From: an uncultured Bacteroidales bacterium
GTDB lineage: Bacteria; Bacteroidota; Bacteroidia; Bacteroidales; UBA932
Reading direction: 5' to 3'
Length of the DNA stretch: 64,000 nucleotides
Assembly: GCA_900316245.1 (NCBI GenBank)
Contig: ONCE01000013.1
Coordinates: forward strand, 1 to 64,000
Numbering within the stretch: the stretch's first letter is position 1; every line of letters begins with the position of its first letter. This document shows, piece after piece, positions 1 to 64,000 of the stretch. The position numbers and the translations under genes are program-made. The notes below the pieces were generated by a model. That model did no database searches. It was not told the DNA's origin and saw only the letters and a program-made list of their open reading frames with translations.

Positions 1-47
1 CCAGCTGCCCGGATCAGCTGGCCAGATCCCTGAAACAGCTTCTGTAG
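1..47 (+). CDS. possible C-terminal end of a gene cut by the window edge
   Basis: In frame 3 the first 44 bases encode SCPDQLARSLKQLL and then a TAG stop at 45-47. The composition suits a C-terminal helix, but 14 residues are too few to prove coding and no function can be given. The next 60 bases up to the terminator hairpin hold nothing I recognise. Confidence 0.25.
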   Translation, partial: SCPDQLARSLKQLL

Positions 48-107
48 CATCAAAAAGTTTCTGCTCATATTGATGGCCTTTCTTCTGGCTATGGGCTGCT
101 AGCCATA

Positions 108-147
108 AAAAAGAGACTGCTAATCTGACGATTGACAGTCTCTTTTT
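108..147. terminator. intrinsic terminator, possibly bidirectional
   Basis: A perfect 12-bp inverted repeat (108-119 and 136-147, AAAAAGAGACTG and its complement) carries an A tract on one side and a T tract on the other, so it can end transcription in both directions. It begins 1-2 bases beyond the 3' end of the leftward tRNA gene, which makes it the tRNA terminator. It could also stop rightward transcription from the gene at the window edge. Confidence 0.8.
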
Positions 148-148
148 G

Positions 149-221
149 TGGAGCATAGGAGAATCGAACTCCTGACCTTTTGAATGCCATTCAAACGCTC
201 TACCAACTGAGCTAATACCCC
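149..221 (-). tRNA. tRNA-Ala (anticodon GGC)
   Basis: The complementary strand folds as a cloverleaf. The acceptor arm GGGGTAT pairs with ATGCTCC (two G-T wobbles); the D arm contains AGCTCAGTTGGTAGAGC; the anticodon stem TTTGA/TCAAA holds the loop ATGGCAT, giving anticodon GGC for Ala codon GCC. The T arm is AGGAG-TTCGATT-CTCCT and the discriminator base is A. CCA is not encoded. Its promoter lies just upstream and a terminator just downstream, so it is a monocistronic tRNA gene. Confidence 0.95.
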
Positions 222-238
222 GTGTTGTTTGTGGATTG

Positions 239-269
239 CAAAGGTATATACTTTTTTTGGATTTGCAAA
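239..269 (-). promoter_or_regulatory. promoter of tRNA-Ala
   Basis: On the minus strand TTTG (269-266) is followed after 19 bases by TACCTTTG (246-239), a full match to the Bacteroidota TTTG/TAnnTTTG pattern. Transcription would begin about 10 bases before the mature tRNA. Confidence 0.75.
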
Positions 270-296
270 GGTTTTAGCAAAATTTTTGCAAAAAAC

Positions 297-557
297 TTAG
301 ACCCCGGTACCTGAGGAGAGCATGGCTTCCATTGTGGCGACAGAGTGCCTGAGGTCGGCCAGGAACATAGGATGCTCGTGGAGGAAGGCGGAATGGCCGC
401 CGGAAAGCTCCCGGAACAGCGAAGGAGACATGGCATCGGCATAAGATGCAATGGTATCCTCTATGTGGTCCATCTCCTTTTCGGAAATGGAGTGCTCGTA
501 GACCTTCAGTTTCTGGTGAAAGAAGGAATAGGCCTGTTCTATGACGGAGCGGTCCAC
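297..557 (-). CDS. hypothetical protein, 86 aa
   Basis: I do not recognise this protein. It is small, probably soluble and mainly helical, with an acidic middle (SEKEMDHIEDTIASY) and no signal peptide or membrane segment. The start is GTG at 557, one base after the stop of the upstream 176-aa gene, so the two are probably translationally coupled. It is the last gene of a three-gene leftward unit (1925 to 297). The two downstream proteins may be partners of the membrane-anchored first one. A frameshifted extension of the 176-aa protein is an alternative, but both halves look intact. Confidence 0.6.
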   Translation of the reverse strand: MDRSVIEQAYSFFHQKLKVYEHSISEKEMDHIEDTIASYADAMSPSLFRELSGGHSAFLHEHPMFLADLRHSVATMEAMLSSGTGV

Positions 558-558
558 C

Positions 559-1089
559 CTAAACCAGATTTACCTTCTCAAACTTGTAGCCCAGGCGGTT
601 CAGCTCTATGGCTGCACCCATCTTATACATCACCTCAATGCTGATCAGGAAGAAACGGTAAGCTTCGGCCGTACCCGCTTCAGCTCCGGATTTCAGCAGG
701 AAATGATAAGTTTCGGCCGATAGAGACTGCATGGCAGCAACGCTCTGCCTGTTCTCCTTGAGGATATTGCCTGTGATGTAGTCATCCATATCGTCGAATC
801 CCCTTTCGCTCTGGAAGAAACTGTAGGGGGCATCCATATACTTGGGCCAATCCTTGTCCCAGAGGTGGGCCACCGCCATACCCAGGTACCCGGCGCAGGC
901 CAGGCAGTACTCCGGATATTTATTGAATTCCTTCACGGCCTCCGGGTAAAAGGACGTGGCATAGCGCTGCCAGGCCTCGTCCAGGTCTGGCGTACTGAGA
1001 AGCGTACCCTTCAGATAGCCATTTCCGGTGGCCACTTCCAGAAGGTAAGCGGTAAGGTCTTCGCGGTATTTATCGTTAGAGGAAATCAT
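559..1089 (-). CDS. hypothetical protein, 176 aa
   Basis: This is an unrecognised soluble protein, predicted largely helical, without signal peptide or transmembrane segment. The ATG at 1089 overlaps the TGA of the upstream membrane protein by 4 bases (ATGA), and its TAG is one base from the GTG of the next gene. The tight packing says the three products are made together. A run of aromatic residues (WDKDWPKYMDAPYSFF) in the middle is its only distinctive feature. Function unknown. Confidence 0.75.
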   Translation of the reverse strand: MISSNDKYREDLTAYLLEVATGNGYLKGTLLSTPDLDEAWQRYATSFYPEAVKEFNKYPEYCLACAGYLGMAVAHLWDKDWPKYMDAPYSFFQSERGFDDMDDYITGNILKENRQSVAAMQSLSAETYHFLLKSGAEAGTAEAYRFFLISIEVMYKMGAAIELNRLGYKFEKVNLV

Positions 1090-1925
1090 TTTAAATCTTT
1101 TTGGTTCAGCAGACTGTCCAGTTTCCGGGCATAATCCAGGTTGGCGTCAATGGATTCCTTGTCCGGGTGGGGCTTCATAAAGACGGAATAATCCGGCTCC
1201 GGCTCGTCCTCGACCAGGTCATCGGAACGGGAATCGGTAAACGCGAGTACCTCTTTTTCGGAGATCCCGATCAGTTTCATATTCTTTCGGTTCATCCGGC
1301 GAAGATAGTCGGCGCAGTAAGCCAGCCAAGCCTTGTGAGAGTTGGGCATCTGCAGCTGCCGGCGTACTTGCTCGTCCCGGAGCAACTTCTCTATGAAGGA
1401 GGAACCGGGATACTCCGAATAGTGATTGAATATCCGCTCCTGATGACTGGCATATTCAAGGGCATTGTCGTTGATTTCCTTTTCAATCCAGTTCATTTGG
1501 GAAAAACAGGCTCCCACATTGTCCACAAACCGGAAACTTCCCAGGTTCTTCCACGTGTCAATATTACTGCTGAAGATGGTTTCGGCCGTATTGTCGTGGC
1601 GAATGATGGGGGCTTGGAAAACCTCCTGGACAGCCTGTTCAAAGGGGCCGTCGCCAAGCCTCGCAACTTCGTCCACCGGCAGCCGGAGCAGCCAGACGGC
1701 GATGCTGTCCATACGGTCCCAGTCCTTCGCCGATTCATCCAGGGTACGGGCAAACGACTCGATGCTGCTCATCACCATCATAGCCGTGAGCCTGCGCTCT
1801 TTCTTCTGATTGTTCCGTTCAATCAGTTTGCTGGTTCCGAAGGTCAATACAATGGAAACGGTCGTAGCCAGGATAGCGACCACAAAATCCTTCCACCAGC
1901 CCCGGTCAAAAAATTTGTTTGGCAT
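1086..1925 (-). CDS. membrane-anchored hypothetical protein
   Basis: This is a 279-residue protein with one N-terminal transmembrane segment (WWKDFVVAILATTVSIVLTF) and a long helical charged domain behind it. I chose the ATG at 1925 (MPNKFFDRGWW) rather than the upstream TTG at 1952, because a -7 box (TAATTTTG, 1947-1940) lies between the two and the longer form would not be fully transcribed. The domain contains several WxxxL-type helices but no family I can name. It is first in an operon with the 176-aa and 86-aa genes. Probably an inner-membrane protein with a cytoplasmic or periplasmic helical bundle. Confidence 0.75.
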   Translation of the reverse strand: MPNKFFDRGWWKDFVVAILATTVSIVLTFGTSKLIERNNQKKERRLTAMMVMSSIESFARTLDESAKDWDRMDSIAVWLLRLPVDEVARLGDGPFEQAVQEVFQAPIIRHDNTAETIFSSNIDTWKNLGSFRFVDNVGACFSQMNWIEKEINDNALEYASHQERIFNHYSEYPGSSFIEKLLRDEQVRRQLQMPNSHKAWLAYCADYLRRMNRKNMKLIGISEKEVLAFTDSRSDDLVEDEPEPDYSVFMKPHPDKESIDANLDYARKLDSLLNQKDLK

Positions 1926-1939
1926 AGTTACAATTTTTA

Positions 1940-1947
1940 CAAAATTA
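1940..1947 (-). promoter_or_regulatory. -7 box of the hypothetical operon
   Basis: TAATTTTG on the minus strand matches TAnnTTTG, 14 bases before the ATG at 1925. No clear TTTG -33 element is visible. The position rules out the TTG start at 1952. Confidence 0.55.
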
Positions 1948-1992
1948 CTCAAATTATAGCTAAATTAGTAGCCGAAAAGGGAGAATTGCGAA

Positions 1993-2685
1993 ATGAATTC
2001 GGAATTGCTGAAATATGACCTGGGTGCCGGAGTAGAGGCCTTCTCCACAAGGAGGGAGTCCGTACTCCCCTATCCGGTGACGCAGGGGCATCAAGTGCAC
2101 GAGGCCAAGGTGGCGTTCATCGAGCGGCCGGGTATGACCAGGGAGGAACTGGAGGGGTACGATGTCTTCATTACCACGCTGCCGGGCGTTGCCATAGGCG
2201 TAAGGACGGCCGACTGCGTGCCCGTGCTGCTGTACGACCCTGTGAAACGGGTTGTGGCAGCGGCCCACGCGGGCTGGAAAGGAACGGTCCTGCATATTTC
2301 CGAGAAAACCGTGGAACTGATGACGGTCAAGTACGGCTGCAACGCGGCAGACATTCGCGCCGTCCTGGGGCCCTCCATCGGCCCGGACAGTTTCCAGGTG
2401 GGCGAAGAAGTGGCGGCGCTTTTCAGGGATGCAGACTTCCCTATGGACGAGATTTGGTCCTTCCAGGGCCAGGGAGACGGTTCCCCTATGTCCGGCGGGC
2501 ATCACATCGACCTCTGGAAGGCCAATAAGTGGCTGCTGGAACAGGCCGGCGTAAAGCCGGAAAACATCCAGGTAATTGGGATGGATACGTTTACCGATGA
2601 ATCCTTCTTCTCCGCCAGACGCGAGGGGGGCCAGTGCGGAAGAATCATCAATTCCATCAAGCTTTTGGAAGAAGGCGGGCGGTAA
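1993..2685 (+). CDS. pgeF: LACC1/YfiH family enzyme (polyphenol oxidase / purine nucleoside phosphorylase)
   Basis: This 230-aa protein is full length for the Cu-oxidase_4 (PF02578) family. It carries the three family motifs: HQVH (about residue 33), TADCVPVLLYDP (about 73) and HAGWKG (about 92), which supply the His-Cys-His metal site, followed by GPSIGPDSFQVG. Characterised members are zinc-dependent purine nucleoside phosphorylases with adenosine deaminase activity; in E. coli the homologue has been linked to peptidoglycan editing. The start is ATG at 1993, with an AAGGGAG sequence about 10 bases upstream that could act as a ribosome binding site, rare in this window. It stands alone, divergent from the hypothetical operon. 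Confidence 0.9.
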   Translation: MNSELLKYDLGAGVEAFSTRRESVLPYPVTQGHQVHEAKVAFIERPGMTREELEGYDVFITTLPGVAIGVRTADCVPVLLYDPVKRVVAAAHAGWKGTVLHISEKTVELMTVKYGCNAADIRAVLGPSIGPDSFQVGEEVAALFRDADFPMDEIWSFQGQGDGSPMSGGHHIDLWKANKWLLEQAGVKPENIQVIGMDTFTDESFFSARREGGQCGRIINSIKLLEEGGR

Positions 2686-2697
2686 AGAAGTCCACAC

Positions 2698-2883
2698 TCA
2701 TTTGACGCAGTTGAGCTTCTCCTGGTAGGCATAGCCCTGGCTGGCCAGCAGACGGTCCATTTCTTCCCGTTCTACATTGTAGCAGTTGCAAATCTGGTCC
2801 AGGTTTTCAAACTCCTCGTCCCTCAGCAGGAAATTGATGGAGGAGACCAGCATAGGTATATCGTTAAGCGGTAAATGATCCAT
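2698..2883 (-). CDS. DUF4250-like small protein
   Basis: This is a 61-residue soluble protein starting MDHLPLNDIPMLVSSINFLL. The pattern (LP.D..ML.S..N..LRD...LD.....NV.REE....L...GY.Y) is what I remember for DUF4250, a small family common in Bacteroidales and Firmicutes with no known function. The ATG at 2883 is preferred over a TTG at 2901. It follows proC in the same direction after 27 bases and is probably the last gene of a GNAT-proC-DUF4250 unit. Confidence 0.75.
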   Translation of the reverse strand: MDHLPLNDIPMLVSSINFLLRDEEFENLDQICNCYNVEREEMDRLLASQGYAYQEKLNCVK

Positions 2884-2910
2884 TCTCTTATATCTTAGCA
2901 AAAGGACAGA

Positions 2911-3669
2911 CTAGATGGTTAAGCCGGCAATGACGGCCGACGTGAAGCCGGCCTCTTCCATAGCGTTGAGTCCGCGGATGGTGATGCCGCCGGGAGTGGT
3001 TACGCGGTCAATTTCGGCCTCGGGATGGGCTCCACGGCTTCCGGCCAGGTCTACCGCACCCTTCATAGTCTGGTAAACAGCCTCCAGGGCCTCGTGGGGA
3101 TACAGGCCCAGCTGGACACCTCCTTCCATAGCGGCACGGGCGTAGCGAAGCGCAAAGGCCGTTCCGCAGGAGGCTACCATCATTCCGGCCTGGAGCCGCC
3201 TCTCGTCCACGATGAGCGTCTTGCCCACCTGGTCGAAAAGGGACTTCACCAGGTCATCGGCCTTTCCCAAAACGGCAGAAGCGAAGGTCATACTCTCCCC
3301 TATCTCCGCAGCCAGGTTGGGAATCACGGTATAGGCAGCCTGGATTCCCGTTCCGGAGAGCCATTCCGCCATCTGGGCCGATGGAATGCCGGCAGCCAGG
3401 GAAAGCAGCACTTTCCCGGAAAGGGCGGGTTTCACCTGCTCCAGGACGGATTGGACCAGCCAGGGCTTCACCCCAAGGATGACAACATCGGCCCACCCAG
3501 CAGCGGCAACGTTGTCCAGCGAGGCGTTGAGGCCTTGGGCGGCATACTTCTCAAGGGTGGAGGCGTGGGCCGTGGTAACGGTGAGGGAAACCTCTTTGGC
3601 CAGGCGGTGAAGGCCCATTGCTACGGCTCCGCCCATGTTTCCGGCTCCCAGGATGGCTATCTTTTTCAT
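2911..3669 (-). CDS. proC: pyrroline-5-carboxylate reductase
   Basis: This enzyme reduces pyrroline-5-carboxylate to proline with NAD(P)H, the last step of proline synthesis. The N-terminus has the Rossmann motif AILGAGNMGGAVAMGL (residues 4-19). The C-terminal part has the family signature around GSRGAHPEAEIDRVTTPGGITIRGLNAMEEAGF, given here only as a landmark near residues 211-243, with TTPGGIT as its core. At 252 aa it is slightly shorter than the usual 260-280. It lies 5 bases after the upstream GNAT gene and is likely cotranscribed with it. Confidence 0.93.
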   Translation of the reverse strand: MKKIAILGAGNMGGAVAMGLHRLAKEVSLTVTTAHASTLEKYAAQGLNASLDNVAAAGWADVVILGVKPWLVQSVLEQVKPALSGKVLLSLAAGIPSAQMAEWLSGTGIQAAYTVIPNLAAEIGESMTFASAVLGKADDLVKSLFDQVGKTLIVDERRLQAGMMVASCGTAFALRYARAAMEGGVQLGLYPHEALEAVYQTMKGAVDLAGSRGAHPEAEIDRVTTPGGITIRGLNAMEEAGFTSAVIAGLTI

Positions 3670-3674
3670 ATCGT

Positions 3675-4136
3675 CTAAAGAATGAATTCCAGGTTGGTAT
3701 ATTGCGGTTTCAGGCCCAGGGAATCATAAAACTTCCTGGCGCCCGGGTTGCCCTCCCATACGTGCAGGGTAATATTGTAGAAACCGTTCTCCTTTCCATA
3801 TTCCTTGGCAAAATGGAACAGTTTCTTTCCTATCCCCTTCCCGCGCGCGTTTTCATCCACGCAGAGATCATCTATAAATAAGGTCTTCACGGAAACAAGC
3901 GCAGGGCCGCTGATGAAGTGCTCCTGACACATAATGTAACCCATCACAGCGCCCTCTTCCTCATACACGAAGATGGGGTTCTCGGGGCATTCGAGCATCT
4001 TTTCCAGGGCCTTCTCGTCGTACTTTTTGCCGGACGGGCGGAACAGGTCCGGCCGGCCCATGTGGTGAACCTTCAATACCTGCTCCAGAAGCCTGCAGAT
4101 GGCCTCGATATCTTTTATTTCCGCTTTTCTGATCAT
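3675..4136 (-). CDS. GNAT family N-acetyltransferase
   Basis: This is a 153-aa acetyltransferase of the RimI-like GNAT fold. The acetyl-CoA binding motif A is seen as FIDDLCVDENARGKGIGKKLFHF (core RGKGIGKKL), followed by the LHVWEGNPGARKFYDSLGL motif B region (core NPGARKFYDSLG). I start it at ATG 4136 (MIRKAEIKDIEAI), which begins exactly at the first beta strand; a longer reading frame to 4244 only adds a Cys-rich tail lacking homology and uses GTG. The substrate is unknown. It precedes proC. Confidence 0.85.
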   Translation of the reverse strand: MIRKAEIKDIEAICRLLEQVLKVHHMGRPDLFRPSGKKYDEKALEKMLECPENPIFVYEEEGAVMGYIMCQEHFISGPALVSVKTLFIDDLCVDENARGKGIGKKLFHFAKEYGKENGFYNITLHVWEGNPGARKFYDSLGLKPQYTNLEFIL

Positions 4137-4179
4137 CTTGATATCCGGATGGGCGCAAAAGCCGCATTTTTCGCGGCAA

Positions 4180-4187
4180 CAAATATA
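4180..4187 (-). promoter_or_regulatory. -7 box of the GNAT-proC unit
   Basis: TATATTTG on the minus strand, 43 bases before the ATG at 4136. The leader it implies contains a short hairpin (CCGC-GAAAAAT-GCGG). Confidence 0.55.
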
Positions 4188-4263
4188 CATTATTTCCAGA
4201 AAATGATTATATTCGTAGAACCAAATAATAAAATAGCACAACACTAACTAACCAATAAGTATT

Positions 4264-4842
4264 ATGAAAAGTACTAAGATCTGGCTAGCGATTGCAGGTA
4301 TCCTGCTCGTAGTCCTTGGCGTTCTCTGCATCGCCCAACCCACTGCCACTCTGTTTACCACGGCCTGGCTCATCGGTATTTTCACCCTGGTTGCCGGTAT
4401 TGCCCAGCTCGTGTTCACCTTCAAGACCCAGGCCTTCCTGCCCAACAGCGGAACGCGCGCCCTCACGGCCATCCTGGAGATCATCATCGGTATCATCTTC
4501 CTGGCCAACAACTTCTTCGTAGCTTTCTCCCTGCCCGTCATCTTTGCCGTTTGGGTAATCATTGAAGGCATTTCCATTGCGGTCGAAAGCTTCGACTACA
4601 AGCGCGTAGGCTTCTCCGGCTGGTGGGTCATCCTGCTGCTGGGTATCTGCGGTGTCGTACTGGGCGTCCTGGGCCTCAAGAATCCGGATGTCAGCGCCAC
4701 TACCCTGTCCACCCTCATCGGCCTTGGTATCATCGCTATGGGTGCCTCTTACCTGTATGCTCTGTTTGCCATCAACAAATTCGAGAACAAGGTGGATAAT
4801 ATCCGCAAGATTTTCACCGTGGATGATCAAAAACAACAATAA
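4264..4842 (+). CDS. HdeD / DUF308 family membrane protein
   Basis: This 192-aa integral membrane protein has six hydrophobic segments in three pairs, the layout of HdeD, the acid-resistance membrane protein of E. coli. It ends in a short cytoplasmic tail (NKFENKVDNIRKIFTVDDQKQQ region). Inner membrane location is likely; its biochemical role is unknown even in E. coli, where it helps acid tolerance at high cell density. The gene is monocistronic and followed at once by a strong terminator. Confidence 0.85.
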   Translation: MKSTKIWLAIAGILLVVLGVLCIAQPTATLFTTAWLIGIFTLVAGIAQLVFTFKTQAFLPNSGTRALTAILEIIIGIIFLANNFFVAFSLPVIFAVWVIIEGISIAVESFDYKRVGFSGWWVILLLGICGVVLGVLGLKNPDVSATTLSTLIGLGIIAMGASYLYALFAINKFENKVDNIRKIFTVDDQKQQ

Positions 4843-4847
4843 CCCTC

Positions 4848-4884
4848 AAAAAGGAGAAGGCCAACAACCTTCTCCTTTTTTTTT
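4848..4884 (+). terminator. intrinsic terminator after the HdeD gene
   Basis: A 13-bp perfect stem (4848-4860 AAAAAGGAGAAGG, 4868-4880) with a 7-base loop runs into a nine-T tract. It begins 5 bases after the stop codon. Confidence 0.9.
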
Positions 4885-4896
4885 CGCTATACGGGC

Positions 4897-4928
4897 TTTG
4901 TGTATTTGAAGAAAGAATTGTAGTTTTG
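4897..4928 (+). promoter_or_regulatory. consensus Bacteroidota promoter
   Basis: TTTG (4897-4900), 20 bases, then TAGTTTTG (4921-4928): a perfect match in sequence and spacing. The only open frame behind it is the 37-residue membrane peptide at 4956, whose ATG is 27 bases downstream. Confidence 0.8.
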
Positions 4929-4955
4929 CAGTCCGGAATCAATTCGTTTTACCCT

Positions 4956-5069
4956 ATGCTGATTACGCTCATTATCTTGTCAATAGCTTTTCTGTTCGGT
5001 AAAAAGATTATGAAAAAAAAAGACGGTCCCGATAAGACCGTCGATTCTCCTGAAGACCAGGGGGAATAA
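4956..5069 (+). CDS. small single-pass membrane protein, 37 aa
   Basis: The peptide begins MLITLIILSIAFLFG, a single transmembrane helix, followed by a lysine cluster (KKIMKKKDGPDK) and an acidic tail (SPEDQGE). The positive-inside rule puts the tail in the cytoplasm. Support for its being real comes from the consensus promoter 27 bases upstream, its position between a terminator and a convergent gene, and the fact that nothing else could be expressed from that promoter. It resembles in layout small regulatory membrane proteins and short respiratory-complex subunits, but I recognise no family. Confidence 0.6.
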   Translation: MLITLIILSIAFLFGKKIMKKKDGPDKTVDSPEDQGE

Positions 5070-5072
5070 TCA

Positions 5073-6188
5073 CTATCCCCAAACCTCTTTGGCCACTTCC
5101 TGCACCAGACGCAGTTTGGCCCACTGTTCTTCTTCCGTAAGTTTATTGCCAATCTCACAGGAGGCAAAGCCGCACTGAGGGCTCAGGCACAGCCGGTCCA
5201 GCGGAATGTACTCAGCCGCCTTCATTATACGCTCCTTGATCAAAGACTTGAACTCCAGTTTGGGAGATTTGGTAGTCACCAGTCCCAGCACCACCATCTT
5301 GTTGCCGCTCACGTGGGCCAGCGGTTCAAAGCCGCCCGAGCGGCTGTCGTCGAATTCCAGGAAATAAGCGTTCACGTTTTCCTTCTCAAACAGGACCTCG
5401 GCCACTTTGTCGTAAGCGCCGCTGTTGGCGTAGGTGGAGTGGTAGTTACCCCGGCAGACGTGCGTATTGATGAACATATCGGCCGGTTTGCCTTCTATGG
5501 CCATATTGTTGATGCGGAGATTCATTTCCTGGACCTTTTTCAGGCCTTCCTCGTCGGTTCCCCACATATGGATGGCAGCAGGGTCCACCAGCATACCCCA
5601 GGTGCAGTCGTCAAACTGTAGACGGCGACAGCCGGCTTCATAAACCAGCTGGATAAACTTGCGGTAAGCGGCTGCTATATCCTGGATGATTTCTTCATTA
5701 TCGGCATAATACTTCCGCGTATTCTCCAAGGCGAAGGGCATCACCATCTGGGCCAGGAACTGGGCCGGAGCGGGTATGGTGAGTTTGGCTTCCACGCCTT
5801 CCCGGGCCAGGGAGGCCACAAAACGGAAATGGTCAACGAAGGGATGATGGTCTCCCAGACTTACCTTTCCCGTAAGGAAGGTATCGTCAATCATAGCCTG
5901 CTCTCCGTGGAAAGGAAGGCCGGTTTTGGTGGGAGCGTGTCCAATTCCGTTAAAGCCCCACATAAAGTCCAGGTGCCAGGCCTGACGGCGGAATTCACCG
6001 TCTGTAATGACCTTGAAGCCCAGATCCATCTGCTTCTTTACCAAGTCACGGATGGCTTCGTCCTCAACTGCTTTGAGTTGGGCACGGGTGATTTCCCCGG
6101 CAGCGAACTTGAGTCTTGCTTTTTTTACGGCCTCCGGGCGGAGGAAACTGCCTACAAAGTCGGCACGCATCGCGGATTGCTGTATCAT
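5073..6188 (-). CDS. MetE-like cobalamin-independent methionine synthase, C-terminal domain only (YxjG/YxjH type)
   Basis: This 371-aa protein has the fold of the catalytic half of MetE without its N-terminal half. Landmarks are FRRQAWHLDFMWGF near residue 66, the zinc-binding HVCRGN (about 246) and the final zinc Cys in GFASCEIG (about 345). Stand-alone proteins of this type transfer a methyl group to homocysteine or related thiols, often from unknown donors. The ATG at 6188 overlaps the TGA of the SGNH hydrolase gene by 4 bases, so the two form an operon. It converges on the small membrane protein gene at 4956. Confidence 0.85.
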   Translation of the reverse strand: MIQQSAMRADFVGSFLRPEAVKKARLKFAAGEITRAQLKAVEDEAIRDLVKKQMDLGFKVITDGEFRRQAWHLDFMWGFNGIGHAPTKTGLPFHGEQAMIDDTFLTGKVSLGDHHPFVDHFRFVASLAREGVEAKLTIPAPAQFLAQMVMPFALENTRKYYADNEEIIQDIAAAYRKFIQLVYEAGCRRLQFDDCTWGMLVDPAAIHMWGTDEEGLKKVQEMNLRINNMAIEGKPADMFINTHVCRGNYHSTYANSGAYDKVAEVLFEKENVNAYFLEFDDSRSGGFEPLAHVSGNKMVVLGLVTTKSPKLEFKSLIKERIMKAAEYIPLDRLCLSPQCGFASCEIGNKLTEEEQWAKLRLVQEVAKEVWG

Positions 6189-6766
6189 ATTTTAATGGCG
6201 TTATAAATAGTTTCGGCTATCATTCGGGCACCTGTGGACTGAGGATGGACACCGTCCTTCACATAAGTGGTATCCTGGAAAAGGTCCCCCAGGTCAATGA
6301 GCTCCAGACCCAGTTGGGCCGATATTTCCCGGATGGCGGGCCTTACGCCCTGCTCCATGGTTTCGGGATAGAGGCCCTGCACAGGTATCTTGAAAGGCAA
6401 AAAGATGCGGATGGGAGCGATTAAAATGACACGGGGGTGCGAGGGCAAAGCCAGGTAAGACTTGACCAGTTCCGTATAATCCCGGCGGAAGATGACGGGA
6501 TCCCAGTTCCTGCGTTTGGTGTCATTGGTCCCCAGCATAATGAAAACCACATCCGGGTTCCAATCCAGACTCTCCTGGTAAACCCTCTTCTTGACATAGG
6601 GCATATCGGCATCAAAACGGGTTGCGGCGTCGTTGCAGCCGAAGTTGCGGACCTCGTACTCCGAGCCCCACTTCTCCTGCAGCAGGGCCGGATAGCTCTG
6701 CTTCCAAGGCCTGAGGAGGGTGAATCCCCAGGTAATGCTGTCTCCTATGCAAGCGATGCGTGTCAT
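6185..6766 (-). CDS. SGNH/GDSL-family hydrolase
   Basis: This 193-aa esterase-like protein shows all SGNH blocks: GDSIT (block I, catalytic Ser, residues 7-11), the block II Gly in NFGCNDA, GTND (block III Asn) and DGVHP (block V, Asp and His). There is no signal peptide, so it is cytoplasmic, unlike many carbohydrate esterases of this fold. I start at MTRIACIGDSIT; the GTG two codons upstream overlaps the -7 box. It overlaps the MetE-like gene downstream (ATGA). The substrate is unknown. Confidence 0.88.
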   Translation of the reverse strand: MTRIACIGDSITWGFTLLRPWKQSYPALLQEKWGSEYEVRNFGCNDAATRFDADMPYVKKRVYQESLDWNPDVVFIMLGTNDTKRRNWDPVIFRRDYTELVKSYLALPSHPRVILIAPIRIFLPFKIPVQGLYPETMEQGVRPAIREISAQLGLELIDLGDLFQDTTYVKDGVHPQSTGARMIAETIYNAIKI

Positions 6767-6771
6767 ACACA

Positions 6772-6779
6772 CAAAGTTA
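6772..6779 (-). promoter_or_regulatory. -7 box giving a probable leaderless transcript
   Basis: TAACTTTG on the minus strand ends 5 bases before the ATG at 6766, so transcription should begin at or next to the start codon. Confidence 0.5.
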
Positions 6780-6883
6780 CAAAGAATTGGGGATATTTGA
6801 GCCCCTTCATTTGGAAGGAGAAGAAATAATTACTATCGATTTCGCAAAATCGAATCCAGCATCTGCGAGCTGATCTAGGCCCC

Positions 6884-7339
6884 TTAATCGGCCTGGGGCT
6901 TGCTGCTCAGTTTCTCAACGATTCCGTCCAGCATCTTATAAAGATTCGGAGCGGTTTCCGGATTAACACTGTCGCAAAGGACGGCATTGGCTACCGTAAA
7001 GGGAACTCGGGAAAGTATTTCCCGCAGTTCCCTTCCTTTTTGGGTAAGGGTAACAATCATTTGGCGTGCATCCTGCTTTCCCCTGGAACGGACCAGGATG
7101 CCTTCCTTTTCCATCCTCTGCAGGAGCGGAGTCACCGTATTGGTTTCCAGGAAAAGGCGCTTGGCAATGTCGTTTACGGGCTGGCCGTCCTTTTCCCACA
7201 GGACCAGCAACACCAGATACTGCGGATAAGTCAACCCCTGCTGGGAAAGCAGGGGATGATAAGTCTGCGTGATAAGACGCGAGGCTGTATAGAGTTTGAA
7301 ACAAAGCTGGTTGTCCAGCTTGAATTCTTCCTGGGCCAT
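6884..7339 (-). CDS. ohrR: OhrR-type peroxide-sensing MarR repressor (2-Cys)
   Basis: This 151-aa winged-helix repressor begins MAQEEFKLDNQLCFKLYTAS; the LDNQLCFxLY motif with Cys13 is the hallmark of OhrR, whose reactive Cys senses organic peroxides. A second Cys at 122 suggests a 2-Cys type that forms an intersubunit disulfide, as in Xanthomonas OhrR. The recognition helix region is FLETNTVTPLLQRMEKEG and the wing DARQMIVTLT. The start overlaps the stop of the glutathione peroxidase gene (TAATG). It is the last gene of the ferritin-like/GPx/OhrR operon and probably represses it through the paired palindromes at 8299-8347. Confidence 0.92.
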   Translation of the reverse strand: MAQEEFKLDNQLCFKLYTASRLITQTYHPLLSQQGLTYPQYLVLLVLWEKDGQPVNDIAKRLFLETNTVTPLLQRMEKEGILVRSRGKQDARQMIVTLTQKGRELREILSRVPFTVANAVLCDSVNPETAPNLYKMLDGIVEKLSSKPQAD

Positions 7340-7815
7340 TAGAGCATTCCTTTGATATCCTTCTCCATCTTGGCGGGAGTCACGGTGGGAGCGTAACGCT
7401 TGATCACAGTACCGTCCCGGTTGATGAGAAACTTGGTGAAGTTCCACTTGATGGCATTGCCGAAGAGTCCCTTGGCGGCGTTCTTCAGATACTTGTAAAT
7501 GGGGTGGGCGTTCTCACCGTTCACTTCGATCTTGGCCATCAGCGGGAAGGTAACACCGTGGTTCAGGCGGCAGAACTCGGCAATCTCCTCATTGCTGCCG
7601 GGCTCCTGGTGGGCAAACTGGTCGCAAGGGAAACCTACAATGACCAGTCCCTGGTCCTTATACTTCTGATAGAGAGCCTCCAGACCGTCATACTGAGGGG
7701 TGAAGCCACACTTGGATGCGGTGTTGACAATCATCAGCACTTTGCCTTCGAACTGCGCAAAGTCTACCTGGCCTCCTTTGTTGTCAAGGGCCTTGAAATC
7801 ATAAATTTTTTCCAT
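7339..7815 (-). CDS. glutathione peroxidase family thiol peroxidase (BsaA type)
   Basis: This 158-aa enzyme reduces hydroperoxides with a cysteine in place of selenocysteine. Visible are Cys36 in NTASKCGFTPQY, the GFPCDQFAHQEPG motif with the resolving Cys and catalytic Gln, and IKWNFTKFLI with the catalytic Trp-Asn. Most bacterial members use thioredoxin rather than glutathione. It sits one base after the ferritin-like gene and overlaps ohrR, so the three are made together under peroxide control. The canonical FPCNQF is FPCDQF here. Confidence 0.93.
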   Translation of the reverse strand: MEKIYDFKALDNKGGQVDFAQFEGKVLMIVNTASKCGFTPQYDGLEALYQKYKDQGLVIVGFPCDQFAHQEPGSNEEIAEFCRLNHGVTFPLMAKIEVNGENAHPIYKYLKNAAKGLFGNAIKWNFTKFLINRDGTVIKRYAPTVTPAKMEKDIKGML

Positions 7816-7816
7816 T

Positions 7817-8272
7817 TTATAACTGCTTAACTAACCAATTCTGATAACCGATCTTCTCGATGAGTCCCAGCTGTTCCTCGTCCCAGTACTGGTCTTCTTC
7901 TTCGTCCAGGAGATAGGCCTTGGTAATGTCGTACGTGTTGGGATCATTGATGAGAGAAGGCAAAACCTTGTAGAGGGTAGCTACGCCTTCCTTCTGAAGC
8001 TTGAGGTCTGCTTCGATATAGGCCTTGGGATCTTCAATAAGGGCCGATTTGTGGCAGACATTTACCTCGGGCACAACACCCAGTTCCAGCAGGCGGTTGG
8101 TGTATTTCTCAATCCAGCCCAGTTCCTCAGCGTAGTGGTCCAGATACTTCTGGCCCAAAGTGGCAAAACCCTGGCTCTTGAAGAGCAAACCCTGCATTTT
8201 ATGTACAAGAGAGCTTCCGGAAAGCTCATTCACAATCATTTGCGAAATCTGAATAGTGGTAGTAAAATCCAT
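7817..8272 (-). CDS. ferritin-like four-helix protein
   Basis: This 151-aa protein is predicted as a four-helix bundle: four long helices with Glu and His in the helix-2 and helix-4 positions (LDHYAEELGWIEKY, and LLDEEEDQYWDEEQLGLIEKIG). It resembles bacterioferritin/Dps-like proteins rather than rubrerythrin, since it has no rubredoxin Cys pairs. Iron storage or peroxide-driven iron oxidation is likely, which fits its place as first gene of an operon with glutathione peroxidase and OhrR. I cannot confirm all ferroxidase ligands by eye. Confidence 0.7.
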   Translation of the reverse strand: MDFTTTIQISQMIVNELSGSSLVHKMQGLLFKSQGFATLGQKYLDHYAEELGWIEKYTNRLLELGVVPEVNVCHKSALIEDPKAYIEADLKLQKEGVATLYKVLPSLINDPNTYDITKAYLLDEEEDQYWDEEQLGLIEKIGYQNWLVKQL

Positions 8273-8298
8273 AACTGTTTATTATTAGCGTTTATTTA

Positions 8299-8347
8299 TA
8301 TCGTTCACGATACAAATATACCACTTTATTTTTATATCGCAAGCGAT
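8299..8347 (-). promoter_or_regulatory. peroxide-operon promoter bracketed by two palindromic operators
   Basis: The -7 box TATATTTG (8320-8313) lies between two related palindromes: 8336-8347 (ATCGCAAGCGAT on the plus strand) over the -33 region and 8299-8312 (TATCGTTCACGATA) over the start region. Both read ATCG(C/T)NN(G/A)CGAT with 5- to 6-bp arms. Their centres are 36 bp apart. A CTTG that could serve as -33 falls inside the upstream one. Binding of a dimeric MarR protein to both would block RNA polymerase; the OhrR encoded in the same operon is the obvious candidate. Confidence 0.75.
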
Positions 8348-8359
8348 TTATTCAAAAAT

Positions 8360-8713
8360 TTAGGCCAATGAGTGAAGTTTGAAGGAATAATAACCTTTAG
8401 CATCCAGATATGTCAGTGCATCCTGCAGCAAAGCCTTTTTTTTGGATTCATCCATATCTGAGCGGAAAAGAAGCTCCACAAAGAGCTCCAGAGCCTGGTC
8501 TGAGAGTCCTTTCTCTTCAACGAGAAACGGAACAGGGAATTCCTGACTAAGCAGTTCATCGAGACGAACGGGGAACCCGGCCTCTTCAAAACTTTCCTTT
8601 ACCTCGGAAATGGGATAGTCCGGAACTTCGTCCAGGAACAATCCCATCTTCCGGGCAATCTTCATCAGCATTTCGCCGATGCGGTCAATTTCCCTGAGGA
8701 TATAGTCTTCCAT
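8360..8713 (-). CDS. hypothetical protein, 117 aa
   Basis: This is a soluble acidic helical protein beginning MEDYILREIDRIGEMLMKIARKMG. The opening resembles the DYILRxIxxIGxxL start of a small family (DUF6483-like) of unknown function, but I am not certain. Helical repeats in the second half (ALELFVELLFRS, ALLQDALTYLD) suggest a TPR-like fold. Its ATG overlaps the stop of the nitroreductase gene by one base (TAATG), so the two are coupled. Confidence 0.65.
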   Translation of the reverse strand: MEDYILREIDRIGEMLMKIARKMGLFLDEVPDYPISEVKESFEEAGFPVRLDELLSQEFPVPFLVEEKGLSDQALELFVELLFRSDMDESKKKALLQDALTYLDAKGYYSFKLHSLA

Positions 8714-9330
8714 TAATAGAACTTTACAACGTCTTCGAAGGGGCGTCTCTCGGGACGCTGGGGTTCTTCGGCCCTGTAACCTACGGAGATGACGGCCAGG
8801 ATAATCTCGGACTCGGGGATGTCAAATTCTGCACGGATGGCAGTGGCGTCACGCATACCCATAATAAGGGTATCGAAACCCATCTCACGGGCCTTGAGGA
8901 TCAGATAGGCATTGCTGAGGCCATTGTCGTAAGCACCCCACAACTCCCCTGCCTCATTGGCGGGGTTTCCGCGGAAGAAGCCCGAACGGCTGCGCTCGAA
9001 GGTGGAAACGATGAGAACGGGGGCGTTGATGACCCGCTCCTTGTTACCGCCGATCATTTCCAGAAGGGCAGCCCGCTTTTCCTCGCCAATGGCCACATAG
9101 TACTTGGTGGGTTCCATATTGGCCCAGGAAGGGGCTTCCTGCACAGCGGTCAGAAGAGTGGTAATCTCCTCCTGGGAGATGGACTTGGAGGCATCGTAAT
9201 TGCGGACGCTTCTGCGGGTAGCAATTACCTCGTCAAAACTGGGGACAGTGGACTTGGGAGCAGGGTTTCCACAGGAAACCGTTCCAAGCAAAATCAGGGA
9301 GAATAAAGAAATGGAAATCAAGCGATTCAT
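8713..9330 (-). CDS. nitroreductase-fold lipoprotein
   Basis: This 205-aa protein has an SPII signal (LLGTVSCG, Cys20) followed by a nitroreductase domain with the FMN-binding RRSVRNYD motif near residue 40 and the GYRAEEP end motif. Nitroreductases are normally cytoplasmic because FMN and NAD(P)H are there; a lipidated, exported version must obtain flavin and electrons differently. Exported flavoproteins of this fold occur in Bacteroidota, but the donor is unknown. The gene starts a two-gene unit with the 117-aa protein and is divergent from the phosphatase gene at 9408. Confidence 0.85.
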   Translation of the reverse strand: MNRLISISLFSLILLGTVSCGNPAPKSTVPSFDEVIATRRSVRNYDASKSISQEEITTLLTAVQEAPSWANMEPTKYYVAIGEEKRAALLEMIGGNKERVINAPVLIVSTFERSRSGFFRGNPANEAGELWGAYDNGLSNAYLILKAREMGFDTLIMGMRDATAIRAEFDIPESEIILAVISVGYRAEEPQRPERRPFEDVVKFY

Positions 9331-9353
9331 GTCAAATTATGTTGGTTCAATCA

Positions 9354-9381
9354 CAAATGTAATCATTTTCTAGTATATTTG
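9354..9381. promoter_or_regulatory. divergent -7 boxes
   Basis: Leftward TACATTTG (9361-9354) serves the nitroreductase gene; rightward TATATTTG (9374-9381) serves the phosphatase gene. They are 12 bp apart and would compete for polymerase. Confidence 0.6.
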
Positions 9382-9407
9382 CCAACATCAATTCCTGGTT
9401 TCTGTTT

Positions 9408-9857
9408 ATGAAGCGAATCCTATTTGTCTGTCACGGCAATATCTGCCGGAGCCCTATGGCCGAGTTCATCCTCAAGGCCCTCGTAAAAGCGAAGGGGCAG
9501 GAAAGCCAATATCATATAGAATCGGCCGCCGTTTCCAGGGAGGAAATCGGCAACCCCATCTATCCCCCGGCCAAGCGCTGCCTGCAGCAGCACGGCGTCT
9601 GGTTCGACCCCAACAAGAGGGCCCGCCAGGTTACAGGGGCCGATTATGACCGCTTTGACCGCATCATCTGTATGGATGCCTCCAACCTGCGCCTCATCGA
9701 GCGCATCATTCCCCAGGATCCGGAAGGCAAGATTCACCTGATGATGTCCTACACCGGTGTGGGCAGGGACGTAGCAGACCCCTGGTACACCGGAGACTTC
9801 GAAGAAACTTTCCAGGATTTGCTGGAAGGTTGTGAGGCTATTTCATCATCTTTTTAG
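9408..9857 (+). CDS. low-molecular-weight protein tyrosine phosphatase
   Basis: This 149-aa protein is full length for the family. The P-loop CHGNICRS places the nucleophile at Cys8 and the phosphate-binding Arg at 14; the general acid is Asp in VADPWYTGDF (about 126). Such enzymes dephosphorylate tyrosine kinases for exopolysaccharide or unknown targets. The gene has its own promoter. Its 3' end overlaps by 20 bases the convergent kinase gene at 9838, so antisense interference between the two is possible. No capsule genes are near. Confidence 0.95.
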   Translation: MKRILFVCHGNICRSPMAEFILKALVKAKGQESQYHIESAAVSREEIGNPIYPPAKRCLQQHGVWFDPNKRARQVTGADYDRFDRIICMDASNLRLIERIIPQDPEGKIHLMMSYTGVGRDVADPWYTGDFEETFQDLLEGCEAISSSF

Positions 9858-10695
9858 CCAGCTGGCCCAGGAAGAACCTTTCGCTCACCGAGAGGCTCTG
9901 GACCATACCCAGCAGGATGATGTCCAGACCGGCAAAGCGCTTGCACTCGGCCGTAAACTCGTCCAGTTTCTCAGGGCCGTTGTAAGCCAGGGCAAAGCTG
10001 TTCCAGAACTGGATCATCTGCTTGTCCGTGAGGTGAGCGATATCCTGTACCCGCTTGGTACGGCTGAAGATATTGCAGAAAAGATACATATGCCCCAGGT
10101 CAAACTGAGGGATGCCGTGGGTGGCCCGTCCCAGGTCAATCCAATAAGGCTTTGAATCGGCCATAATGAGGTTACCCATCTGGAAATCTCCGTGCAGCAG
10201 CGTCTCCCCGTCCGGTAACCCCTGGACAAAGGTAATCAGACGCTCCTTGGACTTCTTGCCCAGCATATTGGTGGTGTTGGCGGCTTTCAGCATCTCCTCC
10301 TTCATAGAGGGAATCCACTCATGGCCGGTGGCCACGGTGGCGTGCAGTTTCTTGGCCAGAGCAGCCATTTCCTGAGCCCATTTATCCAGGGCGGCAGGGT
10401 CGTCTGCACAAAGGCGGGAAATGGATTTCTTCCCCTCGATGTTCTGGCATTTGAAGCCAAAGTTCTCCCCTTCCTTGACCAGTTCCTTCATCTCCGGAGT
10501 GGGAACACCCAACTCATAAACGGCCCGGGAGGTATGAAACTCCTTGGCCACGGTAGCCTCCTCCGAACCGTCCTGCAAGTGGGAATGGACCACTTTCAAG
10601 AGAACGCCGGGTTCGTTACTGTTGATATATACGGCACCGTTTCCGCCTTCCCCAACCTGGGTCCAGTCTTGGATGTTTACAGTAGAATATCCCAT
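9838..10695 (-). CDS. aminoglycoside phosphotransferase-like kinase (copy A)
   Basis: This 285-aa protein has the choline/aminoglycoside kinase fold: a glycine-rich loop GEGGNGAVY (15-23), Lys34 in VLLKVV, the catalytic loop LLHGDFQMGNL with Asp170, and the metal-binding WIDLG with Asp187. It resembles the TIGR02172 family, of unknown substrate. There is no signal peptide. A homologous kinase (11554-12420) lies two genes upstream with a tyrosine phosphatase between them; the three are packed without gaps, probably as one operon. Confidence 0.85.
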   Translation of the reverse strand: MGYSTVNIQDWTQVGEGGNGAVYINSNEPGVLLKVVHSHLQDGSEEATVAKEFHTSRAVYELGVPTPEMKELVKEGENFGFKCQNIEGKKSISRLCADDPAALDKWAQEMAALAKKLHATVATGHEWIPSMKEEMLKAANTTNMLGKKSKERLITFVQGLPDGETLLHGDFQMGNLIMADSKPYWIDLGRATHGIPQFDLGHMYLFCNIFSRTKRVQDIAHLTDKQMIQFWNSFALAYNGPEKLDEFTAECKRFAGLDIILLGMVQSLSVSERFFLGQLAKKMMK

Positions 10696-10701
10696 AATAC
10701 G

Positions 10702-11553
10702 CTAGTTATTAATCAGATAACGGGATTTCAGGAGAGACAGATCCTCATCTGTCAGTTCCATAGGGCCCTTCAGATAGCCTTCCAGGGAGCCATATTTTTC
10801 TTCCACGGCATCCAATGCTTTTACAAAATTTTCCGTGTTGCAGCCCATCAAGGCCTTCACAACCCCAATCTCTTCCTCCTTTCCGCCAAACAATTTGACC
10901 AGGCGCGTATACCGCGCCACATCCCTGGCATAGACCTTATTGGTAACGTCAAAGTCTTCCACGATAATCTTTCTGTCTGCGCCCAGCGCCGCCAGGATAA
11001 GGGCCGATGCTACGCCGGTGCGGTCCTTCCCCTGCGTGCAGTGGAAAAGGAGGGGCTTGTCTCCGCGCTCAATCACAAGGCGGAGGAAAGAAGCCATCTC
11101 TTTCTGGCACTGAGGGTCGAAGAGAATGTTGGGATAGAGCTGATGCGCCACAATCTGGGCTTTTTCACTGAAAGCAGCCAGCAAAATGGCCCGCTTGACA
11201 TTGAATTTCTTTTTGCCCACGTATTTCTTCTTCTCCTTATCGGTGATCTCGGCGCCTACGCGGCCGCTGGCATCGATGGGAAGGGCCACATAAGTGGCGC
11301 CGGGGACGGCTTTGTCATAATGCCCCGTCTTTTCGTCCTGTTTGCGGAAATCTATCACCGTAGCTACACCCAGCATTTCCAGATAAGCCAGGTCTCTGGA
11401 GGTGGCATTGGCCAGATGGGCCGCTCTCAGAAGCTGCCCTTTCTTGACCTGGAAGCCTTCATAGCCACCCAGATCACGCGCATTCACAATTCCCTCCACC
11501 GGAAGGAACTGCTTGGCAACAAGGGTAGTTGAAGAAAAGAAGGCCATAACCAT
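10702..11553 (-). CDS. tyrosine-protein phosphatase (Y_phosphatase3 type)
   Basis: This 283-aa protein has the paired motifs of the LipA/Y_phosphatase3 group: NARDLGG (24-30) and the active-site loop HCTQGKDRTG with Cys172 and Arg178. The extra Lys in the loop (CxxGKDR) is associated with activity on phosphoinositides as well as phosphoprotein in some members. No signal peptide is obvious. It sits between two APH-like kinases, its ATG directly following the TAA of the upstream one. This suggests a kinase/phosphatase switch on a shared small molecule or protein. Confidence 0.9.
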   Translation of the reverse strand: MVMAFFSSTTLVAKQFLPVEGIVNARDLGGYEGFQVKKGQLLRAAHLANATSRDLAYLEMLGVATVIDFRKQDEKTGHYDKAVPGATYVALPIDASGRVGAEITDKEKKKYVGKKKFNVKRAILLAAFSEKAQIVAHQLYPNILFDPQCQKEMASFLRLVIERGDKPLLFHCTQGKDRTGVASALILAALGADRKIIVEDFDVTNKVYARDVARYTRLVKLFGGKEEEIGVVKALMGCNTENFVKALDAVEEKYGSLEGYLKGPMELTDEDLSLLKSRYLINN

Positions 11554-12420
11554 TTATCTGGTATACTGCTTCAGTGTAGCATCTATCCGGCCGCTCAGGT
11601 AGGTCCGGAACTCCGGGACGTCTCGTTCGTGGAGATAATATGTCCTCACAATATCCAGGGCCGAATAAGGCAGCAGTTTGTGATTGAGGGCTTCCACGTC
11701 ACCGGTTCCGGTATAGGCGCGGGCAAAGGCGTCCCAGAACTGGAGCATCTGCTCCCGGGTCATATGGGTGAGTTCCTGCACCTGCGGAATCACGCTGTCC
11801 TCTACCATCATCTTGTACAGATGCGCTATGTCCATCAGATAATAGCCCTGGCCCAGCCAGCCCAGGTCAATCCAGAAGAAATCGCCTTTGGATACAATCA
11901 GGTTGCCGGGCTGAAGATCTCCGTGCAGGCACGTCTTGGTATCCGGCATATCGGCCACCACTTTCTTGAGCAGTTTCCTCTGGTCTTCATCTACAAGCGG
12001 AGAAGTCTCCAAGGCCTTCGTAAGAAGGTCCTTGATAGGGTGGACATAGTCATTCACCTCGATAGGAGTACCGTGCAGGGCGTGGCTGTACCGGGCCATC
12101 ACACCCGCCAGTTCAGGGATGCGATGAGGCTCTTCCGAACACATACGGGCCATGGACTTCTTGGCTCCGATCATCTCACAGAGATATCCGTGGTCTTCTC
12201 CGTCCCTCACGATTTCATATACTTCAGGGACCGGCAAGCCCATATCATAGGCCGTCTTGGCGGCGTAAAACTCCTGCTCCACCTTATGGGCCTGCCCCAT
12301 CTCCCTCCTTACCAGTTTGAGCATTACGCCGGGATGGTAAGATGAAACATAGGCCTGGCCGTTGTAGCCCTCGCCCACGAGGGTCCACTCCTTGAGTTCA
12401 ATCTGAGGATAAGTCTTCAT
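11554..12420 (-). CDS. aminoglycoside phosphotransferase-like kinase (copy B)
   Basis: This 288-aa paralogue of the kinase at 9838 has the same landmarks: GEGYNGQAYV (17-26), LKLV, catalytic CLHGDLQPGNL with Asp168, and WIDLGWLGQGYYLMD with Asp185. The parallel pattern EFxxxxxAYxxGxPxPE is shared by both copies, which points to duplication. It is the first gene of the kinase-phosphatase-kinase unit and has its own promoter. The substrate is unknown; antibiotic resistance is unlikely given the family. Confidence 0.85.
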   Translation of the reverse strand: MKTYPQIELKEWTLVGEGYNGQAYVSSYHPGVMLKLVRREMGQAHKVEQEFYAAKTAYDMGLPVPEVYEIVRDGEDHGYLCEMIGAKKSMARMCSEEPHRIPELAGVMARYSHALHGTPIEVNDYVHPIKDLLTKALETSPLVDEDQRKLLKKVVADMPDTKTCLHGDLQPGNLIVSKGDFFWIDLGWLGQGYYLMDIAHLYKMMVEDSVIPQVQELTHMTREQMLQFWDAFARAYTGTGDVEALNHKLLPYSALDIVRTYYLHERDVPEFRTYLSGRIDATLKQYTR

Positions 12421-12439
12421 GGCATAAAAACTTGATATG

Positions 12440-12511
12440 CAAATATATCATTTTATTTCAATTATCACAACCAATGAGGATTGCGCGTCCTGTAAAAATT
12501 GCGTAGCTTTG
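12440..12511. promoter_or_regulatory. divergent promoters, kinase operon and ZIP gene
   Basis: Leftward: TATATTTG (12447-12440) with GTTG 20 bases upstream, for the kinase operon. Rightward: TAGCTTTG (12504-12511) with ATTG about 20 bases upstream (12480-12483), for the ZIP transporter. Confidence 0.6.
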
Positions 12512-12530
12512 CACAGAAGAAATTATCGCT

Positions 12531-13289
12531 ATGAACGGAATTCTGACGGCTTTACTCATTCCCTTCCTGGGCACGGCCCTGGGATCTTCCTTTGTCTTCT
12601 TTATGAAGAAGGAAATGCCCGGTCTTCTGCAGAAAATCCTGCTGGGATTTGCTTCCGGCGTGATGGTGGCGGCTTCCGTATGGTCGCTCCTGATCCCGGG
12701 TATGGAGCTGGGAGGCGTCTGGCCGGCCACCTTCGGCCTTCTGGGCGGCTTTGCTTTCCTGCTGCTCATTGACCAGATTACACCCCACCTGCATCCGGTG
12801 GGTGGTCCCGAGGGCCCCAAGAGCAAACTGTCCAAGACCACTATGCTGGCCCTGGCCGTTACCATCCACAACTTCCCGGAAGGAATGGCCGTGGGTGTAG
12901 CCATTGCAGGAGCTATGAGCGGCGGAGCGGGTATGACGGCCGCCGGCGCCCTGGCCCTATCGCTGGGTATCGCCATCCAGAATGTTCCGGAAGGAGCCAT
13001 CATCTCGATGCCGCTCCGTGCCGCCGGCAACAGCCGCCTCAAGTCCTTCTGGGTAGGAGCCCTCAGCGGTATCGTAGAGCCCATAGGCGGTGCCCTGGTT
13101 ATCCTTCTGGCATCGGCCGTTACGCCTATGATGCCCTTCCTGCTGGCCTTTGCCGCTGGCGCCATGCTCTATGTGGTGGTAGAAGAACTCATCCCCGAAG
13201 CCTCGGAAGGAGAGCATTCCAACATTGCTACCATTGGCTTTGCCATAGGTTTTGCCCTGATGATGGTGCTGGATGTAGTGATGGGATAA
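12531..13289 (+). CDS. ZIP family divalent metal transporter
   Basis: This 252-aa integral membrane protein with eight predicted helices brings zinc or other divalent metals into the cytoplasm. Helix 4 carries HNFPEGMAVG and helix 5 NVPEGAIIS, the binuclear metal site of ZIP/ZupT proteins; a PHLHPVGG stretch between helices 3 and 4 is the usual His loop. Length matches ZupT (about 257). A promoter box lies 20 bases upstream. No Fur or Zur-like palindrome was found. Confidence 0.92.
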   Translation: MNGILTALLIPFLGTALGSSFVFFMKKEMPGLLQKILLGFASGVMVAASVWSLLIPGMELGGVWPATFGLLGGFAFLLLIDQITPHLHPVGGPEGPKSKLSKTTMLALAVTIHNFPEGMAVGVAIAGAMSGGAGMTAAGALALSLGIAIQNVPEGAIISMPLRAAGNSRLKSFWVGALSGIVEPIGGALVILLASAVTPMMPFLLAFAAGAMLYVVVEELIPEASEGEHSNIATIGFAIGFALMMVLDVVMG

Positions 13290-13326
13290 CCTTTCGGCAC
13301 AGTTCTTGAGCTGTCCCCGGCTCGGA

Positions 13327-13938
13327 ATGAAACAGAAATGGATATACACGCTGGTGCTGCTCCTGGCCGGAGCCCTCTGCCTCAACGCACAGGAATATGT
13401 TGAGAAGGCAGATACGGTGACCATCCATCCCCGCCCGCTGCCTCTGATGGGGGCGCCTTCCTTCCTGCAGACACCCGAGTTCCTTATGGCCCCGGATCCT
13501 TTTGAGACCCCGGAGCAAAGGGCTGCCCGCATCAACCGGCAAACCTACGACCGGGTGATGACCTCCGTCAACCAGAATCTCAACTGGTACAGGCCGCCGC
13601 ATCTGACCAAGGCCCAGATGGTCCTTCTGTTCATAGGCGGGCTCTTTCTCAACAGCCCATACAAGTTCCAGCCAGGGACTGTTCCGCTTATGAACGCGTC
13701 CAATCCACTCATCTATGCCCGTACGCCGGGAATGGCCCCCTACGAGCATCGCTACTCGCCGGAGGCCTTTCCTCAGTGTATCCGTACCGAATTTGATTTT
13801 ACCTCAGGGACTTACCGGCAGGTGATGGTCCAGTGGAACGAGGTTGAAAAGAGCATGGTACGCAGTTATGGAGGTCCCTACAGGAACGATCCGGTTCCCA
13901 AGATGCAGTTCTCCTCCGACCGGATGATGCTGCCTTAA
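13327..13938 (+). CDS. secreted hypothetical protein, 203 aa
   Basis: This begins with an SPI signal peptide (MKQKWIYTLVLLLAGALCLNAQ, cleavage after NAQ). The mature part is rich in Pro, Met and aromatic residues with one hydrophobic patch (MVLLFIGGLFL) in the middle. I choose ATG 13327, since the upstream TTG at 13306 would spoil the signal peptide. It follows the ZIP gene by 37 bases and may be cotranscribed. I do not recognise a family. Confidence 0.75.
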   Translation: MKQKWIYTLVLLLAGALCLNAQEYVEKADTVTIHPRPLPLMGAPSFLQTPEFLMAPDPFETPEQRAARINRQTYDRVMTSVNQNLNWYRPPHLTKAQMVLLFIGGLFLNSPYKFQPGTVPLMNASNPLIYARTPGMAPYEHRYSPEAFPQCIRTEFDFTSGTYRQVMVQWNEVEKSMVRSYGGPYRNDPVPKMQFSSDRMMLP

Positions 13939-13959
13939 ATCCTCACAGATTTAACGGGC

Positions 13960-14409
13960 TTACTTCAGGAGCTGACGGCCCGTGAAGCTGGTCGGGAAAT
14001 CTCCGAAGTTAAGGGAGAAGTCCAGCGTACCGTGATCGATGACACCCTTCAGGTTGGTCACCTTGTAACGGGGATACTCGCCGCCCATAGCCAGGGGAAT
14101 CACCTCGTCGCATTTCAGAGTGATCTCCGTGGTGGTAGCCGTGAGTTCGATGTTGGGGATGGTCACGTCGATTGTCACCGGCATCTGCGGGACAAAACGG
14201 ATTTTGTAGATGGTGAGGGAAGCCGTCTTACCGTCCTCGGAAGGGGTAAATTTCACTTCAATGTTCTCATTGTCGTAAGGCTCGCCCTTGTACTCCACCG
14301 TTACCGTACCTTTGAAATCGGCCTTTTGGGGGACAATGACTTCGGGCTGTTTGTTGCAGGCCATCAGGACAAGAGCCGTCAGGGCCACGAAAAGTTTGTT
14401 CGCTTTCAT
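13960..14409 (-). CDS. lipoprotein, calycin-like
   Basis: This 149-aa lipoprotein has a signal MKANKLFVALTALVLMAC with lipid Cys18. The mature part alternates strands (GTVTVEYKGEPYDNENIEV, ASLTIYKIRF, VTIDVTIPNI, GTLDFSLNF), as expected for a calycin-like beta barrel; several such lipoproteins of unknown function occur in Bacteroidales. It starts 5 bases after the TonB receptor, so it is probably its surface or periplasmic partner. The TTG three codons upstream is less likely as start. Confidence 0.75.
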   Translation of the reverse strand: MKANKLFVALTALVLMACNKQPEVIVPQKADFKGTVTVEYKGEPYDNENIEVKFTPSEDGKTASLTIYKIRFVPQMPVTIDVTIPNIELTATTTEITLKCDEVIPLAMGGEYPRYKVTNLKGVIDHGTLDFSLNFGDFPTSFTGRQLLK

Positions 14410-14414
14410 AATGA

Positions 14415-16589
14415 TCAAATGTTTATGCTAATACCTAAAATGATGTTGCGGGGTCTTTCCAGCGAGAAGAACTCTCTTCCCACGGATTTGAAATAAAAGT
14501 TCCGGCCTGTACGTCCCGTCAGGTTCTCTCCTCTCAGCCAGATTTCCCATTTTTTGAAAGAAAGCGCTATGCGGGCTTCTGGTCTGATGTGGACCGGCTC
14601 TTGCAGAAGGCCGGTCTCGTCCCAGGAGAGAGGACCGTAGGCACGGACAGAGGCACTGAGATTTAGGCTTATAGCATTAAAGGAGTGTCGCCAGGCCGCG
14701 CTGGCAAAGGCCGTATGGGCCGGAACATAGGGGATTCTGTTACCGGAATAGTCGTGGTTGCCGTCGTTGTAGGCGACAAAGCGGGCGTCGCACCAGGCAT
14801 ACGAAGCGTGGAAGTGGAATTCTCCGGGCCTCCAGTCCAGTTCGGCCTCGGCACCCAGGCTGCGGCTGGCTCCGGCGTTGGTCATCATCCGGCCGGTAGA
14901 TTTTCCGGGAGGGAACACCGTGAGCTGCTGATTGCGCACATCCATATAGTAGAAGGTGGCTTCGGCCCTGAAATGGTCCTTCACCAGACGGACACCCGCC
15001 TCAAAGTTCCAGGCCGATTCAGGCTTGTAGCGGGTATGTCCGGCACCGACGGAAGCAGGGAGATTGTCCAGGTATACACCTAGATCACTCATCAGAGCCA
15101 TCATCGTCTGGCTTTGGAGAATGTCGGAGAAAATCTGGGTATTGAAGCCGCCGGCCCGGTATCCCTTGGAAACGTTTCCATAGAAGGAGACCACCTTGGA
15201 TGCTTCAAAGAGGGCCGACAGTTTGGGCAGCACCTGCAGACCCGAGGAGTGCGTGACGGTGCCGCGGTAAGGGACAGCCAGGGGCTTGTCGGCCTTCATC
15301 GTGGGGAAAAAGCGGTAATGGAGGTTGGCCAGGCAGTCGTAGGCCATCACTCCCCCTTCGTAATCCAGCCGGAGGCCGGCAGTCAGGCGCCAGCGGCCCA
15401 GCGTAAACACGGACTCGTGAAACAGGGCGGCGCCAAAAGTATGGATTCCAAAGTCGGAATCAATCAGGATTTCATCGTCCGGGATGCTCAGATAGCCAAT
15501 ATCCTCCGGAATGTTCCGGTTGGCATTGTCCAGGATCAGGTTCTCTATGCCGGTACGGCCAAAAGTGACGGGAGCGTCCATCCGGTTGAACCGGTAGAAG
15601 GTAAACACGCCCGTAGAAGGCTGCCAGTGTTCTTTCTGGCTCCTGAGAATCACCTCTGCCGTGCCTGTAGCGCTATTTTGGGCCTGCCGCAAGGTAAAGA
15701 TGTTCTCGGGAGTATAGTCCTGGTCCATCCGCATATCGTCCGACAGGAGCTGCAGCGAACCGGTTCCGTCCAGCGTGAAGGAATCTCCGGTATAGTGGAA
15801 ACCCACGCCGTCAATGACGGAGATTCTGCGGTAACTTCCCTCCCCGTTGTAAGAGACGGGATGAAGGGTTCCGTTTTCATAGAGGCCGTAAGCGAAACCG
15901 CCTTCCTTGGACAGGGTGGCAAACAGGCTGTTGGACCAGCGGATCTTTCCGGAAGGCACCTGTTCCCATTTCCAGCGCAGGGACAGGCCCTGATAAGGAT
16001 CGCAAAGCGTACCCTTGTATTCATTGCGGTTCCAGCCGGCGTTGTATTTGAATCCGGCCGTAAGGACGTGCTGCCCGAAGGACACCGTAGCGCCCGTCCG
16101 GACCGTCTTGGCCAGGCCGGCCTCCGCATAGGCGTTCACGTGCGTAGTTCCATCGGGAGAGGCCGACTGCAGAACCAGCGTCCCACTCATCGAATTGCGG
16201 CCATACAGCGTAGCCTGAGGACCTCTCATCAGGGCGGCAAAGCGAATGCCGGTCCAGTCAAAGTCGTAGGCATTCTTGTCCATAATGGGAATGCCGTCCA
16301 CATACAGGCCCATAGAAGGGTTCTCCATACGGGAGCCTATGCCGCGGAGGTAAATGGTAGAGGTAAGGGAAGCGCCATACTCCGGAATGAGCAGGCTGGG
16401 AACCAGGGCCGACAGTCTTCCCTGCCCCACAACACCCTCAGTCTTGAGCTCTGCGGGAAGGAGATAACTTACGGGAGAAGCCACCTTCTCCAGGGGCAAA
16501 GTCTCCTTGAAAGCCTTGGCATACGCCGGGGGTAAGGTATCAATGGGCGGCGTAAGCGCAACGAAAATGGACAGAAGGACAGTCAGCAC
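14415..16589 (-). CDS. TonB-dependent outer-membrane receptor
   Basis: This 724-aa receptor has a short signal sequence, a plug domain with IYLRGIGSRMENPSMGLYVDGIPI near residues 79-100 and RGPQATLYGRNSMSGTL near 118-135, then a 22-strand barrel ending in aromatic ILGISINI. It lacks the N-terminal carboxypeptidase-like domain of SusC proteins, so it is a classical small-ligand (siderophore, vitamin or peptide) receptor; the ligand is unknown. The only start that fits is GTG at 16589, right after the stop of the DUF4491 gene. The downstream lipoprotein may assist it. Confidence 0.9.
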   Translation of the reverse strand: MLTVLLSIFVALTPPIDTLPPAYAKAFKETLPLEKVASPVSYLLPAELKTEGVVGQGRLSALVPSLLIPEYGASLTSTIYLRGIGSRMENPSMGLYVDGIPIMDKNAYDFDWTGIRFAALMRGPQATLYGRNSMSGTLVLQSASPDGTTHVNAYAEAGLAKTVRTGATVSFGQHVLTAGFKYNAGWNRNEYKGTLCDPYQGLSLRWKWEQVPSGKIRWSNSLFATLSKEGGFAYGLYENGTLHPVSYNGEGSYRRISVIDGVGFHYTGDSFTLDGTGSLQLLSDDMRMDQDYTPENIFTLRQAQNSATGTAEVILRSQKEHWQPSTGVFTFYRFNRMDAPVTFGRTGIENLILDNANRNIPEDIGYLSIPDDEILIDSDFGIHTFGAALFHESVFTLGRWRLTAGLRLDYEGGVMAYDCLANLHYRFFPTMKADKPLAVPYRGTVTHSSGLQVLPKLSALFEASKVVSFYGNVSKGYRAGGFNTQIFSDILQSQTMMALMSDLGVYLDNLPASVGAGHTRYKPESAWNFEAGVRLVKDHFRAEATFYYMDVRNQQLTVFPPGKSTGRMMTNAGASRSLGAEAELDWRPGEFHFHASYAWCDARFVAYNDGNHDYSGNRIPYVPAHTAFASAAWRHSFNAISLNLSASVRAYGPLSWDETGLLQEPVHIRPEARIALSFKKWEIWLRGENLTGRTGRNFYFKSVGREFFSLERPRNIILGISINI

Positions 16590-16592
16590 GGC

Positions 16593-16907
16593 TTAATTCT
16601 TCTTTCGTTTGGATTCGTAATAGCTGTGACGGGCCGGATTCTCGGGGAACCAGCCCTTGAGCACACGCTGCTCCTGCTTGATTACCTCGTGGATGCTCCA
16701 GAAACTGGAGAAGCCCACGGCGCCGGTAATGGTGGAGCCTATGAAAGAAGGAATGAACAGTGAGGCAACCGAACAAAGGATTCCCATCACAAGGAATACC
16801 CACCAGACTTTTCTTCCCCAGCGGTATTCCCAACGGATTACCAGCGGGTGAAAGACGCCAATGCAGGCAAACACGGCCGCACCTATGACAATTCCATTCC
16901 AGTTCAT
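16593..16907 (-). CDS. DUF4491-like membrane protein
   Basis: This 104-aa protein has three hydrophobic segments and a conserved-looking tail. The series NGIVIGAAVFACIGVFHPLVI, EYRWGRKVWWVFLVMGI, FSSFWSIHEVIKQEQRV and KGWFPENP matches my memory of DUF4491, a small Bacteroidota membrane family of unknown function. The ATG at 16907 is chosen over an in-frame start 9 codons upstream. It precedes the TonB receptor gene by a few bases and is probably in the same transcript. Confidence 0.82.
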   Translation of the reverse strand: MNWNGIVIGAAVFACIGVFHPLVIRWEYRWGRKVWWVFLVMGILCSVASLFIPSFIGSTITGAVGFSSFWSIHEVIKQEQRVLKGWFPENPARHSYYESKRKKN

Positions 16908-16931
16908 ATCTCTGCTCTTGATTTCGGGGAG

Positions 16932-16939
16932 CAAAGATA
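16932..16939 (-). promoter_or_regulatory. -7 box of the DUF4491-TonB receptor unit
   Basis: TATCTTTG on the minus strand, 24 bases before the ATG at 16907. No good -33 element is seen. Confidence 0.5.
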
Positions 16940-16980
16940 GAAACTAAACAAGGAATTCTTTAGAAGAAAAAGGACTCCTA

Positions 16981-17937
16981 TTAGGATTTTTCCGTACTCT
17001 GTGAAGTGTATTTCTTACCGGGGAAGAAACGGGACACCGTCTGGCAGTACCGCGCATACTCCGGATACTTGGAGGCGCTGATCTCTTCCGCAAAAGTGCT
17101 GCTGCCCAGGAAAAGGACAATGAGCAGCAAAGCCCCGATGATACTCCAGTTGAACAGGCTCATTCCGCCCCCTATCGTAAAGAGGTAAAAGGCGAACCAG
17201 GTTCCCTGCTCGGCAAAGTAATTGGGGTGGCGGCTCACATTCCAAAGGCCCGTGGTATTGAAACCCTTGTTATAGGGAGCCGGCAGTTCCTCCAGTTTCT
17301 TGCCTTCCTTGATCATCTTCCATTTGGTGGTCTGGAAAGCCCACTGCTGCTCGTCGGCTATGGTCTCATAGACAATGAAGCCAAACATAAGGGCCGATGC
17401 CAGACCATCTACAAGGCCGAAGGGCTTGTCAACCCCCATCAGCACAAGAGCCGGGAAGGTGGTCATCAGCACCAGGGCATTCTGGTAAATGCTAATGAAG
17501 AAAAGGTTGAAGATCATCCACTTCCAGTGGGGCTGGAACTCCTTCTTGGCGCGAAGGACGGCCCAGCGGTAATCTTCCTCCCCTTCCCAGAACTTGAGGC
17601 GATAAGCCCCTTTCCGGGCAAAATTGAAGGTAAGGCGGATGCCCCAGAGCGTGGCCAGCACGGCCATCACTACCAGGCGGGTCTCCAGACCGCCCCGGAA
17701 GGCGATTACCCAGGTATAGACAATGGGAAGAAGGCTCCAGAGCTTGTCCATCTGGCTGTTGTTGCCGGTGAGTTCACCCACCACAAAGCAGAAGAGGGCG
17801 CTGCAACCCATAATGATACCCAGCACCTTCAGGGTTTCCATCTGGGAAGCGTCCAGAGCGGGACCTACAAATATATATAAGAGGGGGCAGGCTATGATAG
17901 AAACGGCTATCAGGGAGCCCACAAGTTTGATGTTCAT
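16981..17937 (-). CDS. DUF1295 membrane protein (steroid 5-alpha-reductase / ICMT-like)
   Basis: This 318-aa protein has about eight membrane helices and the C-terminal motif WNVSRHPNYFAEQGTW, typical of the isoprenylcysteine methyltransferase/steroid reductase superfamily, where His and the following loop bind the nucleotide cofactor. The substrate is unknown; lipids are likely. Its ATG overlaps the stop of the alcohol dehydrogenase gene by one base, which suggests that the two act in one pathway on a lipid aldehyde or enone. Confidence 0.88.
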   Translation of the reverse strand: MNIKLVGSLIAVSIIACPLLYIFVGPALDASQMETLKVLGIIMGCSALFCFVVGELTGNNSQMDKLWSLLPIVYTWVIAFRGGLETRLVVMAVLATLWGIRLTFNFARKGAYRLKFWEGEEDYRWAVLRAKKEFQPHWKWMIFNLFFISIYQNALVLMTTFPALVLMGVDKPFGLVDGLASALMFGFIVYETIADEQQWAFQTTKWKMIKEGKKLEELPAPYNKGFNTTGLWNVSRHPNYFAEQGTWFAFYLFTIGGGMSLFNWSIIGALLLIVLFLGSSTFAEEISASKYPEYARYCQTVSRFFPGKKYTSQSTEKS

Positions 17938-19100
17938 TACAGGCTGGCTTTTAAGATTTGGACGATATCGGCCTCGGAGAGCGGCATATAAGCATTCTCC
18001 AGGCCCTCATTGACGGCAACGTGGTGAGCCATCTCTCCAATCCGGCTCTCATCGATGCCCAGTTCTTTCAGATGCATAGGGATGCCCAGGGACTCAAAGA
18101 ACGCATAGGTAGCGTCGATGGCCTGGTTGGCAATATCCCTCGGATCCTGGGAGGCGTCGATGCCAAAGACGTTGACACCGTACTTGACAAAACGGGGCAG
18201 CGTGCGCTCGCACAGGATATGCTTCATCCAGCGAGGGGTCAGGATGGCCAGGCCCCAGCCGTGGGTAATGTCGTAATAACCGCTGAGAGCGTGTTCAATG
18301 CCGTGCATCGGCCAGCCCGAACGGCTGTTTCCCAGGGACATAATATCGTTGCACGCCAGGGTGCACACGAACATCATCTCGGCTCGGGCCGTATAGTCTT
18401 CCGGATTCTCCAGGCAGGCCTTTCCGTTGACCATCAGGCTCTTGATGCCGGCCTCGCAGAAGCCGTCGTTCATAATGGTGGTCTCTTCGCAGAAATACTG
18501 CTCCAGGATGTGGTTGATGGCGTCGGCAATACCGGCGGCCGTCTGTCCCTTGCTCACGGAGAAAGTGTAAGTGGGATCCAGGAAGGAGACTTTGGGGAAG
18601 ACCAGCGGAGTGGCATAGCACAGCTTGTCGTTGGTTTCCGTGCGGGAAATCACGCCGCCGCAGTCATACTCGCTGCCGGTAGCCGCCAGGGTAAGGATGT
18701 CTACAATGGGAAGGGCCGCCTTGGTGGGGACCTTTCCGGTAATCAGATCCCAGGGCTCGCCGTCATAGCAGGCGCAGCCGGCAATGGCCTTGGAGCAGTC
18801 CAGAACAGAACCGCCGCCCACGGACAGGATCACGTCAATCTTGTGCTCCTTGCACAGACGGGTTCCTTCCAGGACACTGGGATTATACTTGGGATTGGGC
18901 TGGATGCCGGGCAGTTCCACAATCTCGAAGCCCTTTAGCAGATCCAGGACCTTCTGATACAGACCAATCTTCTTAATGCTTCCTCCTCCGTAAGTGAGTA
19001 GGACTTTTTTTCCATAGGGAGCCAGCACCTGAGGCAGCTGCTCCACGACGCCTTTTCCAAAAATCAGGCGGGTGGGAGTACAATATTCAAAATTTCGCAT
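17937..19100 (-). CDS. iron-containing alcohol dehydrogenase (BdhA/YqhD type)
   Basis: This 387-aa enzyme has the GGGSIKKIG and GGGSVLDCSKAIA nucleotide-binding motifs (about 40 and 96) and metal ligands in IADAINHILEQYF and MHGIEHALSGYYDITHGWGLAI. It matches NAD(P)H-dependent butanol/aldehyde reductases that remove short-chain aldehydes. Its start is 4 bases after a -7 box, so the mRNA is probably leaderless. It is followed by the DUF1295 gene in the same operon. Confidence 0.93.
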   Translation of the reverse strand: MRNFEYCTPTRLIFGKGVVEQLPQVLAPYGKKVLLTYGGGSIKKIGLYQKVLDLLKGFEIVELPGIQPNPKYNPSVLEGTRLCKEHKIDVILSVGGGSVLDCSKAIAGCACYDGEPWDLITGKVPTKAALPIVDILTLAATGSEYDCGGVISRTETNDKLCYATPLVFPKVSFLDPTYTFSVSKGQTAAGIADAINHILEQYFCEETTIMNDGFCEAGIKSLMVNGKACLENPEDYTARAEMMFVCTLACNDIMSLGNSRSGWPMHGIEHALSGYYDITHGWGLAILTPRWMKHILCERTLPRFVKYGVNVFGIDASQDPRDIANQAIDATYAFFESLGIPMHLKELGIDESRIGEMAHHVAVNEGLENAYMPLSEADIVQILKASL

Positions 19101-19104
19101 GGTG

Positions 19105-19112
19105 CAAAGATA
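19105..19112 (-). promoter_or_regulatory. -7 box giving a probable leaderless transcript
   Basis: TATCTTTG on the minus strand ends 4 bases before the ATG at 19100. Confidence 0.55.
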
Positions 19113-19118
19113 GCACTT

Positions 19119-20423
19119 TTATCCTATTGGGCCACCGAAAGTCCGAATAAACCAGTTGCGGAATTTCCGGAAGGCGGACCACTGCTGGACCTCTTCCAAG
19201 GTGATTTCCTCACAGTGCTGCCAAAGTTCCTTGAGATAAAGGGCGGCCGCATCGCGGGTAACATCGCTGTTATACACCAGCGCAACCACCTCATAATTAA
19301 GGAAAAAGCTCAGATTGTCCAGATTGGCAGAACCAAGAATCAAAAGGTAGTCGTCTGACATGAACTGCTTGGTATGGAGCACCTCTCCTTGCCACTCGTA
19401 GATACGGACACCGGCTTCCAGCAGTTCCTTGTACAGGGATTCCCCCATCGGTTTCTCGATTTTGACGTCATTGTTGGCCGGAGCAATCCAACGCACGTCC
19501 ACCCCACGGGCAGCCGCATCCTTCAGGGCCTGAATGGTAGATGCCGGAGCCGGCGTATAGGGATTGTAAAACCAGAAATACCGCTGGGCGTGCTCGATGG
19601 CCCATTCAAAACAGTTCCGGATGGGCAGTTTATGATCCGTAGGAGATTCGGCAATCATCTGCACCGTCACATCCGAATACTGCTTCATCTCGGGAATGTT
19701 GTCCATCAGGGCCGCGTGGTTCAGGTCTTTGGCCACTTGGGCTTTCCCCCACTCCGGGGCCACCCGCTGCTGGTTCTCCTCAAAGATGGAGGTAATGTCC
19801 TGCACCACCGGTCCGGTAATCCGGATATCGGCGTCTCTCCATTCCCAGAAATACGGGTCCTGGATATTCCGGCCGCCCAGATAGGCCGTTAGGCCATCCA
19901 GAATGAGGATCTTTCTATGATCCCGGTTAAAGCCGTTAGCCAGCCAGATGTGGTCAATCAGCATTCCGGGTTTATGGAAATACTCCATCCGGACACCGCT
20001 GGGCCTCATCTTCAGCAATTCTTCGCGGTCCTTTTTCTTGATGGCGCCCTTATCCAGAATCACGCGCACATCCACTCCCTCCCGGGCTTTCTCTTCAAGG
20101 ATCCGGGCTACGATATTCCCGGAAGAATCGGGACAGAAGCGATAATGGTCTATATAGATGGACTCCGAAGCATAGTCCAGATCTTCCATCATCTGTTCCC
20201 ACTTTTTCCCCCCTTCCGGGAACAGGGTTACCGTATTCCCTTCCTGAGGGATAAAGCCGGTATCTTTTTCCATCAGGGCCGCCAGTTCCTGATATGCCGG
20301 AGCCACACCAGAATAGGTTGTGCTATCCACATCCGTCGGGATGTAGGACTTATGCAGGGGGGCACGATAGCCACAGCCCGCCACGGCCATTAAGGCCAGG
20401 ACTAGGGAAAGGGCACGTTTCAT
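19119..20423 (-). CDS. phospholipase D / cardiolipin synthase-like lipoprotein
   Basis: This 434-aa lipoprotein (signal to Cys16 in AVAGCGY) has two PLD motifs: NRDHRKILILDG (HxK, near residue 170) and LHTKQFMSDDYLLILGSANLD (HxK near 365, with N of GSAN). It resembles bacterial cardiolipin synthases but is lipid-anchored rather than membrane-spanning at the N-terminus, so it may work in the periplasm or outer membrane. It overlaps the upstream aldo-keto reductase gene by 4 bases (ATGA). Confidence 0.9.
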   Translation of the reverse strand: MKRALSLVLALMAVAGCGYRAPLHKSYIPTDVDSTTYSGVAPAYQELAALMEKDTGFIPQEGNTVTLFPEGGKKWEQMMEDLDYASESIYIDHYRFCPDSSGNIVARILEEKAREGVDVRVILDKGAIKKKDREELLKMRPSGVRMEYFHKPGMLIDHIWLANGFNRDHRKILILDGLTAYLGGRNIQDPYFWEWRDADIRITGPVVQDITSIFEENQQRVAPEWGKAQVAKDLNHAALMDNIPEMKQYSDVTVQMIAESPTDHKLPIRNCFEWAIEHAQRYFWFYNPYTPAPASTIQALKDAAARGVDVRWIAPANNDVKIEKPMGESLYKELLEAGVRIYEWQGEVLHTKQFMSDDYLLILGSANLDNLSFFLNYEVVALVYNSDVTRDAAALYLKELWQHCEEITLEEVQQWSAFRKFRNWFIRTFGGPIG

Positions 20424-21439
20424 AGTTGCTTGATTTGGATGGGGGTCGAAAGCGCTTCAATGAGCTTAAGTTCCTGGGCCGAAAAGTCCGTATTCCTGAT
20501 GGACTGAAGGTTATCCTCAATCTGAGCCACGGAGCTGGCGCCGATGATGACGGAGGTCACGCGCGGATCGTTGATGAGCCACGCTAGGGCCATCTGAGCC
20601 AGGCTCTGGCCTCTCTGGGCCGCCAGGTCGTTGAGACCGCGGAGGGCCTTCATCAGCGTAGGCGTCAGCATCTCTTCCTTCAGGAAAACGCCCTTGGCCA
20701 TACGGGAATCCGCCGGCACTCCGTTCAAGTATCGGCCCGTCAGAAGGCCCTGCTGGAGCGGAGAGAAGGAGATGAAGCCGGTGCCGGACTGCTCGCCCAG
20801 ATCTATGAGGCCCGAGCACTGCGGAGCACGGTCAATAATATTGTAGCGATCCTGGTAGAGCAGGCAGGGAACGTCCCTTTCGGCCAAATACTTGTATGCC
20901 TTGCGGGCTTCCTCGGTGGGATAACGGGACAGGCCCACGTACAGAGCCTTTCCCTGCTTGACTATGTCCACAAGGGCTTGCATGGTCTCTTCCAGCGGGG
21001 TTTCAGGGTCCCATCGATGGGAATAGAACACATCCACATAGTCCAGTTTCATCCGCTTCAGGCTCTGGTCCAGGCTGGCCATCAAGTACTTGCGGGAACC
21101 CCAGTTGCCATAGGGACCGGGCCACATATCCCAGCCGGCCTTGGTGCTGATGAGCATTTCGTCCCGGTAAGGGCGGAAAGAGCAGTCCATCAGGCGGCCG
21201 AAGTTCTCCTCCGCCGTGCCATATTCCGGCCCGTAGTTGTTGGCCAGATCGAAGTGGCAGATGCCCTTGTCAAAGGCATAATGGGCCATGGCCTTAACGT
21301 CCTGGAAGGGCTTGTGGGACCCGAAGTTGTGCCAGAGGCCCAGGGCCAGGACCGGGATGCGGACACCGGAGCGGCCGCTTCTGCGGTACACCATTTCGTC
21401 GTAACGCTTGGGGCAGGGAGAGTAAACGGGTTCAATCAT
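20420..21439 (-). CDS. aldo-keto reductase (YghZ-like)
   Basis: This 339-aa NADPH-dependent reductase has a TIM barrel with catalytic residues in FDLANNYGPEYG (Asp, Tyr), ISTKAG (Lys) and YSHRWD (His), and the cofactor-binding IIGASSVAQIEDN near the C-terminus. It is close to E. coli YghZ, which reduces L-glyceraldehyde 3-phosphate and methylglyoxal. It heads an operon with the PLD lipoprotein. Confidence 0.93.
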   Translation of the reverse strand: MIEPVYSPCPKRYDEMVYRRSGRSGVRIPVLALGLWHNFGSHKPFQDVKAMAHYAFDKGICHFDLANNYGPEYGTAEENFGRLMDCSFRPYRDEMLISTKAGWDMWPGPYGNWGSRKYLMASLDQSLKRMKLDYVDVFYSHRWDPETPLEETMQALVDIVKQGKALYVGLSRYPTEEARKAYKYLAERDVPCLLYQDRYNIIDRAPQCSGLIDLGEQSGTGFISFSPLQQGLLTGRYLNGVPADSRMAKGVFLKEEMLTPTLMKALRGLNDLAAQRGQSLAQMALAWLINDPRVTSVIIGASSVAQIEDNLQSIRNTDFSAQELKLIEALSTPIQIKQL

Positions 21440-21467
21440 AACTATGTACTATTGTGTTACTTGTCTA

Positions 21468-21539
21468 CAAATATAGAAAAAGTGAAGCAATAATTGTCTG
21501 CGATGGACTTGCTTTTTGCAAGAATTCGGAGTAACTTCG
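21468..21539. promoter_or_regulatory. divergent promoters
   Basis: Leftward TATATTTG (21475-21468) drives the aldo-keto reductase operon. Rightward CTTG (21508-21511), 20 bases, TAACTTCG (21532-21539) drives the macro-like gene, whose ATG is 8 bases further on. Confidence 0.55.
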
Positions 21540-21547
21540 CTATTGCT

Positions 21548-21964
21548 ATGAAAACAGCAAGAGTATTCAAAGGTGTCGAGAGACCGGAATTCACACCCGA
21601 CGCCATAACCGAACTGAGACCGGACGAGGTATTTGTCTTCGGCAGCAACCTGGAAGGTATGCACGGGGGCGGAGCCGCCTACTTGGCTTTCAAGCAGTTC
21701 GGCGCCGTTATGGGTTGCGGAGTGGGTCTGCGCGGTCAGAGTTATGCCATCCCCACTATGCAGGGCGGCGTAGAAACCATCAAACCCTATGTAGATGAAT
21801 TCATAGCCTTCGCCACGGAACATCCGGATCTGTTCTTCTATGTCACGCGCATCGGCTGCGGCATCGCCGGCTTCCGGGAAAAAGAAATCGCCCCCTTGTT
21901 CGAGGGAGCGAAATCCTTAGAAAACGTCTGTCTGCCCGAGGGCTTTGCCAAGCTCCTCAAGTAG
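21548..21964 (+). CDS. A1S_2505-type macro-like protein
   Basis: This 138-aa protein has the sequence VFVFGSNLEGMHGGGAAYLA near residue 30, QSYAIPTMQGG near 68 and VTRIGCGIAGFREKEIAPLF near 103. This set is typical of a phage and bacterial family (A1S_2505-like) related to macrodomains, which bind ADP-ribose or related nucleotides. The start chosen is MKTARVFKG at 21548; a longer frame from 21494 crosses the promoter. It is monocistronic. Phage origin is possible but nothing else phage-like is near. Confidence 0.75.
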   Translation: MKTARVFKGVERPEFTPDAITELRPDEVFVFGSNLEGMHGGGAAYLAFKQFGAVMGCGVGLRGQSYAIPTMQGGVETIKPYVDEFIAFATEHPDLFFYVTRIGCGIAGFREKEIAPLFEGAKSLENVCLPEGFAKLLK

Positions 21965-21968
21965 TTTC

Positions 21969-22346
21969 TTATTTACTGGCAATACACTCAATTTCCACCA
22001 GGGCGCCCTTGGGAAGGGTCTTCACGGCCACAGCGCTGCGGGCCGGGAAAGGAGAGGCGAAGAACTGGGCATATACCTCGTTCATAGCGGCGAAATCCCC
22101 CATATCGGCCAGGAAAACCGTGGTCTTCACTACGTTAGCCAGAGAGAGGCCGGCTTCGGCCAGGATGGCCTGTGCATTCAGAATGGACTGACGGGTCTGT
22201 TCCTTGACGCCGCCCTCCGGGAAAGCGCCCGTAGCGGGATCGATGGGAAGCTGACCGGAAAGGAACACAAGACCGGCGCCGCTGTCGATGGCCTGGCTGT
22301 AAGGGCCAATAGCTGCCGGAGCTTTCTGCGTGCTAATAGGTTTCAT
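21969..22346 (-). CDS. ridA: RidA family enamine/imine deaminase
   Basis: This 125-aa protein hydrolyses reactive 2-aminoacrylate and related imines from amino acid metabolism. Seen are IGPYSQA near residue 13, the active-site Arg in FPARSAV and Glu in LVEIECIA, all conserved in RidA trimers. It is 20 bases downstream of the DMT transporter gene and likely shares its transcript. Confidence 0.95.
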   Translation of the reverse strand: MKPISTQKAPAAIGPYSQAIDSGAGLVFLSGQLPIDPATGAFPEGGVKEQTRQSILNAQAILAEAGLSLANVVKTTVFLADMGDFAAMNEVYAQFFASPFPARSAVAVKTLPKGALVEIECIASK

Positions 22347-22366
22347 ATCAGATATCTGTTAAAGGT

Positions 22367-23302
22367 TTAAAGCAGGAAGAAGAGGGCTACGCCCGTCACA
22401 CTCACCACTACGCCCAGCACTTCCCGGAGCGAGATGCGCTGGTGATAGATAAAGGCGCAAGGGATGAGGATAAACACCGGCGTTAGGGCCATCAGGGTAG
22501 AGGCAATACCGGCCGATGTATAATGCACGGCCATCAGCGACAGGGAAACACCCAGCACCGGGCCGAAGAGGGTCACGATAAGGGCATAGCCCATACCCCG
22601 GCGGTCGTGGAAGGCGGCCTTCAGCTGCGAGGTCTGGCGCTGCAAAGTCATCAGGAGAAGGAAGCCCAGGCTGCCCACGATGGCCCGGATCATAGTGGAG
22701 GCAAAGGGCAGCAGCGTATCCATGGCGGCCGGCGCATCGGCCGGTACCAAAGTAGCATAATGTTCCATACCCACCTTGGACAGGACCAGGCCTACACCTT
22801 GGCCCAAACCGGCTCCCAGGCCCAGCAGGACGCCCTTGAGCGGGAGGGTCAGGCGCACGTGGTAGCCCTCTCCCCTGCTCAGGATGGAGATGGCGATACC
22901 GCAGAGCGTGACACCCATGGCAAACATGGATTTCCAAGTAAGGGTTTCTCCCAGAATGAGCCAGCCGGCAATGGCGGCCATAGGGGGTGCCAGGGTCATT
23001 AAGAGCTGGCCGAAACGGGCACCGATATAGAGGTAGCAGTTGAACAGGCACCAGTCTCCAAACACATAGCCCACTACGGCCGAAGCCGCCAGCCAGGCCC
23101 AGGCCTTGCCGTCTGCATACACCGGATAAGGATGCCCGAGGCCTATCCAGAGGATTACGGCCAGGAAGACGGAAGCGAGCACCAGGCGGATGACGTTGGT
23201 GGTCATCGAGCCCAGGCGGTGGCTGGCCTTGTCGGCGAACAAGGCAGTCACGGTCCAGGACAGGGCCACTATCAGCGATATGATTTCTCCCAGGTGCGGC
23301 AT
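22367..23302 (-). CDS. EamA/DMT family transporter
   Basis: This 311-aa protein has ten membrane helices in two EamA repeats and no other domain. Members export amino acids or metabolites; the neighbour ridA hints at an amino-acid-related substrate, but this is inference. The ATG at 23302 is preferred because a -7 box (23319-23312) overlaps the alternative TTG at 23314. Confidence 0.9.
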   Translation of the reverse strand: MPHLGEIISLIVALSWTVTALFADKASHRLGSMTTNVIRLVLASVFLAVILWIGLGHPYPVYADGKAWAWLAASAVVGYVFGDWCLFNCYLYIGARFGQLLMTLAPPMAAIAGWLILGETLTWKSMFAMGVTLCGIAISILSRGEGYHVRLTLPLKGVLLGLGAGLGQGVGLVLSKVGMEHYATLVPADAPAAMDTLLPFASTMIRAIVGSLGFLLLMTLQRQTSQLKAAFHDRRGMGYALIVTLFGPVLGVSLSLMAVHYTSAGIASTLMALTPVFILIPCAFIYHQRISLREVLGVVVSVTGVALFFLL

Positions 23303-23311
23303 TTTGACCTG

Positions 23312-23370
23312 CAAAGATAGTATTAGTTTTACATTATCTATGGAGAAAAGTAGTTTTTTTAATAACTTTG
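23312..23370. promoter_or_regulatory. divergent -7 boxes, both close to start codons
   Basis: Leftward TATCTTTG (23319-23312) is 9 bases before the DMT gene; rightward TAACTTTG (23363-23370) is 4 bases before the SBF gene. The rightward transcript should be leaderless. Confidence 0.55.
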
Positions 23371-23374
23371 CGCC

Positions 23375-24223
23375 ATGAATACAATTTGGATAGTTCTCCC
23401 TATTCTTACCGTCTTGATGTTTGACCTGGGTTTAACCCTCAAACTCAAGGACTTCTATATGGTTGTCACCCGCCCCAAGGCCTTTTTCGTGGCGCTTACG
23501 GGACAAATTATCCTGCTTCCCCTCATTGCTATGGGACTGGGTTATGCGTTTCATCTGACCCCGGTCTTCTTCATCGGCCTGATGCTCATCGCCTGCTCTC
23601 CCGGCGGCAGCTCTTCCAATATCTTTTCCAAGCTGGCCGGCGGAGATGTGGCCCTTTCCGTCACCCTCACGGCTATGAGCAGCCTCATTACGCTCATCAC
23701 CCTTCCCCTCATTATGGGCTGGGTCACCGCCGCCTCCGGCGCCCAGGTGGGCATCACCCTTCCGGTGGGCAACCTCCTCAAGCAGAATCTCCTGCTGATG
23801 CTGCTTCCCGTAGTCATCGGCCTTATTATCAATTATGTCTGGCCCAAGGCTGCCAAAGCCATTGACAAAGTGCTGTCCAAGGCCGCTTTCCCGGCCCTGA
23901 TGCTGCTGGTCACCGTCTTCTTTGCCCAGCACTACCGCACCATCTTTGCCAATCTGGGGCGCGTGGGCCTCTGCGTCACCGCCCTCATCCTGCTGGCCAT
24001 CGCCTGCGCTTCCGGACTGTCCCGCATCTTCCACATCACCGGCCGTGAGCGCCGCACCGTGAACATCGAAGTGGGTATGCAGAACGCCGCCCAGGCCATT
24101 GCCCTGGCCACCAGCCCCTTTGTTTTCAACAACCAGGAAATGGCCATTCCCGCCATCCTCTACTCCCTGATGATGAACGTGGTGCTCCTCACCTACGTAG
24201 CGGTGGTCAAGAACAAGAAATGA
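23375..24223 (+). CDS. SBF/BASS family transporter (bile acid:sodium symporter fold)
   Basis: This 282-aa membrane protein has nine to ten helices with the family motif SPGGSSSNIFSKLAGGD near residue 74 and EVGMQNAAQAIAL near 230, which form the sodium sites. Bacterial members carry small organic anions (pantoate, pyruvate or bile acids). Its TGA overlaps the start of the NhaC gene by 4 bases, so two sodium-coupled transporters are coexpressed, one using and one restoring the sodium gradient. Confidence 0.9.
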   Translation: MNTIWIVLPILTVLMFDLGLTLKLKDFYMVVTRPKAFFVALTGQIILLPLIAMGLGYAFHLTPVFFIGLMLIACSPGGSSSNIFSKLAGGDVALSVTLTAMSSLITLITLPLIMGWVTAASGAQVGITLPVGNLLKQNLLLMLLPVVIGLIINYVWPKAAKAIDKVLSKAAFPALMLLVTVFFAQHYRTIFANLGRVGLCVTALILLAIACASGLSRIFHITGRERRTVNIEVGMQNAAQAIALATSPFVFNNQEMAIPAILYSLMMNVVLLTYVAVVKNKK

Positions 24224-25665
24224 ACGCAACCAAACGTACGCTCATAGCACTCATCCCTCTGGGAGTGCTCATTTTCCTCCTGGCCCTGGACATCTACATC
24301 TTCGGGGCTGATTCCATCCTGGGTGCCTCGCAGGTAGCTCTGCTGGTATCGGCCGGCATAAGCATTGCGCTGTCCATCTGGCTGTACAAAACGCCCTGGC
24401 GTGCCTTCGAGGAAGCCATCAAGGGCAACGTAGGAGAGGTTTCCAACGCCATCATCATCCTCTTTCTCATAGGCGCCATTTCCGGCACCTGGACTATGAG
24501 CGGCGTGGTTCCCGCCTTTATCTATTATGGTGTCCAGATCATCAACCCCAAGGTATTCCTGTTCACCGCCTGCGTGCTGTGTGCCCTGGTTTCCCTGATG
24601 ACGGGCTCCTCCTGGACCACCATCGCCACCGTAGGCGTGGCCCTCTTGGGTATCGGTAAGGCCGAAGGTTTCTCCGACGCAATGACCGCCGGCGCCATCA
24701 TCTCCGGCGCTTACTTTGGAGACAAGATCTCTCCCCTTTCGGATACTACAGTTCTGGCTTCTTCCATCAACCGGGTAGACCTCTTCACGCACATCCGCTA
24801 TATGATGTTTACCACGGTGCCGTCCATCACCATCACGCTCATCGTGTTTGCCGTGCTGGGCTTTACCCACGGCGGCCCTGCCGGCGGAGAAATGGAAGTC
24901 TACTCCACCCTGCTGTCCAACAAGTTCCATATCACGCCCTGGCTTATGCTGGTGCCCCTTTTCACGGCCTATCTTATCTGGAAAAGAAGACCCGCCATTA
25001 TGGTCCTGGCCCTCTCTTCCCTGGCCGCCGCTGCTGCCGCCATTATCCTGCAGCCGGACATTGTCAAGGGCATAGGATCGGCCGTTACGGAAGGCAGCAA
25101 AGCCAAGATTTATTTCACGGGTGTGGTGGAAATGATTTATAATTCGGTTTCCCTGGAAACGGGCAATCCGGATGTGAACCAGCTGGTCTCCAGCCGGGGT
25201 ATGCTGGGTATGCTCAACACGGTCTATCTCATCCTCTGCGCTATGTGCTTCGGCGCCAGCCTCAAGGCCAGCGGAATGATCCAGGACCTTTCCCGCCTCC
25301 TGGTGCCCTTTGCCAAGGGCCGAACGGGCCTGGTAGCCTCCACGGTCTTCACGGGAGCCAGCCTGAACGGAATTGTTTCGGACCAGTATCTGTCCATCAT
25401 CCTTACCTCCAACCTGTACCGGGACACCTTCGAGAAACAGGGTTATGAGAACCGGCTTCTGAGCCGCAGCGTGGAAGATTCGGCCACGGTCACCTCTCCC
25501 CTTTTCCCCTGGTCCAGCTGCGGTATGACGCAGGCAACCATCCTGTCCGTACCCACCCTGGTGTACGCACCCTTCTGCCTGTTCAACATCCTCTCGCCGC
25601 TGATGTCTATCCTGGTGGCTATGATTGGCTGGAAGATTTACAAACGCGAAAAGCCTGCGGAGTAA
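24220..25665 (+). CDS. nhaC: Na+/H+ antiporter NhaC family
   Basis: This 481-aa protein with about twelve helices shows the NhaC signatures TGSSWTTIATVGVAL (near 128), GAYFGDKISPLSDTT (near 164) and ENRLLSRSVEDSATVTSPLFPWSSCG region (cores SRSVEDS and PWSSCG, near 410-430). It exports sodium in exchange for protons. The ATGA overlap with the SBF gene shows a single operon. Its 3' end overlaps by 47 bases the convergent AraC-like gene. Confidence 0.92.
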   Translation: MNATKRTLIALIPLGVLIFLLALDIYIFGADSILGASQVALLVSAGISIALSIWLYKTPWRAFEEAIKGNVGEVSNAIIILFLIGAISGTWTMSGVVPAFIYYGVQIINPKVFLFTACVLCALVSLMTGSSWTTIATVGVALLGIGKAEGFSDAMTAGAIISGAYFGDKISPLSDTTVLASSINRVDLFTHIRYMMFTTVPSITITLIVFAVLGFTHGGPAGGEMEVYSTLLSNKFHITPWLMLVPLFTAYLIWKRRPAIMVLALSSLAAAAAAIILQPDIVKGIGSAVTEGSKAKIYFTGVVEMIYNSVSLETGNPDVNQLVSSRGMLGMLNTVYLILCAMCFGASLKASGMIQDLSRLLVPFAKGRTGLVASTVFTGASLNGIVSDQYLSIILTSNLYRDTFEKQGYENRLLSRSVEDSATVTSPLFPWSSCGMTQATILSVPTLVYAPFCLFNILSPLMSILVAMIGWKIYKREKPAE

Positions 25666-26194
25666 GGCCCGTTTCGCGTTTAAAGAATTTGGTAAACGAG
25701 GCGTGGTCCGGGAAGTTCAGCTCCCGGGCCACTTCTTGTGTCTGGAGTTCCCCGGACAGAAGAAGGTCCTTCGCCTCCCTTATAACCTCAGCATTGACCC
25801 AAGCCATCACCGTCTGCCCGCTGGTCTTCTTGATCAGGGCACACAGATAATGCGGCGTAAGTTGCAGCCGCCTGGCATAAAACCCAATGTTCCGCTCCTG
25901 CAGGGCGTGCTTCTGCACCAGCCTTCGGAACCTCGCCAGCGTCCTCTGCGCCTTGTTGGCCCCCTCCGGCACCCGGTCCTTCCACACCTGCTCCATCCGC
26001 CTCATCTCCGTGGCCATCTCCTGCGCCATCTCGGCCAACTCCTCCCACGCCTGCCTTTCGGCCCTAGTGGAAGGCCCCTGCCACTCCATCACCTCCCCCT
26101 CATCTTCCATTTGCGCCAAAACCAGCCTCCGATCCCGGAAAGTCATTACAATTTGACCCTCCGAAATGGGAAATATGCCCTTTTTCGACTTCAT
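25619..26194 (-). CDS. short AraC-family regulator
   Basis: This 191-aa protein has a C-terminal AraC double helix-turn-helix (about residues 95-185: FYARRLQLTPHYLCALIKKTSG, then VARELNFPDHASFTKFFKRETGLTPQAFR; both longer than quoted motif cores LQLTPHYLC and FPDHASFTKFFKR). The N-terminal 90 residues are a helical, charged segment rich in Glu, Met and Arg, not the usual ligand-binding cupin, so the family's sensor domain is missing or highly reduced. It may be degenerate. It is convergent with NhaC and may be leaderless (box 7 bases before the ATG). Confidence 0.88.
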   Translation of the reverse strand: MKSKKGIFPISEGQIVMTFRDRRLVLAQMEDEGEVMEWQGPSTRAERQAWEELAEMAQEMATEMRRMEQVWKDRVPEGANKAQRTLARFRRLVQKHALQERNIGFYARRLQLTPHYLCALIKKTSGQTVMAWVNAEVIREAKDLLLSGELQTQEVARELNFPDHASFTKFFKRETGLTPQAFRVCKSSSQS

Positions 26195-26200
26195 TTACCA

Positions 26201-26232
26201 CAAATCTACGAATAATCGTACAAATTGACAAG
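26201..26232 (-). promoter_or_regulatory. promoter of the AraC-like gene
   Basis: CTTG (26232-26229), 20 bases, TAGATTTG (26208-26201) on the minus strand; the ATG at 26194 follows after 6 bases. Confidence 0.65.
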
Positions 26233-26456
26233 AAATATTGCAATAATTATATAATTATATCAAATTATCATAATAATTAACAATAATTGATTTAAGATTG
26301 ATGTTTTTTGAGAATTCGATGATAAGGACCCAATTTGGCGTGAAATGTAACTGATTGATTAATAGTTAGATGTATAATTCTTCCTCCGCATTTTGGAGAG
26401 GAGGAATTGTGTAAATTGCTGATTGATAAACACTTCCATTTCACGGCCGGCTATTC
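26233..26456. other. AT-rich intergenic stretch
   Basis: About 220 bases, strongly AT-rich at the left (repeated AATAATT words). The only structure seen is a hairpin TTCCTCC (26381-26387) / GGAGGAA (26400-26406). No gene is supported. Confidence 0.5.
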
Positions 26457-26488
26457 TAAATCCGGAGGAAATTGGTTTTTCGGGTCCC
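26457..26488 (+). repeat. 32-bp direct repeat, left copy
   Basis: Identical to 27337-27368: begins TAAATCCGGAGGAAATTGG and ends TTTTTCGGGTCCC. The right copy is followed by a partial inverted copy that makes a hairpin. Confidence 0.9.
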
Positions 26489-26547
26489 CCTTCGCTCTTC
26501 ATCCACCTCATCCCGGGCTCTAACCCGAGATATCACGACATGAGCGT

Positions 26548-26578
26548 GGTAGACGTGCAATTTTCCGTCCCGTCTACC
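26548..26578. repeat. palindromic element, degenerate copy of the 29-nt family
   Basis: Arms GGTAGACG (26548-26555) and CGTCTACC (26571-26578) with a 15-base interior. Outer stem equals that of the copies at 55225 and 55277, but the conserved inner GGTCC/GGGAC is not kept. Confidence 0.6.
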
Positions 26579-26736
26579 GCACCTTGACCCTTCCTAAAGC
26601 ACACTTTTGGCCTTCTGTGCCACTTTTTGTGCTTTACCCCTATCCTCACATTACCGTTATGTCAGAAGAAGCGCGAGAGACAGTGCAACGCCCAGAAAAG
26701 CTTTGGGTGCGGTGCAAGAGCCTGTGCCAGCGTGTT

Positions 26737-26772
26737 GCGCAACGTTTGCCGACAAGCGGCAAACTGTTGCGC
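26737..26772. repeat. long hairpin inside the island
   Basis: GCGCAAC-GTTTGCCG (26737-26751) pairs with CGGCAAAC-T-GTTGCGC (26757-26772): 15 bp with a single bulged T and a 5-base loop. No T tract follows, so it is not a typical terminator. Confidence 0.75.
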
Positions 26773-27065
26773 CCTTTCTTTAACCTACACCCCACCAGCG
26801 GTGCCAATGGCAACGTTCTTCACATGCCCAATGGTTCAAAGGTTGGCACACATTTATTCGGGGGGCGGGTGCCGGGCCTACGGCCCAGAAAGAAAAATAC
26901 CGTAAGATGGGTCCGGGACCGCTGGCAGTTAAGTCAGTGGTTATGTGCTAGTTAATCACCTGTACCCACTGCTAGAACAGGGTGTTTATATGCCTATTCC
27001 GTTGATTTTGTGCGCGTTAAGTGCCAGCGTCTCTACCCGTTTCTTTGCCTGAAGTGGGCAACGGG

Positions 27066-27108
27066 CAACCCCTGCATGGGCCCTTTAATGGAGCCCGTGC
27101 AGGGGTTG
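27066..27108. repeat. long hairpin inside the island
   Basis: Sixteen base pairs (27066-27081 with 27093-27108, one G-T) around an 11-base loop; core CCCCTGCATGGGC / GCCCGTGCAGGGG. Confidence 0.75.
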
Positions 27109-27242
27109 ATCCGTAGCAGCCGGATGTCGCATACTCCGGCTGCGGTGCCTTCCGTTCCCCAACCTTTCTACTTTCAGCGGGCAACAGACGGAGTCTGTAG
27201 CCGCCGAGCCTCGTTACCGAGGCGGCGGTGCCCGTCAATCGG

Positions 27243-27271
27243 CCTAACGGTCCAAACCGTGGGACGTTAGG
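27243..27271. repeat. 29-nt hairpin element, copy with CTAAC stem
   Basis: CCTAACGGTCC, 7-base loop, GGGACGTTAGG. Seven outer pairs, a G-A mismatch, then T-G, C-G, C-G. The same plan as copies at 55225 and 55277 but with different outer stem bases on both arms. Confidence 0.8.
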
Positions 27272-27294
27272 TGAAATAACATACCCAAACCAGA

Positions 27295-27323
27295 CCTAAC
27301 GGTCCAGTGGATGGGACGTTAGA
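27295..27323. repeat. 29-nt hairpin element, second CTAAC copy
   Basis: CCTAACGGTCC, loop AGTGGAT, GGGACGTTAGA. Only the outermost pair is lost. It lies 23 bases after the copy at 27243, in the same orientation. Confidence 0.8.
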
Positions 27324-27336
27324 ACAGGGGTACTGA

Positions 27337-27394
27337 TAAATCCGGAGGAAATTGGTTTTTCGGGTCCCGTCCCGAAAAATAATTTCCGGAGGAT
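27337..27394 (+). repeat. 32-bp direct repeat, right copy, extended into a hairpin
   Basis: 27337-27368 repeats 26457-26488 exactly. The following bases (CCCGAAAAAT-AATTTCCGGA, 27371-27390) pair back with it, giving an imperfect stem of about 20 bp. It lies just upstream of the C69 peptidase promoter and could insulate that gene from the island. Confidence 0.75.
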
Positions 27395-27415
27395 GGTTGT
27401 GTAATTAATATTCTA

Positions 27416-27423
27416 TATATTTG
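27416..27423 (+). promoter_or_regulatory. -7 box of the C69 peptidase gene
   Basis: TATATTTG, 27 bases before the ATG at 27451; no clear -33 element at the usual distance. Confidence 0.55.
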
Positions 27424-27450
27424 TAGACAGGAAAACAAAACACATTAGAT

Positions 27451-29112
27451 ATGAAACGACTGATCCTTGTTGCCTTGAGCGCTGCCCTTGTGGCACTTTC
27501 CACCCCCTCCGACGCCTGCACCAACCTCATCGTAGGCAAGAAAGCCTCCGCCGACGGAAGCGTCATCTGCACCTACAACTGCGACGGCTTCGGATTTTCC
27601 ACCGGCATGTCCTATTCGGCCCCCGGTAAGCACGAACCCGGCGAGATGATTGCCATCCGGGGCTTCTTCCCGGGCTCCGAGACCCATTACATCGCCCAGG
27701 TTCCCTATACTTATAAGGTAGTGGGCCTGATGAACGAGAAACAGGTCTCCATCGTGGAAACCACCTGGACCGGCCGGCGGGAACTTCGCAACCCCGACGG
27801 CTGGCTGGATTACTTTACCCTGATGGATCTGGCCCTTCAGCGCTCTGCATCGGCCCGTGAAGCCATTGCTGTAATGCATCAATTGGTGCAGGAGTATGGC
27901 TACAACGAGACCGGCGAGTCCTTTGCCATCTGCGATAAGGAAGAAGCCTGGATTATGGAACTCATCGGAAAGGGCAAGGACAACAAGGGAGCCGTGTGGG
28001 TGGCCCTTCGCGTACCGGACGACTGCATCAGCGCCTATGCCAACACCAGCCGCATCCGCCAGTTCCCCCAGGCCAAGAAAGTGGACAAGAAACTGGGCTT
28101 CTATGTGGCCGATAACGGCAACTGTATGTACAGCGCCGATGTCATCTCCTTCGCCAAGGAAATGGGCTACTACGAGGGTCCGGACGCCAACTTCAGCTTC
28201 CGCGAGGCCTACGGCAACGTGAGCAAGAACTCCATCCGTTCCTGCGACGCCCGCGTATGGAGTTTCTTCCGCCACCACTACAACAAGGAAGAGATGGACA
28301 GCTACCTGCCCTACCTGAACGGTGATTTCTCGGAGCACGATTCCCTGCCCCTCTGGATCAAACCCGACGCCCCCCTCACCTACCGCGACATCCAGAACGA
28401 TATGCGTGACCACTACGAGGGTACCGCCCTGGATATGACGGCCGATATGAGCGCCGGTCCCTGGGCTTCCCCCTACCGCAACCAGCCCGTCAGCTTCAAG
28501 AGCGCCGACGGTACCGATATGTTCCGCGAGCGCCCCATCGGCTGCCAGCAGAGTGCCATGACCTTGGTCTGCCGTATGCGCAACTGGCTCCCCAACGCCG
28601 TGGGCGGCATCACCTATTTCAATATGGACGATGCAACGATGGTGGCCTACGTACCCGTCTACTGCGGCATTGACAGCGTTCCCGAAGCCTTCCGGACCGA
28701 GAACACCAGCATCATGGAGTTCAACGAGAAGAGCGCCTTCTGGATGAACAACTGGGTAGCCAATATGGTTTATCCCCGATGGAGCGCGATGATTGGAGAT
28801 TTAAGGGACGCTCAGAACGAACTGGAAGATTTCTATGAGGCCGATCAGGCCGATGTAGAAGCCCAGGTAGCCAAGCTCACCGCCGGCGAGACCACCGAGT
28901 TCCTCACCCGCAAAACCAAGGCTTACACGGACAAGATGATGACGCGCTGGGACAAACTGGCCAAGTTCCTCATTGTCAAGCACAACGACCAAATTATGCG
29001 TCCTTCCAAGGACGGCGAGATCGTACCCGGACGCCACACTTCCCCCGCCTACTCCACCGAGTTCATAGAAGCGGAGAAGGCCGTTACCGGAAACCGTTAC
29101 GTAAGACCGTAA
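27451..29112 (+). CDS. secreted C69 family dipeptidase
   Basis: This 553-aa protein has a signal peptide ending ...TPSDA, so cleavage leaves Cys23 (CTNLIVGKKASADGS) as the N-terminal nucleophile, as required for Ntn-fold dipeptidases. Landmarks are NCDGFGF, the ANTSRIRQF region near 194, and FFRHHYNKEEMDSYLPY (core FRHHY) near 274. C69 enzymes of gut Bacteroidales release dipeptides, mostly in the periplasm. The length matches the family (about 540). It converges on the histidine kinase gene with no gap. Confidence 0.92.
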   Translation: MKRLILVALSAALVALSTPSDACTNLIVGKKASADGSVICTYNCDGFGFSTGMSYSAPGKHEPGEMIAIRGFFPGSETHYIAQVPYTYKVVGLMNEKQVSIVETTWTGRRELRNPDGWLDYFTLMDLALQRSASAREAIAVMHQLVQEYGYNETGESFAICDKEEAWIMELIGKGKDNKGAVWVALRVPDDCISAYANTSRIRQFPQAKKVDKKLGFYVADNGNCMYSADVISFAKEMGYYEGPDANFSFREAYGNVSKNSIRSCDARVWSFFRHHYNKEEMDSYLPYLNGDFSEHDSLPLWIKPDAPLTYRDIQNDMRDHYEGTALDMTADMSAGPWASPYRNQPVSFKSADGTDMFRERPIGCQQSAMTLVCRMRNWLPNAVGGITYFNMDDATMVAYVPVYCGIDSVPEAFRTENTSIMEFNEKSAFWMNNWVANMVYPRWSAMIGDLRDAQNELEDFYEADQADVEAQVAKLTAGETTEFLTRKTKAYTDKMMTRWDKLAKFLIVKHNDQIMRPSKDGEIVPGRHTSPAYSTEFIEAEKAVTGNRYVRP

Positions 29113-31011
29113 TCAGGGTTCTTTTCTGGGAATAGTCAGAACAAAGCGGGCACCTTCCGTATAGCTGGTGTCCAGCCAGACCTTGCCGCCCAGCTGCTGG
29201 GCCATCATCCGGCAGATGCTGAGGCCCAGGCCGGCCCCCTGCTTGTTGCTGTCCAGTTTGACAAAGCGGTCAAAGATGGCTTCGGCTTTATCGGGCGGAA
29301 CACCGGGTCCTTTATCCGACACCGAGAAGGTGATGTAGCCGGGATTCTCCACCAGCGAACTGGTAAGGACAATATCTCCGCCAGTGGTATTCTTGCAGGC
29401 GTTGGTGAGGAAATTGATGAGAATCTGCTGCACACGCATGCCGTCCGTGATATAACGCGAATCCTCATCAATCCCTGACTGGAGAACAATGCGCGAACCG
29501 CCGGGAAGCCGGTTCTCTACCGTCTTGATGGACTGCAAGGTCATCTCGTTCAGGTCCGTAGGAGCCATTTCAACGGTATATCGGCCATTCTCCATATCCG
29601 AAAGGCCAATCATATCGTTGATCATCATCGTGAGCAGGTGCGAATTGTTGAGCACATAGCCCAGATATTCTTCCTTCTCTTCCGGTGCCAGGATGCCGTC
29701 TGGCATACCCAGCAGCTGCGAGAAGCCTATGATGGAGTTCAGGGGCGTCCGGATCTCGTGACTCATATTCTGGATAAAGGCCGATTTCATCTGGTTGGCA
29801 TTTTCGGCCAGATCACGGGCCTTCTGCAACCGGTGCATGCTGCGGACCAGGGTAAGGATGATAAAGCCCATAAGAGCCACGAAGAAGACAATACCAAACC
29901 ACATCACCTGCCGCCTGTAAAGTTGCCAGAAAGAGACCGGGCGGTTGAGAACTTCTGCATTCTCCGGAAGCAGGGAGGTAGCCAGACCATATCGCCGCAT
30001 GGCGCGGTAGTTCAACGTGGGATGACCGGTCTGCAGATACAGGAAGGGCTGAGAGGAGGGGCTGATCCCCATATCCAACACGTCCAGAATGTACTGTCTC
30101 AGGGCCTGATTGTATTCTTCTACGGGATAGCTGTAATAGCCCATCAAGTTGGGATGCTTCTCCATATTACTAGCAAACATCGTGTAAACCGGCGCCTCGG
30201 ACTCGATGAGCGAAACCGTATTGTGACGAGTAGATACCGTCTCCAGATAGCCTTCCCTGACAAGCCAGGAACTGTAGTATACAGCCATTTCAGGACCCGA
30301 TTCTTCCTCCAGAATGGACAGAAGCTGGTCAGTGGAAGTAGTGGAAGACATTAGCACGTGGTACTCAATCTCCGGATACTGCAGCTGCATATACTCTTCC
30401 ACGCGCCACTGCTGCTCCTTGGACATATAGTTTTCTCCGGCTATGAAATAGAGCTTCTTCAGATTGGGCTGCACCTGGCTGATCATCTCCAGGGTGTGCC
30501 GGATCATAGGAGGAGCCACGATGAGCGACAGGTTGAATCCCCTGGGCCGAAGAGAAGAGACAAAGACGCGGCGGGCGTTGGGATCTCCGGGGCCGTTGAG
30601 GGTGTAGTCCACATCGCAGTAATAGTCCTGTTCTCCCACCAGAAGCATCGGAACCCCGGGCCAGCGCTTCTGGACCTTCTCGGCAAAATTGAACGAACTG
30701 CCACCCAGGAGCATTACCAGACGGGGAGCCTGACGGCGGGACAGAAGGATACTGTCCACCGTGTGCTGCAGCGCAGCCACACTCTTGTGCGAGAGCAACT
30801 GCAGATGATCCAAAGAAACGGTAAGGTCCGGACGCGTGCTTCTGAGCTGCGCCACGGGATACAGCATCTGCTGGGCCCACTCGCTGGAGGTCGTATGGGT
30901 AGACAGGATAAACAAGTCTTCGGGCACATCCCGGCCCTGAGCGAACAGGAAACCGGGAATCAGGAGGAACCCGGCCAGAAGCCCAATTATATAACGTTTC
31001 ATACGCGGCAT
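29113..31011 (-). CDS. hybrid-less sensor histidine kinase with periplasmic binding-protein-like sensor
   Basis: This 632-aa kinase has a signal peptide (to about residue 25), a periplasmic domain of about 320 residues with the alternating beta/alpha pattern of ABC-type substrate-binding proteins ([29 protein letters not shown] region), one membrane helix near 372-392, then HisKA with His418 in [12 protein letters not shown] and HATPase with NACKNT, DKGPGVP and GAGLGLS. There is no receiver. The start could also be ATG 31002. It is the last gene of a six-gene leftward unit beginning with a fimbrillin-like lipoprotein; its likely partner is the receiver-only regulator at 34010. Confidence 0.92.
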
Positions 31012-31012
31012 T

Positions 31013-32323
31013 CTATTTCCGGGAAGCCCATACCTTGGGCGTATACCCTGTTATCCGTTTAAAAGTAGAATTGAAGGAAGAAGCGCTCTGGAAGCCGGAT
31101 GCCTTGGCAATATCTTCCTGAGCCGCCTCCGCGTGCGTGTTCATATACTGCTGGGCATAGTCTACACGCATAATGTTGAGCACCTCCGGGAACCCGATTC
31201 CATAAGTCTGGTTCACCATCTTGGAGATATAGGTCTTGTTGCTGTCCAGCCTTTCGGCCACGTCCTGCAGGGTGAGGCCCTGGCGCAGGAACAGCAGTTC
31301 GTCCTGCATCAAGTGCTGGAAGCGGTATACCAGGGTGCCTTCGTCCCAGCTTTGGTTATTTCCAAAAAGGGCCGATGTAAGGGAGGGTGACCCGGCAGCG
31401 GGCTTCTCTTCCCCCTCGTTCTGCATCACCATATGGGAAATCACGTGCGTAAGGGACTGACCCTGCAGATTATCCACCATATCCATCACCACTTCTTCGG
31501 ATACCCGGGACTGGTTCTCCCGGGAATAATTGAACCGGAGGGCCGACCGCACATCGTCCATCGAGATGGACTCCTTGGAGCCAAACAGGGCAAACAGGCC
31601 GAAAAAGAACAAGATGGCGGACATCACCAGCACGAGGAGTACGGTAGCGACGGGATGGATCCGATAGAAGGGAATATGCAGGAAAACTTTAACGAAAAAG
31701 CCCAACAGAACCAGCAGGGAAAGGGTCATCTGGATTTCCAGCACACGAATTTTATGTCCCTTGAAGAGGAAGCCCACCCAATCCGAGAACTTGAAATGCT
31801 TTTTCCGGATCAAATTGAGGCAATACAGCACAAGAACAATGCTCTCAAAAACCAGGACAGCCCGGAAGACCACCACCGTCCATATATAAAAGGTCTTCTC
31901 CGATCCTACATAGGAAGCATCCGGGAACAACATAATGCGGGAATGGATTCTTTCCAGCAGCATATCGGTTGCGGAAAGCCCGTTCAAGCTGACAAGGGTG
32001 ATACCTGCCGTCGCAAGGGCAATCGGGAATACCAACCAGATAAAATCTATGGGGCCGGGCTTGAAGGGTCTCTCCAGTTTGACAAAGTAAAGCCAGGTAA
32101 ACGGAATGATGGAGGGAGCACAGGACAGGACCACCAGGTGGCCGAGCGTTTCCGATTGGGTAATGGAAGCCATCAGAACGTCTCCGCCTGCCGCAAAGAA
32201 GACGGAGCACATCAAAGCCATAAACAAATTGTAGGCATCCAGACGGGAGGCCAGGAAGCTATGCACCAACATCCAGAAGGCGCAGACCAGTCCACAGATG
32301 ACAAAATAAGGAGTAAGACTCAT
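31013..32323 (-). CDS. membrane-anchored AraC-type regulator (7TM)
   Basis: This 436-aa protein has seven hydrophobic segments in its first 260 residues, a linker, and a C-terminal AraC helix-turn-helix pair ([18 protein letters not shown] near 352 and [19 protein letters not shown] near 402, ending [11 protein letters not shown]). It is thus a one-component regulator kept in the inner membrane, a type known in Bacteroidota. It overlaps the 2-TM gene by 4 bases (ATGA) and its stop is 1-2 bases from the kinase start. The DNA target is likely near its own promoter or the pilus promoter. Confidence 0.9.
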
Positions 32324-32742
32324 ATCAGACCTCCTCCCTGAGCGCTAAGTTCTTCATCCACTTTGTTTTTCTCTTCCATCAGAAGCCCCAGAAGCAAGTC
32401 TCTTTGCTCCTGGGTAAGACCCAGGTCCCGACAGGCGCTGTCATAGCGGTTGAGCACGGCCTCCTGGTAGCGGTGAGCCACCATGGATTTGCGAATCTCT
32501 TCCTCAATACTTTCGTGCTCAATCTCATAGCTTTCCTTGTAATATTTCTTGTATACCACCTCCGAAGTAAACCGGATGCTGTAATAAAACAGACCGGCAG
32601 AGAGGATGAATACTCCAAGCATGCCCCAAAACGGGGAAATCCGCTGGATCAAAGCCAGCAGAGCCAGCACGGACCCCAAAACAAACAGGAAGAGGGCGTG
32701 TAACTCGTGTTTATGATATTGAAACAGGGAAGAAAGGGTCAT
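32320..32742 (-). CDS. two-helix membrane protein with coiled-coil tail
   Basis: This 140-aa protein has two membrane helices (ALFLFVLGSVLALLALI and FWGMLGVFILSAGLFYYS) and a charged cytoplasmic helix (EIEHESIEEEIRKSM). I recognise no family. It overlaps both neighbours by 4 bases (ATGA on each side), so it is translated in step with the TPR protein and the membrane AraC regulator. It may bridge the two in the membrane. Confidence 0.75.
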   Translation of the reverse strand: MTLSSLFQYHKHELHALFLFVLGSVLALLALIQRISPFWGMLGVFILSAGLFYYSIRFTSEVVYKKYYKESYEIEHESIEEEIRKSMVAHRYQEAVLNRYDSACRDLGLTQEQRDLLLGLLMEEKNKVDEELSAQGGGLI

Positions 32743-34007
32743 AATTTGTTGTACGTTTTATTCTGAATCAATTTAATTTTTACGGCATTTTCGGCCTCCT
32801 TGGTTTCCAGGGCCTGCCTGTACGCACGGCGCGCCATCAGGATGGAGTTCTGCTGGGCCCTCATCTTGTCCAGGTTATCCCGCACCCTCCACTGATGGAT
32901 GAGCACGGACAGGAAAGCCAGGAAGAACATCAGGAGGAAACCGCCCAGCAAAAGGAACTGGTTCCGGTTCTTTTGGAGTTCGGCTTCTTCCCGCAGACGG
33001 GCGTTGTCCATTTCGGCCTCCAGGATGGCCACGTCTTCATCCTGAACCCGAAGGTAGACGGAATCCTTTTCGGCCATCAACTGAAGCAGGTTGCCATAGG
33101 CCTGTTCGTAGGCTCCCATATCGGCCAGCAGCACGTGCCGCTGCTCCAGGCGCTCCTGACGGGAATCCAGGGCATCGGCCCTTTCCAATGCTTTCTCCAG
33201 CAGGCCACGGGAGCGAAGATACACTACGTCCAGACTGGCAGGAGTCTCTTTCAGCCCGTCGTAACAGGCCCAGAAGGACTCCAGGTCTCCTTCCTCATAA
33301 TACAGAAGAGCCCGGTTCATAAGGACCTTCTCCCGCATCGCGGGGAAAAAGTCCTGGTATCGGGCCGCCTCGTTGCAGGACTGATGGGCTTCCTCGAAGG
33401 CACCCATTTTCATCTGCTCCTGGGCCAGGAGAAGGTACAGATTGGGAAGTTCCTGCTCGTTCCGGGATTCCCTGCAGAAATGCAGGGCCTGCTGCAGGTT
33501 GTCCACCGCCAGGCGGTCGTTACCTCTATAACTATGGATAAGGCCGATCAGGCGGTAAGAAAACATCTGGCCCAGAGGATTCTTCTCCTTCATCGCCAGG
33601 CGCGAAAGTTCGCGGGCCTCCAGGACGGCCTCCGACATACGGTTGGAGCCCAGGAGGTACTCTATATATTCATTAAGGGTAACGAAATAGAATTCCCTCA
33701 GATCCTTTCGATTGGCCAGCAGCCCCTTGAGTTCTGCGGCAATCACGTCCATCCTCCCATAATCCCCCATCGCATAGCGGACAGGCATCTCCAGGGACAG
33801 GGCCAGGCACTTGTACCTCAGGTTTCCATAGCGCACGCCCACCTGATACAGGGAATCGGCCAACTCCAGATTGGCCGGATCGTACTCCTGCATTCGGGCC
33901 TGGGCATAGCGAAGGAAGGTGGGCTGGTCCACCCGGAGCCTGTTCACAATCTGAGCCTGGGTGCCCAGACTCAGGAGCAGGCACACAATGAATAGGAAAC
34001 GGCGCAC
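32739..34007 (-). CDS. TPR protein with one membrane helix and no kinase domain
   Basis: This 422-aa protein has a signal peptide (MRRFLFIVCLLLSLGTQAQ), about six TPR-like repeats (periplasmic, e.g. YRGNDRLAVDNLQQAL and EEAHQSCNEAARYQ), a coiled coil, a membrane helix (FLLLGGFLLMFFLAFLSVLI) and a short cytoplasmic coiled-coil tail. This is the input half of the TPR histidine kinases common in Bacteroidota with the catalytic part absent. It uses GTG as start, two bases after the stop of the response regulator gene. Confidence 0.85.
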   Translation of the reverse strand: MRRFLFIVCLLLSLGTQAQIVNRLRVDQPTFLRYAQARMQEYDPANLELADSLYQVGVRYGNLRYKCLALSLEMPVRYAMGDYGRMDVIAAELKGLLANRKDLREFYFVTLNEYIEYLLGSNRMSEAVLEARELSRLAMKEKNPLGQMFSYRLIGLIHSYRGNDRLAVDNLQQALHFCRESRNEQELPNLYLLLAQEQMKMGAFEEAHQSCNEAARYQDFFPAMREKVLMNRALLYYEEGDLESFWACYDGLKETPASLDVVYLRSRGLLEKALERADALDSRQERLEQRHVLLADMGAYEQAYGNLLQLMAEKDSVYLRVQDEDVAILEAEMDNARLREEAELQKNRNQFLLLGGFLLMFFLAFLSVLIHQWRVRDNLDKMRAQQNSILMARRAYRQALETKEAENAVKIKLIQNKTYNKL

Positions 34008-34009
34008 GG

Positions 34010-34432
34010 CTACTGTTTCTTATCGGTCTGGGACATGGTAAGCTGCGTAACTACGCTGGTGAGCAGCCTTTCCATGATGATGGGCTTCATAATATAATCA
34101 TCGGCGCCCATATTGAAGCCCTTGGAGACATCTTCTCCGGAAGTAAGGGCCGTGAGGATGATGATGCGGATATTGGCGGTTTCCGGATTGGACTTGAGGC
34201 GGCGGATGACTTCATAGCCGTCTATCCCGGGCATCATCAAATCCAACAGAATCAGGTCCGGCTTGCTGCGGGCTATGGAGTCAAGCGCTTCCTGACCGCC
34301 CGTAGCGGTCTCCAATTGGAAATTGAAACGGACCAGCATCTTCTTGACCAGGAGAAGATTGAGAGGTATGTCGTCCACTGCCAGAACCCGGCAGGAGGAG
34401 AAATCGTATTCTTGGGCGTAGACGGGGATCAT
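34010..34432 (-). CDS. receiver-only response regulator
   Basis: This 140-aa protein is a lone CheY-like receiver: acidic pair Asp20-Asp21, phosphorylated Asp64 in ILLDLMMPG, Thr94 in ILTALT and Lys116 in YIMKP. No output domain follows. It lies 11 bases after the fimbrillin-like lipoprotein gene and 2 bases before the TPR gene. As no DNA-binding domain is attached, it probably acts by protein contact, for example on the kinase, the TPR protein tail or the membrane AraC regulator in the same operon. Confidence 0.93.
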   Translation of the reverse strand: MIPVYAQEYDFSSCRVLAVDDIPLNLLLVKKMLVRFNFQLETATGGQEALDSIARSKPDLILLDLMMPGIDGYEVIRRLKSNPETANIRIIILTALTSGEDVSKGFNMGADDYIMKPIIMERLLTSVVTQLTMSQTDKKQ

Positions 34433-34443
34433 AACTGGGGCAA

Positions 34444-35532
34444 TCAGAAATCTTTGTTACTTTCGTATATTTTGGTTTCCCACCCGCTTACGCTGGCAGA
34501 AAAGTCAATGGGGTGATACAGGGAACTCAGATCCAGGCCGATATGGAAGGTATACTGCTTTCCGGGAATCATTGTATTTCCGGGCAGTAGGCCGTAAATC
34601 ATATATTTGAGAACCTGGTCTTTCATAGGGAGGTATTCTTCCGATCCAATGGAGAAACCGTCTACGTCAAAATGGACTTCCACATACTGGACACCCATTT
34701 CAATCTGGTCAGGAACGGCATAGAAACGATGGCTGGACTCCTTGGAATTGACCAGGGCATCTTTTCCCACATACTGTTTGCCTTCACGCCCCACGCCCAC
34801 GGGAGCATCGCCTTCAAAAACGGTGACATCCCGGTAATAACCCTGGTAATTCCAGATACCTTTGCTAAGAAGGATGTCATTGACATAGACGCCGGCCGAA
34901 GCAACGTGCGTGGCCACCAGTTTGCGGAGATGGATCAGACCCTGCAGCTGGGGAATGGAGGTTACATCGCAGATGCAGAAGCCAATGTCATTGGTTATAT
35001 GGCTGAACTCCAGGGGCAAAGTATTGAGCAGGTTGAAGGAACGCTCCACCGTTTTGGATACAAGCGGACCGGCCTCCGTATCAGACAGCTCGTAGGGAAT
35101 GGAATATGACTCGTTCGAATTCTCGTACAGAACATTGCTCACGTGCGGATAATAGGCACTGAAAAGGAGGGGATCCTGAATTTCCAGCAAACCGCCGTCC
35201 AAAATGGTCTGATATTTTCCGTTGGAGCCGCTGCTAACAAGAATGTTATCGATAATTAGGTCGTGAGATTGTGTTTCAATTCCAATAAGTGCGAAAGGAA
35301 TTGAAACATCCATGGTGGCGAGCATATTGGAAACGGAAGTTTCCGAATCTCCGGAAGCTTTGGTGGAAGCGCCATTTTCGTCCTCCAATTTTACGCCATC
35401 TCGCAAAACGGAAATATCAAAATCCAGCTTCAGGGCACGCTGAGACACGTCTAAGGCATCATTGTCTAAAGTGCTGCAGGAGAGCATCAAAAGCCCGAAT
35501 ACTGAAAATAAGCCGGCGTAAAATAGTTTCAT
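34444..35532 (-). CDS. fimbrillin-like (Mfa-like) lipoprotein heading the signalling operon
   Basis: This 362-aa lipoprotein has a signal MKLFYAGLFSVFGLLMLSC (lipid Cys19) and a mature region with the fimbrillin plan: STKASGD proximal segment, LLFSAYYP strand, LPLEFSHI, and a final TFHIGLDLSS strand with SVSGWETK, as in the FimA/Mfa1 superfamily. It is on the opposite strand from the pilus operon and starts a transcript that continues into the response regulator 11 bases later. I chose ATG 35532, because the upstream TTG would lie before the promoter. It may be a surface sensor, accessory pilin or anchor. Confidence 0.82.
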   Translation of the reverse strand: MKLFYAGLFSVFGLLMLSCSTLDNDALDVSQRALKLDFDISVLRDGVKLEDENGASTKASGDSETSVSNMLATMDVSIPFALIGIETQSHDLIIDNILVSSGSNGKYQTILDGGLLEIQDPLLFSAYYPHVSNVLYENSNESYSIPYELSDTEAGPLVSKTVERSFNLLNTLPLEFSHITNDIGFCICDVTSIPQLQGLIHLRKLVATHVASAGVYVNDILLSKGIWNYQGYYRDVTVFEGDAPVGVGREGKQYVGKDALVNSKESSHRFYAVPDQIEMGVQYVEVHFDVDGFSIGSEEYLPMKDQVLKYMIYGLLPGNTMIPGKQYTFHIGLDLSSLYHPIDFSASVSGWETKIYESNKDF

Positions 35533-35549
35533 AACGCAAATCCTTTGAA

Positions 35550-35581
35550 CAAATATAAACAATTTTTCTTGATTCCACAAA
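35550..35581 (-). promoter_or_regulatory. consensus promoter of the fimbrillin-signalling operon
   Basis: TTTG (35581-35578), 20 bases, TATATTTG (35557-35550) on the minus strand. A perfect match. The ATG at 35532 is 17 bases downstream. Confidence 0.85.
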
Positions 35582-35784
35582 TCTTTTTTCAAATAATTAT
35601 AAACTAATTTTAGTTTTTAAAAATATTTATTTAGTGGCGTTAATTTCTTAATTTCTTGAATGAAAATTTTGAAAAATCAAGCCTCTAGAGCGCCAGAAGC
35701 GACATTATTTCATCAAGGAACAACAAAAATTATTTTGAAATCAAAAATCAAGAATCAGAAATTCTTTCTGAAAATATTTTTCGA

Positions 35785-35822
35785 TATTTATTTTTAAATA
35801 AAATAAATAATCCCTAATTTTG
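35785..35822 (+). promoter_or_regulatory. pilus operon promoter with overlapping inverted repeat
   Basis: The -7 box TAATTTTG (35815-35822) precedes the first pilus gene by 24 bases. Upstream, TATTTATTTT (35785-35794) and its exact complement (35800-35809) form a 10-bp inverted repeat with 5 bases between, covering the -33 position, where only TTTT is found. The weak -33 and the dyad are what one expects of an activator-controlled promoter. The rest of the 314-base gap (35533-35846) is AT-rich with no gene seen. Confidence 0.6.
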
Positions 35823-35846
35823 ATTTCCGGAAAAGGGAGAAACTAA

Positions 35847-37145
35847 TTGGAATTTAGTTCGTTGGAACTCAAGAAAAACATCCTCCGGGCAGTCCTGCCT
35901 ATACTGTTTTTATTCCTCTGCACGGAACTCAGCGCGCAGAGGCATTTCCGTCTCCACTTTGCCCGCAACGAAAGCGAATTCTTCTACACCCTCCTGGACA
36001 ACGATAAAACCCTGGATTCTCTCTACAGGACCGTTAAAGCTATCGGCCCTGAAAATATCCAATCCATTGACGTCAAGGTCTTTGCTTCTCCCGAAGGTCC
36101 CTATCAGTTCAACCAGGATCTCTGCCGCCTCAGAGCCAACGAATTCCGTTATGCCGTTCTCCCCTATCTCAAAGGCGCAGAAGATAAAGTTCACATTACC
36201 ATTGGCGGAGAGGCCTGGGATGAGCTCCGCAAGCGTGTAGCCGCGGATAAAAAGCTCAAACCCATCTTCATTGAGCAGATTCTCGCCATTCTGGACGATC
36301 CTACCATCGACAACGAAACCCGCAAGGAGTACATCGCCACCAGAATCAGCGAGCACAATTACCGTTTCCTGCTGTGGGAACATTACCGTCTGCTCCGTTA
36401 TTACGACATTTTCATCACCACCAAGCCGGAGGAGAAGGAAATGCCGCAGAATGAGCCCGCTCCCCAGGAGGAGGTCCGCGACACCGTCGTAATGGCCGCT
36501 CCCAAGGCCGTTCAGCCCATTATTGAGCCCGTAGAAGAGTCCAAGCCCCAAAAGCGGGTCTTTATGGCCATCAGCACCAATCTCCCTTACGACATCACCT
36601 ACATCCCCGGCTACGGACTCACCAGCATTCCCAGCGTAACGCTGGAAATTATGCCCCGCAACAGCCGCTGGACGCTGGGAGCAGACGTAGAATGGCCTAT
36701 GTGGCAGCATCCTGAGAGCCACCGCTATTTCCAGGTGAACAACATCACCCTCTGGACGCGCCGCTATTTCCGCCCCAAGGAGGAACCCCGCCGCCGCGGC
36801 TGGTATCTGATGGCCAACGTCAATGCAGCCCGCTACGGAATTGGCTTTGACGCCAACAGGGGCTGGGAAGGCGAAGGCCTGGGCGCTTCCCTGGGCTTTG
36901 GCTACCGCCTTCCGCTGGGCCGCTATTGCTTCCTGGATATGGGCCTGGCCGCCGGCGCCTTCTACAGCGCCTACGACCCTTACGTCTGGGGCGACGACGC
37001 CACCCAGTGGTATTATTACGATTATTACGGAGATCCCGCCGCATTCCAAAAACGCAACCAGAGGCTCTGGTGGGCCGGTCCTACCCGCGTCTGGCTGTCG
37101 TTCGGCTTCGATTTCTGGAAAAAAGACAGGAGGAGAGTTAAGTAA
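35847..37145 (+). CDS. DUF3575 outer-membrane protein with OmpA-like N-terminal part (pilus locus)
   Basis: This 432-aa protein has a signal peptide ending ...LCTELSAQ, a periplasmic domain with a pattern typical of OmpA-like/DUF3868 segments (FHFARNESEF-like RLHFARNESEF, DVKVFASPEGPYQFNQDLCRLRANEF core SPEGPYQFN), a Pro/Glu-rich linker (residues 195-235) and a C-terminal beta-barrel domain with the DUF3575 start FMAISTNLPYDITYIPG. There is no ATG in frame; the start is TTG at 35847 with GGGAG 7 bases before it, or TTG at 35862. A stop codon directly precedes 35847. First gene of the pilus operon, overlapping the next by one base. Confidence 0.85.
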   Translation: MEFSSLELKKNILRAVLPILFLFLCTELSAQRHFRLHFARNESEFFYTLLDNDKTLDSLYRTVKAIGPENIQSIDVKVFASPEGPYQFNQDLCRLRANEFRYAVLPYLKGAEDKVHITIGGEAWDELRKRVAADKKLKPIFIEQILAILDDPTIDNETRKEYIATRISEHNYRFLLWEHYRLLRYYDIFITTKPEEKEMPQNEPAPQEEVRDTVVMAAPKAVQPIIEPVEESKPQKRVFMAISTNLPYDITYIPGYGLTSIPSVTLEIMPRNSRWTLGADVEWPMWQHPESHRYFQVNNITLWTRRYFRPKEEPRRRGWYLMANVNAARYGIGFDANRGWEGEGLGASLGFGYRLPLGRYCFLDMGLAAGAFYSAYDPYVWGDDATQWYYYDYYGDPAAFQKRNQRLWWAGPTRVWLSFGFDFWKKDRRRVK

Positions 37146-38275
37146 TGCGTATTTTCAGGCATATCTTCTTCCTCCTGCTCCTGTGTGCACAGGTCAGCGG
37201 CTGCAATATCGGCCCTGAACTGCATCTGCGCCAGCCCGTGCAAGCCCAGATTGTGCTGGAAACCGAGGTAAACCTGAACCTGATGTGGCAGGTAGAATGG
37301 GAAGCCCAATGGGAGTTCGCCTGGAACGTCGCCTCCCTGGGTCCTCTGGGCTATGACGAACCCGCCAGCATCAGCGTCCACGTCTATCCGCTGGACGAAA
37401 ACGGAAACCACAAATCGCACTATTCCCAGAATTTCTACGGTACCACGGCCAATATGCCCATTACCGTAGGAGAATACGACCTCCTTTTCCACAACAACGA
37501 CTCCGAGACGCTCCTTTTCAGCAACGAGGAAGAGCTGGGAACCATTTACGGCAGCACCCGCGTCATTTCCAGCGGCCTCAAGGCCTCCAGTTCCGTCCTC
37601 ACAACCATGCAGAAAGAGAGCGGAGACACCAAGGCCGACGATATCCTGATTGAGGAGCCGGTAACCCTGATGCCGGACGGCCTCTTTGTCCTGTACGACC
37701 GGGGAGAGAGCATCAGCGGCAATCTGGAAGACTACGAATACATTGACGGGAAATACGTGCTCCGCATTCAGGGCACTATGAATCCCGCCACCTACATCCA
37801 CCTGTTCCAGATTCACCTGCTCAACAACGAAGGCCGCGTAATAGGCAGCAACGGCGGCGGCGCCCTCACCGGACTGGCTGCCGGAGTAGATCTGGATACG
37901 CGCGTCTCTTCGCGCACGCCCGTGTGCGTGCCCGCGGATTTATATTATGACCGCACCAAGCAGTTGATGGCCGCCCGTTTTGTGAGTTTCGGCATCCCCG
38001 GATGCAATCCTTACGATGAAGAGAGCGTGGCAAACGCCCCCGAAGGAAAACACTACCTGGTGCTCAACATAACCTACGCCAACGGCAACTGGAAGAACAT
38101 CCGCATAGATGTTACCAACGCATTCCGGGCCCTCCCTCTGGGAGGATTGATAGACCTCACGCTGGACGTGAACGACTTTCCTCCGGAAGAAGGTACGCCC
38201 GGAAGCGGCGGCGGCTTTGATGCCCTCATAGACGAGTGGGACGAAGAACACGGAGAAACAACGATTATTTTTTAA
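37145..38275 (+). CDS. DUF5119-like lipoprotein (pilus locus)
   Basis: This 376-aa lipoprotein (signal to Cys20 in CAQVSGCN) has an immunoglobulin-like plan: LVLETEVNLNLMW-like first strand (VLETEVNLNLMWQVEW), SISVHVYPLDENG and VGEYDLLFHNND, and a long C-terminal part with a Gly-rich loop before EGTPGSGGGFD. The order DUF3575-DUF5119-fimbrillins recurs in Bacteroides pilus loci, which is the main ground for the name. It overlaps the DUF3575 gene by one base (TAATG). Probably periplasmic or surface-exposed; role in pilus assembly not known. Confidence 0.72.
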   Translation: MRIFRHIFFLLLLCAQVSGCNIGPELHLRQPVQAQIVLETEVNLNLMWQVEWEAQWEFAWNVASLGPLGYDEPASISVHVYPLDENGNHKSHYSQNFYGTTANMPITVGEYDLLFHNNDSETLLFSNEEELGTIYGSTRVISSGLKASSSVLTTMQKESGDTKADDILIEEPVTLMPDGLFVLYDRGESISGNLEDYEYIDGKYVLRIQGTMNPATYIHLFQIHLLNNEGRVIGSNGGGALTGLAAGVDLDTRVSSRTPVCVPADLYYDRTKQLMAARFVSFGIPGCNPYDEESVANAPEGKHYLVLNITYANGNWKNIRIDVTNAFRALPLGGLIDLTLDVNDFPPEEGTPGSGGGFDALIDEWDEEHGETTIIF

Positions 38276-38315
38276 TGTTCAAACAATAATTAATTATTAA
38301 CAACTAAAATTTTTT

Positions 38316-39386
38316 ATGAGTATGAAAAAAGTAGTAATCCTGGCCGCAGCGGCCCTCACCCTCGCCGCCTGCGCAAAGACCTACGAACTCCAGGAAACCG
38401 CCCAGCCCAAAATTGGGTTTGACACCTGGGCCAACAACCTGACCAAGGCCAGAACAGCCGGCAGCAACGAATTTGTTGATGGCGACGACTTTGCCGTGTA
38501 TGGTTACAAGTACAAGAGCAGCGGTGACAATAACACCGTTACCGTTTTTGACGACGTTGTTGTGACCAAAAACAGCACTTGGGGCTATGATGTACCTCGC
38601 TTCTGGGATTCCAACTACGAAAAGTACACCTTTTATGCCGTTTCTCCTGCTTCTGTGGGCACTTCCGGAACGGTTGATCCCCAAACCGGCGAAATCACCA
38701 GCACTAATATCACCTTTGCCGGCAATGACAATGATATCCTCGTTGCTGACATGAAAGTAGTAAATAAGAATGACGGCAATGCATATTTCAATGGTTATAA
38801 CACCGTTGAGATGCATTTCAACCACGTAACGTCCCTGGTAGACATCAAAGTAAAAAAGACTCCTGCCCTTCAGGATGTTGCGGTTACCGTATCTGCCCTT
38901 GCTCTTAACAACATTGAAAATAAAGGCGTTCTGACCGTAAATGATGCTTACACGAATAATAAACCGGTAGCAGACTGGAGCAACGCCGGCACAGGCAGTT
39001 ATTCCGCTAGCCTCGCAAGCGCCGCTACCATTGTTGAAGATCCTGCTTTCAACGCCACCACTCCTGCCACCCCTAGCGGCTCTACATCGATTATCGAGGG
39101 GCTTATCGTAAAGCCTCAAACCTTTGAGACCAGTGGGAACGCACGCCAGCAGATTAGCATTACTTACAAAATCGGTGCAGAAGACGCTGTTACAAAAGAG
39201 CTTTATCTTTCCGATTTTGACACGGTGGATGACGCCGCACAGGACGACAACACCAAGGTCGCTAAATGGGAGCCTGGAAAGCACTATACTTTCTACATCA
39301 CCATCGACGCTAAAATGATTAACTTCAGCGCTGATATTACTCCTTGGGCAGCTGTCACAAGCGGTTACAACTACATCCTCAAATAA
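38316..39386 (+). CDS. fimbrillin, probable major pilin (FimA/Mfa1-like)
   Basis: This 356-aa prepilin has a lipoprotein signal (Cys19 in LTLAACAK) and a basic site NNLTKARTAGSN with Arg46, the position where type V prepilins are cut by a trypsin-like protease in Porphyromonas. The mature part has fimbrillin landmarks: FYAVSPAS, EMHFNHVTSLVDIKV and the final HYTFYITIDAKMINFSADITPW. It has lower GC and different codon use from its neighbours, and a 40-base AT-rich gap precedes it, both consistent with the most variable and most expressed gene of the operon. The second Met (38322) is an alternative start. Confidence 0.88.
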   Translation: MSMKKVVILAAAALTLAACAKTYELQETAQPKIGFDTWANNLTKARTAGSNEFVDGDDFAVYGYKYKSSGDNNTVTVFDDVVVTKNSTWGYDVPRFWDSNYEKYTFYAVSPASVGTSGTVDPQTGEITSTNITFAGNDNDILVADMKVVNKNDGNAYFNGYNTVEMHFNHVTSLVDIKVKKTPALQDVAVTVSALALNNIENKGVLTVNDAYTNNKPVADWSNAGTGSYSASLASAATIVEDPAFNATTPATPSGSTSIIEGLIVKPQTFETSGNARQQISITYKIGAEDAVTKELYLSDFDTVDDAAQDDNTKVAKWEPGKHYTFYITIDAKMINFSADITPWAAVTSGYNYILK

Positions 39387-39389
39387 TCC

Positions 39390-40448
39390 ATGCGTAATCG
39401 CATCATACTCATAGCAGCAATAGCTTCAGGCGCCCTGCTCACGGCAGGGTGCGTGAAGCTGGACAATCCGGCCCAGGAGCAGAATTCCATCTGCTTCCAG
39501 GCCGGATGCTCCCTGCTACGGGAGGATGTCACCACCAAAGGAACCACGGAGAGTTTCACCTCCAACGATGACACTTTTTCCATCTTTGGAGAAAGAATCA
39601 CCTCCTCCGAAGAACACGCCCTGATCTTCAACGGGGATGTGGTAAAACACAGTTACGACGGAGGAAGCACGGACAGTTGGACCTACAACCAAGTCCGCTA
39701 TTGGTCCTGGGCCAGCCAGTCGGACCGCTACGATTTTGTAGCCGTCTCCCCTGCCCTGAATGCAACGACCAATGAGAATGCTGCAGGTAACCTCTCCGTG
39801 TCCACCCATTATAACTGTTACGTAGAAGGTCAACCGGAATCCGGCGACCAATATGACCTTCTGGCAGCCACCTACCGCCGCAACGGGAGCAGCTGGGACA
39901 GACGCTACGAAACCGTCAGCCTCAATTTCTCCCATATGGGAAGCGCTGTTGGTATCAAGATTACCAACAATTCGGCTGCCGCAACAACCATTTCCGTTAC
40001 TTCCCTTTATTTTCAGAATCTGGTAGTCAGTGCCGATGCAAAAGTGAGCCTGGATGCCTACGGACGCACCCTTATGAGATGGGTCAATCCCACACCCAGC
40101 AGGGCTTCCGTCCGGCAAATAACCTACAGCCCGGCCGTTTCGATAGAATCGGGCCAGTCCTACCCCGCCGAAGGCCAGCCGGATTACCAGATTATGATTC
40201 CTCAGGACCTGAACCTATACGAAGCCAAGATGGTCCTGAACTACCAAGTAGGAGATGAAAACTTTTCCAGCGAGATTCCCCTGGCCAGCATCAAACGCAA
40301 CGATGATACGGCTATTACCTCCTGGGAAATTGGTCACAAGTATAACTATAATATTTATATAAGAATGGACGGCGGTCTGCTGGTGACGGTTTACACCACA
40401 CCTTGGGACGTGCCTGTGGCCGCCGAAACCCCCGGTATTCTTATCTGA
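39390..40448 (+). CDS. second fimbrillin (accessory pilin)
   Basis: This 352-aa lipoprotein (signal to Cys21 in LLTAGCVK) is homologous in plan to the preceding pilin: DTFSIFGERI, YDFVAVSPAL, VSLNFSHMGSAVGIKITN and the last strand NYNIYIRMDGGLLVTVYTTPWDV (core YNIYIRMDGG). Basic residues at 44 and 50 could be the processing site. It starts 3 bases after the major pilin and its TGA overlaps the next ATG. It is probably a minor or adaptor pilin. Confidence 0.86.
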   Translation: MRNRIILIAAIASGALLTAGCVKLDNPAQEQNSICFQAGCSLLREDVTTKGTTESFTSNDDTFSIFGERITSSEEHALIFNGDVVKHSYDGGSTDSWTYNQVRYWSWASQSDRYDFVAVSPALNATTNENAAGNLSVSTHYNCYVEGQPESGDQYDLLAATYRRNGSSWDRRYETVSLNFSHMGSAVGIKITNNSAAATTISVTSLYFQNLVVSADAKVSLDAYGRTLMRWVNPTPSRASVRQITYSPAVSIESGQSYPAEGQPDYQIMIPQDLNLYEAKMVLNYQVGDENFSSEIPLASIKRNDDTAITSWEIGHKYNYNIYIRMDGGLLVTVYTTPWDVPVAAETPGILI

Positions 40449-41467
40449 TGCAAAAAAAGGCGTTCATACTGCTTCTCGCCATCTGGAGTATGGTCGCATG
40501 CAACCGTCAGGAGCTCCCTGAGGGGACTCTCCGCATTTCCTTCGAAACCGGGGCCTTGCAGACCAAGGCCCTGGAAGGCGACGGAAATGCAGCCGACGGA
40601 GGGGAAATCGCTATAGATGGCGAAAATCCCGACCTGGTGATTCTGATAGCCAACAGCGAAGGAACCATCGTGGCCAAGTATCCCGGGACGGGAGAATTGG
40701 AAGGCTCTCCCCTCTCCACCAGCGTATCCATTTCATTCACTGGCCTCATCGGAGGGAACACCTATACCGTCTATGCCTTTGGCAATACACGGGGTTTTTG
40801 GAAAATGAAAAGCGGCGAATCGGACGTGACCGACCTCACCGCCCTTACCACCGCATCGGAAGTGGAGGCCCTTCAATTCCAGCCGCAGGCCTCCGATTTA
40901 GACAGTTACGACTGTCTCAAGGTCCTGGGAGAGCGACTTCCCCTTTCGGCCAAAGGTACCGTCACGCTGGAATCCTCTGGAAACGGAGAAATTGAACTTC
41001 CCCTGCTTCGCTGCGTGGCCAAGGTCACGGCCCGCTTCGAGAATCAGTTCGGAGAAGAAATCACCTTATACAATTTTGAGAATACAATGAGAAAGATGCG
41101 TCCCCAAGTGGGATACGTGGTCGCTCACCAGAACGACTACCCCGTAGCTCCGGCCGACGCATTGGACCTCACCTCCGGCGAAAACAGCATCACCATTCCC
41201 AATGACAGTGCCTACAAACTGTCCTGGTATGTCTTCCCCAGCATTGGGCCCTATACCTGCGACGTTCAGTTCAAACTGTCCAATGACGGGGACATCCGCC
41301 AGTTTACGGGTCTCCCCATCCACGACGACCACGCAAGAGACATTCTGCAGCTGACCCGGAACCAGCACCTGACCATTACCACCCGCATCAGCGCCGGTCA
41401 GAGAGTGTCCTTCAATTTCGAGGTCGCGGATTGGGAAGAAAAAACCGAAAGGATTACATTTGATTAG
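40448..41467 (+). CDS. FimB/Mfa2-like pilus anchor lipoprotein
   Basis: This 339-aa lipoprotein (MQKKAFILLLAIWSMVACN, Cys18) has the FimB/Mfa2 plan: an opening LRISFETGALQTKA, NPDLVILIANSEGTIV, YTVYAFGNT, and a second domain with LLRCVAKVTARFEN and ending VSFNFEVADWEEK. In Porphyromonas such proteins stay in the outer membrane and anchor and limit the length of the fibre. The ATG shares two bases with the stop of the upstream gene. Confidence 0.85.
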   Translation: MQKKAFILLLAIWSMVACNRQELPEGTLRISFETGALQTKALEGDGNAADGGEIAIDGENPDLVILIANSEGTIVAKYPGTGELEGSPLSTSVSISFTGLIGGNTYTVYAFGNTRGFWKMKSGESDVTDLTALTTASEVEALQFQPQASDLDSYDCLKVLGERLPLSAKGTVTLESSGNGEIELPLLRCVAKVTARFENQFGEEITLYNFENTMRKMRPQVGYVVAHQNDYPVAPADALDLTSGENSITIPNDSAYKLSWYVFPSIGPYTCDVQFKLSNDGDIRQFTGLPIHDDHARDILQLTRNQHLTITTRISAGQRVSFNFEVADWEEKTERITFD

Positions 41468-41469
41468 TT

Positions 41470-44400
41470 GTGAAAAAGCATTTACTCATAAAGGTCACGC
41501 TGGCAGCGCTTCTTCCGCTGCTCACCCTGTCTTGCGCCCATACTCTGGAAGAAGAGGTACCCGGCAGCCGGTTGCCTGTAGGAACTCCCATCACCATGCG
41601 GCTGGACTTCGGGGCCAGCGAGTCGGTGAAACTGGATGTTTCTACAAAGGCCGAATCTTCCCGGGCCGATGAAGAGCGCATCCACGACCTTTATGTGATG
41701 ATTTTCTGCAACAACCCGGAACATCATCACCACAAGCAGGACAAGGACAAGATTTACGGCAGGTATTTTTCCTACGAACACCTGAACAGACAAGGCCTGG
41801 AAAGCCTGGAACATAGCAATAACGAAGGCTGGTGGGTAGAAAACAAGACCCTGGACACGGCGCCCCAGGAAATAGCCGTTGCCAAAACGGCCGGCGCCGT
41901 CAAAATCTCCACGCAGGTCTGCGACGCAGCCACAGTGGTAGTGATTGCCAACCTGGACAATTCCATTTGCAAACTGGGCAACCTGGACGACCAGATTGCT
42001 TACCTGAACGGCATCCAGACCTTTGAACAGCTGAGGAGCACCCAGGTAAGGCTCCAGCAGGACATTGTGAACCGCAAGGATCTTTTCCTGATGATGGGAA
42101 CGCTGGAGAACGTCAACACGGAAAACATGGTTTGGGGCACCCTTCCCAAGAACTACAATCAGGACTATAAAGTTTCCCTGAAGGCCCTGGACGCCAAGGT
42201 CAAGTTCAAGGTCAGCGCCAATGAGGAATTTATCAGAACCGTCAAGCCTGTCAACTGGTCTGTGAACAGTGTGCCCGACCGCTGCTACCTTTTTGCCGAT
42301 TATGACGGCGGAAGGGCCCCGGAAGGAACCGTCTATTTTGACTCGGAGCCGGCTTATTTTGACGGAATGGAAGGAGATGACTATGTCTTTTCCTTCTATA
42401 TGCTGGAAAGCAGGAACGAACCCAAAGCCCACGCCACCCAATACCACGACCGCGAAAAACAGACCAAGCACACAACCAACAAGGGCGGCTACGGGGGCGA
42501 CGCTAACGAGTATTTTGTAGAGAACGGAGAATGGATTTACGCCCTTCCCCAGGCTCCCTACGTAAAATTCGACCTTATGCTCACCCTTACGCCTGCAGCC
42601 GTGCAGGCTATGGGCGGAGGAACCATCAACAATGCCCTTACCACCGAAACTGTCTACACCGTACACTTGGGCGACTTTGACAATTCATCCCTGAGATACG
42701 ACGACTACAATACCCTCCGCAGCACTTGCTACACGTACGATATTTATATCCACAACTCCGGAAGCATCTACGCAGAGGTTAAAAGGGACGAGGAGAACCA
42801 GCCCAGCCAGGAAGGATATCTCCTGCTCACCAATGACGAAATCGTAAACGCCGACTGCCACTACGAGAACCACTCCATCACCTTCGAATACGACCCTGAA
42901 ATGTCGGCGGATAAGTTCTCCTGGTACGTAAAGACTCCCTTTACCACCCCGCAGGGCGGCGGTCCGGTCAAGGGAAGCAAGGAAGTAAACGGAATCAAGT
43001 ACCCCGTCTTTGACCCCCACGACTCGGACGGAACGCTGCTGGATTTCCGCTGGGTAAAGTTCTCCATCAACGAGCAGGATGATAATACAGGTTACAGCAC
43101 TCACCGCGTGGCCTACCCCGGCGACGATAAATACAACCCGGATTGGGGCGTCGGTGAGAACGGACCCTGGAATGACGTGTCCCATCCCAAACTGATGGAT
43201 GCCAGCCAGTTCATTCAGTATATTTTCGAACAGACCAAGCGGGCCAATGAAGGAGAGGAAAACGACTTCAAGGTGGACAAAACCCTTGGCGACAACACCC
43301 ATGACGTGAGAATAATCCGGGCTACCATCTTCATAGATGAGTTCTATTACGAGTACGACCCCCGCGACGAGAGCGGCCATCCGCAGACGGACCCCAATCT
43401 CTGGCGCAAGTTTGTGAACACCCAGCCGCGCGAGATGCACATCCTCTCCAAGACGGTGCAGAGCCGCGACCGCAAGAGCGACGTCATCGAGTCCAGCCAC
43501 TCCATCGTCCAGCAGTCCATCCAGACCATCTACAACGTCTTTGAGCCGTCGCTGAGGTCCATCTGGGGCTGCGAGCATATGGACGAGATCAAGGTGAAAG
43601 AAGAAAACGGTACCCTGCTGGGCAACTGGCCCTACTGGCCCGTGAATTGCTCCGATTCCGAAAGATCCGGTGCCAACAACGACATAGGAAAAGAAAACGG
43701 AAGACTGAATTCGGCCTTCATCTGGGGTCTTTACAGTAATCAGGGGAACAATGGCCAGTACTACACCACCAATGGACTGGGGAGACGGTCCTGGAAGCAT
43801 TTCCTCAAGTATGAGGTGGATAACACCATTCCGGAACTGAGAGACGACGACGGCGAAGACTGGTATGGAAACGACGTCGCAAGTCACCATTTCCACGGAA
43901 TGGCCTGGTCCTGCCTCGCCCGCAACCGCGACAACAACGGTAACGGTACCATCGAACAGGATGAAGTCCGCTGGTACCTGGCCTCCTCCCAGCAGCTGGC
44001 TGGCATCTGGGTAGGAACCTCCTCCCTTTCGGCCAGCGCACGCCTGTATCAGCCGGCTGCCGGCCAATGGCGCTCCCACGTAGTGTCCAGTACCGCCAAA
44101 CTGGTGAGCTGGGCCGAAGAAGGCGGCGGTGCCACCGATATCAAATTCGACTTTCCCCCGAGCGGCGGTCCCAACACCAACTACCACACCTGGAACAGCT
44201 CGGAAGAAGCCTCCAAGGGAGAAAGCGTCCGCTGCATCCGCAATATCGGCACTTACGACGACCCTCAGAAGGGATTGACAGACATTACTTATTCCCCGGT
44301 CACCGAACTGCCCGACAAGTACTTCACCATCACAAGGAGTGACGGTGGAGACGTGAATTCCTATACGGCCGAAGATTCAGACCAGTACTACATCTTCCAT

Positions 44401-46953
44401 TTCGACCGCCTCAACACCAAATCCATCCGTGAATACACCACCGGAGAACTCCCCTACCACGACCAGATGTCGCAGAACAACCAGGTGTACGTCAAGATGG
44501 TTACCCAGAGCCTGGACCAGGATGTCCCCGCCTTCAACGTAAAAGCGGGAGAAATCAACAATCTGGTCACCCAGGCCGGACACAATGACTACTGCCCGGA
44601 AGGATACCGTTTCCCCAACCACACGGAATTTCTTCTGATGTCTCTGTATCTGCCGCAGTCTTACCTCCAAAAGGACAAAGACGGGAACAGCTACTCCGGG
44701 GGCAGGGCCGTAAGTCCCACCAGAACCTACTACGACAAGGGCTACTACGGAAGTCTTAAGGACCCGGCCTGGGAGATGGAATACGAGAAAATAGGCTGGA
44801 TTTACTCCGACAAGCTCCATTGTGTGGGATACAATGAGAAGGTAACCCACTCCCGCTGCGTAAAGGATTCCGACCAGACGGGCATCATCTCCGGTAAAAT
44901 TGCCGTCGAAGGCAACATCATCTACCCCGGAGACGTGATTCCCGTAGATTTCAAGTTCTCCTCCACGGCATCCACCTTTACCAATGCCACCCTTACGCTC
45001 TGGTACAGCAAAAACGGATTCCGCACTCCCTACGACCTTACGTCCCAGCTCAAGACCCCCAAGGGCCTGCAGTATATAGGCACGCAGGGCATCCAAATCC
45101 CCACCCTCACCGACCTGGGCCTCACATCGGCCAATCTCCCTTACGAAGATATGGCCCTGGAAGTAGTCCTCACCAATCTCAACGGACTCACCGGAAGTCA
45201 CACGCTCAATGTATCCATGGTGAACCCGCTGGATGGCAACTTCCGTGTAAAGGACCCCGTAGACGGCAACAAGATCTTCCCCGACGACCGCAACTCCGTC
45301 CTGCTCAACCTCCATACCGATACCCACGAGCAGAACATCAGCGAGGTTTCCCTGAAGATTTGCTACGACGACAAGGAAATCCCGCTGGATATTGAGCAGC
45401 TGGGCATCAACAAGAAGACCTACACGCTGGATGAGATCCAGATTCCCGCACTGAACTACCTCACGGGAGTATCTGTCGACCTCCTGAACACCGCCGACAA
45501 GGCTGTCACGCTCAAGGCCACGGTCTCCATCACGTACAACAATACAAGGATGGGTGGAACCGAGACCCTTACCAAGGAGTACACGCAGAACCTGGCCCTT
45601 TCCAATCCGGTCCGCGGTACCATTGATGGCGCAAATTACCTGTATCCGGCCGGAAGTGAAGAAAACGTCAACTTCAACTTCCAGACCCGCTCGCACAACG
45701 GGACGCTGAACAGCGCCCTTCTCAAGCTCCAGTATACCCGTCCCGCAACCGGAGAGCCCGCCGAATACACCTTCCAACTGAATCAGCAGCCTTCGGCAAG
45801 GGTATTTACTCCCGAACTGGCCCTTGATATGCCCACCCTCACGGAGCTGGGCCTCTCCGCCACCGATCTGCCGCTGAGCGCCACCCTGCTGGCGGAAGTA
45901 TCGGATGCCAACGGATTAAAAGCCCAGTCCAGCAAGTCCGTAACCGTCAAATCCCACTTTGGCGGAACCGTGGATATTGTGGATGGCTTTGACCCCGCCC
46001 AGGGATTCCCCATTACCATTACGCCCGAAGTCATCTCCAACTTAGCCGTCCAGATTGTAACCCTGCGCTGGAAGAAGGAGGGTGATACCGACTATACAGA
46101 AGAGCCCGTTTCCATTACCTGGACTGGCAGCACCATCACGGCCTACTGGCACCCCTCTTTCCTGGACAGTGATACCGATGTACTGAGCGATGACAGCCAG
46201 ACCCGCACCTACTACTTCACGGCCATTGTGGGAAACAGCAACGACGCAGGCGTCATCGGCCTCAATGAAAGTGCCGATCCGGCTACCATGCAGTTCTTCA
46301 AGATCAATTACAATCCCAACCCCGGCAACTGGACTTATCAGAACCAGCCCCCGGCATCTTCAAAATGGTATGCCCAGACTGCAAGCAATATGAATTTCGA
46401 GGCGGGAGACTTCTTTGATGCCTATATGGATGTAAGCAACTGTACCTACGGTCCCAAGAACCCCAACAGTACAGATAAAAGCGACTTGGGTATGGACAAC
46501 CTGTTGTCACTCGGCCGCAGAATACAGAGTGTCGACGGAAAACCGGCACTGCAATGGAGCCCCGGAAACGGAAACATCATCTTCTATTATCCGGCCAGAA
46601 ACGGCGACAAGAACAACCTGCAGATAGCCGTTCTCTCCAATGCCATTTCCAGGGCGCAACCCTTCTCTATCGATTCGGGTAAGATGAGGGTCCTGCTCAA
46701 GAGATTCAATGGTGAGGGCCATCTCATCCTCAACAATTATGGAGAAGCACAAGGTGTTGAACCCAACTGGTACAGCCAGGAGATATATTATGATAAGTAT
46801 TCCGACTCCGAACTGCAATCCATGGCTGAAGCCGCCCAGGGACGACTGGATGAACTCACCAACAGCAACACCCTCTATATGGCTTCAACAGAAGGTGTTC
46901 ACCGCTCCCGCGCCGTATACAAGTACGTGCGCGTGGTGCGCAAGCACAACTAA
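41470..46953 (+). CDS. giant DUF4906-family pilus tip/adhesin protein
   Basis: This 1827-aa lipoprotein (signal to Cys22 in LTLSCAHT) has the DUF4906 start (IHDLYVMIFCN, near residue 72) and repeated Ig-like segments in the second half: four related blocks near 1155, 1255, 1375 and 1480 recur with the pattern (G)NIIYPGD.IPVDFKFSS, NKIFPDDRNSVLLNLH, LYPAGSEENVNFNFQ and FP.TITPEV. The opening is GTG at 41470, 3 bases after the anchor gene. Large proteins of this type sit at the tip of Mfa-like fibres and bind host or partner cells. The HHHH near residue 80 is chance or metal binding. Last gene of the pilus operon. Confidence 0.88.
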   Translation: MKKHLLIKVTLAALLPLLTLSCAHTLEEEVPGSRLPVGTPITMRLDFGASESVKLDVSTKAESSRADEERIHDLYVMIFCNNPEHHHHKQDKDKIYGRYFSYEHLNRQGLESLEHSNNEGWWVENKTLDTAPQEIAVAKTAGAVKISTQVCDAATVVVIANLDNSICKLGNLDDQIAYLNGIQTFEQLRSTQVRLQQDIVNRKDLFLMMGTLENVNTENMVWGTLPKNYNQDYKVSLKALDAKVKFKVSANEEFIRTVKPVNWSVNSVPDRCYLFADYDGGRAPEGTVYFDSEPAYFDGMEGDDYVFSFYMLESRNEPKAHATQYHDREKQTKHTTNKGGYGGDANEYFVENGEWIYALPQAPYVKFDLMLTLTPAAVQAMGGGTINNALTTETVYTVHLGDFDNSSLRYDDYNTLRSTCYTYDIYIHNSGSIYAEVKRDEENQPSQEGYLLLTNDEIVNADCHYENHSITFEYDPEMSADKFSWYVKTPFTTPQGGGPVKGSKEVNGIKYPVFDPHDSDGTLLDFRWVKFSINEQDDNTGYSTHRVAYPGDDKYNPDWGVGENGPWNDVSHPKLMDASQFIQYIFEQTKRANEGEENDFKVDKTLGDNTHDVRIIRATIFIDEFYYEYDPRDESGHPQTDPNLWRKFVNTQPREMHILSKTVQSRDRKSDVIESSHSIVQQSIQTIYNVFEPSLRSIWGCEHMDEIKVKEENGTLLGNWPYWPVNCSDSERSGANNDIGKENGRLNSAFIWGLYSNQGNNGQYYTTNGLGRRSWKHFLKYEVDNTIPELRDDDGEDWYGNDVASHHFHGMAWSCLARNRDNNGNGTIEQDEVRWYLASSQQLAGIWVGTSSLSASARLYQPAAGQWRSHVVSSTAKLVSWAEEGGGATDIKFDFPPSGGPNTNYHTWNSSEEASKGESVRCIRNIGTYDDPQKGLTDITYSPVTELPDKYFTITRSDGGDVNSYTAEDSDQYYIFHFDRLNTKSIREYTTGELPYHDQMSQNNQVYVKMVTQSLDQDVPAFNVKAGEINNLVTQAGHNDYCPEGYRFPNHTEFLLMSLYLPQSYLQKDKDGNSYSGGRAVSPTRTYYDKGYYGSLKDPAWEMEYEKIGWIYSDKLHCVGYNEKVTHSRCVKDSDQTGIISGKIAVEGNIIYPGDVIPVDFKFSSTASTFTNATLTLWYSKNGFRTPYDLTSQLKTPKGLQYIGTQGIQIPTLTDLGLTSANLPYEDMALEVVLTNLNGLTGSHTLNVSMVNPLDGNFRVKDPVDGNKIFPDDRNSVLLNLHTDTHEQNISEVSLKICYDDKEIPLDIEQLGINKKTYTLDEIQIPALNYLTGVSVDLLNTADKAVTLKATVSITYNNTRMGGTETLTKEYTQNLALSNPVRGTIDGANYLYPAGSEENVNFNFQTRSHNGTLNSALLKLQYTRPATGEPAEYTFQLNQQPSARVFTPELALDMPTLTELGLSATDLPLSATLLAEVSDANGLKAQSSKSVTVKSHFGGTVDIVDGFDPAQGFPITITPEVISNLAVQIVTLRWKKEGDTDYTEEPVSITWTGSTITAYWHPSFLDSDTDVLSDDSQTRTYYFTAIVGNSNDAGVIGLNESADPATMQFFKINYNPNPGNWTYQNQPPASSKWYAQTASNMNFEAGDFFDAYMDVSNCTYGPKNPNSTDKSDLGMDNLLSLGRRIQSVDGKPALQWSPGNGNIIFYYPARNGDKNNLQIAVLSNAISRAQPFSIDSGKMRVLLKRFNGEGHLILNNYGEAQGVEPNWYSQEIYYDKYSDSELQSMAEAAQGRLDELTNSNTLYMASTEGVHRSRAVYKYVRVVRKHN

Positions 46954-48197
46954 TTCTTCTTGGAAATAAGCTGGCCCAAACCCCAGCAGATGGAAGCTAC
47001 TATCATACCGTTGATGGAAGCGAAACCCCAGTGTACCAGATTGGCCACCACGGCACCCGCTACCACTCCAATCACGGCGCTCCAGTTGACCACCGTTTCC
47101 TTCTCTTCCTTGCCCCGGTGGGTAAAGTAGTGAAGGATGAGGATGATGCCAACGGGAGGCAGGGTGCAGTTGAGGACGTTGAGCCAGTCGCAGAAGTTCC
47201 AGTACAGCCACACGGAAGCCAGCGTTCCAATAATGCCGGAGATAATGACCATGGTTTTCTTGGACAGGCCGAAGATATTGCTCAGGCCCAAACCGGCGGT
47301 GTAAAGGGCATTGTCGTTGGTAGTCCAGATATTGAGGCCCAGAACCAGCACGGCCAGATAGAAGAGGTTGAGGTTGAGCATCACCTCGAAGATGTCGTTA
47401 CCGCCTGCATAAATGCTGGAAACGGCGCCAAACAGGAACATCAGGCTGTTTCCCAGGAAGAAGGCCACCACGGTGATGAGCAGGCCCACCTTGGCGTTTT
47501 TGGCAAAGCGCGTGAAGTTGGGCGTGGCCGTACCGCCGGAAACAAAGCTGCCCACCACCAGACCGGCACCGGCAATGATGCCCAGGTCCTTGGTGCCCTT
47601 GGCAAACTGGGCCACCAGGCCGGCGTCGCCGCGGGAAATGGCCAGAATCATAGCCACCGTGCCCAGAATGGCTACGGCAGGAACGGCAATATAACTGACA
47701 ATGGTAAGACTCTTGATTCCGTAATAGGCACTGGCCGTCATCAGGATACCGGCCACGAACACCAGCAGATAGCCCTCCCAGGGCATGCTGTCCGGCGTTA
47801 CCTCCAGGCCCATGATTTCTTTGGCCACAGGGATGGCAAACATAGCCAGGCCCACTCCAAACCAGCCGGTCTGGGTAAAGCTGATCATAGCGCTGGGAAG
47901 CCAGCTACCCTTGCTGCCAAAGCTCTTACGGGCCAACATATCCAGGGTAAGACCGCTCTCGGCTCCAATCCAGCCCAGGGCGCCCGTGTAAGCGGCCAGG
48001 ATAGCACCACCCAGGAGGATGGCCCACAAAAACTGGCTCCAGGTTAGTCCGCTGGCCAGTTGCTGGCCCACCCACATGCTCGCAGAGAAGAACGTAAAAC
48101 CGAGCATGACCATAAACATGCTCAAATTGCTTTTGCGGCCTTTCTTGTCTACCGGCATATTGGTATAGTCCGCATCGTGAGTCTTGTGATTATTCAT
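46950..48197 (-). CDS. codB: cytosine permease (CodB-like, NCS1 family)
   Basis: This 415-aa membrane protein with twelve helices imports cytosine or another nucleobase with protons or sodium. Typical features are VMLGFTFFSASMWVGQQLASGL near residue 30 and LGWIGAESGLTLDMLARKSFG near 75, the latter the NCS1 signature. It overlaps the phosphoribosyltransferase-like gene by 8 bases, and its end overlaps that of the pilus tip gene by 4 bases, convergently. No cytosine deaminase is nearby. Confidence 0.92.
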   Translation of the reverse strand: MNNHKTHDADYTNMPVDKKGRKSNLSMFMVMLGFTFFSASMWVGQQLASGLTWSQFLWAILLGGAILAAYTGALGWIGAESGLTLDMLARKSFGSKGSWLPSAMISFTQTGWFGVGLAMFAIPVAKEIMGLEVTPDSMPWEGYLLVFVAGILMTASAYYGIKSLTIVSYIAVPAVAILGTVAMILAISRGDAGLVAQFAKGTKDLGIIAGAGLVVGSFVSGGTATPNFTRFAKNAKVGLLITVVAFFLGNSLMFLFGAVSSIYAGGNDIFEVMLNLNLFYLAVLVLGLNIWTTNDNALYTAGLGLSNIFGLSKKTMVIISGIIGTLASVWLYWNFCDWLNVLNCTLPPVGIILILHYFTHRGKEEKETVVNWSAVIGVVAGAVVANLVHWGFASINGMIVASICWGLGQLISKKN

Positions 48198-49278
48198 ATT
48201 TGTTCAGTAAAGCATTAATCGCATTCATTCGCTGCATGGCGATGGTCTCGATGGAAAGCGCTGCCGCGTTCTCCAGGAGGTGGGTTTCATCGGCCCAAAG
48301 CTTCTGCAGGCTCTCATTCTTCAGGCCTCCCAAGTGGGTAACCCGGAGCCAGTCTTCATAACTGAGCGGCTTCTCGTAGCCCAGCTTCTCCCCTACCAGC
48401 CGGACGGGATCTATCCTATCGGCCCTTCCCCAGACGCCTTCCCAATACTCCAGGGCTTCGTGGAAGTGAACCGGAATCTCATAGCGACGGGCTCCGCCGT
48501 CGTAGATGATGCATTTCTCCAGGATGGCGTACGGGTGGTCCATCACATAGCGGCGGAATTCCGGAGACACTATTCCTCCCTTCCAGCCAAAGTCAATGTC
48601 CGGCACGTTGATGCCCGTAGCGCCCTTGTCCGTGTAAACGGTGAAGATGCCTTCGTAGAAATAGCAGTCAAAGCCCTCGAACTCCGGGAAGATTCCGCGG
48701 ATTTCATCGGCCTTCTTTTCCATCAAATCAATGGCGCGCGTGCCGCCTATGGTGAAAAAGACAATCCTGCGGATGCTGCCTCCGCGGCGGCGGAAACGGT
48801 CCACCACCTGGTCCAGGCACAGGCGCAGGGTATCGCCGGTTGCAATGATATCTCCTATTACAAGCGTGCAGTCTTTCTTGACACGCAGCTTCTCGTATTT
48901 GATTTCCAGACCGGTGATGACGTGGTCTTCGATGATGCGTTCGCAGGAAACAAAGTGGATGTCCCGCACCCGGATGCCGCTTCTGTAGCAGGCTTCTTCC
49001 ACGGGATAATTGAGTCCGCCGCGAAGGATGGTGAGAATGTCCACGTCTTCTTCCCCGCCTTGGGAATATCTATACCGGAGAGCGTCCGTGGTGGCCGGGA
49101 GCATGGACAGGTAGGAATCATAGCCCACTACCTCGGGAAAAGCCATCAGGCGGCGCGTCCCGGGAGCACTGACTATATAATAGCGATTCCCTAGCTCAGG
49201 GGCCTGCAGCCGGTAAATGTTTGTGTCTTGGCTGGAGCCGACATTAAGAAGGCCCGCATCCTGCAAACTAATGGACAT
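48190..49278 (-). CDS. phosphoribosyltransferase-like protein
   Basis: This 362-aa protein has the PRPP-binding loop TLVIGDIIATGDTL (near residue 146), an upstream LRGGLNYP (near 88) and a C-terminal domain of about 150 residues not seen in standard PRTases. Type I PRTases use PRPP to convert bases to nucleotides; coupling with a cytosine permease suggests base salvage, or regulation by PRPP level. Length is about twice that of UPRTase (208). The gene has an unusual 5' end (hairpin plus T tract). Confidence 0.8.
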   Translation of the reverse strand: MSISLQDAGLLNVGSSQDTNIYRLQAPELGNRYYIVSAPGTRRLMAFPEVVGYDSYLSMLPATTDALRYRYSQGGEEDVDILTILRGGLNYPVEEACYRSGIRVRDIHFVSCERIIEDHVITGLEIKYEKLRVKKDCTLVIGDIIATGDTLRLCLDQVVDRFRRRGGSIRRIVFFTIGGTRAIDLMEKKADEIRGIFPEFEGFDCYFYEGIFTVYTDKGATGINVPDIDFGWKGGIVSPEFRRYVMDHPYAILEKCIIYDGGARRYEIPVHFHEALEYWEGVWGRADRIDPVRLVGEKLGYEKPLSYEDWLRVTHLGGLKNESLQKLWADETHLLENAAALSIETIAMQRMNAINALLNKYE

Positions 49279-49316
49279 AAAAAAACCCGATTAGACGTAA
49301 CCGGGATACAAAAGTA
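49279..49316 (-). promoter_or_regulatory. -7 box, 5' hairpin and T7 tract before the phosphoribosyltransferase-like gene
   Basis: On the minus strand TACTTTTG (49316-49309) is followed by an 8-bp hairpin (CCCGGTTA-CGTC-TAATCGGG, 49305-49286) and seven T (49285-49279), immediately before ATG 49278. This is the sequence of an intrinsic terminator inside a leader of about 25 nt. It starts within a few bases of the predicted transcription start. Confidence 0.7.
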
Positions 49317-49350
49317 GCACAAATTAGGACATCTTCCAACTTTATTTAAG

Positions 49351-49358
49351 TATATTTG
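49351..49358 (+). promoter_or_regulatory. -7 box of the LiaF-like gene
   Basis: TATATTTG, 22 bases before the ATG at 49381. No -33 element is evident. Confidence 0.5.
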
Positions 49359-49380
49359 TAAAGCCATTAAGAAGAAGACT

Positions 49381-50073
49381 ATGAAACAATCCGTCAAAAT
49401 TGTCCTCGGCCTGGCTCTGATTGCCGCCGGTGTCCTCTGGGCCCTCAACATCCTGGGCATCCTGCACTTTGAGTTTTCCACCGAGGGATGGTGGACTCTT
49501 TTCATCATCGTACCCTGCATTTTCGGCCTGTTCAACGACAGGGATAAAGTAGGCCCCTGCATCGGCATTGCCGTGGGCGTACTGCTCCTGCTGGCCGCCC
49601 GTGACGTCATTTCCTGGAATATGATGTGGCAGCTGGCCCTGGCAGCCCTGATTGTCGGGTTCGGCCTGCAACTCCTGTTCTTCAAGAACTGCTGTGGTCA
49701 TCCGCAGGGAAGCTGCGAACTCAAGACCATCACCCGCGACGGCAAAAGCATCCGCCGCATCGAGACCTCTTTTGGCAAGCAGGAAATCAACTTCAAAGGA
49801 GAAAGATTTGAAGGGGCCGATGTGCATACGTCCTTCGGCGCCCTCATCCTGGATTTCCGCGGGGCCGATATAGCCGAAGACGCCTTCGTAGACCTCAACG
49901 TGGGCTTCGCCGGCGCCACCGTCATCGTCCCGGAAAACCTTGCCGTCCAGATTGCCGTGAGCAGCGGCTTCGGAGGCGTCAAAGACGGCCGCCGGTACAA
50001 AGTCAACACCGGATCTCCCCTCCTCACCATCACCGGCAACGTGGGCTTCGGTGGCGTAGAAATCAAGGACTAA
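49381..50073 (+). CDS. LiaF/DUF5668-like membrane protein
   Basis: This 230-aa protein has four hydrophobic segments in the first 100 residues and a cytoplasmic beta-solenoid C-terminal domain (EINFKGERFEGADVHTSFGALILDFRG and NVGFAGATVIVPENLAVQ, cores FEGADVHTSFGA and GATVIVPE), the fold of LiaF and related cell-envelope stress regulators in Firmicutes. In Bacteroidota the partner is unknown; no LiaRS-type pair is adjacent. It is followed 7 bases later by the alpha/beta hydrolase. Confidence 0.85.
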   Translation: MKQSVKIVLGLALIAAGVLWALNILGILHFEFSTEGWWTLFIIVPCIFGLFNDRDKVGPCIGIAVGVLLLLAARDVISWNMMWQLALAALIVGFGLQLLFFKNCCGHPQGSCELKTITRDGKSIRRIETSFGKQEINFKGERFEGADVHTSFGALILDFRGADIAEDAFVDLNVGFAGATVIVPENLAVQIAVSSGFGGVKDGRRYKVNTGSPLLTITGNVGFGGVEIKD

Positions 50074-50080
50074 AACAGTT

Positions 50081-51367
50081 ATGAAACGAACTTTAATCAT
50101 CGGACTCTTGATGGGTCTTTCTACCCTGGCCTTTGCCCAGACCGGCACGTGGTCCGGCAAACTGGAGGTTCAGGGTACCAAACTGGCTCTGGTCTTCCAC
50201 CTCAATGAGGAGAATCCCTCAATGGATTCCCCGGACCAGGGCGTCAAAGGCGTTCCCATTCAAGTAGAGCGCACGGAAACCGGAAAAGTAACCGTCAAGG
50301 TTCCCTCCATTGGCGCTTCCTACGAAGGCCAGTGGGTGGGAATGAAGATCAACGGTACCTTCAAGCAGATGGGTATGTCCTTCCCTATGACACTCACCCC
50401 TGGTGAAGAAAAGCTGAACCGTCCCCAGACCCCTCAGGGCCCCTTCCCTTATACACAGGAAGAAGTCTCCTTCTCTAATGGCTCCGCCGTTTTAAAAGGC
50501 ACGCTGGTACTTCCGCAGGGCTATACCCGCAAGACGCCCGTCCTCATTATGGTTACCGGCAGCGGCCTCCAGAACCGTGACGAAGAAATCTACGAGCACA
50601 AGCCCTTTGCCGTTATTGCAGATGCTTTAGCAAAGTCCGGCATTGCCACCCTCCGCTACGACGACCGCGGCTTTGGCGAGTCCACCGGCGACATCATCAA
50701 CTGCACCACCGAAGACTTTAAGAACGACGCTCTGGCCGGTATTGAGTTACTCAAGGGCCGATTTGACAAGGTGGGTGTATTAGGCCACAGCGAAGGCGGC
50801 GCCATCGCCTTTCAGCTGGCTGCAGAAAAGAAGGCCGATTTTGTGGTAAGCCTTGCCGGTATGGTTGTCTCCGGGGCCCAAACGTTACTTTGGCAGAACA
50901 AAGTAGCCCTTCTGGCTGCCGGCATTCCGGAAGCCACGGTCAATACCTACTGCCAGCTCCTTTCGGACGCTTTTGACGCCCGGATTGCCGGAAAGGCGGC
51001 TCCTTCGGCCCAAAATACCGACCTTCCGGACGCCCTCAAGCAGAACTATTCCGCTGCCGTGATGCAGCTGATGACTCCTTATATGAAGTATTTCCTGGCC
51101 CTGGATGTCCGTCCCCTGCTGCCCGGTATCACCTGCCCGGTCCTGGCCCTCAATGGCACCAAGGACACGCAGGTGGAGTGCTCCGCCAATCTGGATGCTT
51201 TGCGTAACGGGCTTCCCGCCGGCGCTCAGCTTGTGCCTGTAGAAGGCGTCAACCACCTCTTCCAGCACTGCACCACCGGTGCCGCCTCCGAGTACCGTGA
51301 TATTGAGGAAACTTTCGCCCCCGAAGCCCTTTCCGAAATGCTCCGCTGGCTCTCTGACCTTAAGTAG
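50081..51367 (+). CDS. secreted alpha/beta hydrolase
   Basis: This 428-aa enzyme has a signal peptide (to FAQ, residue 20), an N-terminal beta domain of about 100 residues, and an alpha/beta hydrolase with the nucleophile in GHSEGG (near 236), Asp in NGTKDTQV (near 365) and His in GVNHLFQH (near 392). The two-domain plan is that of periplasmic acyl/ester hydrolases (YqjL/EstD-like). The substrate is unknown. It may share a transcript with the LiaF-like gene. Confidence 0.9.
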   Translation: MKRTLIIGLLMGLSTLAFAQTGTWSGKLEVQGTKLALVFHLNEENPSMDSPDQGVKGVPIQVERTETGKVTVKVPSIGASYEGQWVGMKINGTFKQMGMSFPMTLTPGEEKLNRPQTPQGPFPYTQEEVSFSNGSAVLKGTLVLPQGYTRKTPVLIMVTGSGLQNRDEEIYEHKPFAVIADALAKSGIATLRYDDRGFGESTGDIINCTTEDFKNDALAGIELLKGRFDKVGVLGHSEGGAIAFQLAAEKKADFVVSLAGMVVSGAQTLLWQNKVALLAAGIPEATVNTYCQLLSDAFDARIAGKAAPSAQNTDLPDALKQNYSAAVMQLMTPYMKYFLALDVRPLLPGITCPVLALNGTKDTQVECSANLDALRNGLPAGAQLVPVEGVNHLFQHCTTGAASEYRDIEETFAPEALSEMLRWLSDLK

Positions 51368-51404
51368 CCTGTTCCCTTCGGGAAGTGGCTCTCCTTACGC
51401 CGCA

Positions 51405-51432
51405 GCCGGCACTTTTGGCGTTTTTCGTCGGC
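51405..51432. repeat. 28-nt hairpin element, copy 1
   Basis: GCCGGC...GTCGGC around a loop containing TTTTGGCGT; 28 nt. Same plan as the second copy, 24 bases downstream. Confidence 0.75.
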
Positions 51433-51448
51433 TACGAGGTCAAGCAAA

Positions 51449-51492
51449 ACGTGACAGCCAGCATTTTTGGCGTATTTTGCTGGCTGCCACGT
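51449..51492. repeat. 28-nt hairpin element, copy 2 with extended stem
   Basis: Core 51457-51484 (GCCAGC...GCTGGC around TTTTTGGCGTATTTT) is extended by ACGTGACA / TGCCACGT to 15 bp with one mismatch. Between convergent genes, these two hairpins could act as a bidirectional terminator. Confidence 0.8.
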
Positions 51493-51512
51493 CATTCAAT
51501 TGTTCCGAGAGA

Positions 51513-53570
51513 CTAGAACGGGACCTCCACCTTTACGGTAATATTTCGGCCCATGTTGAAGACGCCGCGGCGGCCGGTGACCACGTTGATGTCCGCATAC
51601 TTGAGGCGGCTCAGGTGGTTCTGGTAGGCCACGTCCGTAAGGTTGGAGCCAATCAGGTAGATGGAGAGGCGCTTCTTTCCCTTGATCACGATGTCCGTAC
51701 CGGCCGATGCCCCCAGCAGTACATAGCCGGGCGTGGCGGTTTCGGTGTTGTCCTTGGCATAGAAACGGTTCTGCTCCAGGTTCCAGTCTACGTTCAGGGC
51801 CACGAAGGCGTTGTTGAACGTCTTGCCTCCGTGCGAGAACTCGTACTTGGCTTCGGAGAAGAGGCGCGGGGCCGGAATCAGAGGCAGGTAGTCGCCGTTG
51901 CTCTGGTTGGCAAAGACGCAGGAGAAGGCGCTGCTCAGGTGCAGGCTGTGGAAGGGGTGGACATCCACCACCACTTCGCCGCCCTTCAGGTGGGCCAGGC
52001 CGCTCTGGAACTCGTAAACGGGAAGGTCTTCCTCGGCATATTCTCCGTTGCGGGCCGCAAAGATGTAATTGTCTATGCGGCTCAGGAAGAAGGCGGTCTT
52101 CACGGAAATGTACTTGGACGCGAAATCCAGGCCCAGGTCTCCCTGGAGGCTGTATTCGGGCTTCAGGTCCTTGTTGCCCAGTTCGTAGCGAAGGGTGCCT
52201 TCGTGCTCACCGTTGGAACCCAGTTCCGAGAGATTGGGGGCACGGAAACCACGGGCAATGTTGGCCCGGACGGTGAAGTGTTCGCCCAGCGGACGGACCA
52301 CGCCCAGACTGGCCGAAAAGCCCGGGAACGTACGATAAAAATCCTCGAAGCGGTCTTCCAGGGCCTCGCTGTGCAGGCGGCGCAGGTCTATGCGCACGCC
52401 ACCGGAGAAGTTCCACTCGCCCAGCTGTTTGGAAGCGGTGGCAAAGAGGCCGGCATCGAACAGGCGGTAGGCCGGAATGAGGTACTCGTCTCCCAGATTC
52501 TGGCTGCGCTGATACATACCTCCCACGCCAAAAGCCGCTTTCCAATCGGCCGGGAACTCTACTTGATAGCGAAGATCATAGTTTAAGGTATTCAGTTTGA
52601 AATCCAGTCCGCATTCTTCGGCACTCTCTTCGAACTCCTGGCGGCGGTTCTGCTGCCAGCCCAGGATGAATTTAAGGTTGCCGCTGCCGATGCGGAAGGT
52701 ATTGTCAGACACTACTTTATAGTGACGCACGTGCTGGAAAGGAAGACCCGGTCTGGAGCCAAAGGCATCGCCTTCCAGTTCGCCGGTTTCGGGATCGCGT
52801 TCGCCCTCGATGATGCCGGGCGTCAGGTGATAATAACTGAACCGGACACGGGAATAGCCCCAGGATCCGTTCTTGCCAAACAGGGCCGATGCCCCCCGCT
52901 CCCGGAAGCCCGAATTGGGCACCCATCCGTCAAAACGGTTGTGATAGGAACCGGCATACTTGTCCGAAAAACGGGCGTTCCAGATCCAGCCGCTGTGGTT
53001 GCCCGCTGCAGCCAGGGAGTAGGTCAGGAGGTTGTTATTGCTCTGATACTCAGCGCTCACGTCGCCCTCTACCGTACCGGGAGCCGCATTGGGCATACCT
53101 TGGAAAATGAGGACGCCAGCCAGGGCGTCGGAGCCGTACATCAGCGAGGCCGGTCCCTTGAGAATCTCCACGGAGTGCACGGAGGCGCCGTCCACTTCAA
53201 TGCCGTGCTCGTCGCCCCACTGCTGGCCTTCCTGGCGGATGCCGTCGTTCACCACCACCACGCGGTTGTAACCCAGTCCGCGAATGACGGGCTTGGAGAT
53301 GCCGCTGCCGGTGGTAATGGTGCTCAGACCCGGCTCTGCGGCCAGGGCATTGATGATATTGGTTGCAGCACGCCCCATCAGGTCTCCGGGCCGAATCACC
53401 GAAATAGGAGCGGGTGTATATTTGACTTTGGTATCGCCGGCCAGGCCGGTTACCACTACTTCATTCAGTTCCAGATGCCGGAAAAAGAGGTCTGTGGAGT
53501 CCGGCTGCTCCTGTGCGTTCATTGCCGTGCACACACACAGCAATGCCATCATTATTGTTTTATAATTCAT
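51513..53570 (-). CDS. TonB-dependent receptor, probable transition-metal type
   Basis: This 685-aa receptor has a signal ending ...CTAMNAQ, a plug with VVVTGLAG and KPVIRGLGYNRVVVVNDGIRQEGQQWGDEHGIEVD (core VIRGLGYNRV, near residue 100), SLMYGSDALAGVL, and a C-terminal barrel ending VKVEVPF. It lacks the SusC N-domain. The plug and the DGIRQEGQQWGDEHG segment are close to ZnuD-like and copper receptors. The neighbour is a His/Cys-rich exported protein; together they suggest zinc or copper uptake. Start is ATG 53570. Confidence 0.88.
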   Translation of the reverse strand: MNYKTIMMALLCVCTAMNAQEQPDSTDLFFRHLELNEVVVTGLAGDTKVKYTPAPISVIRPGDLMGRAATNIINALAAEPGLSTITTGSGISKPVIRGLGYNRVVVVNDGIRQEGQQWGDEHGIEVDGASVHSVEILKGPASLMYGSDALAGVLIFQGMPNAAPGTVEGDVSAEYQSNNNLLTYSLAAAGNHSGWIWNARFSDKYAGSYHNRFDGWVPNSGFRERGASALFGKNGSWGYSRVRFSYYHLTPGIIEGERDPETGELEGDAFGSRPGLPFQHVRHYKVVSDNTFRIGSGNLKFILGWQQNRRQEFEESAEECGLDFKLNTLNYDLRYQVEFPADWKAAFGVGGMYQRSQNLGDEYLIPAYRLFDAGLFATASKQLGEWNFSGGVRIDLRRLHSEALEDRFEDFYRTFPGFSASLGVVRPLGEHFTVRANIARGFRAPNLSELGSNGEHEGTLRYELGNKDLKPEYSLQGDLGLDFASKYISVKTAFFLSRIDNYIFAARNGEYAEEDLPVYEFQSGLAHLKGGEVVVDVHPFHSLHLSSAFSCVFANQSNGDYLPLIPAPRLFSEAKYEFSHGGKTFNNAFVALNVDWNLEQNRFYAKDNTETATPGYVLLGASAGTDIVIKGKKRLSIYLIGSNLTDVAYQNHLSRLKYADINVVTGRRGVFNMGRNITVKVEVPF

Positions 53571-53620
53571 TCTGTTATTGTTGGTTGGCAAAAGAATATT
53601 ATTTTTTGTGCAGTTGCCCA

Positions 53621-53699
53621 AAAAACCAATTTTCTTTTGCTGATAGTACCATGTGGTACCACTACTTTTGATTTTGGAGGCAGAGGAAAATTGGTTTTT
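53621..53699. promoter_or_regulatory. inverted repeat and nested palindrome before the TonB receptor gene
   Basis: A 14-bp perfect inverted repeat (AAAAACCAATTTTC 53621-53634, complement 53686-53699) encloses a 14-nt palindrome GTACCATGTGGTAC (53646-53659). On the transcript it forms a stem that ends in TTTTTT, resembling a terminator between the His/Cys-rich gene and the receptor. Part of the arm (GAGGAAAATTGGTTTTTC) resembles the 32-bp repeats at 26457 and 27337. Confidence 0.6.
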
Positions 53700-53730
53700 C
53701 TTCTGCCGTAAGGTCAGACGACCGTCTCGA

Positions 53731-54084
53731 TTAAAAACAGAATGATACCGGAGGAGCCCGGGCCGGGATGGAAGGATTGAATAAGCAGGCCGATGCGCTT
53801 ACAGGCTCCGTGTACACCTTGGCAACCATCGAACGGAACAGCCGCACGATGCTCTGCTTTCCGGGCGTATACTGCACGGAAAGAAGCTGGCAGATGAGAC
53901 AGTCCTGGATGGACGTGTCGCTGCTGAGGTGGGCGGTATGGGGCCGATGGTGCAGACAGGCGTCGCAGTTGTCGGTTTCGGCGGCCTCGTGATTGTGATG
54001 ATGGAAGGGGGCGGCAAAAACCAACGGGAGAATCACCGCCAGCAGGGCGGCCGACCGGAAAGCCTTATGACTGCTAATCCACAT
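53731..54084 (-). CDS. His/Cys-rich exported protein
   Basis: This 117-aa protein has an N-terminal hydrophobic segment (AFRSAALLAVILPLVFAAPF) as signal, then HHHNH (28-32), CDAC (40-43), HHRPHTAH (45-52) and CLIC (62-65). The spacing of His and Cys pairs is typical of transition-metal binding. Many Bacteroidota have short secreted DUF2946-like proteins of this sort next to TonB receptors. ATG 54084 is chosen over TTG 54096, which lies within the promoter box. It would hold metal delivered by, or to, the receptor downstream. Confidence 0.8.
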   Translation of the reverse strand: MWISSHKAFRSAALLAVILPLVFAAPFHHHNHEAAETDNCDACLHHRPHTAHLSSDTSIQDCLICQLLSVQYTPGKQSIVRLFRSMVAKVYTEPVSASACLFNPSIPARAPPVSFCF

Positions 54085-54093
54085 TTGACGGAA

Positions 54094-54122
54094 CAAAGAT
54101 ATAAAAATATTTTATAAATTTG
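54094..54122. promoter_or_regulatory. divergent -7 boxes
   Basis: Leftward TATCTTTG (54101-54094) for the His/Cys-rich gene, 9 bases before its ATG; rightward TAAATTTG (54115-54122) for anmK, 23 bases before its ATG. Confidence 0.55.
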
Positions 54123-54145
54123 TAAAGAATAAACTGCAAGAAGAA

Positions 54146-55204
54146 ATGACCCAAACTATGACCAGTATCGGCCTTATGTCCGGAACTTCCGTAGACGGCC
54201 TGGATGTATGTTGCGCCACCTTTACCCTGAAAGACGGGAAATGGAGTTTCCACATTGACTGCGCCCGCGGATACGACTATCCCGCCGAACTCAAGCAGAA
54301 ACTGGGCAAGGACGTCCAGAATATGAGTGCTTACGAGTTCGTGGCTTTCCACAGCGCCTACGGCCGCTTCCTGGGACAGCGGGTCAATGATTTTATGGCC
54401 GAATTTGGCGTAAAGCCCGACATCATAGCCTCCCACGGCTCCACGGTCTTCCACGAGCCCGGCAAGAAGATTATGTATCAGATTGGGGACGGTGCGGCCA
54501 TTGCCGCCGAGACCGGCATTCCCACCGTTTCGGACTTCCGCCGGCTGGACATTATGCTGGGCGGTCAGGGGGCACCGCTGGTACCTGTGGGGGATAATCT
54601 TCTCTTCGGCCAGTATGATTATTGCCTCAATATCGGCGGCTTCTCCAACATCTCCTGGCGGGACGGAGACAAGCGCATTGCCTTCGACATCTCTCCGGTG
54701 AACTATGTGATCAACCGGTTTACCCGTTCCATCGGCCTGGAAATGGACCGAGATGGCGATATTGCCCGGAAGGGAACCGTGCACCAGCCGCTGCTGGATC
54801 AACTTAACGCCCTGGACTATTATTCCAAGACCTGGCCCAAATCCCTGGGCCGCGAATGGGTAGAAGCAAATGTGTTTCCTCTGCTGGATGCCAGCGGGTT
54901 AACTATGGAAGACCTGCTCCGAACCTATTACGAGCACTGCGCAGAGCAGCTGGCCAAAGTAACCTCTCCCGGAAAGAGCCTGCTGGTAACCGGCGGCGGC
55001 GCCTACAACAAATTCCTGATTGAACGTATGCGCGCCCTTTCCGGCTGCAACATCGTGGTTCCGGAGCCTGCCATTATCGAATTCAAGGAGGCGCTTATCT
55101 TTGCCTTCCTGGGCGTTCTCTATATGTGGGACATCCCTTCCTGCCTGCGTTCTGTCACCGGCGCCGCCCACGACAACATAGGCGGTATGCTCTTTAAAGT
55201 CTAG
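54146..55204 (+). CDS. anmK: anhydro-N-acetylmuramic acid kinase
   Basis: This 352-aa kinase phosphorylates and opens 1,6-anhydroMurNAc to MurNAc-6-phosphate in peptidoglycan recycling. Visible are IGLMSGTSVDGLD (8-20), FHSAYGRFLGQ, ASHGSTVFHEPG and LVTGGGAYNKFL (near 287), as in E. coli AnmK. It is monocistronic. The next recycling steps (murQ, nag genes) are not in the window. Confidence 0.93.
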   Translation: MTQTMTSIGLMSGTSVDGLDVCCATFTLKDGKWSFHIDCARGYDYPAELKQKLGKDVQNMSAYEFVAFHSAYGRFLGQRVNDFMAEFGVKPDIIASHGSTVFHEPGKKIMYQIGDGAAIAAETGIPTVSDFRRLDIMLGGQGAPLVPVGDNLLFGQYDYCLNIGGFSNISWRDGDKRIAFDISPVNYVINRFTRSIGLEMDRDGDIARKGTVHQPLLDQLNALDYYSKTWPKSLGREWVEANVFPLLDASGLTMEDLLRTYYEHCAEQLAKVTSPGKSLLVTGGGAYNKFLIERMRALSGCNIVVPEPAIIEFKEALIFAFLGVLYMWDIPSCLRSVTGAAHDNIGGMLFKV

Positions 55205-55224
55205 GGATCAGACCTCCCCGTGCA

Positions 55225-55253
55225 GTAGACGGTCCAAAAAATGTAACGTCTAC
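55225..55253. repeat. 29-nt hairpin element, GTAGAC stem, weakened core
   Basis: GTAGACGGTCC, loop AAAAAAT, GTAACGTCTAC. Outer seven pairs are complete; the inner GGGAC is GTAAC. Confidence 0.75.
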
Positions 55254-55276
55254 CGCGATAAGGTACCCAAAATGCG

Positions 55277-55305
55277 GTAGACGGTCCAGAAAGTGGGACG
55301 TCTAC
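55277..55305. repeat. 29-nt hairpin element, GTAGAC stem, intact
   Basis: GTAGACGGTCC, loop AGAAAGT, GGGACGTCTAC. Overlaps the last codon of the ABC gene by 4 bases, so it could end its transcript. Confidence 0.82.
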
Positions 55306-55955
55306 CTCAGATAACCATGTCTGACCAGATCTTCACGGGAGTGAACCTGGTTGGTATAGCCGTCTGCAATGACAAAAAGACTATCGGCTACGGAGGATAT
55401 GGCTTCGTAGTTGTGGTCGGTAACAATGATTCCGTGGTCCTTGCTGCGCTCGCGAATGAGCTCCTGAACGGATTCGATGCTCACGGGATCAATCTGCGAA
55501 AAAGGCTCGTCCAGGATATAGAAAGGAGCCTCGCTCAGCAAGATCAGATACAGTTCCACCAGCCTGGCTTCACCTCCGGAAAGTTCCCAGATATAGGAAT
55601 CGTAGAAACGGGAGTATTTGGGGAAACGGTTGACAAAGGACCAGTAGTTCACTCCATAGAGTTCAAAGGCCCGGTGCAAAGAAATGCTCTCCGGCAGCAA
55701 ACGTCCCTGGGGAAGGTATCTGATAAAACGGCCTATAACCTGGAGATCCACCGGTTTTTCGTCCATGCTTACCATCACGTTCTCCACCCTCAGACCGCCC
55801 ATCAGGGCACGGAACATACAGGACTTGCCGGCTCCGTTTCGGCCCAGAAGACCCGTAACCATACCCGTTTCAGAAGTGATGTAACCGCCGCTCAAAACCG
55901 TCTTGTCTCCAAAACGGACCACCACGCTGTCCACTATGAGCTTGTGTTTATCCAT
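55302..55955 (-). CDS. ABC transporter ATPase subunit
   Basis: This 217-aa ATPase has Walker A GRNGAGKS (38-45), signature LSGGE (near 124), Walker B YILDEP and His in TDHNY (near 182). It lacks any membrane domain; the only candidate partner is the 3-helix protein just upstream, overlapping by 8 bases. The sequence is that of an exporter-type ATPase, but the substrate is unknown. Confidence 0.9.
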   Translation of the reverse strand: MDKHKLIVDSVVVRFGDKTVLSGGYITSETGMVTGLLGRNGAGKSCMFRALMGGLRVENVMVSMDEKPVDLQVIGRFIRYLPQGRLLPESISLHRAFELYGVNYWSFVNRFPKYSRFYDSYIWELSGGEARLVELYLILLSEAPFYILDEPFSQIDPVSIESVQELIRERSKDHGIIVTDHNYEAISSVADSLFVIADGYTNQVHSREDLVRHGYLR

Positions 55956-56265
55956 GCAGCAGAAGGACAGTGTTTAAAAGGATTGCGAGAGTCAGGAAAT
56001 CCACCAAAAGAACGCGTATCTCCATTTTTCGGCGGGAAAGGCCCAGATTGATATAGAAGAAACACCTGTCTTTATCCCGGAACTGGTGTAACAAAAAGAG
56101 CGTAATGGCATACAACGGCATCTTCAGGATAAAAGCATTCATGAAAAAGGTATACGAAAACCCATTCCAAAGTAGAAACGTGCAAAACAGATTATACACG
56201 CCTCCCACCAGAAACTGGGGTTTTCCGTAACTCCAAATGAGGAAGATGCGGTCTTTTAGTTGCAT
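55948..56265 (-). CDS. small membrane protein, probable ABC partner
   Basis: This 105-aa protein has three hydrophobic segments (FLVGGVYNLFCTFLLW, ILKMPLYAITLFLLHQF and VDFLTLAILLNTVLLLHG) and a basic loop (GLSRRKMEIR). It is too short for a standard permease (usually six helices), so it may form a dimer or a regulatory subunit of the ABC ATPase that overlaps it by 8 bases. It begins right after the stop of the FNT gene (TTA/CAT on the plus strand). Confidence 0.75.
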   Translation of the reverse strand: MQLKDRIFLIWSYGKPQFLVGGVYNLFCTFLLWNGFSYTFFMNAFILKMPLYAITLFLLHQFRDKDRCFFYINLGLSRRKMEIRVLLVDFLTLAILLNTVLLLHG

Positions 56266-56841
56266 TTATCCCTCTTTCGGCCAAAGGACGCGGCGGACGT
56301 TGCAGCCTACGTAGTTGCCTACAACGATGATGGGATAGAACCAGAGGATGGCGGGGTTCCACTTCCAGGCGCCCACGAGGTAGACGACGTCTGCAATGGA
56401 GTGGTAGAAGCCGCAGAGGATAAAGAGCGGCACTCCAAAGATGATGGGAATGAAGGACTTGCTGGTTCTGTAGAGCCACACGGAGAGGTCGATGATGATA
56501 CCGCAGCCCACGGCACGCAGGAAACTGCGCCAGGGACCCTGGGCAAAACGGCCGGCCACCACGGCTTGGGCCCGTTCCATAGGCTCGCCGCCCAGGGCAA
56601 CAACCAGAAGGCCGATAAGCGTACAGGCCACCACGTTGAAGAACCAGATGCGGGTTAAGGCGGAGAGGTCCGTAAGGACGCCGGCCTTTCCGGTATACAG
56701 GTTGGAGCCGGAAATGACCACGCCAACAAGGCCGAAGCCAAAAATGACCGCCCCGGGGATACCGCCGAGGGCCAGGAAACCATAGGCACCCAGGCCAATC
56801 AGAAGGCCTGCCATCAGAGAGAGCCGATTGTCTTTATTCAT
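56266..56841 (-). CDS. formate/nitrite transporter (FNT) family channel
   Basis: This 191-aa protein has six membrane segments and the FNT marks VVISGSNLYTGKAG (near 41-54) and GFYHSIADV (near 148) with the central His, and the VGNYVGCNV end motif. It is shorter than FocA (285), with reduced termini. FNT channels carry formate, nitrite or hydrosulfide across the inner membrane. It overlaps the M23 peptidase gene upstream by 4 bases (ATGA). Confidence 0.85.
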   Translation of the reverse strand: MNKDNRLSLMAGLLIGLGAYGFLALGGIPGAVIFGFGLVGVVISGSNLYTGKAGVLTDLSALTRIWFFNVVACTLIGLLVVALGGEPMERAQAVVAGRFAQGPWRSFLRAVGCGIIIDLSVWLYRTSKSFIPIIFGVPLFILCGFYHSIADVVYLVGAWKWNPAILWFYPIIVVGNYVGCNVRRVLWPKEG

Positions 56842-58076
56842 TGGGTTATCAGTTTATTAGCGTTTAGAAGGGAATCCAGCCTGTGGGAGCGGAACTTGTA
56901 CAGGGAATCCAGGGCCGGAAGATACTGCTGCTGAATGGGTTCTCCGGAAGGAGAATCCATCTTGAGCGGATTGATGGGCGTACCGTTTTTCCACACGCGG
57001 AAATCCAGGTGCGGGCCCGTGGCCGTACCCGTCATACCCACATAACCGATTACCTGTCCCTGGTGCACCCGGTCCCCTACCTTGAGGCCCGAAGCGTACT
57101 TGGAAAGGTGCATATAGCCGGTGGTATAAACGGAGTTGTGGCGAATCTTGACGGTGTTGCCACCGCCGCCGCCCCAGCCCTTGCTGATGACGGTACCGTC
57201 ACCGATGCTCATCACGGGCGTGCCGGTGGGAGCGGCATAGTCTACGCCCGTATGGGGACGGACCACGCCGTGCACGGGATGCAGGCGGTGATAGGAGAAA
57301 CCGGAAGAGATGCGGGTAAACTTGAGCGGGGCCTTGAGGAAAGCCTTGCGCATGCTTTCGCCTTTCTCGTTCCAATATTTGTTGCCGCCATCCTGCTGGT
57401 CGAAGAACAGCGCGGGGAAATCCTTATCGGCCCGGCTGAAGACGGCATATTCTACGTCGTTAATCCTAAAGACCTCTCCCTCACAGACATCCTGGTGGTA
57501 CAGCACGCGGAAGCGGTCCCCTTCCTGCAGGCCGAAGAAATCCACCGTCCAGGCGTAAATATCGGCCAGTTCCACTATCAGCAGCGGCGAGGCACCGGCG
57601 TCCAGCATATCGTTCCAGAGGGAGGAGTGGATGGTGACATCGGCCACCTTTTCCTGCCTCTCGACGGGTTTGTCGTACGTCCAGGCCGCCAAGCTGTCCT
57701 TGCAGTGGAAGATGATGCTGCGCACCCGGCCTTCTTCATACACCAGATACTTCAGCTGCGTGGAATCCTGATAATACGCCTGCCAGGCCGCTCCGGCGCG
57801 GAACTTACGGACATCGAAAATGCTGTCGGAAGCCTGGATGAGTCTGTAGGTCTCATCCCCTGAGATACCCAGGGAAGACAGGAGCCCGGAGAAAGTGGCA
57901 CCACCCGCAACAACGCCGTTCACCACCCGGAAAGAATCCGTGCAGAAGCCCAGGGGGTACACCGTGTCCTGCTTGACCGGAGCCTCTTCCTGAACGGGGG
58001 CGGCAGAGCGCTGCCTCCATTGGCAGGAAAGCGTGAAAATAAACAAGATGGCTACGGCAACAAGGCTTCTTCTCAT
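56838..58076 (-). CDS. M23 family peptidoglycan endopeptidase, lipoprotein
   Basis: This 412-aa lipoprotein (Cys18 in FTLSCQW) has an N-terminal OapA/LysM-like region and a C-terminal M23 domain with HxxxD in RPHTGVDYAAPTG (near 282) and the second zinc His in GPHLDFRVWKNG (near 349). It cuts cross-links during wall growth. It is first in an operon with the FNT channel, the small membrane protein and the ABC ATPase. Confidence 0.92.
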   Translation of the reverse strand: MRRSLVAVAILFIFTLSCQWRQRSAAPVQEEAPVKQDTVYPLGFCTDSFRVVNGVVAGGATFSGLLSSLGISGDETYRLIQASDSIFDVRKFRAGAAWQAYYQDSTQLKYLVYEEGRVRSIIFHCKDSLAAWTYDKPVERQEKVADVTIHSSLWNDMLDAGASPLLIVELADIYAWTVDFFGLQEGDRFRVLYHQDVCEGEVFRINDVEYAVFSRADKDFPALFFDQQDGGNKYWNEKGESMRKAFLKAPLKFTRISSGFSYHRLHPVHGVVRPHTGVDYAAPTGTPVMSIGDGTVISKGWGGGGGNTVKIRHNSVYTTGYMHLSKYASGLKVGDRVHQGQVIGYVGMTGTATGPHLDFRVWKNGTPINPLKMDSPSGEPIQQQYLPALDSLYKFRSHRLDSLLNANKLITQ

Positions 58077-58094
58077 AAGGTACTACTGTTTCTG

Positions 58095-58140
58095 CAAAGA
58101 TAGCAAAGAATTGGTTTAATGCGAAAGAATTCTTATCTTG
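58095..58140. promoter_or_regulatory. divergent promoters, M23 operon and hyp cluster
   Basis: Leftward TTTC, 20 bases, TATCTTTG (58102-58095). Rightward TTGG (58111-58114), 19 bases, TATCTTG (58134-58140), a weaker match, 20 bases before hypB. Confidence 0.5.
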
Positions 58141-58160
58141 CAAAGAATTAATAACACTAT

Positions 58161-58832
58161 ATGGACCCCGTTAAAGTCATCGAGATCAAAAAAAGCATCT
58201 TCGAGGATAATGAGGTTGATGCTGATAATCTAAGGAAAGAGCTCAAAACCAAGGGCGTTTTCCTGCTCAATCTTATGTCCTCGCCGGGCAGTGGCAAAAC
58301 CACCACGCTCATCCAAACCATTAACCTGCTCAAGGAAAAACTTCACATCGCCGTAATGGAGGCCGATATAGACTCCAACGTAGATGCCGTCAAGATCAAG
58401 GAAGCCACCGGCATCCCGTCCATCCAACTGCATACGGGCGGGATGTGCCACCTGGATGCGGAAATGACGCGCCAGGGTCTGGATAACGTGGACCTGGAAG
58501 GCCTGGACCTGGTAATCCTTGAAAATGTGGGCAACTTGGTCTGCCCTGCCGAGTTTGACACCGGCAGCTGCAAGAACGCAATGATTCTGAGCGTTCCGGA
58601 AGGGCACGACAAGCCCCTCAAGTACCCGCTTATGTTCTCCATCTGTGACGTAGTGGTCATCAACAAGATGGATGTCCTCCCCTATTTTGACTTTGACCTG
58701 GAAAAATGCAAGGAGTACGTGCATATGCGCAACCCAAAGGCAAAGGTCATTCCCATCTGCGCCAAAACCGGAGAAGGAGTGGAAAACTTTGCCGGCTGGC
58801 TCCTGCAGGAAGTAAAAAACTGGAAAAACTGA
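58161..58832 (+). CDS. hypB: nickel-insertion GTPase HypB
   Basis: This 223-aa GTPase has the P-loop SSPGSGKTT (40-48), switch-like EADIDSNVDA, the metal site GGMCHLDA (Cys96, His97, His91) and NKMD with SAKTG-like CAKTGEG near 209. It supplies the energy and the nickel for metal-centre assembly in [NiFe] hydrogenases. The N-terminal His-rich tail is absent. It is followed 6 bases later by a large flavoprotein, not by hydrogenase structural genes. Confidence 0.95.
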   Translation: MDPVKVIEIKKSIFEDNEVDADNLRKELKTKGVFLLNLMSSPGSGKTTTLIQTINLLKEKLHIAVMEADIDSNVDAVKIKEATGIPSIQLHTGGMCHLDAEMTRQGLDNVDLEGLDLVILENVGNLVCPAEFDTGSCKNAMILSVPEGHDKPLKYPLMFSICDVVVINKMDVLPYFDFDLEKCKEYVHMRNPKAKVIPICAKTGEGVENFAGWLLQEVKNWKN

Positions 58833-58838
58833 TAGCCT

Positions 58839-61664
58839 ATGCCTGAGATGTCCAAAAAGTTTGTCCCCAAACACAAAGGAGACAAGAATCCCAATCCCAA
58901 GCTTCTCAAACTGGTCCGCCACGTAACGGACCGCATACCCGGTAAAATCAAGATGGACACGGACGCCCCGGAGTACTGGGGCCTGGCGTGCATCTTCGAG
59001 GACGAAATGGATCCCGTAACCCGGGAAGCGGCCCTGGACCTGATGCTGGATATGCTCCCGGGCAATTTCTTCAAGGTCAGGAAGCACCATACCTATCAGC
59101 AGCTGCACAAGATGAATGCTGAGAAGCATTACACCCCGGACGACAAGTCCTTCGACGAGCTGCTGGACCTGATGGCCCGCCTGGGCGTAATGGAATACGA
59201 CTACGACGACAAGTACACCAAGGACGGCCCCGTTCCCGGCACCACCTACAACCGGGAAGACCGCGTCTACTGGGTGCCTATGTTCGTGCCCGGCAGCGCC
59301 GAGTACACCAATATGAACGAGGAACTGATGAAAAAGCACCCGGAACTGGGTATGTTCTTCGAGCGGATGACCTTCCTCCCCCTGGAGAAGATCACCCCTA
59401 TGGTTCCTATGGGCGGAAGCGGCATCGGTATGCACGTCATTCCCGTGGAAAAGGCTATCTCTATGGAGAACCAATCCGTGGACATAGAGCATATTTCCTA
59501 CTGGCTCAAGCGCTATGAAGGGCACCTGGCGGTGGGTATCTGCTCCTGCCGTATCGGCCGAAAACTCCTGGACGAAGGCTGCGCCGACGATTACCACGAC
59601 TGGTGCATAGGCGTGGGAGATATGGCCGAATACCTCAATGAAACCGGAAGGGGCCACTACATCACCTACGATGAATGTATGGCCATCCTCAAGAAGGCCG
59701 AAGACCACGGCTTCGTTCACCAGATCACCAATATCGACGGCGAGGGCAAGATCTTCGCCATCTGCAACTGCAACGTCAAGATCTGCAACGCCCTGCGTAC
59801 CAGCCAGCTCTTCAATACGCCCAATATGTCCCGCAGCGCCTATGTGGCCGAGGTAGACCCCAAGAACTGCGTGGCCTGCGGCCGCTGCGTGGAGTACTGC
59901 CCCGCCGGCGCCGTCAAACTGGGCCAGAAGCTCTGCACCAAGAACGGTCCCCAGACCTATCCCAAGCAGGAACTGCCGGATGCATCGGCCTGGGGTCCCC
60001 ACAAATGGACGGAAGACTACCGGGACAAGAACCGCATCAACTGCTATCCCACCGGAACGGCCCCCTGCAAGACCGCCTGCCCGGCCCACATCGCCGTCCA
60101 GGGTTACCTGAAGAAAGCGGCCGAAGGCAAATACACCGAGGCCCTGGAACTCATCAAACGGGAGAATCCTTTCCCCGCCGTCTGCGGCCGCATCTGCAAC
60201 CGCCGCTGCGAGGACGCCTGCACCCGCGGCACCATAGACCGCGCCGTGGCCATAGATGCCGTGAAGAAGTTTTTGGCCGACAGGGACCTCCACGCAGAAA
60301 CCCGCTTTGTTCCGGAAGTGAACATCTGCTCCAATGTGAAAGACCATTGGGAAGAGAAGATAGCCATCATAGGCGGCGGCCCGGCCGGTATGAGCTGCGC
60401 CAACTACCTGGCCACTATGGGCTACCGGCCCACGGTCTTCGAAAAGAACGAGGAGCCCGGCGGAATGCTCCGCTACGGCATCCCCTCTTTCAAGCTGGAT
60501 AAGGCCGTCATCAAGGCCGAAATTGACATTATGAAGGAGATTGGCGTAGAGGTAAAGACCGGCGTGGAAGTAGGCAAGGACATTACCATAGCCCAGCTCC
60601 GCGAGCAGGGTTACAAGGCCTTCTACATTGCCATCGGCTGCCAGGGCGGCAAACTGCCCGGCATCCCCGGTGAAACCCTGGAAGGCACCACTACGGCCAT
60701 CGATTTCCTGCACAAAGCCAACTGCGGAGATGTCAAGATCTCCGGTAAGGTAGTGGTGGTAGGCGGCGGCAACGTAGCCATCGACGCCGCCCGCGTGGCC
60801 AAGCGCAGCGGAGCCTCCGAGGTCACGATGCTGTCCCTGGAAACGGAAGACATTATGCCTGCCAGCCTGGAAGAAAGGGCCGAAGCCCGCGAAGACGGCG
60901 TGATCCTCAACCCCGGCTGGGGCCCCAAGGAAGTCCTGGGAGAAGGAAAAGTCTCCGGCATCGTCTTCAAGAAATGCACCTCCGTCTTCGACGCCGAGCA
61001 CAAGTTTGCACCGCAATACGATGAGAACCAGCTCATTACATTGGAGGCCGATACCGTCATCTTCGCCATTGGCCAGACGGTTATCCTGAAGGACCTGCTG
61101 AAAGACACCAAGGTAGAGTTCTTCCGCGGGGTCTATCCCGTGGCCGACAAACTCACCTACCAGACGGCCGAACCGGATATCTTCGTAGGAGGAGACGTCT
61201 TCACCGGTCCCAAGTTCGCGATCGACGCCATCGCCGCCGGCAAGGAAGCCGCCGAGAGCCTGCACCGCTTTGTGCAGCACGGTCATATGACCATAGGCCG
61301 AAACCGCCGCGACTTCATAGAACTGAACAAGCAGGACATTCTGGTGGAATCCTACGACAACGGCTCCCGTCAGGATCCCGGCGTGGTTCCTGTGAAGAGT
61401 CCGTTCACGGAGTACCAGGGCACGCTTACGGAGGAACAGGTGCGCAAGGAGACGGCCCGCTGCCTCAGCTGCGGAGCCTCCGTGGTGGACCAGAACCGCT
61501 GCATTGGCTGCGGTGTCTGCACCACCAAGTGCGCCTTCGACGCCATCCACCTCCACCGCGTCCATCCGGAAGCCTCTGTAATGAGAACCTCCGAAGACAA
61601 GTTCAGCGGAATCCTTCCGTATATGATCAAGAGAACAGGTAAGATATTGTTTAAGAAAAAATGA
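58839..61664 (+). CDS. iron-sulfur/FAD-dependent oxidoreductase with GltD-like domain
   Basis: This 941-aa protein has a unique N-terminal region (residues 1-340) with Cys clusters (GICSCRIGRK, AICNCNVKIC), a 2[4Fe-4S] ferredoxin-type motif CVACGRCVEYCPAG (about 344), a GltD-type 4Fe-4S entry region (CKTACPAHI and CGRICNRRCEDAC, 405-465), FAD- and NADPH-binding GGGPAG (511) and GGGNVAIDAA (642), and a C-terminal ferredoxin site CIGCGVCTTKCAF (about 888). It joins NAD(P)H and ferredoxin pools through FAD. It lies between hypB and hypA, an unusual place. The N-terminal domain I do not recognise. Confidence 0.9.
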   Translation: MPEMSKKFVPKHKGDKNPNPKLLKLVRHVTDRIPGKIKMDTDAPEYWGLACIFEDEMDPVTREAALDLMLDMLPGNFFKVRKHHTYQQLHKMNAEKHYTPDDKSFDELLDLMARLGVMEYDYDDKYTKDGPVPGTTYNREDRVYWVPMFVPGSAEYTNMNEELMKKHPELGMFFERMTFLPLEKITPMVPMGGSGIGMHVIPVEKAISMENQSVDIEHISYWLKRYEGHLAVGICSCRIGRKLLDEGCADDYHDWCIGVGDMAEYLNETGRGHYITYDECMAILKKAEDHGFVHQITNIDGEGKIFAICNCNVKICNALRTSQLFNTPNMSRSAYVAEVDPKNCVACGRCVEYCPAGAVKLGQKLCTKNGPQTYPKQELPDASAWGPHKWTEDYRDKNRINCYPTGTAPCKTACPAHIAVQGYLKKAAEGKYTEALELIKRENPFPAVCGRICNRRCEDACTRGTIDRAVAIDAVKKFLADRDLHAETRFVPEVNICSNVKDHWEEKIAIIGGGPAGMSCANYLATMGYRPTVFEKNEEPGGMLRYGIPSFKLDKAVIKAEIDIMKEIGVEVKTGVEVGKDITIAQLREQGYKAFYIAIGCQGGKLPGIPGETLEGTTTAIDFLHKANCGDVKISGKVVVVGGGNVAIDAARVAKRSGASEVTMLSLETEDIMPASLEERAEAREDGVILNPGWGPKEVLGEGKVSGIVFKKCTSVFDAEHKFAPQYDENQLITLEADTVIFAIGQTVILKDLLKDTKVEFFRGVYPVADKLTYQTAEPDIFVGGDVFTGPKFAIDAIAAGKEAAESLHRFVQHGHMTIGRNRRDFIELNKQDILVESYDNGSRQDPGVVPVKSPFTEYQGTLTEEQVRKETARCLSCGASVVDQNRCIGCGVCTTKCAFDAIHLHRVHPEASVMRTSEDKFSGILPYMIKRTGKILFKKK

Positions 61665-61680
61665 TTCTTAATGAATATTA

Positions 61681-61807
61681 GGGATAAGATGGTACTTCCA
61701 AAAGCCGTAGACGCCCATGTCTCCGTGAATGGGAGGGGCCCGCGGCCGAAGGCCGTGGGAGGGATAGCTCCGAAGGAGCGTAGTTTTTGGAAGTACCATC
61801 TTATCCC
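61681..61807. repeat. 127-bp element with 23-bp terminal inverted repeats
   Basis: GGGATAAGATGGTACTTCC (61681-61699, with AAAA following) is repeated exactly inverted at 61785-61807, a perfect 23-bp pair. The interior holds two GAA-loop hairpins (CGGCC-GAA-GGCCG 61743-61755; GCTCC-GAA-GGAGC 61767-61779) and two GGGAGGG runs. No frame is open. It splits the hyp cluster between the oxidoreductase and hypA without breaking a gene. It resembles a MITE or a folded RNA element. Confidence 0.85.
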
Positions 61808-61821
61808 CAACAAACCTTAAT

Positions 61822-62172
61822 ATGCATGAACTGGGAATTGTGTTTTACATTATCCGGGACGTTAAGAAAGCGGCCCTGGAGAATGCTGTGGAGCACATTT
61901 CCGGGGTCGTGATGAACATTGGAGAAGTATCCACCATTGTTCCGGAGTATCTGACACATTGCTGGCGCTGGGCGGCCGACAAGGAAGACCTCCTGAGGGG
62001 CAGCGAACTCAAGATCAACATCATTCCTGCGGTCACGCACTGCGACGGCTGCGGACAGGAATACGGAACGGTGGAACACGGAAAGATCTGTCCGCACTGC
62101 GGCAGCGAAAACACCTGGTTGCTCCGAGGCAACGAGGTAGAGATAAAAGAGATAGAAGTACCTAACAGTTAA
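61822..62172 (+). CDS. hypA: nickel metallochaperone HypA
   Basis: This 116-aa protein begins MHE, where Met1, His2 and Glu3 form the nickel site, and has a zinc ribbon from Cys74, Cys77, Cys90 and Cys93 (CDGC, CPHC). It works with HypB to insert nickel. Its start lies 14 bases after the 127-bp element. It is probably cotranscribed with the 2-TM gene that follows. Confidence 0.95.
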   Translation: MHELGIVFYIIRDVKKAALENAVEHISGVVMNIGEVSTIVPEYLTHCWRWAADKEDLLRGSELKINIIPAVTHCDGCGQEYGTVEHGKICPHCGSENTWLLRGNEVEIKEIEVPNS

Positions 62173-62177
62173 AGAAT

Positions 62178-62507
62178 ATGGCTTGTTTTGTTGCACCGCT
62201 GGTTCAGGCCATTGCCACCAGCGCCCTTAGGAAATGGGGCAAAAAAGACGGCTTTGTGGGCCGCAATCTCGCATCCCTGGAACTGATGCTCTGGGGCGGC
62301 AGCGTGATGCTCATCGTAGACCACATCATCAACGGAGAACTCACGTGGCGCTTTCCCTTCTTTACCGCCCTGGGAACCTCCGGCGGCGGGGCCGTGGTCC
62401 TGCGGGAAATCCTTACCGTAGGCGTTCCCATGTGCGTCATCATCACCCTGGTATGGGCCGTATGGGCTTACTACAAGGAACACCGTGCCGTTTACAGTCA
62501 ATTTTAG
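62178..62507 (+). CDS. small membrane protein in the hyp cluster
   Basis: This 109-aa protein has two or three hydrophobic stretches (SLELMLWGGSVMLIVDHII; VGVPMCVIITLVWAVWAYY) and a conserved-looking start MACFVAPLVQAIATS. I recognise no family. It starts 5 bases after hypA and is followed by a DUF5692-like protein, so both may build a membrane complex with the HypAB-matured or ferredoxin-linked enzyme. Confidence 0.75.
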   Translation: MACFVAPLVQAIATSALRKWGKKDGFVGRNLASLELMLWGGSVMLIVDHIINGELTWRFPFFTALGTSGGGAVVLREILTVGVPMCVIITLVWAVWAYYKEHRAVYSQF

Positions 62508-62548
62508 TCTATTACTAACCAAAACAATTAATTAACCAAATAATAATT

Positions 62549-63646
62549 ATGTTCTTCCAAGTTTACGGAGCCAATGCCCTGTCACAGTGGGGCATGCTCA
62601 TTGTAGTTCTTCTGGGCCTCATTCTCCTGAATGAATTTGCCCGCCGCACCAAACTGGGCGGTATCATTACCTTCTTTGTGATTCCTGTAGCCCTCACGGC
62701 CTATTTCCTGGCCATCTGGCTGGGCGTCAGAAGCGGTCAGCAGTGGGCCCTGGAGAACCAGACCCACGTATATATGCAAGGCTGGTTCCACTACGCCAAG
62801 CTCTACGCAGCCACTGCCGGGTGTATCGGCTTCATGATGATCAAGTACAAATGGGGCATCGGCGCCAAGCACTGGTTCAAGCCCTTCCCCTTTGTGATTG
62901 TGGGTATCAACATCCTCATTGCCTGCGTATCCGACTTCGAGAGTGCCGTGATGGGTTGGAACAAGTGGTGGCTCACCTCCGAAGGCGTATGGCAGTACGG
63001 CGGCTGGCATAATGTAATGAACGGCGTGGCCGGTCTCATCAATATCATGTGTATGACCGCCTGGTGGAATGTCTATCCCTCCAAGGACAAGAAAGATATG
63101 ATCTGGGCCGATATGACCTGGGTCTACATTGTCATCTACGACATCTGGAACTTCGCCTACACCTACAACTGCCTGCCCACGCACAGCTGGTACTGCGGTA
63201 TCGCCCTTCTGCTGGCCCCCACCGTGGCTGCCCTCCTGTGGAACCGCGGCGGCTGGATCCAGAACCGCGCCAACACCCTGGCCATCTGGTGCATGTTCGC
63301 CCAGGTATTCCCCCTGTTCCAGGAAACCTTCAAGAACGGTCAGCAGTGGTTCAGCTGGGCTACCCTGCCGGTGCTCTATCCCAACGGCACCGCCACCATC
63401 GAGCAGCTTTATGCCGCTGCCGGCGGAGAAGCGGCCGCTGTAGGAACCACCGTGGATCCTTCCGTGGTAGCAGCCAACCCCACTATGATGGTTGTCATCA
63501 GCGCCCTGGCCCTGGTAACCAACATCATAGCCATCTGCTACATCATCTCCGTTTCCAAGAAGCGCCACATCAATCCTTACAAGCAGGATGTCTTTGTGGA
63601 CCAGAAATACTACAAGGATGCCATGGCCCGTGCCGTGGTAGACTAA
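62549..63646 (+). CDS. DUF5692-like integral membrane protein
   Basis: This 365-aa protein has about eight membrane helices and a hydrophilic C-terminal tail (KKRHINPYKQDVF). Trp-rich loops (MGWNKWWLTSEGVWQYGGWHNVMN, core GWNKWW) near residue 132 are distinctive. I associate it with DUF5692 but am not sure. It ends the hyp cluster and is followed by a strong terminator. Confidence 0.72.
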   Translation: MFFQVYGANALSQWGMLIVVLLGLILLNEFARRTKLGGIITFFVIPVALTAYFLAIWLGVRSGQQWALENQTHVYMQGWFHYAKLYAATAGCIGFMMIKYKWGIGAKHWFKPFPFVIVGINILIACVSDFESAVMGWNKWWLTSEGVWQYGGWHNVMNGVAGLINIMCMTAWWNVYPSKDKKDMIWADMTWVYIVIYDIWNFAYTYNCLPTHSWYCGIALLLAPTVAALLWNRGGWIQNRANTLAIWCMFAQVFPLFQETFKNGQQWFSWATLPVLYPNGTATIEQLYAAAGGEAAAVGTTVDPSVVAANPTMMVVISALALVTNIIAICYIISVSKKRHINPYKQDVFVDQKYYKDAMARAVVD

Positions 63647-63658
63647 CCTTCCAACCGG

Positions 63659-63684
63659 GGAGGCCCTTCGGGGCCTCCTTTTTT
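63659..63684 (+). terminator. intrinsic terminator of the hyp cluster
   Basis: GGAGGCCC (63659-63666), TTCG tetraloop, GGGCCTCC (63671-63678), then six T. It starts 12 bases after the stop of the DUF5692-like gene. Confidence 0.92.
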
Positions 63685-63701
63685 GTTTCAGGGGAAATGA
63701 C

Positions 63702-63709
63702 TACCTTTG
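63702..63709 (+). promoter_or_regulatory. -7 box giving a probable leaderless glpA transcript
   Basis: TACCTTTG ends 4 bases before the ATG at 63714. Confidence 0.5.
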
Positions 63710-63713
63710 TGGT

Positions 63714-64000
63714 ATGAAATCAAACGAATTTGACGTAATAATCATTGGCGGAGGCATCACCGGTGCCGGCACCCAGAGAGACTGCGCCATGCGCGGCCTG
63801 CGCACCCTGCTGGTAGACCGCTCCGACATAGCCACCGGTGCCACCGGCCGCAATCACGGCCTGCTGCATTCCGGTGCCCGCTACGCCGTGAGCGACCCCG
63901 AATCGGCCGAAGAATGCATCCGCGAGAATATGATTCTCCGCAAGGTGGCCGCCCACTGCATTGACGAGTCGGACGGTCTCTTTGTCACCCTCCCCGAAGA
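63714..64000 (+). CDS. glpA: anaerobic glycerol-3-phosphate dehydrogenase, N-terminal part (cut by the window end)
   Basis: The visible 95 residues start MKSNEFDVIIIGGGITGAGTQRDCAMRG, with the FAD dinucleotide motif IIGGGITGAG, followed by TGATGRNHGLLHSGARYAV, specific for GlpA/GlpD FAD enzymes oxidising glycerol-3-phosphate to dihydroxyacetone phosphate. GlpA versus GlpD cannot be decided from this part alone; the LLHSGARYAV form is closer to GlpA. The gene continues beyond 64000. Confidence 0.85.
   Translation, partial: MKSNEFDVIIIGGGITGAGTQRDCAMRGLRTLLVDRSDIATGATGRNHGLLHSGARYAVSDPESAEECIRENMILRKVAAHCIDESDGLFVTLPE

Follow-up and report, generated by a model that had tools for sequence, protein, structure and literature searches.

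Among Bacteroidota of the gut and mouth, type V pili are a widespread kind of fimbria. In the DNA analysed here, a stretch of 64,000 nucleotides from an uncultured Bacteroidales bacterium (the window), a type V pilus operon stands back to back with a run of signalling genes, and the first gene of that run encodes a lipoprotein that resembles a pilin. The locus raises the question of what such a protein is doing among regulators – whether it is part of the filament or reports on its assembly. The lipoprotein gene is labelled FIMLIP in this report. The host genome has 2.24 Mb in 35 contigs, and the only RNA element found in the window is a tRNA-Ala (148–221).

The minus-strand run from 35532 to 29113 consists of FIMLIP, a receiver-only response regulator, a TPR protein, a 2-TM protein, a 7TM-AraC protein and a histidine kinase (Table 1). 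All six genes were found where the initial annotation had placed them. The spacings between them (HK/7TM-AraC/2-TM/TPR/receiver/lipoprotein) are 1, −4, −4, 2 and 11 bases, in agreement with the 11-base lipoprotein–receiver gap and the 4-base overlaps or gaps of less than 3 bases described there, and both the 314-base divergent region (35533–35846) and the promoter of the lipoprotein operon were recovered. Domains above the Pfam cut-off in the window are Response_reg, HisKA/HATPase_c, HTH_18, DUF3575, DUF5119 and Mfa_like_1 in two pilins. A C69 peptidase gene (27451–29112) abuts the end of the kinase gene at 29113, with zero bases between the stop codons, and this neighbour is kept in the related loci L013 and L014.

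Table 1. Genes and regulatory features of the divergent locus in the window
Feature	Position	Strand	Remarks
Histidine kinase, 632 aa	29113–31011	-	Own N-terminal sensor region, TM, HisKA and HATPase_c (Pfam)
7TM-AraC protein	31013–32323	-	Seven predicted membrane helices, C-terminal AraC-type HTH; model pLDDT 78.0
2-TM protein, 140 aa	32320–32742	-	Topology read from sequence; travels with TPR gene in related loci
TPR protein	32739–34007	-	Signal peptide, TPR region, one TM and short coiled-coil tail, read from sequence
Receiver-only response regulator, 140 aa	34010–34432	-	D20, D64, T94, K116; Response_reg 95 bits
Pilin-fold lipoprotein FIMLIP	34444–35532	-	Invariant Cys19, C-terminal Phe362; alignment of 67, model pLDDT 81.1, PDB fold matches
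Lipoprotein-operon promoter, Bacteroidales type	35550–35581	-	TTTG-N20-TATATTTG; one of 3 matches in window, 0.44 expected
Conserved 66-base block, candidate AraC operator	35711–35776	+	Upstream of pilus promoter; best conserved stretch of region (window, L013, L014)
Pilus promoter -7 box	35815–35822	+	TAATTTTG; TTG -33 element missing
DUF3575 protein, first pilus-operon gene	35847–37145	+	40.5 bits, cut-off 21.1; read from TTG start at 35847
DUF5119 protein	37145–38275	+	44 bits, cut-off 27
Pilin 1, Mfa_like_1	38316–39386	+	83.9 bits, cut-off 27
Pilin 2, Mfa_like_1	39390–40448	+	82.2 bits, cut-off 27
Mfa2-like protein (weak)	40448–41467	+	Mfa2 18.2 bits, below cut-off 21.2
Large 1827-aa protein, operon end	41470–46953	+	Related large genes in L013, L014, L051

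The plus-strand genes had been described as a complete type V pilus operon. The DUF3575, DUF5119 and two pilin genes bear out a pilus operon; the Mfa2 match below the cut-off and a 1827-aa gene with no domain match do not bear out its completeness. The DUF4906 assignment once given to this last gene was not supported, as the protein had zero matches in Pfam (E <= 10) or NCBIfam (E <= 1). From its position, the 1827-aa protein is possibly a tip adhesin. The gene differs strongly even in close relatives, with ca. 40% identity over roughly the first 300 residues.

FIMLIP had been called fimbrillin-like, a description that holds for the predicted structure, which has the two-domain type V pilin fold and PDB matches, and fails for Pfam, where the Mfa_like_1 score is 15.1 bits against a cut-off of 27 (E 0.023). 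FIMLIP is predicted to be pilin-like by fold, and not by sequence match. PF13149 is present in the precomputed annotation of many of its relatives. Searching PDB sequences with the FIMLIP profile gave one match (E 0.51), which was taken as chance. Cys19 is invariant in 67/67 aligned FIMLIPs, of which 58 fit a simple lipobox pattern; in 58/58 of these matched rows a K/R after T/S/N follows downstream of the lipobox, at the place of a putative protease site of the kind that opens the groove in type V pilins, this being a loose pattern used without a control. In predicted fold, lipoprotein start, C-terminal tail and, by that loose pattern, K/R in a loop, FIMLIP is like the type V pilins of Bacteroidota (Mfa_like_1, FimA, Mfa1). 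It is unlike them in its slow evolution, its operon shared with regulators and its fixed 11-residue tail ending in Phe.

The pilin-like anatomy would suit a constrained structural or assembly subunit – a starter, anchor or cap – that is merely co-regulated with the signalling genes and conserved through contact with a conserved export or assembly machine. This is the main rival to a reporter role, and it has a fair probability, somewhat below that of the reporter. The tail and the K/R loop are also expected of a working subunit, and an anchor pilin keeps its lipid, according to the available part of a review of type V pili (PMC12632263). Against a subunit stands, to begin with, the position of the FIMLIP gene outside the pilus operon.

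The C-terminus also argues against a subunit. The last residue is Phe in all 67 aligned FIMLIPs and in 46/46 locus copies (39 loci and seven further), and it lies exactly 11 residues past the last Trp in 39/39 FIMLIPs. The 11-residue spacing is shared by 23/88 pilins having a Trp in the last 40 residues, and a final Phe was found in 1/98 pilins. Six pilins within pilus operons are related to FIMLIP (L053, L060, L082, L083, L156, L157; 285–330 bits as FIMLIP rows), and these end in Leu or Met, 18 residues past the last Trp. Since a Phe end occurs in every FIMLIP examined, in a single pilin of the 98 and in none of the six related operon pilins, it marks FIMLIP and not pilins generally. One genome (G795; L161, L119) has FIMLIP in triplicate, and two of these copies lie close to a single pilus operon.

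The first set of related loci comprised 43, of which 39 have a FIMLIP orthologue; L048, L049, L082 and L083 have none and were left out. L115 and L116 were dropped as copies of L013 and L014, and four FIMLIP-like operon pilins scoring <450 bits were dropped before the counts. The relatives are mostly draft or metagenome assemblies, and the genes of the loci were called in six frames with profiles built here. A 7TM-AraC gene lies in the FIMLIP run or directly beside it in 35/39 loci: right after FIMLIP in 31, further down the run in 3, and on the other side in 1 (L065). Two of these 35 genes are short forms (L079, L080), and four loci have no 7TM-AraC gene (L050, L075, L076, L077). The receiver is in the FIMLIP run in 31 of 39 loci. 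Of the 35 FIMLIP loci flanked by more than 1.5 kb, 29 have a divergent DUF3575 gene, up to 4.2 kb away and in a few cases separated by intervening genes. Six have no adjoining DUF3575 gene (L050, L057, L075, L077, L079, L080); the neighbours in L057 include a FimA-domain protein, and a DUF5119 gene is ca. 18 kb off on its contig.

These loci show that a pilin homologue and a membrane signalling set are indeed paired, as had been proposed, and that the pairing is conserved and linked to pili; the initial annotation had named its absence from all relatives as a result that would count against it, and the pairing was present. The full window order was also found in L013, L014 and L117 (genome G779), which together with the window form one clade (support 100/100 in a FIMLIP tree of 44), and other merged orders occur in L051, L079, L080 and L153. 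A pilin paralogue that came to lie beside regulators by chance could account for an exact order seen in one clade of 4 species only. It would hardly account for a 7TM-AraC gene in or adjoining the run in 35/39 loci, or for the co-occurrence of FIMLIP with the remaining signalling genes even where they are unlinked, and an accidental neighbourhood is extremely improbable. A search for the gene order across Bacteroidales had been proposed as a check. The exact order did turn up in three relatives, and a FIMLIP search of 393 genomes drawn from the order returned the window's own genome alone, so FIMLIP is no general Bacteroidales feature and its order-wide conservation is rejected; all genomes in which it was found belong to one family.

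The signalling genes had been described as a single split cassette. They are better seen as two modules, one of the lipoprotein and 7TM-AraC (often with the receiver) and one of HK-RR-TPR-2TM, and the single cassette holds for the window's clade of 4, where both are joined in one run in the window order. Elsewhere the second module adjoins FIMLIP in one run (L119, L079, L080, L153), divergently (L118) or convergently (L075), and in L050 and L076 module genes are next to FIMLIP, with HK not detected. In nine loci (L135–L141, L144, L148) the HK-RR-TPR-2TM block has a pilus cluster nearby, whose last recognised pilin is ca. 6 to 11 kb away; in the stretch fetched around the module, pilus genes were not recognised in L121, L122, L124, L127, L132 and L133. 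Five FIMLIP loci (L050, L075, L077, L079, L080) have FIMLIP with module genes or parts of the module and no pilus gene recognised in the fetched stretch, an arrangement that speaks against FIMLIP as a subunit.

In the receiver, D20 (of the acidic pair), D64 (the phospho-acceptor) and K116 are kept in 36/36 rows, and position 94 is S in 32 and T in 4; Response_reg is its only Pfam match, and a DNA-binding domain was not found there. The TPR protein has TPR_1 at E 1.5e-4, below the Pfam cut-off, and neither a kinase nor an HTH match, and the 2-TM protein had zero Pfam matches above cut-off. The kinase domain was matched in 47/47 related rows, the sensor region of the window kinase in 6 rows, equal to 4 species. 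The N-terminal sensor region appears to have been exchanged in the window's clade (window, L013, L014, L117), the other rows having the same kinase domain and a different N-terminus. TPR-type sensors are not claimed for other kinases, as Pfam gave sub-threshold matches in two of four scanned (L119, E 0.0069; L077, E 0.034).

The association between the two modules was also measured across genomes of the genus, with searches for FIMLIP in 200, for the TPR protein in 400 and for DUF5119 in 200. For the joint counts, the 200 genomes searched for FIMLIP are taken to lie all within the 400 of the TPR search and to be identical to the 200 of the DUF5119 search; among the rows listed, the genome handles agree with this except for G338. 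Weak rows were dropped before counting (FIMLIP in G235, G248 and G272; TPR in G228 and G283). Strong FIMLIP matches were found in 34/200 genomes (37 with the weak ones), all positives being in one family of genomes, and TPR matches in 78/400, with 37 strong ones among the 200. Both were present in 33 genomes, FIMLIP only in 1 (G364) and TPR only in 4 (Fisher p 3.6e-32, uncorrected for kinship). The TPR-only genomes G209, G235, G293 and G378 have the module (L150, L132, L151 and L152) and a DUF5119 gene, without a full-strength FIMLIP match. As far as these sequence counts go, the link between FIMLIP and the module is strong, not strict, and FIMLIP is not needed wherever the module occurs, unless the draft assemblies of these four miss it. 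The four genomes count in favour of a subunit.

So does the distribution of DUF5119, which was found in 89/200 genomes – in 34/34 FIMLIP genomes, compared with 56 of 166–167 others. The 34 are 33 from the 200-genome search plus G338, which is absent from the positives listed there and positive in a search of 22 genomes. That search found DUF5119 in 22/22 chosen genomes, including the four TPR-only genomes and ten whose FIMLIP either lies apart from any DUF3575 operon or is at the end of its contig.

The 7TM-AraC gene stands beside some pilus operons and not others. Among 16 pilus loci fetched next, five have a divergent 7TM-AraC gene (L155, L159, L161, L162, L165) and eleven have none, two of these at contig ends. 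As a control, 20 pilus operons were fetched from FIMLIP-negative genomes, and L175, with no upstream DNA, was dropped; a 7TM-AraC gene was found at 3/19 usable operons, one of them a weak match (62 bits), and 16/19 were without. Divergence of 7TM-AraC from a pilus operon without FIMLIP was seen in L048, L049, L082, L155, L159, L162, L165, L184 and L185. From the 5/16 and 3/19, 7TM-AraC belongs to a subset of operons, above all the FIMLIP-bearing ones. In L156 and L157, two pilus operons lie back to back and diverge from one region.

The rates of evolution set FIMLIP apart from the pilins. In the 20 loci having all genes (190 pairs), median identity was 60.4% for FIMLIP, 37.2% for AraC, 32.8% for DUF3575, 21.6% for DUF5119, and 23.1% and 21.3% for the first two pilins; the receiver had 62.1% (105 pairs). 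Compared with L013 and L014, FIMLIP had a dN of 0.115 and 0.208 and a dN/dS of 0.095 and 0.134. The dN of the Mfa2-like gene and the two pilins was 0.322 to 0.738, which is 1.5 to 5.8 times the FIMLIP dN, with dS near saturation for some. Judged by these comparisons, FIMLIP appears to evolve at the pace of the regulators, unlike the pilins, which weighs against a subunit. The distances of FIMLIP correlate with those of HK (rho 0.68), TPR (0.67), AraC (0.62), DUF3575 (0.53) and DUF5119 (0.47), correlations that shared ancestry alone could produce and that are not separable from species kinship.

The slow evolution also bears on a further explanation, in which FIMLIP acts at the surface as the receptor of some external ligand, for instance a glycan, and the operon adjusts both itself and the pilus to this ligand rather than to assembly. 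Pilin-fold adhesins are able to bind ligands, which counts for a receptor, as do the lipoprotein's own promoter and a kinase sensor region that differs between the window's clade and the other relatives. Ligand-binding surfaces usually vary, however, and among the surface proteins compared FIMLIP changes most slowly; an extra binding domain was not seen in its model. A receptor is on balance improbable, even with the precedent of an iron-responsive locus of Bacteroides thetaiotaomicron that has a fimbrillin-family protein and a helix-turn-helix regulator, pilus genes not being named for it in the available part of PMC10434189.

The divergent region offers candidate sites for regulation on both sides. 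A promoter of the form TTTG and TAnnTTTG is present on the FIMLIP side in 19/23 divergent regions, the window included, compared with 0.3% of mononucleotide shuffles. On the pilus side, the -7 box is present in 20/23, and 9 of the 23 also have the TTTG -33 element, so dependence on an activator is suggested for the window's clade only. Between the promoters, 28/40 columns at 35714–35753 are identical in the window, L013 and L014, compared with 133/314 overall (column permutation p 0.0097, from a short alignment and ignoring correlation between neighbouring columns). The core at 35741–35766 was also found in L117 (26 nt at 88%). By its conservation and place, the block at 35711–35776 fits a putative activator site. 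Repeats in the divergent region were short, imperfect or AT-rich matches, and a clear invertible segment was not found.

The candidate activator has seven long membrane helices in its model and the AraC-type HTH domain of AraC/XylS regulators, with HTH_18 at 47.7 bits (cut-off 33.6) and HTH_AraC at 28.4 (cut-off 26.6). The HTH of its model has matches in the PDB (best E 3.3e-3), and a cytoplasmic stretch at 265–325 is of low confidence. Kinship of the membrane part with class B receptors was rejected as too weak (Foldseek best E 6.8e-3, query TM 0.34, rmsd 7.9).

A predicted type V pilin fold, conservation like that of a regulator and the company of 7TM-AraC opposite a pilus operon suggest that FIMLIP is a dedicated pilin-fold reporter of pilus assembly rather than a filament subunit, a reading to which we give a probability of roughly 0.45. 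The initial annotation had suggested that the lipoprotein reports on pilus assembly or surface contact and that 7TM-AraC controls the pilus promoter. The reporter reading draws on conservation together with the signalling genes, presence in 33/37 module genomes, and a rate and tail unlike those of filament pilins. Counted for a reporter are the pairing, the co-occurrence with the module and with DUF5119, the slow evolution, the fixed C-terminus, the promoters and the conserved block; counted against it are the loci without 7TM-AraC (4/39) or DUF3575 (6/35), the four module genomes without FIMLIP, and the many pilus operons without a divergent 7TM-AraC gene (11/16, 16/19).

As a reporter, FIMLIP would be exported as a surface lipoprotein equipped with the parts of a pilin – a lipidated N-terminus, an N-terminal strand, a flexible K/R loop and a C-terminal tail. 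A switch in the state of FIMLIP, or of its tail, would follow whenever pilus assembly or the processing machinery is occupied or stalled. The sensor of HK, with the TPR-TM and 2-TM proteins, would read that state and phosphorylate the receiver-only regulator. The receiver would then influence the membrane-held 7TM-AraC through direct contact, and 7TM-AraC would in turn switch on the pilus promoter from the conserved block. The full promoter of the lipoprotein operon would mean that the reporter is made before the pilus. In a more specific and rather unlikely version, FIMLIP is a non-polymerising decoy pilin whose 11-residue Phe-ended tail is a ligand for assembly state, hidden when docked in the pilus machine, exposed otherwise, and read by the HK/TPR set to set the membrane-held AraC activator. 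If FIMLIP were such a decoy, type V pili would have their first pilin-fold reporter. Conserved and travelling with regulators, FIMLIP is a concrete, testable candidate for pilus feedback.

On how assembly of type V pili might feed back on their expression, the available part of a review mentions a phase-variable locus and tip diversity and not feedback control (PMC12632263). A literature search covering mainly papers outside subscription journals did not find this gene set reported. In B. thetaiotaomicron, a response regulator is listed with DUF3575/DUF3868 genes (BT4233–BT4236), which like those beside the window's regulators are of pilus type; this is known from a table entry, and neither a 7TM-AraC nor a pilin-fold lipoprotein is named in the part of that paper available (PMC10434189). 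For type IV pili, PilS of Pseudomonas aeruginosa is described in the sections available as a membrane kinase that responds to the level of the PilA pilin and governs transcription of the pilin (PMC6058289). The combination of membrane kinase and pilin-derived signal parallels the role proposed for FIMLIP, with the difference that PilA is a filament subunit in the inner membrane, and FIMLIP a separate conserved lipoprotein of another pilus class. CpxP of the Escherichia coli Cpx system is not known to have a pilin fold. According to the available text, the sensor kinase CpxA of this system is acted on both by an accessory envelope protein, CpxP, and by a pilus subunit, which when misfolded drives CpxP off the kinase (PMC4160245). 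Cpx is a general envelope-stress system that is not encoded with one pilus, unlike the window set beside its pilus operon.

Also among the closest known systems is FimS/FimR of Porphyromonas gingivalis, a two-component system that controls type V pili, as is proposed for the window set. FimR reaches fimA through the gene that opens the cluster and binds directly to the mfa1 promoter, and in the part of the paper available neither a pilin-fold lipoprotein nor a 7TM-AraC is named as part of the system (PMC1974823); the window set has both. Work cited in the same text found lower fimA transcription in a P. gingivalis fimA mutant, which makes feedback from a type V fimbrillin plausible. The TPR protein matched the FimS model weakly, at 15.9 bits (E 0.0029) against an NCBIfam equivalog cut-off of 600, and FimS was not among the best 25 of 81 NCBIfam matches of the window kinase. 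With this TPR score, and with FimS also absent from the best 25 of the 69–76 matches of each of five relatives' kinases, membership in FimS/FimR was rejected. FimR binds DNA, whereas the regulator in the window is a lone receiver, and the proposed output side, formed by that receiver and a membrane-embedded AraC protein, is unlike FimS/FimR.
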